Positions 1 through 23,923 of a stretch of DNA of 23,923 bases are shown piece after piece. Numbering within the stretch: the first letter of the stretch is position 1; every line of letters begins with the position of its first letter. Both the position numbers and the translations under genes were made by a program. The stretch is from a virus. The notes below the pieces were generated by a model. It saw nothing but the letters and a program-made list of their open reading frames with translations, did no database searches and was not told the origin of the DNA. The DNA lies in the IMG/VR virus record IMGVR_UViG_3300037847_002921, positions 769-24,691 of that record. One strand, 5' to 3'.

Positions 1-2
1 AT

Positions 3-647
3 GATTTAAGCGGCTTGGTAGTAGCATCAGAAATAGAATCTGCTAATACAGATTTGATAAATAATATGCTTATAGTTGGTTCTGAAGATGATGTAAATAA
101 CGTTCCTACTGGTATATTTATAAAAGATGATAGTGGCAACTCTGGCGGAGGCACAAGTATATTTAATAATACAAATGATCATACATATGGATTATTATAT
201 CCAGAATATGGAATAGTAGTATTAGATGGAGATAAATTAGACTTAACAGGTGCTAGAGGAGCTAATTTTGGAACCCAGCAAGGATCTGCGACAGACGGTA
301 AAAATATCCAAAGATTTTATAATTCATTATCAGGATCTAATTCTATCCCAGCTGCTGCTACAAGAACATATGGAGTTCAGGCAAGATCATCTGAACAAGT
401 AAAGTCGTCTTATTATTTTGTAAGAGTTAAAAATGGAGAATATAATTATTCAAATAATCCGTCATTTGTTACAGGGTCATTAGGAGAATTAAAATTTACA
501 ACATTTATAGAAAATCCTACAAGTTATATTACTACAGTTGGTTTATATAATGATAATAGAGAATTATTAGCAGTAGCAAAATTAAGTCAGCCATTGTTGA
601 AAGACAAGACAAAAGAAGTACTTATAAAAGTAAAATTAGATTTTTAA
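3..647 (+). CDS. Phage virion structural protein, C-terminal part (5' end outside window)
   Basis: The frame is open to the left edge, so only the last 214 or so residues are visible and the true start lies upstream. The internal TTG at 15 is not a convincing start. The visible part is rich in Asn, Ser, Gly and Thr, as in tail-fibre or baseplate-associated proteins. Its last 45 or so residues (ITTVGLYNDNRELLAVAKL and onward) are closely similar to the end of the structural protein that finishes at 2416, so the two proteins share a C-terminal module. As far as I can recall, this module is common in large structural proteins of T4-like marine myoviruses. The exact virion position is unknown. 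The next gene starts 13 bases downstream on the same strand. Confidence 0.6.
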   Translation, partial: DLSGLVVASEIESANTDLINNMLIVGSEDDVNNVPTGIFIKDDSGNSGGGTSIFNNTNDHTYGLLYPEYGIVVLDGDKLDLTGARGANFGTQQGSATDGKNIQRFYNSLSGSNSIPAAATRTYGVQARSSEQVKSSYYFVRVKNGEYNYSNNPSFVTGSLGELKFTTFIENPTSYITTVGLYNDNRELLAVAKLSQPLLKDKTKEVLIKVKLDF

Positions 648-659
648 GGGCAAAATGAT

Positions 660-863
660 ATGCCAACTATACCTACAGTCTTTAGAAGTATTCGTAAAAA
701 CGATGTTACTCATAAACCTTTCAAAGCATATAAACATTATAAAATAACAAATTCGTCGTACGAAGGCGCTGGTTATAGATTACAAAGAGCATATCATGTC
801 GGTTTATTGCAAACCTTAGGCGATACATCAACGTTTTATGAAATAACAGTTTCAATTCTATAA
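660..863 (+). CDS. N-terminal fragment of a frameshifted phage structural protein
   Basis: This is a 67-residue ORF starting at ATG 660, with AAGGG at 646-650 as ribosome binding site. Its opening (FRSIRKNDVTHKPFKAYKHY) is what I would expect at the start of T4-like marine structural proteins, while the ORF beginning at 869 starts with what is normally an internal stretch (VVWNSLDHKYYRYPYDPART). One added A in the GAAAT run at 840-844 would join the frames as GAA AAT AAC AGT TTC and continue without a stop into the 869 frame. I therefore read 660-2416 as one gene broken by a one-base deletion. This may be a sequencing or assembly error rather than a natural mutation. Programmed frameshifting is less likely because no canonical slippery heptamer is present. 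Confidence 0.55.
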   Translation: MPTIPTVFRSIRKNDVTHKPFKAYKHYKITNSSYEGAGYRLQRAYHVGLLQTLGDTSTFYEITVSIL

Positions 864-868
864 ATAAT

Positions 869-2416
869 ATGCATGTCGTATGGAATAGCTTAGATCATAA
901 ATATTATAGATATCCATATGATCCTGCTAGAACATTAGAATTAACAGACATAACAAAAAATTCAAAAAATTTATATGTATCTGCTTCTACTATTGCAATG
1001 CCATATGGTACAGTAGGAGAACGAATTAAACCAGGTAGTTTAAGTATCACAAGTACAGTCGAAAATTTTGGAAATTTATCAGATTATAATATTTCGTTAT
1101 ATGACGACAAAAATGGAAATTTAAAAGATTCATTGATTGATAGCGCATCATTTGCTAAAAAAGAAAATTGTAAATTTTATTTATCATTTAATCAATGTTA
1201 CAGGCATTTATTAGAAAATGTCGGATTGATTGACAGTAAAAAAATATCATGTAAAATAGACAATCGAAATGATACAGCTGTATTTAAAAATGTTTTTATA
1301 CGATCTGGCGTACAAACACATGCAGGAGGATCTGATTATATAGGTTCCGGAGCAGCTGGAAGATTTACTACTAGTAGTGCAAGTTATATAAAATTAGAAG
1401 ATAATAAAATATTCAACAACTTTAATAGATGTGATGAATGGGCATTTTCATTTTGGATTAGCCCCGAGTCGGTTACACATACTGGAACTATCTTATCTAA
1501 AGGAGAAGTGTTTAAAAGAACATATTATGATAAAAAACAAGATATGTTAAAAACAGAAGATTTTGTCAATGAAATGCCAATTCCTGGTACTGGTAATTTC
1601 GATAGTTTTAAAACACCATTTCAATTTGCACTACATAATGAGCATATACATTTTCAATCTAGCGATGGATCGAATCAATTACATATATCAGCAAGTGCAC
1701 AATATAGAAATAATTGGATGCATGTCGCATTAACTAATGATTCAGCTTCTATATGTAGATTTTATATTAATGGAGTAGAATCAGGGCAGTCAGGATCATT
1801 ACCAAGAAATACTACAGGTAATGTAGCATATACGTTTATAGGATCGAAAGGAGAAACATCTGCAAGTGCATTTTTAGGAGATATAGCAGAGGTAAGAATG
1901 TATGATTATAATCTTTCGAATAATTCGATTATATCATTATCAAATCAAAATTTTTATTCAGGATCATTATATCAAAGTAGCATACCGGGAAATGTATTTT
2001 ATAGAAACGGACAAATAGTTATCTCATCACCATTAAAAAAATATGATAATATTTTTATCAGTAGTTCTAATTCATCGGCAGGCAATTTTAATATTAATTA
2101 TCGAGGAACTCATACTATATATGAAAATGAAGTAATGGTACGTGTACCTAAGGATGCTAGTAATGTATCTATGAATCCTTCTTCGACTTATAATCCTCCT
2201 ACCGGATATGATAATGTTTGTACAGATGCAGAAAAATATAATGGACCGGGTCAATATAGAAAAACAATGTTTTTATCTGGGTCAGCATTTCCTTATATTA
2301 CTACAATAGGATTATATGATGATAAAGCGAGACTATTAGCAGTAGGCAAATTAGCAGAGCCAGTACAAAAAAGAAATGATATTGATATGAATTTTGTTGT
2401 TCGTTGGGACTACTAA
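869..2416 (+). CDS. Phage structural protein with LamG-like (concanavalin-fold) domain
   Basis: The 515-residue frame is probably the main body of a longer protein whose N-terminus lies at 660-863. Residues about 188-350 look like a LamG/concanavalin-like jelly roll: WAFSFWISPES near the start, NNWMHVALTND in the middle, then FYINGVESG and DIAEVRMYDYNLS at the end. Such domains on phage tails usually bind glycans or other surface ligands. The last 45 or so residues (YITTIGLYDDKARLLAVGKL) repeat the C-terminal module of the preceding gene, which suggests paralogous fibre or baseplate components. The ATG at 869 has no good ribosome binding site, which supports the idea that it is not a real start. 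Receptor binding is an inference from the domain type only. Confidence 0.65.
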   Translation: MHVVWNSLDHKYYRYPYDPARTLELTDITKNSKNLYVSASTIAMPYGTVGERIKPGSLSITSTVENFGNLSDYNISLYDDKNGNLKDSLIDSASFAKKENCKFYLSFNQCYRHLLENVGLIDSKKISCKIDNRNDTAVFKNVFIRSGVQTHAGGSDYIGSGAAGRFTTSSASYIKLEDNKIFNNFNRCDEWAFSFWISPESVTHTGTILSKGEVFKRTYYDKKQDMLKTEDFVNEMPIPGTGNFDSFKTPFQFALHNEHIHFQSSDGSNQLHISASAQYRNNWMHVALTNDSASICRFYINGVESGQSGSLPRNTTGNVAYTFIGSKGETSASAFLGDIAEVRMYDYNLSNNSIISLSNQNFYSGSLYQSSIPGNVFYRNGQIVISSPLKKYDNIFISSSNSSAGNFNINYRGTHTIYENEVMVRVPKDASNVSMNPSSTYNPPTGYDNVCTDAEKYNGPGQYRKTMFLSGSAFPYITTIGLYDDKARLLAVGKLAEPVQKRNDIDMNFVVRWDY

Positions 2417-2431
2417 TATTTATATAAAAGG
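2414..2431 (+). promoter_or_regulatory. Repeated leader element TAATATTTAT-N4-AAGG (copy 1)
   Basis: The 10-mer TAATATTTAT overlaps the TAA stop of the upstream gene. Exactly four bases later comes AAGG, the ribosome binding site for the ATG at 2437. The same 10-mer, with the same overlap of a stop codon and the same 4-base gap to AAGG, occurs at 7027-7044. Whether it has a transcriptional role is unknown; the AAGG is a plausible weak Shine-Dalgarno. Confidence 0.35.
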
Positions 2432-2436
2432 TTACA

Positions 2437-2844
2437 ATGAGTTGGAGATCAAAATCTAAAGTACGTAAAAACGCAATCAAGCATGGTTATAGATCCGGAT
2501 TTGAACATAAAGTAGCAGATCAGTTAACAGAATCAAAAACAAAATTTGAATACGAGACGACAGTTATAAATTACGTTAAGCCAGAAACTAAACATACTTA
2601 TACTATTGACTTTACTCTACCAAATGGTATATTGGTAGAAACAAAAGGTAGATGGGTCATAGAAGATCGTAAAAAACATTTATTAATTAAGAAACAACAT
2701 CCTGAATTAGATATCAGAATTGTATTTCAAAATGCAAAAACTAAAATTAGAAAGGGCTCTAAAACAACATACGGAGATTATTGTGATAAACACGGTATAT
2801 TATGGGCAGAAAAAAATGTTCCAGAAAGTTGGTTAAAGGCTTGA
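2437..2844 (+). CDS. T7 gp3-like endonuclease I (Holliday junction resolvase)
   Basis: The 135-residue protein follows T7 endonuclease I nearly end to end: YRSGFEHKV, then HTYTIDFTLPNGILVETKG, then DRKKHLLIKKQHPELDIRIVF, and a tail like YGEFCEKHGI (here YGDYCDKHGI). The catalytic set of the T7 enzyme (Glu20, Asp55, Glu65, Lys67) corresponds here to E23, D58, E68 and K70, all present. The enzyme is a homodimeric PD-(D/E)XK nuclease that cuts four-way junctions and branched DNA, which resolves recombination intermediates and debranches DNA before packaging. The start ATG has AAAAGG six bases upstream. It sits between structural genes and the primase/recombination nuclease genes. T4 itself uses an unrelated endonuclease VII for this task, so this is a replacement relative to T4. 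Confidence 0.93.
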   Translation: MSWRSKSKVRKNAIKHGYRSGFEHKVADQLTESKTKFEYETTVINYVKPETKHTYTIDFTLPNGILVETKGRWVIEDRKKHLLIKKQHPELDIRIVFQNAKTKIRKGSKTTYGDYCDKHGILWAEKNVPESWLKA

Positions 2845-2918
2845 TTCTTTGAAAAAAATTTATTATATTCAAGTAATTATAAATTTTTATTGATATAATT
2901 TATTATTGAAATAAAACA

Positions 2919-2946
2919 TTGACATGTTAAATGTTAATGCTAATAT
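2919..2946 (+). promoter_or_regulatory. Sigma70-like promoter before primase/nuclease genes
   Basis: The 118-base gap 2845-2962 contains a perfect -35 box TTGACA at 2919-2924. Sixteen bases later is a -10-like TAATAT at 2941-2946, and an exact TATAAT lies at 2955-2960. Transcription from the first pair would start about ten bases before the ATG at 2963, giving a nearly leaderless message. This fits the lack of a ribosome binding site there. The very high A+T content makes chance -10 matches likely, so the exact -35 box carries most of the weight. Confidence 0.4.
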
Positions 2947-2962
2947 TAATATTATATAATAT

Positions 2963-3889
2963 ATGAGCAAATTTGCTATAATCACATTATTAGAATCATT
3001 CTTAGGTACTGGTAAAGTTAATTCAAATGACAATGTAGCATTTCACTGTCCATTTTGTAATCATCATAAAAAGAAATTAGAAGTAAATGTATCATCTCAA
3101 CGTTGGCATTGTTGGGTATGTAATGCTAGCGGTAGAAAAATTGCAATACTGGCTCGTAAATTAAAAGTTGATAGATTAAAAATATCGAAACTTATTCAGT
3201 TAACAAATGATATAGATCATTTACCAAATCGTACTACAACTGATACGCCAGTAGTTAGTTTGCCAGCAGAATTTAGACCATTATGGCATTTTGATAAAGG
3301 ATCGCCAGAATATAGAAATGCAGTATTTTATTTAAGAAATAGAAATATTGATATATATGATATTTTAAAATATAGAATAGGTTATGCTGATAAAGGAGTA
3401 TATTCTGGAAAAATTATTATTCCTAGTTTTGATGCAAACGGCAATTTAAATTATTTTGTATCTAGAGCATATTATAAAGAAGATTTACAAAAACATCGTA
3501 ATCCAAACATATCGAAAGACATAATAGGTTTTGAGTTACATGTTAATTGGAATATGCCAATTGTATTAGTAGAAGGCGCATTTGATGCTATAGCTATTAA
3601 AAGAAATGCAATACCATTATTTGGTAAAACTATTTCAAATACATTAAAGAAAAGAATAGTCGAACGTAATGTAAAATCAATTTATATCTGTTTAGATAAT
3701 GATGCTAAGAAACAAGCTATAGAAGCAGCAGATTATTTTATTTCAAATGGTATAAATGTACATTTAGTAGATTTACCAGAATCAGATCCTAGTGAGTTAG
3801 GATTTAAAAAAATACAAAATATGATAGATAGCACTTATAAGCTATCTCCGGAGAAATTAATGCAAGAAAAGATTTTATGCAGTTTATAG
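2963..3889 (+). CDS. DnaG-type DNA primase, T4 gp61-like
   Basis: The 308-residue protein has the two parts expected of a phage primase. An N-terminal zinc finger carries C29-x2-C32 and C50-x2-C53, in FHCPFCNHH and WHCWVCNASG. A Toprim domain follows, with the acidic motif VLVEGAFDAIAI near residue 200 and the second motif YICLDNDAKK near residue 245. The enzyme makes short RNA primers for lagging-strand synthesis and normally acts with a hexameric helicase, which is not in this window. Its length is close to that of T4 gp61 (about 340 residues). The start ATG lacks a clear ribosome binding site. The 3' end overlaps the fused nuclease gene by 13 bases, so the two are probably translationally coupled. 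Confidence 0.88.
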   Translation: MSKFAIITLLESFLGTGKVNSNDNVAFHCPFCNHHKKKLEVNVSSQRWHCWVCNASGRKIAILARKLKVDRLKISKLIQLTNDIDHLPNRTTTDTPVVSLPAEFRPLWHFDKGSPEYRNAVFYLRNRNIDIYDILKYRIGYADKGVYSGKIIIPSFDANGNLNYFVSRAYYKEDLQKHRNPNISKDIIGFELHVNWNMPIVLVEGAFDAIAIKRNAIPLFGKTISNTLKKRIVERNVKSIYICLDNDAKKQAIEAADYFISNGINVHLVDLPESDPSELGFKKIQNMIDSTYKLSPEKLMQEKILCSL

Positions 3890-6800
3890 ATATAGGAATA
3901 GATAAAATAGATAAAATATTTCATGTAGCCGACGTACATGTAAGAAATGTTAATAGGCACAAAGAATATGTACATGTATTTAAACAATTATACAAATACA
4001 TTAAAGCTAATAAAACTAAAAATAGTATAATATATGTAGCCGGAGATATTGTACATGCTAAAACAGATATGTCTCCTGAATTAGTATTTCAAGTATCAGA
4101 ATTTTTTAGAAATTTATCAAATATAGCACCTACATTAGTAATTACAGGCAATCACGATTGTAACTTAAATAATTCTAATCGTTTAGATGCCTTAAGTCCA
4201 ATTGTTAAGGCATTGAATCATCCTAACTTACATTATCTCAAAGACAATGGTATATATAAGATATCTAATGTACACTTTAATGTTATGTCAGTGTTTGAAA
4301 AGCCAGTAAATTTTATTAAAGCATCTGATTTTGAAGGTGATATAAAGATAGCATTACATCACGGAGCAGTAAATTCAGCCGTTACGGATATAGGATTTCA
4401 AATATCTAACGAACATGTAACTACTGATATATTTAAAGGACACGATTTAACATTGTTGGGAGATATACATAAACCAGCACAATTTTTAGATCCAGAAAAA
4501 AGAATAGCATATGCAGGAAGTCTAATACAACAAAATCATGGCGAAGGATTATTACATGGAATATTAGAATGGGATATACCAACATTATCAGCAAAGTTTA
4601 TTGAAATTAAAAATGTATATGGATATTATACATTTGAAATAGATAAGGGCAAGATATTAAATCCTTCGAATAAAATACCACCAAGACCGAGACTTCGTTT
4701 AAAAGTAAAAAATACAAATGCTAGTCAATTAAAAACAGTTGTATCTGAAATTCGTAAACAGTATAAAGTCCAAGAAATAAGTATACAAAAAATACATTCG
4801 TTAAATGAAAATGTTAACGGACAGAAAATATCATTTGGTAATGTACGAGACGTAGAATGGCAGAACAATGTTATTTCAGAATACTTGACCGACACGCATG
4901 GTCTATCTGATACTATGTTAGATGTAGTTCGTCATATAAATAGAACAGTACATTCTAAATTAACTGATGCACAATTGACTAGAAATGTGACATGGATTCC
5001 CAAACATTTTGAATTTTCAAATATGTTTTCATATGGCGAAGATAATATTATAAATTTTGCAAATATACATGGAACAAACGGATTATTTGCTGCCAATGCT
5101 AGTGGCAAATCAACATTATTAGATTCATTAGCATTTTGTTGTTTTGATAGATGTTCTAGAACAGTTAAAGCAGCACATGTTTTAAATAATAAAAAATCTA
5201 TGTTTCATTGCAAGTTTCATTTTGAATTAGATGGCAAAGAATATTTTATAGAAAGACGTGGTAAAAAACAAAATAACGGTCATGTAAAAGTAAATGTCGA
5301 TTTTTGGAGATTGGATAGTAATGGTGATAAGGTTTTATTAAATGGCGATCAAAGAGATACGACAAATAAAATTATTAGAAAATATATCGGATCATATGAC
5401 GACTTTATTCTAACTGCATTGTCATTACAAAATAACAATACAGGTTTCATTGATAAGTCACAACGAGAACGTAAAGAATTATTAACTCAATTTCTAGATA
5501 TAGACGTGTTTGAAAAACAGTATCAAATTGCGGCAGAAGATATTAGAGATACATCTGCATTGATAAGAGAATATAAACGCAATGATTATTCAACGACATT
5601 ATCCGAATCAGAAAAAATTATAGATCAGTTAACTCCTACATATAAAAAAATGAAAAAGGAAAAAAATGAACATGAAAAAATGTTTAATGATCTTAATGAT
5701 ATTATAGTAAATCTAACATCAGAATTAGTTACAATATCAGACGACGTTTTAACAATTGAAGATGCACAAAATAAAATTAATAAGTTAAAAGAGTCACGAA
5801 AAGAATATGATGAGTTTTTACAATCTAAAAAAGATAAGATACAATGGTATAAAGATAATATATCAAAAAATACTCAAAAGGCTTCTAAATACGATCGCAA
5901 ATCGTTAGATCTTGAAAAGATAGAGATGTCTAATTTACGTAAACTAATCGATGATATACAAAATAATAAAATACCAGTATTACAAACAGAAATAAAAGCA
6001 GCTAAAAAATTAGAATCAAAATTAGCAGATCATAAGTGGGATCCGAACTGCAAACATTGTATGGCAAATCCATGGTTACATGAAGCTCAACAAGCATCTA
6101 ATGATTTACCAAAATTAAACAAACAATTATTTGAACTAGACGACAATGTAAAAAAATATCAAATAAAAATTCTAAACTCAGAAGCTCATACTCAATTAGT
6201 CGAATTAAACGAAACAGAAGATGAAATAACTAATATGTCTAGACATCTAGAGACAGAAGAATTACAATTAAAATCATATCATAGTAAAACACAGTTACAT
6301 GAAACATGGATGCGTGATGCTACATCTAAATTAAAAGAAGCTAAAAAACATAAAAATGATATTGAATTTAATAGACAGAAACAAAAAGATATAGACGATA
6401 TCATTTCTGAACGAGATGATATATCAGATCAAATATCACAATTAGAATCTAATTTAAGAAATATAACTGGAAAGATACAGGTTGCAGAACAAGGTAAGAA
6501 AACGGCTATAGAATCTATAGAAAGATTAGCAGAATTAGAAAAACAATACAAAGGATATGAATATTATTTACAGTCAATAAAAAGAGATGGAGTTCCGTAT
6601 AAATTAATTACAAAAGCGTTGCCTCAAATAGAAACCGAAGTAAATAATATTTTAACTCAAGTTGTAGATTTTAATATGATATTAAAAACTGATGGTAAAA
6701 ATATTAACGGTTATATAATTTATGATGATGATAATTTTTGGCCATTAGAATTAACATCAGGAATGGAAAAATTTATTTCATCATTAGCTATTAGAACGTC

Positions 6801-7029
6801 GTTAATTAATATTACAAGTTTACCAAGACCAAATTTCTTAGCAATAGATGAAGGTTTTGGAGTATTAGATTCTGAAAATATTAATAATATGTATTTATTA
6901 TTCGATTATTTAAAATCTCAATTTGGTTTTATTTTATGTATATCACATATTGATACAATGAGAGATGTTGTTGATAAACTTATCGAAATCAAAAAGTCTA
7001 ATGGATATTCTAAAATAAATTATTCCTAA
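3877..7029 (+). CDS. Fused Mre11-Rad50 (T4 gp47-gp46/SbcD-SbcC) recombination nuclease-ATPase
   Basis: One uninterrupted 1050-residue frame joins two proteins that are separate in T4. Residues 1 to about 235 are an Mre11-type metallophosphoesterase with D19-x-H21, G56-D57, GNHD 91-94, HH 161-162 and GDIH 195-198. From about residue 385 comes a Rad50-type ATPase. It has a Walker A AANASGKST at 405-413 (first Gly replaced by Ala), long coiled coils, a CxxC zinc hook at C725/C728, a signature LTSGMEKF near 959, and Walker B FLAIDEGFG with D991/E992 and a D-loop D998. The complex resects double-strand breaks for recombination-dependent replication. The length exceeds the sum of the T4 proteins (about 900), mostly in coiled coil. 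I see no stop or frame change at the domain border. The start overlaps the primase end. Confidence 0.9.
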   Translation: MQFIDIGIDKIDKIFHVADVHVRNVNRHKEYVHVFKQLYKYIKANKTKNSIIYVAGDIVHAKTDMSPELVFQVSEFFRNLSNIAPTLVITGNHDCNLNNSNRLDALSPIVKALNHPNLHYLKDNGIYKISNVHFNVMSVFEKPVNFIKASDFEGDIKIALHHGAVNSAVTDIGFQISNEHVTTDIFKGHDLTLLGDIHKPAQFLDPEKRIAYAGSLIQQNHGEGLLHGILEWDIPTLSAKFIEIKNVYGYYTFEIDKGKILNPSNKIPPRPRLRLKVKNTNASQLKTVVSEIRKQYKVQEISIQKIHSLNENVNGQKISFGNVRDVEWQNNVISEYLTDTHGLSDTMLDVVRHINRTVHSKLTDAQLTRNVTWIPKHFEFSNMFSYGEDNIINFANIHGTNGLFAANASGKSTLLDSLAFCCFDRCSRTVKAAHVLNNKKSMFHCKFHFELDGKEYFIERRGKKQNNGHVKVNVDFWRLDSNGDKVLLNGDQRDTTNKIIRKYIGSYDDFILTALSLQNNNTGFIDKSQRERKELLTQFLDIDVFEKQYQIAAEDIRDTSALIREYKRNDYSTTLSESEKIIDQLTPTYKKMKKEKNEHEKMFNDLNDIIVNLTSELVTISDDVLTIEDAQNKINKLKESRKEYDEFLQSKKDKIQWYKDNISKNTQKASKYDRKSLDLEKIEMSNLRKLIDDIQNNKIPVLQTEIKAAKKLESKLADHKWDPNCKHCMANPWLHEAQQASNDLPKLNKQLFELDDNVKKYQIKILNSEAHTQLVELNETEDEITNMSRHLETEELQLKSYHSKTQLHETWMRDATSKLKEAKKHKNDIEFNRQKQKDIDDIISERDDISDQISQLESNLRNITGKIQVAEQGKKTAIESIERLAELEKQYKGYEYYLQSIKRDGVPYKLITKALPQIETEVNNILTQVVDFNMILKTDGKNINGYIIYDDDNFWPLELTSGMEKFISSLAIRTSLINITSLPRPNFLAIDEGFGVLDSENINNMYLLFDYLKSQFGFILCISHIDTMRDVVDKLIEIKKSNGYSKINYS

Positions 7030-7044
7030 TATTTATTAAAAAGG
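7027..7044 (+). promoter_or_regulatory. Repeated leader element TAATATTTAT-N4-AAGG (copy 2)
   Basis: This is the second copy of the stop-overlapping 10-mer TAATATTTAT, again four bases before AAGG. The AAGG is the likely ribosome binding site for the GTG at 7051. Both copies precede genes in the AT-rich phage part; none was noticed right of the junction. Confidence 0.35.
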
Positions 7045-7050
7045 AATGTC

Positions 7051-7641
7051 GTGCCTATACGCAAAAAAGCTGATCTACTTAATTTACAAAATTTAGAGTA
7101 TATAAAAATTGATGATTCATTACTTAGTAATGAATTATTTGATATTATAGACTTTCCGGAAAAACTAACTGCAGGTAAAAATCTTTTTAAGATACGAATG
7201 CAAAATAGTCGATTTGTCGACGGTAGTGAAGTTTATATTGATATAGTTGATTTTAATGGCAATGCAATATATTATGAACCATTAAGATATGTAGAAAAAG
7301 ATGGAACACGTGTTATATCTATTTATGTATATCCAGACACTCCACCTGGCCCAGCACGAGTATTTATTGCAGGAAGATTAGCAATTGACGATGATGGACA
7401 AGTTATTGAATTTTCGAATGATCCTAATGCACCTAATTTTAGAAATATACCAAATGCTTTATGGTCACGATCTGTCCCAGTAGCTCCTTCAGCATTCAAT
7501 ACATCCGAAATAATATTTACAAAACAACCATCATTAACCATAACAGAAATTGTACAGCCATTTAGACAACCTGTAACTATAGATGCTATTTTTACAAACC
7601 AAACAGAGCAAAAGTTTGCAGAGTTGACATACCACAAATAA
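7051..7641 (+). CDS. N-terminal part of a large T4-like structural protein, truncated at the junction
   Basis: The frame begins at GTG 7051 with AAGG just upstream. The ATG at 7046 is in another frame. The product reads like the N-terminus of large structural proteins of T4-like marine phages: LEYIKIDDSLLSNELFDI, then VDFNGNAIYYEPLRYVEKDG, then YVYPDTPPGPARVFIAGRLA, then NIPNALWSRSVPVAP. As I recall, such proteins run to many hundreds of residues, whereas this one ends after 196. The end coincides with the base-composition boundary near 7,640, so the stop at 7639-7641 probably belongs to foreign sequence and the gene is cut rather than naturally short. The precise virion role is not clear. 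Confidence 0.6.
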   Translation: MPIRKKADLLNLQNLEYIKIDDSLLSNELFDIIDFPEKLTAGKNLFKIRMQNSRFVDGSEVYIDIVDFNGNAIYYEPLRYVEKDGTRVISIYVYPDTPPGPARVFIAGRLAIDDDGQVIEFSNDPNAPNFRNIPNALWSRSVPVAPSAFNTSEIIFTKQPSLTITEIVQPFRQPVTIDAIFTNQTEQKFAELTYHK

Positions 7642-7667
7642 TTAGCGCACCCCCTCCGCCCACCTAA
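7620..7667. other. Junction between AT-rich T4-like phage DNA and archaeal-virus-like DNA
   Basis: To the left, GC is roughly 20-30% and the genes are T4-like. To the right, GC is about 42%, the genes are of archaeal replication type and ribosome binding sites are strong. The change falls within a few dozen bases and interrupts the structural gene starting at 7051. The border contains a C-rich stretch (7650-7664) and a small inverted repeat CACCT-AA-AGGTG at 7661-7672, whose right arm is also the ribosome binding site of the next gene. I see no integrase, att-like direct repeat or insertion sequence. An assembly chimera is the simplest reading; a genuine recombination or genome end cannot be excluded. 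Confidence 0.65.
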
Positions 7668-7677
7668 AGGTGATACT

Positions 7678-8304
7678 ATGAAGTCAAAATGGTTGATAGA
7701 GGAGCGAATGAAAGTCGAAGAAGACCCTGTTGCTTTGGAGATTCTGAGATGGGTTGTAGAGAGTCCGGAGTGTCCTCTTTGCAATCACCCTCAAAGAAAG
7801 GACTTCGAGTTTTTAGTTGCAAATGGAACACAATCCCCTCCGTATCTTGAGTCTAAACACGGTTGGCCGGATGGTATCGTAGAAGAACACATGAAAGAAC
7901 ACATTACCTACGATGCAAAAGAAGCAGAGCAGGTAGAGGAGGCAAGGTCTGAGGCAATATCTACCTTAGATATGGCAGAGGATGTCTTCTCTCGTATCCA
8001 ACAGTGGTTGGATGAATGGGAGGAGTTGAAAGAGGAGGAGGGCATATCGAGAGAGTGGTTATCAGAAGCAACAAAACTGGTCGCTGCCGGTAATCAATCA
8101 CTCAAACTCATAGGTACTCTCAAGAAAGAGATAGGTGTAGATTCACAATTGATGCTTGCACATCAGCAAGTACAGGGTATACTCGGTGTAGTTGTAGATG
8201 TTTTGCAAGAACACCCGCAACTGATGAACACTATGGAGTTGAGATTGGCTTCATTGAAAGCCCCCTCCTCTACAATCGAGGCGGACTTCGAGGTGATTGA
8301 GTGA
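7678..8304 (+). CDS. Zinc-finger/HTH protein, possible small terminase subunit
   Basis: The 208-residue protein carries C32-x2-C35 and R40, then H71-x3-H75 (CPLCNHPQRKDFE ... VEEHMKEH). This C2H2-like pattern with a short helix-turn-helix between the pairs is common in putative phage small terminases and related DNA-binding proteins. The rest is acidic, helical and partly coiled coil, which would suit an oligomer. The start has AGGTGAT at 7668-7674, matching the archaeal 16S rRNA 3' end. It is the first gene after the junction and is coupled to the next gene by a GTGA overlap. No large terminase lies nearby, so the terminase call rests on the motif alone; a regulatory DNA-binding protein is the alternative. 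Confidence 0.4.
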   Translation: MKSKWLIEERMKVEEDPVALEILRWVVESPECPLCNHPQRKDFEFLVANGTQSPPYLESKHGWPDGIVEEHMKEHITYDAKEAEQVEEARSEAISTLDMAEDVFSRIQQWLDEWEELKEEEGISREWLSEATKLVAAGNQSLKLIGTLKKEIGVDSQLMLAHQQVQGILGVVVDVLQEHPQLMNTMELRLASLKAPSSTIEADFEVIE

Positions 8305-8624
8305 GTGCCGGAGAGCCAGTGAAATGGAGAGTCCATTTCAATCAATTAATTGCAAGACCCATCCCCAAGAAAGAGTATCCTAAACTCATAGATAAGATGC
8401 TCGATGACGGTCTGATATGCTTACTTACACCGACTGGCTATCAGTGGTATTGCGGTAGATACAGGGTGTCTGCTACTGCCGTCAGAGAGATGTGGAATCT
8501 ATCTTCGTCACAATGGAGGAGATTCATGGAGTGGGTTTATATTCACGACCCCTTCTCACGTATTCCGGAGGAACGTGAGCATGGCGAAGAAGTATCGGAA
8601 AGACGCAGTGAGGAAAGCAGTTGA
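8301..8624 (+). CDS. Hypothetical 107-residue protein
   Basis: I do not recognise this protein. It starts at GTG 8301, overlapping the previous stop as GTGA, with AGGTGA at 8291-8296 as ribosome binding site, so it is probably translated by coupling. It is basic and Trp-rich in the middle (YQWYCGRY, LSSSQWRRFMEWVY) and ends in a charged Glu/Arg/Ser tail that overlaps the next gene by 44 bases. The region around residues 50-80 could form a small helix-turn-helix, but the evidence is weak. Its place among DNA-binding and replication genes suggests a nucleic-acid or regulatory role. Confidence 0.6.
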   Translation: MSAGEPVKWRVHFNQLIARPIPKKEYPKLIDKMLDDGLICLLTPTGYQWYCGRYRVSATAVREMWNLSSSQWRRFMEWVYIHDPFSRIPEEREHGEEVSERRSEESS

Positions 8625-8823
8625 GAATTGGAGACGAAGTGAGTGGTTCTCTGCTAATGACATACTTGACTTCGCTCTTACCCACTCCAGTCAGCCGAAG
8701 GGTGGGTTCAGTGTTTACACTGTATCAAGGTTTCTTTCGATGATGGAATACAAAGGGCAAATAACATCTAAGAGTGAGAATGGTATCAAGATGTATAGGA
8801 GGAAAGAAACATGGGATGTGTAA
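8581..8823 (+). CDS. Small winged-helix DNA-binding protein
   Basis: I choose ATG 8581 (80 residues) over GTG 8575 because GGAGG at 8567-8571 is 9 bases from the ATG but only 3 from the GTG. After a basic start the pattern is that of a winged helix: WFSANDILDFAL as helices 1-2, YTVSRFLSMMEYKG as recognition helix, and ITSKSENGIKMYRR as wing. A second small protein in the same array (13740-13970) has a similar SANxI opening. It may regulate viral or host transcription; no specific family is recognised. It overlaps the previous gene by 44 bases and the next by 13. Confidence 0.6.
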   Translation: MAKKYRKDAVRKAVENWRRSEWFSANDILDFALTHSSQPKGGFSVYTVSRFLSMMEYKGQITSKSENGIKMYRRKETWDV

Positions 8824-9464
8824 TATTTACAAATGAACCTGCAACTTATGAGAAAGGCGAAGTGGTTTATCTTGGCAACAGACTTAGCCAACCACCAGTA
8901 AGAGAGAACGTGACTTACTTTCTCGATTCTATCATAACTAAAGAAGAAGCAGAGATGCTCGCTCGTTACGTTCCTTATCGTCTCGTAGTTACTTGCAAAA
9001 GAAAGCCACGCTTCGAGGGCAGTGACGATGTGTTGATTTCGTGGAAAGAAAAACCCAAGACCAATCTTTCGCGCTTGTTAGGTGGTATTAAGAAATATCC
9101 ACAAAGACAATTTATCCATGAAAGACTTACAAATGCCCCAATCCCCTACTTGCTAACGGCATTGAAAGGAGGAGTGGCAGACATAGATTTTTGGAGATTG
9201 TTGGGTGCAAGTAATCTGATTCTCCCCGATTCATACACACGTTCTTTGTTTGCATACGGTATTGATGCAAGCACTGAGTCTATGCCTCTTGCAAAACTTG
9301 CAACAGAGAAAGAACCCATACTCGGTATGCGTTCATCCGATAGACATATCCATACTATCTTGCAACACGATGTTGCATTTGCAAATGAAGTTAGAGAAAA
9401 AAGTATAGAATCCTTACCTAAAGGTATGAAAAAGAAAAAGGAGGTGGATGCGTGGCTGATATAG
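8811..9464 (+). CDS. Unrecognised 217-residue protein, possible clamp-loader partner
   Basis: The start ATG 8811 has a full AGGAGG at 8797-8802. I do not recognise the family. The N-terminal 90 residues look like an alpha/beta fold (ITKEEAEMLARYVPYRLVVTC, then DDVLISWKEKP). The rest is helical with basic residues (NLSRLLGGIKKYPQRQF, LLTALKGGVADIDFWRLLGA) and a Lys-rich end. An order of an alpha/beta domain followed by a helical collar resembles clamp-loader delta-type subunits. The window has an RFC small subunit but no large subunit, so this is a candidate partner in the manner of T4 gp62. That idea is only inference; the sequence shows no ATPase motif. Confidence 0.55.
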   Translation: MGCVIFTNEPATYEKGEVVYLGNRLSQPPVRENVTYFLDSIITKEEAEMLARYVPYRLVVTCKRKPRFEGSDDVLISWKEKPKTNLSRLLGGIKKYPQRQFIHERLTNAPIPYLLTALKGGVADIDFWRLLGASNLILPDSYTRSLFAYGIDASTESMPLAKLATEKEPILGMRSSDRHIHTILQHDVAFANEVREKSIESLPKGMKKKKEVDAWLI

Positions 9465-9628
9465 TAGGAGCGTTTTTCATTATGGTTACAATATGGATTG
9501 CTTGGTTGATTATTTGCTACATGACTATACCGATTTACGTTGCACTGCGCCATTCTCACGAAATAGGTGGGGCAGATGTAGCCCACCAAGAAGATATGGT
9601 GTGGTCTGCGGCCTTTCAAAACCAATAA
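9452..9628 (+). CDS. Small single-pass membrane protein (58 aa)
   Basis: A GTG at 9452 is preceded at ideal distance by GGAGG (9440-9444), and the frame ends at TAA 9626-9628. Residues 4-31 form one long hydrophobic segment (FFIMVTIWIAWLIICYM within it), followed by a short hydrophilic tail with several His, Glu and Asp. It overlaps the end of the previous gene by 13 bases in another frame. Small membrane proteins in early viral regions can act on the host envelope or anchor replication complexes, but nothing here says which. The strong ribosome binding site and the absence of another gene in this stretch are the main reasons to believe it. Confidence 0.65.
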   Translation: MADIVGAFFIMVTIWIAWLIICYMTIPIYVALRHSHEIGGADVAHQEDMVWSAAFQNQ

Positions 9629-9653
9629 TATAGTGCAAACATTTGCAAATAAC

Positions 9654-10058
9654 ATGATGAGTGCGAACAATAGGCGACTAAGGCGTATGGTCGTGGATAT
9701 ACTATACGAAAAGGGCGCACTTACAAGGGTAGAAATTGCAAAAGAATTAGCAGAGAAACGCTCACTCAGAGAAGTACCGAGCGACAATTCCCTTTCATCC
9801 GTTCTTGCAAAAAATGTTCAGATAGAGTGCGTTGACTACGCAGTGGTAGAGAAGTTAAATGGTAGCAAAACTAAACACATGGTGTTCGACATAAGGAGAG
9901 ATTTGATACATGATAAAGATGACATCCCACTTACAAGACCTATCTCCTGTATGACTGGTGCTGAAAAAAGAAAGGCCGAGAGATGTGAAAGGTGTGGTCG
10001 GCAAAGAATAATGCCCGAAGAAGGGCAACCCTGTCTGCATTGTAGAAGGGGTTTATAG
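9654..10058 (+). CDS. Winged-helix plus zinc-ribbon protein
   Basis: The frame is open from GTG 9633. I prefer ATG 9654 (134 residues) because the protein becomes well formed there, but neither start has a clear ribosome binding site. The N-terminal half looks like a winged helix (RRMVVDILYEKGALTRVEIAKELAE as first helices). The C-terminus has a zinc ribbon with C111-x2-C114 and C127-x2-C130 (CERCGRQ ... PCLHC). DNA or RNA binding is likely, probably as a transcriptional regulator. I recognise no family. It is followed after 23 bases by the nucleotide kinase gene. Confidence 0.6.
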   Translation: MMSANNRRLRRMVVDILYEKGALTRVEIAKELAEKRSLREVPSDNSLSSVLAKNVQIECVDYAVVEKLNGSKTKHMVFDIRRDLIHDKDDIPLTRPISCMTGAEKRKAERCERCGRQRIMPEEGQPCLHCRRGL

Positions 10059-10081
10059 GGAAGAAAGTTGCCCGTCATCCT

Positions 10082-10645
10082 ATGGAGAATACTATCATCA
10101 TAGGAATATCGGGGAAGATGAGAAGTGGGAAAACTACTCTTGCTCATAGATTGAAAGAACATTTTGACAACAGCCAAGTATACTCCTTTGCTGATGCAGT
10201 AAGGAGAGAAGTTGCAAGTGCTATATGTCAGACCGCAGAAGAAAGAAAGGCTTGGGATTCGTTATTAATTAATGACAAGGAGAAGGCTCGCGTATTGTTG
10301 CAAGGTTGGGGTGGCACAAAGAGGCTACTGTTCGGTAAAGATTATTGGCTCAAGAAAACCTTTGATGCAATCAACTTATGTGGTTATGACATAGTAATCA
10401 TAGATGATGTAAGATATTGGAATGAGATGATGCACGTAAACAAGAGGGGTATGTGCATACGACTGGAATGCGATAGGCATGAATTGTTCGAGCGAGGGGC
10501 TACTCCCGATGGTCTTTCCCATGAAAGCGAGAGAGACTTGAACCACACACATTTTGAGCAACACATAGACACTTCCAAGTTAAATGAATACGATACATTC
10601 ATCGAGGCTCTGAGAATCATAGAGGCGAAGGGGATATTGGAATGA
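10082..10645 (+). CDS. Deoxynucleoside monophosphate kinase
   Basis: The 187-residue protein has a P-loop GISGKMRSGKTT with G11, G16, K17 and T18. It then has the pattern typical of viral dNMP kinases: SFADAVRREV, LLQGWGGTKR, FGKDYW and a strand ending in IIDDVRYWNEM. The enzyme transfers phosphate from ATP to dNMPs, supplying dNDPs for viral DNA synthesis; T4 gp1 is the best known viral example. The length fits the family. The stop overlaps the start of the RFC gene (ATGA), which ties nucleotide supply to the replisome genes. A thymidylate or adenylate kinase is a less likely alternative, because the DVR motif is characteristic of the dNMP kinase group. Confidence 0.8.
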   Translation: MENTIIIGISGKMRSGKTTLAHRLKEHFDNSQVYSFADAVRREVASAICQTAEERKAWDSLLINDKEKARVLLQGWGGTKRLLFGKDYWLKKTFDAINLCGYDIVIIDDVRYWNEMMHVNKRGMCIRLECDRHELFERGATPDGLSHESERDLNHTHFEQHIDTSKLNEYDTFIEALRIIEAKGILE

Positions 10646-11583
10646 GTGGTTGGAACAATCTATGGTGTGAGAAATACAGACCGGAGACGTTAGACGATGT
10701 TGTGGGACAGGACTTGATAGTCTCCCAACTAAAGAACGCGCCCGAAATGAATTATTTATTTCACAGTGCAGAAGCGGGGACGGGAAAGACAAGTCTTGCA
10801 AGAGCGTTGGCAAGAGATTTGGGATACACTATCCATGAGTTTAACGCTTCGACCAAAGAAAGTAGAGGCATAGAGTTTGTTGAACAAGACGTTATGCCAT
10901 TAGTTGCACTTAACAATCCCCGTATGGTAATATTGTTAGACGAAGCAGACCAACTTACAACTGCCGCGCAGTCCGCCTTGAAAGGTGTGATAGAGAATGC
11001 GAGTTGTATTTTCATTCTTACTTGCAACGACCTAAACAAGATTAGTGTGTGGTTGCAATCAAGATGTTTGTTGCAACGCTTCGATGCTATAGATGATGAG
11101 CAGATACTTGCAAGACTTACTTACATTATGAAACAAGAAGGTAAGTGGGTGGACTACAAACATTTGCAACGCATCATACGCGCACATACGGGCGACCTAA
11201 GAAACTCCATCAATGCCTTGCAAGCAGTGGCGTGTCTTTCAGAAGAAGATAGAGAGACCTACACCCTGTTACTTGCAAGTGATGGATTCGATGTTCACAG
11301 ATTCCTAAACATCTGCTTTAGGGATAAAGATATAGACAGTGCAGTAGCACTATTTGCAAACAGAGACCCAAGACTTACAATAAGAGAAGTCTTTGAGTTT
11401 GCAACAAATAACCCCTCCCCCAACTCAGATAATGTGATGGTAGTCATAGAGGCATCCATCGTATCTGAGAGGGATTTGATAAACGGAGTCCTACCCGAAG
11501 TAGTAGTATGGAATTATTGTCGCATACTCTGTTCGGGGTTTATAGGGAGAACAGATTTAGGACAGAATAACCCAAAAAGGTGA
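10642..11583 (+). CDS. Replication factor C small subunit (clamp-loader ATPase)
   Basis: The 313-residue AAA+ protein starts with the RFC box WCEKYRPETLDDVVGQD. Walker A is at 43-50 (AEAGTGKT, first Gly replaced by Ala). An NASTKESRGI segment equals the usual NASDERGI. Walker B is DEAD 100-103, sensor 1 is TCN at 127-129, and the SRC arginine-finger motif is at 140-142. The rest is the helical collar. RFC opens the PCNA ring and loads it on primer ends using ATP. Archaeal hosts use a small and a large subunit; only the small one is seen here, so a homo-oligomer, a host large subunit or the 217-residue protein at 8811 may complete it. The start overlaps the kinase stop and the end overlaps the next gene's start region. 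Confidence 0.92.
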   Translation: MSGWNNLWCEKYRPETLDDVVGQDLIVSQLKNAPEMNYLFHSAEAGTGKTSLARALARDLGYTIHEFNASTKESRGIEFVEQDVMPLVALNNPRMVILLDEADQLTTAAQSALKGVIENASCIFILTCNDLNKISVWLQSRCLLQRFDAIDDEQILARLTYIMKQEGKWVDYKHLQRIIRAHTGDLRNSINALQAVACLSEEDRETYTLLLASDGFDVHRFLNICFRDKDIDSAVALFANRDPRLTIREVFEFATNNPSPNSDNVMVVIEASIVSERDLINGVLPEVVVWNYCRILCSGFIGRTDLGQNNPKR

Positions 11584-11588
11584 GAAAA

Positions 11589-12800
11589 ATGGATAACACA
11601 ATGTTAGAAAGAGTAGCGAAGAATATTGGTTGCACATCAGAGCAACTACTGAAAGAGGTTGGAGTAGCGGAGGATACTCATAAGGCTAACCTAATATCAG
11701 CCGGCAAAAGTGCAGAAGACGCAGACGCGATTTGTCTACGCATGGCAGCAACAGTTGTAAGAAAGAAGTTGGCTTCATTATCTGCAAGCGGTTGCAAGAA
11801 TTACGAAGGCGTGTTTGTAAGCGTTCCACGTGCGAAGGACTTTGCTGAGTTGTCATACAAGAAAATGGCTAACCAGTTAGAGACACTACCTGCAAGTGGT
11901 ATCAACAACTTAGTTTCGATGGGTAGTATCATGTTCTACGAGCCTAATGGTAACGGTGGATACACAAGACTTGCAAATCCAAGTTTGTTAAACAAGACTG
12001 TGTTTGCAGAGGGTACAAGAACAGATGATGTAGATGTACTCCCAAAGAACAGTATGGGTATCTCCGGTGGTAGGGCTTTCTGTTTGATTTGGAACAACAA
12101 TATGCCTAACTATCCAAGCGGTGACGCTAATTTCAGATACGGTGCGGCAAGACCACTCAATGAACCGGAAAGAACATCCGCTTTCTATGGCCGATTAGCC
12201 GGAACAACAGACGACTTGCAACTAATGCAGGTTGTTGCATCCGGAAAACTAAGCAGGGCATCACCACCTACATTTACCGCAGGTACTATCGCGGCAAGGG
12301 CTAACAGAGACGGTAGCAAACTGTATCTAAAAGATGGTGTCAGCGAGTTTGTAGCAGATGAAGCGGTACAGAATATCTTTGAGGGAGACCCTTCTACATG
12401 GGATATTGATGGCTTCGACATCACATATGTTCAGTCACTTGATGACATCCCTTCATTCCTTGAGGCTATTGAGCCGAGCAGAAAGTGGGATGCTTTAGCA
12501 GTGATGGACTTAGAGGTTATTCACATAGACCCAAGAGAGCGCGGTGGATTCGTTGTATCTCTCGGAGACATGGATTACACATCTCTATCAATGCCTATTG
12601 ACCTATGGATTCCGGCTTCACAAGAGAACCTTGTTGATTTCGGAGTAGGTAGTGTCCTTACTGTCTTGGGTAGTGCATGGGTAGGCAGAGAGGGGGACTC
12701 AAGGCTAACACCTACTGGTTGGTTCGTCAAGACATCTATCTCGGCTACGCCTGTCGAAGCCGACATGGATGAGTCAGACTTAGTAGAGGGGTGGGGTTGA
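11589..12800 (+). CDS. Probable single-stranded DNA-binding protein with acidic tail
   Basis: ATG 11589 (403 residues) is chosen over GTG 11580 because AGGTGA at 11578-11583 lies five bases before it. No family is certain. The C-terminal third looks like an OB-fold (PIDLWIPASQENLVDFGVG, then LTVLGSAWVG and TPTGWFVKTS). It ends in a short acidic tail with a final aromatic (EADMDESDLVEGWG), the layout of many phage and bacterial SSBs, where the tail recruits partners. The middle may hold another OB-fold. Its place between the clamp loader and the RecA-like ATPase fits an RPA/SSB role in covering single strands. It contains few TTGCAA copies in its second half compared with its neighbours. Confidence 0.5.
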   Translation: MDNTMLERVAKNIGCTSEQLLKEVGVAEDTHKANLISAGKSAEDADAICLRMAATVVRKKLASLSASGCKNYEGVFVSVPRAKDFAELSYKKMANQLETLPASGINNLVSMGSIMFYEPNGNGGYTRLANPSLLNKTVFAEGTRTDDVDVLPKNSMGISGGRAFCLIWNNNMPNYPSGDANFRYGAARPLNEPERTSAFYGRLAGTTDDLQLMQVVASGKLSRASPPTFTAGTIAARANRDGSKLYLKDGVSEFVADEAVQNIFEGDPSTWDIDGFDITYVQSLDDIPSFLEAIEPSRKWDALAVMDLEVIHIDPRERGGFVVSLGDMDYTSLSMPIDLWIPASQENLVDFGVGSVLTVLGSAWVGREGDSRLTPTGWFVKTSISATPVEADMDESDLVEGWG

Positions 12801-13777
12801 TGGCTTGGGGGCAAAACACCCAAACTACCCCGCCTAAGTCTGCGGGAGAGGAGGCACAGTATGGCAGGGAATACTATGCAAATCTCCTAACACAGAGAAG
12901 GGAAAACCATTTTCCCATCCGCATTTCCGCAGTAGGTAAAGAGAATACTTGCAAGAGTAGTCTTCTTACAGAAATGGCACTCAAGGTAACAGACAAAGAA
13001 GTTGCAATTATTGACGTAGACAATTCTGCAACTCAGTCCATTCTTGTAAATTATCCACATGAGATGCACAGAATTAGAATAATTCCTATCTTCGATGAAT
13101 CCGATTCGTCTCTATTTAACGATGACAACACTACAAACTGGGTTGCTCTTGTTGAAAAGATGGCGTGGTACATCCGCCTTATCGGTGAAGAAGTTGCAAA
13201 TGGCAACATAGGTGCAGTAATCCTTGATGGATGCTCTACTTTCCTAAAATGGTGCGAGTTTAGCATGACCGAAGTTTTGCTAAATCGTGGTATCATCAAA
13301 GAAGAAGGCGAGAGATTCAATCAAGCCGAATGGCGTGTAAGAAATCAACTATACAGAGATGTAATTAACAGAGCGCATCAGTTGCAAGTACCGTTTGTAG
13401 GCTACACTTTCCACTTGAAAGATGTAAAAGAGTGGATGGATGTAGGTGGAGGTCAGAAAGGTCTGATGAAAGTCGGAGAGACCCCCGAATGGGAGAATGG
13501 TACAAAGAGACTTTTCTCGCAACAGATTTGGCTTACAAGATACAGTAAAGATGGAGATATTGCGGCAGGTGTGGCCTCAGATAAGAGTCTTGAAGACAAC
13601 GAATGGGTTGTTAGGGCTACTATCAATGAGATGAAAGGCATGAATCAAGAACACTTAGGGACAACACACGATGTTCTAAAGATTAGTGATGGTAAGGCTG
13701 AATGGTTTGGTCTGCCGTTCCTAAAGTGGGGTGAAGAACATGAGGAGAAACCTGTTCGTAAAGAAGTGGATTCTTGA
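12800..13777 (+). CDS. RecA/RadA-like (Sak4-type) P-loop ATPase with unusual Walker A
   Basis: I choose ATG 12800 (325 residues), which overlaps the previous stop as TGATG; GTG 12791 is an alternative. The core is a RecA-fold ATPase: P-loop at 46-53 (GKENTCKS), strand VAIIDVD at 68-74, Walker B VILDG ending at D143, and a later strand LQVPFVGYTFHLKD as in phage Sak4 single-strand annealing proteins. The invariant Gly before the P-loop Lys is replaced by Cys51. The long DNA-binding N-terminal domain of cellular RadA is absent, so this is a core-only recombinase. It likely pairs DNA strands with the SSB-like protein encoded just before it. Pure ATPase partner roles cannot be ruled out. Confidence 0.65.
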   Translation: MAWGQNTQTTPPKSAGEEAQYGREYYANLLTQRRENHFPIRISAVGKENTCKSSLLTEMALKVTDKEVAIIDVDNSATQSILVNYPHEMHRIRIIPIFDESDSSLFNDDNTTNWVALVEKMAWYIRLIGEEVANGNIGAVILDGCSTFLKWCEFSMTEVLLNRGIIKEEGERFNQAEWRVRNQLYRDVINRAHQLQVPFVGYTFHLKDVKEWMDVGGGQKGLMKVGETPEWENGTKRLFSQQIWLTRYSKDGDIAAGVASDKSLEDNEWVVRATINEMKGMNQEHLGTTHDVLKISDGKAEWFGLPFLKWGEEHEEKPVRKEVDS

Positions 13778-13970
13778 GGTTCTAAGGGATAGTGAGAAAC
13801 CTTTATCGGCAAACGCTATCGTGGTACGAATCAAAGAGATGAGGCGCAAGGAATCCCCTTGTGAGCCTCGTATCTCCTCTGTAAAAGTATGCAAGGTAGC
13901 AGTTGGTATGCCCGAAGTAAAAAGAGTCAGAGACCACAAGAGAGACGGATTTTTGTATAGTATCAAATAA
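13740..13970 (+). CDS. Small winged-helix protein
   Basis: The open frame can start at GTG 13731 or ATG 13740. I prefer the ATG because the GGGGTGA stretch at 13727-13733 is then well placed. It overlaps the preceding ATPase gene by 38 bases. The 76-residue product is basic and reads as a winged helix: KKWILEVLRDSEKPLSANAI as first helices, ISSVKVCKVAVG as recognition helix, and VKRVRDHKRDGFLYSI as wing. It resembles in layout the small protein at 8581-8823. Its target is unknown. Confidence 0.55.
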   Translation: MRRNLFVKKWILEVLRDSEKPLSANAIVVRIKEMRRKESPCEPRISSVKVCKVAVGMPEVKRVRDHKRDGFLYSIK

Positions 13971-13983
13971 GGAGGATTGAAGA

Positions 13984-14814
13984 ATGAGATTTGAAAAGAA
14001 GCATTTAGTTACACTGTTAAAAGCAAACAAAAGAGAAGCGTTTATCGGAAAGAAGAAAACGCCACAATGCGAAACTTGCATTATAGAAGCGGTTGGTACT
14101 AAAGCAGTGACTCGTAACATAGTAAAGGATGGTGTTACAACTCTCCACCGACTTACAGTGCCTATAATTAGCAAAGTAAATGATGATGAAACCATACCAG
14201 TTGCAAGTATAGATGACTTGCTCGGTGCTTTGAAACACCATAATTGTCCTGTGCATATCACTAATAACGATGGTAAGATAAGAGTTGCAAGTCAAAACAA
14301 ACAAACGACTCTGATTTCTTCTGCAAACGCATTTGCGTATTCGGGAGCAAGAGTTACAATTGACGAACAGTTGCAAAAGGCTATTGAGATTATGGCAAGA
14401 ATAGATTTGTTCACCCTAAACACTTACACCACATTGAAGGGTGAAAAGCACAGTGCTAATATCACAATCACTTGTGATACTGATAAGTTGCAAGATGCTT
14501 TGCAAACCAACTCTATGAACAATCAAAACTACCCTACTGTAAGGCTTGTTGCAAACGGTAACAAGTTATTCATTACTACTGGTGATGAGATGAAAGGTCA
14601 GACTATGACGCAGATAGGGGATGATGTAGACGGGCATGAGTTTGATTACGAGTTTGGTGGGGGATTGGATAATATACCACTGGATTATTTTTTGGGTGAT
14701 GAAACAAAAATAAGTATCTTCGATTTCCACGATATAAACGGGATGGTAGTCTTCGGATTTAGCGGTATATCGGACTTCTTTATTGTTCTTGGTAAGAGGT
14801 ATGAGCATGACTAA
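13984..14814 (+). CDS. Probable PCNA-fold DNA sliding clamp
   Basis: ATG 13984 has GGAGG at 13971-13975. The 276-residue protein is close to the length of PCNA and T4 gp45. It has the alternating strand-helix pattern of a clamp: IDDLLGALKHHNCPVHITNNDG at the end of domain 1, CDTDKLQDALQTNS as the helix opening domain 2, then VRLVANGNKLFITTGD. It closes with strands VVFGFSGISDFFIVLG, equivalent to the last strands of a clamp. A clamp would encircle DNA as a trimer and tether PolB. The presence of RFC and PolB in the same array makes a clamp expected. Sequence similarity to known clamps is low, so the call rests on layout and context. Confidence 0.6.
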   Translation: MRFEKKHLVTLLKANKREAFIGKKKTPQCETCIIEAVGTKAVTRNIVKDGVTTLHRLTVPIISKVNDDETIPVASIDDLLGALKHHNCPVHITNNDGKIRVASQNKQTTLISSANAFAYSGARVTIDEQLQKAIEIMARIDLFTLNTYTTLKGEKHSANITITCDTDKLQDALQTNSMNNQNYPTVRLVANGNKLFITTGDEMKGQTMTQIGDDVDGHEFDYEFGGGLDNIPLDYFLGDETKISIFDFHDINGMVVFGFSGISDFFIVLGKRYEHD

Positions 14815-15097
14815 GGTTACTTGCAAAAGCGGTTGCCACTTCCACATAGCACCACCAATAAACACACCAGTAACCTATGCGTGTCCTCATTGCAACAGAC
14901 ATTACAGTGTTACTCTCGTCATGTATGAGAGCCAACCGATAGGTGTCTATAAAGACCCAATATGGTTAGAAGAACAGTACATTTTAGAGGGTAAAACTAT
15001 GGATGAAATAGCACAAGAATGTAATGTTACTGCTATGACTATCAATAACTGGTTGGTAAAACACAATATACCTACAAGAGAGAGAGGGAGAAGATGA
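14807..15097 (+). CDS. Zinc-ribbon plus helix-turn-helix protein
   Basis: Of the two possible starts, ATG 14801 and ATG 14807, the second is better spaced from AAGAGGT (14794-14800). The 96-residue product has an N-terminal zinc ribbon, C6-x3-C10 and C26-x2-C29. It then has a clear HTH (WLEEQYILEGKTMDEIAQ, then NVTAMTINNWLVKHNIP) of a kind frequent in phage and haloarchaeal DNA-binding proteins and homing-type elements. It overlaps the clamp gene by 8 bases and the polymerase gene by 4 (ATGA). A viral transcription regulator is the likeliest role. Confidence 0.65.
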   Translation: MTKVTCKSGCHFHIAPPINTPVTYACPHCNRHYSVTLVMYESQPIGVYKDPIWLEEQYILEGKTMDEIAQECNVTAMTINNWLVKHNIPTRERGRR

Positions 15098-17331
15098 TAG
15101 TTGCAAGAAAGGGTAGGAACGGCATCTTAGTCCGAAGAAGGGATGAAAATAGAAACAGAATAGAAGAAAAATACTCTCTCGCCCCCTTCTTTTATGTTGC
15201 AACTAACGACACTTACACTACTGATGTAGCCCATAAAAGAGAAGATGGCTACAAGTGTGTGTATGGCGAGGATTTGACTAAGATTACGGTAGCAGACCCC
15301 GATAAAGTAAGGGAGTTTAGAGGTCAAAACAAAAATCTTAGGACATGGGAGGCGAATATACCCTTTGTCAATAGAGTATTGGCAGAACACAACGTCATTC
15401 CCCCAAACTACGAACATAGGGTTTGGTATCTCGATTGTGAGTGGTCTATCAACACTGGTAAACTTACAATTATGGTAGTGTATGATACCTACAACAAAGA
15501 AAACTATGTGTTTTTCACGCATCCGGACTATGAAGCCGGATACCACACTAATTTTCCAATGCTAAATCATCCGGATGGTTTGCAAGAGTTGCAACTAAAC
15601 AAACCGGCTTTGGCTTTCTCGAATGAAAGAGAGATGCTTTCAGCGTTTGTAAAACTTATGAGGCAACATGACCCCGACATCATTACAGGGTGGAATGTGG
15701 TAAATGCCGACATAAAAAAGATAGTCGAGCGCATGAGTGATAACGGTCTTGACCCTAAGACGCTCTCTCCGATGAACAGAATACAATATTCGTTTACTGA
15801 TTGGGCGCAACCCATAGTGGGTGTCAATTTGATTGATTTAATGCAAGCCTTCACGCACTTATGGACTATCAAAAACGGGCAACTACCGGATAAATCTCTT
15901 GCTACTGTATCTAACGAAGTATTAGGAGAAACTAAGGTGGAGTTGCAAGACGGACACGATACCTATTACACTGATTTCGGCACATATCTTGCTTATGCTA
16001 TAAAGGATGTAGATTTGCTACCTAAACTAAACTCAAAGAATAACGCTATTGAACACTATACGGCTATTCAACACATTGTTGGTTGTGATATACGGACTAC
16101 CCCACACATCACCAAGATACTCAGTGTCCTTGCCTTGAGAGACAAAGACTTCAACTTGCAAATCCCCACTAAACCAAGATTCACTTATGAGGATTATCAA
16201 GGCGCAGAAATATCAGCAATACAAGAGGCCGGTATCTTTGACAATGTTGCAATTCTTGACATAAAGGCCATGTATCATTCAAATGTGGACTTGCATAATA
16301 TAGGACATGAAACACTGTCAGAAGACGGTGTTGATTGTGGTAATGGTACAAAGTTTTTGCAAGGAAAGCCAAGTTTGTTACTAAGACAAATGAACAACAT
16401 GACGGTTTTGCGTGAGGAATACAAAGAAAAGATGAGAAACGCTACCACAGTAGAGGAAAGAACACGGTACGATGCTCTACAATTTGCAACTAAGTCTATG
16501 GTTGCAAGTTTGTATGGTGCTGCCGGTGATTCAAAATATGGTTTGTACCACCCTGCGGTAGCATCGGCAATAACATTTACATCTCGGCAAACACTTGCAA
16601 GATTACGCGAAGAATGCGAAAAGAGAGGACACAAAGTCCTATACTCGCACACTGATTCCGCCTTTGTGCAGACTGATTCTCCGGAACAAACAGAGAAACT
16701 GGTTGAGGAGATAAACCAAGCCATGTATCCTATCGAAACTGAGTTTGAAAAGTGGTGTGATAGTATGCTTCTAAAGGCTAAAAACAGGTACGCTGCGTCT
16801 GTTGTGTGGACTGATGGTCGAACACACGAACCAGTGGAATATTACAAGGGTATTGAGTTAAAACAAACAAGAATGTTCCCTGTTATGAAAGAGGCTATGG
16901 CTCTTGTTATCTTTGGTCTTTTGCAAAAGAAAGAAGAACAGGAGATAACAGCAGGTTTGAAGAATCTTGTATCCTCTGTAGTTGCAGGTGAAATACCGTT
17001 TGAGAAACTATGTATGAAAGGTAAGTTAGAAAGAAACTTGCAAGATTACAAAGTGTTGAGTGGTTCTTCTGCCGGTGCTTCTTGGGCTAATGATTACTTG
17101 GCTAAAGGATATAGAAAAGGCTCAAGGTTCTTAGTTACTCTTGATGATAAGGGTAAATACATTGCTTGTGATAATGAAGAAGACTTGCAAGGAGTTTGCG
17201 AAGTGGGTTATAGACACATTGCTTCACGATTTATAGTCAACAAAGTTGCAGATTACTACGCTATCATGGGTTGGGATATTCAACCTATAGAAAACGCTTT
17301 GAATGGCCTTGCACAGTATGAGTGGTTGTAG
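15094..17331 (+). CDS. polB: Family B DNA polymerase with 3'-5' exonuclease
   Basis: The 745-residue protein is a compact replicative polymerase. The exonuclease residues are present: Exo I D114-x-E116 (YLDCEW), Exo II with N201 and D206 (GWNVVNAD), and Exo III Y301-x3-D305. Polymerase motif A is D389 in ILDIKAMY, without the usual YPS. Motif B is K467...SLYG 472-475. Motif C is YSHTDS 517-522, in which the first Asp of the DTD triad is His while the catalytic D521 remains. A KG(I/x)E-type segment (YKGIELKQTR) follows. It synthesises the viral genome with proofreading, probably on the clamp encoded just upstream. Its short length relative to archaeal PolB (about 780) is within the viral range. 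Confidence 0.93.
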   Translation: MIVARKGRNGILVRRRDENRNRIEEKYSLAPFFYVATNDTYTTDVAHKREDGYKCVYGEDLTKITVADPDKVREFRGQNKNLRTWEANIPFVNRVLAEHNVIPPNYEHRVWYLDCEWSINTGKLTIMVVYDTYNKENYVFFTHPDYEAGYHTNFPMLNHPDGLQELQLNKPALAFSNEREMLSAFVKLMRQHDPDIITGWNVVNADIKKIVERMSDNGLDPKTLSPMNRIQYSFTDWAQPIVGVNLIDLMQAFTHLWTIKNGQLPDKSLATVSNEVLGETKVELQDGHDTYYTDFGTYLAYAIKDVDLLPKLNSKNNAIEHYTAIQHIVGCDIRTTPHITKILSVLALRDKDFNLQIPTKPRFTYEDYQGAEISAIQEAGIFDNVAILDIKAMYHSNVDLHNIGHETLSEDGVDCGNGTKFLQGKPSLLLRQMNNMTVLREEYKEKMRNATTVEERTRYDALQFATKSMVASLYGAAGDSKYGLYHPAVASAITFTSRQTLARLREECEKRGHKVLYSHTDSAFVQTDSPEQTEKLVEEINQAMYPIETEFEKWCDSMLLKAKNRYAASVVWTDGRTHEPVEYYKGIELKQTRMFPVMKEAMALVIFGLLQKKEEQEITAGLKNLVSSVVAGEIPFEKLCMKGKLERNLQDYKVLSGSSAGASWANDYLAKGYRKGSRFLVTLDDKGKYIACDNEEDLQGVCEVGYRHIASRFIVNKVADYYAIMGWDIQPIENALNGLAQYEWL

Positions 17332-17366
17332 TAAGGATTATATGATACCAAAAATGAGGAGAGACC

Positions 17367-17660
17367 ATGACTGACGGAAAGATACCAGTGGATGAAGCAC
17401 TAACCACATTAGCCGACCAAGTGGCACAACTATCGCACGTAGTAGCGGGAATCATAGGGGAAATGAAAACCCTAACTGATTTGTCGTTTGCTGATATGAA
17501 AGCAAGAGACAGGCTTATTGCAATGCACTGTGATGAGTGCGACCTTACTACATTTATACCCAACATAGAGGGTATAGAGGTCAATCCTTGTTGCAACCAA
17601 TGCTTAAAGGAGTTTGATTTGGGTCAAAAAACCCTTAAAGATTACACCGAAGAAGAATGA
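17367..17660 (+). CDS. Small zinc-ribbon protein with N-terminal helix
   Basis: ATG 17367 has GAGGAGA about six bases upstream. The first 50 residues of this 97-residue protein are a long amphipathic helix (LADQVAQLSHVVAGIIGEM), possibly for dimerisation. Then comes a zinc ribbon with C55-x2-C58 and C75/C76-x2-C79 (HCDECDL ... CCNQCL), and the tail is acidic. I do not recognise a family. It lies between the polymerase and Cas4-like nuclease genes and belongs to a series of small Cys-rich proteins in this array. Confidence 0.65.
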   Translation: MTDGKIPVDEALTTLADQVAQLSHVVAGIIGEMKTLTDLSFADMKARDRLIAMHCDECDLTTFIPNIEGIEVNPCCNQCLKEFDLGQKTLKDYTEEE

Positions 17661-17669
17661 GGTATCGGT

Positions 17670-18557
17670 ATGTGTGATTGTACCCCTCATCCTGTAACTG
17701 GTATATGTATGAAATGTGCCGATGGGGAGACTCTGAGGAGGCTTTCTTCGTATGACCCTACTGAGGAGGGCAAGGTGCTTAGAGTGTCTAAATCCTCGTA
17801 TATGGGGTATCTATACTGTCCCCGACAATACTTCATGGATAGGGTTCTCTTGAAAGATGTGAGAAAGCCGGAGACCACCGCTATGAGGAGAGGTACAGAA
17901 GTGCATGATGCTCTCGATGATTTCTACGATAGATGGGAGGGGCAACAGACACTCTATCCTATGTTTGAACAAGAGGGTGAGGTATACAGGAACATGGCAG
18001 AGTTGGAGCAACAGAGGTTAGACAACTGGGGAGCAGAATACTTTGCACCGTATGAACATGAAGACTTGAGGGTGTATTATCACGAAGAATATGACATCGT
18101 TATTGTTGGTAAGATTGATGGTGTTCTTATTACACCCGATGACGAGTATGCGATACTTGAATTGAAGACAGGCACTACTAATTCCAGTAAGATAACAAAA
18201 ACAAGAAAGGAGTTGGCTTTCTACCACATGGTCTTAGAAGACATGGATGATATTACAGCAACGAGATTTGTTTATGTTTTACCGGATGCTGATAATTTTA
18301 CTTTTGCAAATAAATTATTAAATCAAAGAAACAAAACAGTTTGGTTGGGTACAGATGGTGGTATGACTGTCATTGAAAAGGTTGGAAAAAGAACATTGAC
18401 TGCCTTTAGAGAATCCTTTGCTAAGTTTTTGCAACAAATAAGAAATGAGGAATGGAATATGAATTGGGATGATTGGAGATGCCCGCAGTGGTGTGCTTAC
18501 AGTATGGCTTGTGAAGAAGAAATAACAGGAATAAACTACGCGGATGGTTTCGTATGA
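17670..18557 (+). CDS. Cas4/RecB-like PD-(D/E)XK nuclease with Fe-S cluster
   Basis: The 295-residue protein has the Cas4-type layout. C50 lies in YLYCPRQYF, H79 in RRGTEVHDAL, D150 in VGKIDGV, E164-x-K166 in AILELKTG, and a C-terminal Cys triad sits at C271, C275 and C281. C50 and the triad would hold a 4Fe-4S cluster, while H79, D150, E164 and K166 form the nuclease site. Such enzymes act as 5'-3' exonucleases or end-trimming nucleases in recombination. An unusual addition is a small N-terminal zinc-ribbon-like segment (C2, C4, C13, C16). There is no CRISPR locus in the window, so a role in viral recombination or replication is more likely than adaptation. GAGGT before ATG 17670 is a fair ribosome binding site. 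Confidence 0.85.
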   Translation: MCDCTPHPVTGICMKCADGETLRRLSSYDPTEEGKVLRVSKSSYMGYLYCPRQYFMDRVLLKDVRKPETTAMRRGTEVHDALDDFYDRWEGQQTLYPMFEQEGEVYRNMAELEQQRLDNWGAEYFAPYEHEDLRVYYHEEYDIVIVGKIDGVLITPDDEYAILELKTGTTNSSKITKTRKELAFYHMVLEDMDDITATRFVYVLPDADNFTFANKLLNQRNKTVWLGTDGGMTVIEKVGKRTLTAFRESFAKFLQQIRNEEWNMNWDDWRCPQWCAYSMACEEEITGINYADGFV

Positions 18558-18715
18558 AAGCAGTGGTGTGTTCTGAGTGTGATGGTGATAGTTTCACCGA
18601 CATAGAAACTTTCGTGCAAGTTACTGGTAGTGTAGATGTTCCATCCGTAGAGATAATAGTTGCTACCTGTAAGATATGTGGGTTTAAAGGGGAAATAGAA
18701 CGGAGAGTCGTTTAG
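18554..18715 (+). CDS. 53-residue zinc-ribbon protein
   Basis: ATG 18554 overlaps the Cas4-like gene stop (ATGA) and the frame ends at TAG 18713-18715, one base before the primase start. The product has C6-x2-C9 (VVCSECDGD) and C39-x2-C42 (ATCKICGFKG), the layout of a rubredoxin-like or TFIIS-like zinc ribbon with a beta-strand insert. Perfect packing between two genes supports translation. Its function is unknown; a small transcription or replication accessory factor is plausible. Confidence 0.65.
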   Translation: MKAVVCSECDGDSFTDIETFVQVTGSVDVPSVEIIVATCKICGFKGEIERRVV

Positions 18716-18716
18716 T

Positions 18717-19721
18717 ATGACTTTGATTTCATTCCCCCGACAGATGGGGCTAAGAAGGGCTATCTGTAATACACCAAATGATTTGCAAAATTACTTAAAC
18801 AGACTAAACAATCTATCCTCTGTTTACATCAGTCTTTATTCCTTTGATGAGATAACGAATGGTAGGGTGGATTATGACTCAGCCGTTATGGATAGAGCAT
18901 GGTGGGACTTTGACGCTACCGAAGAACATTCTATCGAAGATGTCAAACAGGATGTTGCAAAACTAATCAATCGCCTTGAGGGAGATGTAAGATTAGTTGC
19001 AACTGGTAGAGGATTCCATATTCATCAGATTTTTGAAAGACCTGTAAGGGGTAGAGAGTGGGCGCACAGATTGGATACCTACGAGAAGGCTATGGCTAAG
19101 GGTCTATCTTCTCTTGATGGTGTGGGTTATCCGGAAAAACTGACACGTGTTCCTAATACTTACAACCCAAAAAGAAAGAAGCGTTGTGTTGCAATTTCTG
19201 CGCGTTCATTCGCGCTTGACCCACTTAATTACAAGATACCTTCAAGGAATGAACATCCGCAACTTTGCCCGTTCTTTGGAGAGTTGAATGGTGAGGTTCT
19301 TTTTGACTTGATAGGGTGGTGGAATGAGAATGGTAGAAAGCAACAAGAGGAGACGCAGAGAAACATCACTAAGATGCCTATAAATGCCGTTACAGAGTCT
19401 TCTACAGTCCCACTACCCCCTTGCCTACAGAGAGCAATAAGCGTCTCTAATCCACCGCATCACGTAAGAGTCGCATTGGCTCAGTTTATGTCTGCCGGAC
19501 TACGATGGTACGCTCATCCTCAAGACCTTCATGCAGACGAGTTGCAAAACATAGAAGATGAGATATGTTCATTCATAGGTAAGTTGGGTTGGCAAGACTA
19601 CAATCCACAAATCACCCGAAAAGCAGTTAAGTCACTAATCATGTATGAACGATACCCTTCCCCTATATGGTTCAAGAAAAACAACTTGTGTGATGGTAGT
19701 GGATGTTGGTATTGTAGGTGA
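18717..19721 (+). CDS. Archaeo-eukaryotic primase, PriS catalytic domain fused to PriL-like Fe-S domain
   Basis: The 334-residue protein joins two primase halves. Residues about 30-200 carry the AEP catalytic pattern: D64-x-D66 in WWDFDAT, then TGRGFHIH with H101 and H103, then a basic strand TRVPNTYNPKRKK near 143-155. Residues about 232-333 look like the PriL C-terminal Fe-S domain. This has C236 in PPCLQRA, a helix pair around HHVRVALAQFMSAG, the QDYNPQITRKAV segment, and a closing triplet C325, C330, C333. Four Cys in this order match the 4Fe-4S ligands of PriL. The enzyme would make primers for PolB and may polymerise longer strands. Single-chain PriS-PriL fusions are known from some archaeal mobile elements. 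Confidence 0.75.
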   Translation: MTLISFPRQMGLRRAICNTPNDLQNYLNRLNNLSSVYISLYSFDEITNGRVDYDSAVMDRAWWDFDATEEHSIEDVKQDVAKLINRLEGDVRLVATGRGFHIHQIFERPVRGREWAHRLDTYEKAMAKGLSSLDGVGYPEKLTRVPNTYNPKRKKRCVAISARSFALDPLNYKIPSRNEHPQLCPFFGELNGEVLFDLIGWWNENGRKQQEETQRNITKMPINAVTESSTVPLPPCLQRAISVSNPPHHVRVALAQFMSAGLRWYAHPQDLHADELQNIEDEICSFIGKLGWQDYNPQITRKAVKSLIMYERYPSPIWFKKNNLCDGSGCWYCR

Positions 19722-19726
19722 GAAAA

Positions 19727-19846
19727 GTGAAGTGTCCCATTTGTATGAGTGATAAAGGATTTATTGAGTTGCATGGTTCTTCTGTTTGTTTGAATTGCAA
19801 GAACAAAGTAGTGTCATGTTGCGGTGATGGTGCTTGTTTGTTCTAA
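19727..19846 (+). CDS. 39-residue Cys-rich zinc-ribbon peptide
   Basis: The frame starts at GTG 19727, five bases after AGGTGA (19716-19721); an earlier in-frame GTG at 19718 overlaps the primase stop. The product has C3-x2-C6 (KCPICM) and C21-x2-C24 (CLNCK), then three further Cys near the end (CC and C). It is the smallest of the Cys-rich proteins here. The good ribosome binding site and Cys spacing suggest a real gene, but it is short enough that chance cannot be fully excluded. The 37 bases between it and the next gene show nothing notable apart from one TTGCAA. Confidence 0.5.
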   Translation: MKCPICMSDKGFIELHGSSVCLNCKNKVVSCCGDGACLF

Positions 19847-19883
19847 GAACCATTGATAAGACCGCATCCTTTAGTTGCAACTA

Positions 19884-20600
19884 ATGGTAGTGTATGCTGA
19901 TGACCGAGAGAGTGCTTCTGTCTTACAGAGCCTCATAGGTCGCATGGGTGATGCTGATATAGAGAATGAAGGACTTGTAAAAGTTAGAAGACTTACAACT
20001 GGGGATTATGTTCTTGGTTCTTGGGGCATAGAGGCTAAAGAAATCAACGACTTTTACCGTTCTATAACCGGAAAAGGTAGGGGTAAGAGGTCTATAAATC
20101 ATCAACTATCGGACTTGTGCGAGACATACGAATACCCTATACTGGCCGTGTATGGTAGTAGAATGAAACCGTATTTTAGAAAGAAAGTTGCAAAGAGAGT
20201 GGTTGCTCAAGAAATAGTAAAAATGCAACAGACAATGAGAAGTTACAAGATGATGATATACCACAGATTCCCCAAGATTAGACTCATAGAGTTTGCAACT
20301 ATGGAGGAGTTTGTTGAGTGGTTGAGTATCTCACACACACAGATGCAAATATCAAACGCTCTCTCTGCACCTAAGAAGGCAAGGCGCGGTAGGTCGGGTC
20401 ATAGTGACCCAAGAATAGCAGCATTGACTGGTATTGCAGGTGTTACAGAAAGTATCGCTAAAGACGTTTTAAGCCACTTTGGAGGCATCAAGCCACTGCT
20501 ACTTACCAAGACGAATAGGAAGGCTCTGACAGCGATTAGAGGGGTAAATACGCCTATTGCTGATAGGATACTCAGCCTAAGAGAACCCTACGATGAATAG
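19884..20600 (+). CDS. XPF/ERCC4-type structure-specific nuclease with HhH domain
   Basis: I prefer ATG 19884 (238 residues), where the nuclease fold begins; TTG 19875 is possible and neither has a clear ribosome binding site. The N-terminal nuclease has DDRES at 6-10, GDYVLG at 40-45 and E50-A51-K52-x3-D56, corresponding to the GDx(n)ERKx3D motif with Arg replaced by Ala. Residues from about 170 form a tandem helix-hairpin-helix region (ALTGIAGVTESIAKDVLSHF, then LTAIRGVNTPIADRIL). Archaeal XPF and the Hef nuclease cut 3' flaps and forks; this version has no helicase domain. It would process replication or recombination branches. It overlaps the convergent tail gene by 13 bases at its 3' end. 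Confidence 0.85.
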   Translation: MVVYADDRESASVLQSLIGRMGDADIENEGLVKVRRLTTGDYVLGSWGIEAKEINDFYRSITGKGRGKRSINHQLSDLCETYEYPILAVYGSRMKPYFRKKVAKRVVAQEIVKMQQTMRSYKMMIYHRFPKIRLIEFATMEEFVEWLSISHTQMQISNALSAPKKARRGRSGHSDPRIAALTGIAGVTESIAKDVLSHFGGIKPLLLTKTNRKALTAIRGVNTPIADRILSLREPYDE

Positions 20601-23600
20601 GCTCTAAAGTTGTTGGTCTGACTTGAGTTTTGATTAGTATATCTCTTGGTCGCAAGTCTCAAAGTGTGTATTCTAACCGCATTGAACGTAGCGTTATCGC
20701 TACCTGTGTTTGGTGTTCTCGATAGAGTCACTTTGAGAGATGAACCGGCACTCGCTCCCGAAATCTTACCGGAAAACAATGAGTATTCTGCTCTGTTTGT
20801 AGAGTTGTAACTAATGTTTGTTGTTCTCGTTGCACTCTTACCACTATCTAAACTCTCTACTTTAGTTGTAATTACCCCGATTGCGTTAGAAGCATCTCCA
20901 TCTAAACTGGCTCTTGCAAGTAATTCTACATGAGAATCTGCGCTATCAGAGGGGATTCTAACAATGAAAGACTGTTCATGTTTTACACCACTTGCAACTA
21001 CTCCCTCATTGGTACTGTATGTTCCGTTCAGAACGAAACCATCAGCCCCTACTATCCCACCACTACCATCAGTTATGGTATCGAACCCATCAATCGAAAG
21101 GTTGGCTACTGCGGCAGTACCACCTTTCTTTACACCGAGAGTACCAAAGCCACCATCGGGTGATGTTACTTCTGTAGGTACTTCGTTAGAACCAGTGAGC
21201 ATACTACCTACTGTGGTACTGAACGTATTGATGCTTTGTCCTTGTGTGGTTGTGCCTCCTTCTGTATTTAGGTCTGAGGATTGACCGAAATCCCCTTGAT
21301 GTTGACCCTGTGCTTGCATGAATTGTTGCGAGGATTCCTGTGACTGACCGCTTGAGGCAGTAGTGTTGCTGAAAAGACTTGCAAGTGTTTTCTTGTATCG
21401 TGATTCATTTCTTTCTAAAGTAAGTTGTACCTTTTCTACATCCTGTCCTTTTTGTTCCCAAGACACTGTGTTGATTACCATACTCTGTGCGGATAGGTCT
21501 AAGTGTGTATCTGTTATTGTGCAGTAAGTTGCAGGTACATATTTTATATCATCAACAATAAAAAGACGCGGTGCATACCAAGCATTTCTTTCTACTGACA
21601 TACCGCCATACTCAGCAAACTCTCTAAATCCTAATGGGAAAATAGAATCTGTATCTGTAGAACCAAACGCAGAAAGGCCCGGAATATTGTTAGCATTTTT
21701 TATTTTGTTGTTACATCTTTGACGTATTACATCTCTTAGGTAATCGGTGTTTACAGATATAACTAACTTAGAACCAGCAGGTGCGCCCCAACTTGTAGGG
21801 AATGCTATTTCATAAAACCCGTTACCAAATACTTCTATTTCAGAAGAACCGTTTGTATTTAGAGTTGCACCAAATTGTGCTGGACTACCAGTATTTGCAA
21901 AATCATAATCTAATAGGTGGACTTTGAAAACTGCATCGTCTGCTGTTGTTCCGCTTGATATACTAATACCTACTCGTAACTCATGGTTTTCGCTGTTTAC
22001 TTTGGGTACAGATGGTGGCACACTTACTACTTGCAAGGCGTGTGATATACTCTTTGCTCCGTATGTATTGTATGCTTTGTCTGCATCTACAAGTGGAACA
22101 TAAGCATAGGATTTAGATGTTGTTCCCGAAGACGGTAACTCTGATACGTCTACCTTTACAGTTAATACATCTGTTCCCGTACCAATTGTGTAATAATTAT
22201 CACTTGCAACAGTTGCTTGATATGTAGTACCACCATAGGTAATACTCCATTTTAATGTCTGTGAAGATGCAACATATACAAGAGGCACTTCAACGCCATT
22301 TGCTGCGGCACTTGATTTTACAGATACTATTTCAACACCCGGCATTGGAGATGAAGAATGATTGCCTGTTCCGTCTATCATTGGTACTATTGTAAAGTCA
22401 TCTGTAACTTCTGTGCTATTTGAGTTGCCATCTAAAGCATTTGCAACTCCTGTGAATGGTATACCGCCAAACATAGAAGTCCAAGAAGAACCAAACTTTT
22501 CGCTACCTGTTTCGTAAAGACCAACTACTGCTGCATCTCCAATGTAACCATATCTACCATTACCTAACATTTTGTGTGTGTCACCGTCTTCTCTGAGTAC
22601 ATCTATAGATACACTCATGCTTGATTTGTTAAGTCTATTATATTCTCTAACAGCAAGTGCTTCTGCTTCTTGTTTATTTCTTGTAGACGTTAAATCTATT
22701 ACTTTCCATCTTGCTTCTGTTCCTGTTATTGGTTTTGGATAATCTACAAATGAAGCACCACCGTTGTAAAATGCTCTAACATTGGTTATAATTGATGTAC
22801 TATCTATTGCCAAGCCGGAGTTTTTCATATTACTTCTTGTAAATGCGTGACCGGAGTTATATGCAGGTCTGTAATCAAATCTACCATCTCTACCTACTAC
22901 ACGTGAGAATACTATGTTTGTCCCATCAGAACCTTCACCACTCGTTTGTGTTATATCTATTATTGATTGACCGAATGTTTTTTCTCTTATATCGGTGATA
23001 GCCCCATAATCTTCTGTATCTCCGGAAGAATAACCAAGTCTTGTAGTAGTCATGTTTCTTGTTATTGGAACATTGTTTATATCTTGTATAGAAGAAAGGG
23101 TGGAGTTGTTAGTCCAGTTGTTTATTACTGCTAAGTTTTGCAACAATCTAATTTTATCGCTATCATAATATGTTCCAAGATTCTTTGCTTCGACATAACC
23201 CTCTATGAGCATCAACAATCTAAATCCATATAACGCAGCCGGAGTGTTGTATACTTGTATCTCATCGTAACCATCATCATCTTGTGTTTCTGCTTCACCC
23301 AATTCTCTTTTAAGTGTAAGCGCAACTGATGAACCATTACTCCACAAACTCGAATCATTATTCAAAGATGTAATAATTGCTTGTGGGTCAATAGATTTCA
23401 ATTGTGGATTATTGATGTATACGTTTTGTAAGGTATTACCGGACACAGTATTCCAACGCAGACCAAACACCGTTCTTACAGTGTTTCTACCAGTACCTTT
23501 ATTTGCAATTATTATACCGTATCCATCTGTAGCACCAAAATCAAAATTAGTTGCGTCACTTAATTCTAAAGTTGTTGCGTTGGGTGGAATGTCGTTTATT

Positions 23601-23923
23601 GCAGTGCTTGCATCGTTGATAAACTTCAAATGGTTTTCGTGATTTGCAAAATTAGTAGTTGTTGTTCCGTCTACACTTGTACCGCTTATCTTGTAGTTAC
23701 TTGTAGCGTGTCTGTAGTATGAGTCTAACAAGTATGGTGTTCCGGCTATAGGTATATCGTAGTCATCAAACTGTGCCATACCACCACTACTATATCCGGG
23801 TCTACCTCCGGTTGCCTCAGTATTCAAGTTAAAGAATCTACTTGAGTCAATGACTAAGAATGCACCACCTTTGCTTTCCCAGTTTTCATAAGGGTTGAAC
23901 GAATCAGAACCGGGAAAATTACC
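20588..23923 (-). CDS. Very large tail/baseplate-hub-like structural protein (5' end outside window)
   Basis: The - strand frame has no stop from 20588 to the right edge, so at least 1111 residues are visible and the start lies beyond 23923. The TTG near 23827 is internal. Around visible residues 395-450 the pattern RWKVIDLTSTRNKQEAEALA, followed by SMSVSIDVL and a Gly-rich turn, resembles phage tail hub proteins (gp27/gpD/gp44-like). Another hub-like segment near 778-840 (APRLFIVDDIKYV ... VEKVQLTLERNES) ends that part. A Gln/Ser-rich linker follows near 850-895, then a C-terminal beta-rich module of about 200 residues that may bind a receptor or glycan. It is transcribed towards the replication array, the usual split between early and late strands. 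Confidence 0.7.
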   Translation of the reverse strand, partial: GNFPGSDSFNPYENWESKGGAFLVIDSSRFFNLNTEATGGRPGYSSGGMAQFDDYDIPIAGTPYLLDSYYRHATSNYKISGTSVDGTTTTNFANHENHLKFINDASTAINDIPPNATTLELSDATNFDFGATDGYGIIIANKGTGRNTVRTVFGLRWNTVSGNTLQNVYINNPQLKSIDPQAIITSLNNDSSLWSNGSSVALTLKRELGEAETQDDDGYDEIQVYNTPAALYGFRLLMLIEGYVEAKNLGTYYDSDKIRLLQNLAVINNWTNNSTLSSIQDINNVPITRNMTTTRLGYSSGDTEDYGAITDIREKTFGQSIIDITQTSGEGSDGTNIVFSRVVGRDGRFDYRPAYNSGHAFTRSNMKNSGLAIDSTSIITNVRAFYNGGASFVDYPKPITGTEARWKVIDLTSTRNKQEAEALAVREYNRLNKSSMSVSIDVLREDGDTHKMLGNGRYGYIGDAAVVGLYETGSEKFGSSWTSMFGGIPFTGVANALDGNSNSTEVTDDFTIVPMIDGTGNHSSSPMPGVEIVSVKSSAAANGVEVPLVYVASSQTLKWSITYGGTTYQATVASDNYYTIGTGTDVLTVKVDVSELPSSGTTSKSYAYVPLVDADKAYNTYGAKSISHALQVVSVPPSVPKVNSENHELRVGISISSGTTADDAVFKVHLLDYDFANTGSPAQFGATLNTNGSSEIEVFGNGFYEIAFPTSWGAPAGSKLVISVNTDYLRDVIRQRCNNKIKNANNIPGLSAFGSTDTDSIFPLGFREFAEYGGMSVERNAWYAPRLFIVDDIKYVPATYCTITDTHLDLSAQSMVINTVSWEQKGQDVEKVQLTLERNESRYKKTLASLFSNTTASSGQSQESSQQFMQAQGQHQGDFGQSSDLNTEGGTTTQGQSINTFSTTVGSMLTGSNEVPTEVTSPDGGFGTLGVKKGGTAAVANLSIDGFDTITDGSGGIVGADGFVLNGTYSTNEGVVASGVKHEQSFIVRIPSDSADSHVELLARASLDGDASNAIGVITTKVESLDSGKSATRTTNISYNSTNRAEYSLFSGKISGASAGSSLKVTLSRTPNTGSDNATFNAVRIHTLRLATKRYTNQNSSQTNNFRAYSS

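Follow-up and report, generated by a model that had tools for sequence, protein, structure and literature searches.

To our knowledge, iterated DNA words such as HIP1 have long been without an agreed function. The cyanobacterial HIP1 and alternate HIP words are short, mostly palindromic and over-represented genome-wide at a density of about one per kb, and the word can differ among related genomes (PMC4390886). The DUS dialects of the Neisseriaceae, 10–12 bases long and read by ComP in transformable bacteria, are lineage-specific, keep a CTG core and follow phylogeny (PMC3630211). A viral set of dispersed sites is known from cluster A mycobacteriophages, in which stoperators, asymmetric 13-base sequences numbering just over twenty per genome, lie in short intergenic spaces, are oriented with transcription and are read by a viral DNA-binding protein (PMC9283540). 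Avoidance of restriction sites is documented for prokaryote genomes (PMC4687349). Here we show that the viral DNA described below and related archaeal tailed viruses of the same clade carry a near-saturated, lineage-specific DNA word that occurs in dialects.

The window that we analysed is a stretch of 23,923 nt from the IMG/VR record IMGVR_UViG_3300037847_002921. Its composition switches abruptly at 7642–7677, from a T4-like phage with 28% GC to an archaeal-type virus with 42% GC. The left 7.6 kb (28% GC), in which AGCT, GATC and CTAG are not eliminated, looks like a foreign T4-like piece from a different virus; it encodes a recombination nuclease that shares 45% identity with a nuclease of Microcystis phage Mel-JY01, as well as a phage endonuclease I and part of a DnaG-type primase. 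The contig is likely to be a chimeric join at approximately 7642–7677, because relatives carry other genes at the place where the window becomes phage. The right part encodes archaeal-type replication genes (Table 1), and its gene content suggests that these viruses may be magroviruses, tailed viruses of the Poseidoniales; no described magrovirus record in the phage collection matched, and the 319 Poseidoniales genomes searched held no close copy of the viral polymerase. The DNA polymerase gene was used to find the relatives and to place them in a tree.

The original prediction had reported, by hand count, about 76 copies of TTGCAA in the archaeal-type part, far more than composition would give, on both coding strands and in all three codon phases. 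Exact counting returned the same 76 sites in the right part (7779–23649, with starts spanning 7779 to 23644), where base composition over 16,246 bases predicts 5.1, a first-order Markov model 6.5 and synonymous codon shuffling approximately 15; among the 4096 hexamers, none exceeded its codon-shuffle expectation more strongly than TTGCAA. Nearly all sites lie inside genes, those of both strands included, with 27, 41 and 7 sites in codon phases 0, 1 and 2, respectively. The whole window holds 81 sites, and the five located at positions 1–7778 agree with the reported scarcity in the phage part, being close to the 3.9 expected there. In the Markov test that had been proposed as a check, the excess stands against the first-order model; a maximal-order model predicts approximately 66 sites (131 both-strand counts), but only because the TTGCA and TGCAA on which it draws come from the TTGCAA motif itself, and this second test was discarded as circular. 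The suggestion that CTTACAA is a weaker variant finds weak support, TTACAA occurring 27 times in the window against 17 by codon shuffle.

To express how completely the word is used, we took every place where the encoded protein permits TTGCAA by synonymous codons and determined the share carrying it, termed fill. Of the 97 permitted positions in the window, TTGCAA occupies 74 (14.3 expected from codon usage), with 63 of 80 filled in the plus-strand genes, and Leu-Gln is encoded as TTGCAA in 26 of 30 cases. The clamp-loader gene is the densest stretch, with the word at 10 of its 11 permitted positions, and the DNA polymerase gene is filled at 14 of 19. The fill of control palindromes was zero or close to zero, CAATTG (8–16%) excepted. 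The pull toward TTGCAA extends to the choice of amino acids: when orthologues in four relatives were compared and 2,272–4,013 hexamers ranked per comparison by their excess of amino-acid-permitting positions, TTGCAA came first in six of eight comparisons and sixth and thirteenth in the other two. Usage differs along the genome, since in the close relative G001 early genes are filled at 151 of 203 positions and late genes at 50 of 111; early genes likewise exceed late ones in fill in clade A and in site density in clade B, and intergenic site density is about the same as genic density. Two lines of evidence for fixed positions, the conservation of TTGCAA at 49 of 74 aligned places (20% for control hexamers) and the overlap of sister-clade words with TTGCAA above rotation controls, were dropped, because saturation together with protein conservation accounts for both.

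Table 1. Annotated features in the archaeal-type part of the window
Feature	Position	Strand	TTGCAA content	Basis
Replication-gene module	7779..20298	.	66 TTGCAA, mostly in genes, ~5 per kb	Exact count
Long open tail-type gene	20588..23923	-	10 TTGCAA (exact count), ~3 per kb; 10 of 16 permitted positions filled	
Clamp-loader (RFC-like AAA) gene	10642..11583	+		Pfam AAA, 4e-12
Family B DNA polymerase gene	15094..17331	+		Pfam DNA_pol_B, 1e-28
Small zinc-ribbon and helix-turn-helix protein	14783..15097	+		Weak HTH matches

Related viral genomes bear out the idea of a HIP1-like DNA signal that is selected or driven. The TTGCAA enrichment of the window is common to its close relatives G001 (66.7 kb, 213 sites, its two ends bridged by G003), G002, G003 and G004, and to G344. 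A sister group, G005–G008 and G343, has no TTGCAA at all, and GTTGCT or TTGCTA occurs there at three to four times the codon null. Further lineages were supplied by a capsid-protein scan. TGCGCA reaches a high fill (0.53–0.75) in G336 (227 sites in 62 kb), G337, G349–G351 and G354, is absent or rare elsewhere, and is accompanied in these genomes by a TTGCAA fill of 0.14–0.35, neither saturated nor absent. TTGCGA is more weakly enriched (fill 0.14–0.28) in G338, G340, G341, G345, G348, G353 and G355, and TCGCGA is enriched in G352 (fill 0.33). In none of these sister lineages is TTGCAA itself enriched. All five lineage words contain TGC or GC, and two lineages have a non-palindromic word whose edges are graded. 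In the polymerase tree, from which G352 is missing for want of a usable polymerase, all dialect genomes fall in a single clade (support 96/96) that excludes the word-less relatives, every dialect with at least two genomes is a single group, and six changes of dialect label suffice, which is the minimum.

Several further features of these genomes were recorded. Other words may be enriched in G357 (TGATCC, 130 against 39; this genome tolerates GATC) and in G347 (GATATC, 54 against 19). TTGCCA, which differs from TTGCAA in one base, does not occur in G001, G002 or G004; pooled both-strand counts are 8 against 95 expected, and all 8 are the window's own. A late protein of G001 matches Pfam Collagen at 2e-56, and word counts in the late regions of G001 and its relatives are dominated by GGTCCT-type words from Gly-X-Y repeats. 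G006 has a 119-base end repeat. Dense iteron-like arrays of TTATCTACAAAT and TGGTTACAAAA, possibly replication origins, occupy 43.4–49.2 kb of G015 and G011 from approximately 42 kb; the TACAAA repeats of these two genomes were set aside as a related word, being arranged in clusters that lie in part, or for the most part, outside genes.

The surroundings and orientation of the sites provide information on what might read them. Fill depends on the base at −2, with 382 of 464 permitted positions filled where that base is A/T and 66 of 134 where it is G/C (p = 1e-13), which suggests a footprint of WNTTGCAANW, as for a binding protein. The non-palindromic words have no consistent sense/antisense bias, with the exception of G340 (44 sense, 83 antisense), and eight of nine genomes lack a significant excursion of orientation along the genome, G005 being weakly biased. 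Because orientation bias is so slight, the signal appears to reside in DNA rather than mRNA, and the combination of little polarity and a flank preference is as expected for protein-bound sites on double-stranded DNA. For a Chi-like role, one of the options raised in the original prediction, the expected polarity was not seen in the lineages with non-palindromic words. The proposed check of spacing revealed neither helical phasing nor any other regularity (CV 0.84–1.04).

The word stands out against strong avoidance of other words. AGCT and GATC are entirely or nearly missing from these viruses, often together with CTAG, GTAC, ACGT and CGCG; AGCT, GATC and CTAG are absent from the right part of the window (58–62 expected each), and the genes of G001 lack 44 of 61 testable 6-base palindromes. 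With 810 depleted hexamers in the window and 1,021 in the early genes of G001, hundreds of forbidden words could push codons into TTGCAA as a by-product of restriction-site avoidance. Synonymous sequences simulated to avoid all depleted words did raise TTGCAA, from approximately 16 to 30 in the window and from 33 to approximately 70 in the G001 early genes. However, the observed counts of 75 and 157 are more than twice those simulated, although the penalties included direct competitors of TTGCAA, so that avoidance accounts for about half of the word at most, and relatives such as G011, G012 and G346 avoid strongly yet have no saturated word. We therefore regard avoidance as largely refuted as the only cause and give it very little credence in that role. 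A HIP1-like methylation mark, in which a host or viral methyltransferase is at work and methyl-directed repair or nuclease protection raises the word, was another option of the original prediction. The cyanobacterial HIP words are tied to methyltransferases and vary among some genomes (PMC4390886), three of the dialect words are palindromic, like many methyltransferase sites, and the loss of most other palindromes implies strong restriction pressure. The gene content does not support such a mark: no methyltransferase was recognised in G001 (by Pfam, for 80 of 82 predicted proteins, or by a motif search of the remainder), in the early genes of G006 or among the clade-wide gene families. A C5 cytosine methyltransferase in G005 (L053:4592-5482) and an NPPY-motif protein in G004 (L041:12239-12769) are sporadic and missing from close relatives that use the same word, and the words of two lineages, non-palindromic and graded at their edges, also count against it. 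A methylation mark is unlikely, although a host enzyme or an unrecognised viral one could still supply it.

The word might also be made without benefit to the virus, by biased mutation, repair or a recombination drive. Near-saturation at synonymous positions and its extension into the choice of amino acids suit a drive as well as selection, and the similarity of intergenic and genic densities is compatible with this. Simple conversion would, however, deplete the one-base neighbours of TTGCAA, which in clade A are mostly at expectation; late genes are much less filled than early ones within the same genome, and with or without a drive the flank preference calls for a protein that recognises the word. 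We give a drive about the same small chance as methylation. Known primases start at short words, and the sites could accordingly be the points at which a viral primase, or another enzyme of replication, begins its work; a high density of sites on both strands would then be favoured, and the specificity of the enzyme would have drifted from one lineage to the next. Sites are indeed dense on both strands, and the viruses have polymerase and clamp-loader genes of their own. Yet relatives without a saturated word also have replication genes, and the non-palindromic words lack lagging-strand polarity, except weakly in G005; we consider such start sites improbable, somewhat more so than a drive.

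The original prediction had also named a site for a host or viral DNA-binding protein. A host-derived signal was not seen: across 311 genomes of related archaea from the presumed host order, TTGCAA occurs at 0.05–0.9 per kb against 3–5 per kb in the viruses, and in 67 host loci it numbers 179 against 151 expected. When viral contigs were scanned for clusters of TTGCAA, there was no strong enrichment among the matches listed (at least 80 loci). A viral protein is the best remaining option, but binding alone would leave unexplained both the selection for each of so many sites and the greater density in early than in late genes. Our preferred reading, in which belief and doubt are evenly balanced, is that TTGCAA is one lineage's dialect of a genome-wide recognition word read by a putative virus-encoded DNA-binding protein that marks self. 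Such a sequence-specific protein would bind the word, the bound word would mark viral DNA as self, and each additional site would bring a small benefit, be it to replication, protection, recombination or packaging. When the specificity of the reader drifts, the word would shift with it; here we infer both the reader and its role in self-recognition.

Candidates for the reader were sought among gene families that follow the dialects. By blastp, 13 of the 14 genomes with a dialect word and none of the 11 others encode a member of the family of G001 22070-22780 (236–301 aa), which lies outside this fragment. Seven other families come close to its distribution: two late-gene families match it, and 12 of 14 dialect genomes is the figure for an HNH nuclease, a dNMP kinase, both members of an AAA/DUF7192 pair and a small protein. 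Since this co-distribution falls within one clade, it counts as a single event. A scan of viral sequences with the candidate family alone retrieved 22 loci; each carries a dialect word, and TCGCGA came to light in this way. A profile search found distant relatives in G347, G356 and G357, which have no clear word of this type, and the family was not found in G348, a 39-kb record that has a word. A structure model built from five sequences of the candidate family was poor and was rejected. A later model (pLDDT 72) placed the OB folds of RPA, CST and Teb1 first in a fold search (Z 5–6.1, below the tool's informative level), E values in Foldseek, where HIN-200 ranked first, were 0.005 at best, and comparison by sequence with solved structures yielded no match; the predicted fold thus weakly resembles OB folds of the RPA/telomere type. 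We regard this family as the best candidate reader, a lead and not an identification, and the HNH nuclease, with its near-identical distribution, as a second candidate. The zinc-ribbon and helix-turn-helix protein next to the polymerase is kept as a weak alternative, being present also in word-less relatives and differing between G005 and G007 despite their common word. A fuller version of the preferred reading, an evolving self-recognition code with a putative OB-fold-like reader (perhaps with an HNH partner), a genome brought close to saturation at a price in synonymous and even amino-acid choice, and the mutually distinct dialects TTGCAA, TTGCTA, TTGCGA, TGCGCA and TCGCGA, is possible, and we hold it with noticeably more reserve.

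Within one clade, these small viral genomes show several changes of word, with a short list of co-distributed genes, which opens reader and driving force alike to direct tests. Should the word prove to be a self-mark, a virus would have a new means of distinguishing its own DNA from that of the host, and the dialects would have a bearing on recombination between viruses. The dialect words also offer a simple signature by which metagenomic fragments of these viruses can be sorted.

A non-exhaustive search of the literature returned no report of such words in viruses. Chi is likewise a short over-represented word, but the non-palindromic words described here have no consistent orientation along the genome. 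Stoperators share with them the scattering of many sites over a viral genome and a reader, here a putative one; they are asymmetric, intergenic and oriented with transcription, whereas the viral words occur at hundreds of in-gene sites without consistent orientation. Restriction-site avoidance is mirrored in the dialect viruses by the lack of most 6-base and several 4-base palindromes, but avoidance gives absence, and in three of the viral lineages one palindrome is instead pushed toward abundance. Among known phenomena the HIP sequences and the DUS dialects come closest, and we claim membership of neither. Like HIP, the viral word is short, over-represented throughout genes and variable between relatives, and TTGCAA is a palindrome in great excess (76 sites against 5–15 expected; 213 in G001). 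It differs in being viral, in its density of approximately 3–5 sites per kb with permitted positions near saturation, in the use of non-palindromic words by some lineages and in the cognate methyltransferase, none being recognised in G001. Relative to DUS, the viral words are shorter, at 6–7 bases, and denser, and no uptake machinery is known for them, ComP-type uptake being something one would not expect of a virus; as in DUS, they are lineage variants that keep a common short core, TGC or GC, and follow phylogeny, and a reader with drifting specificity would explain both.
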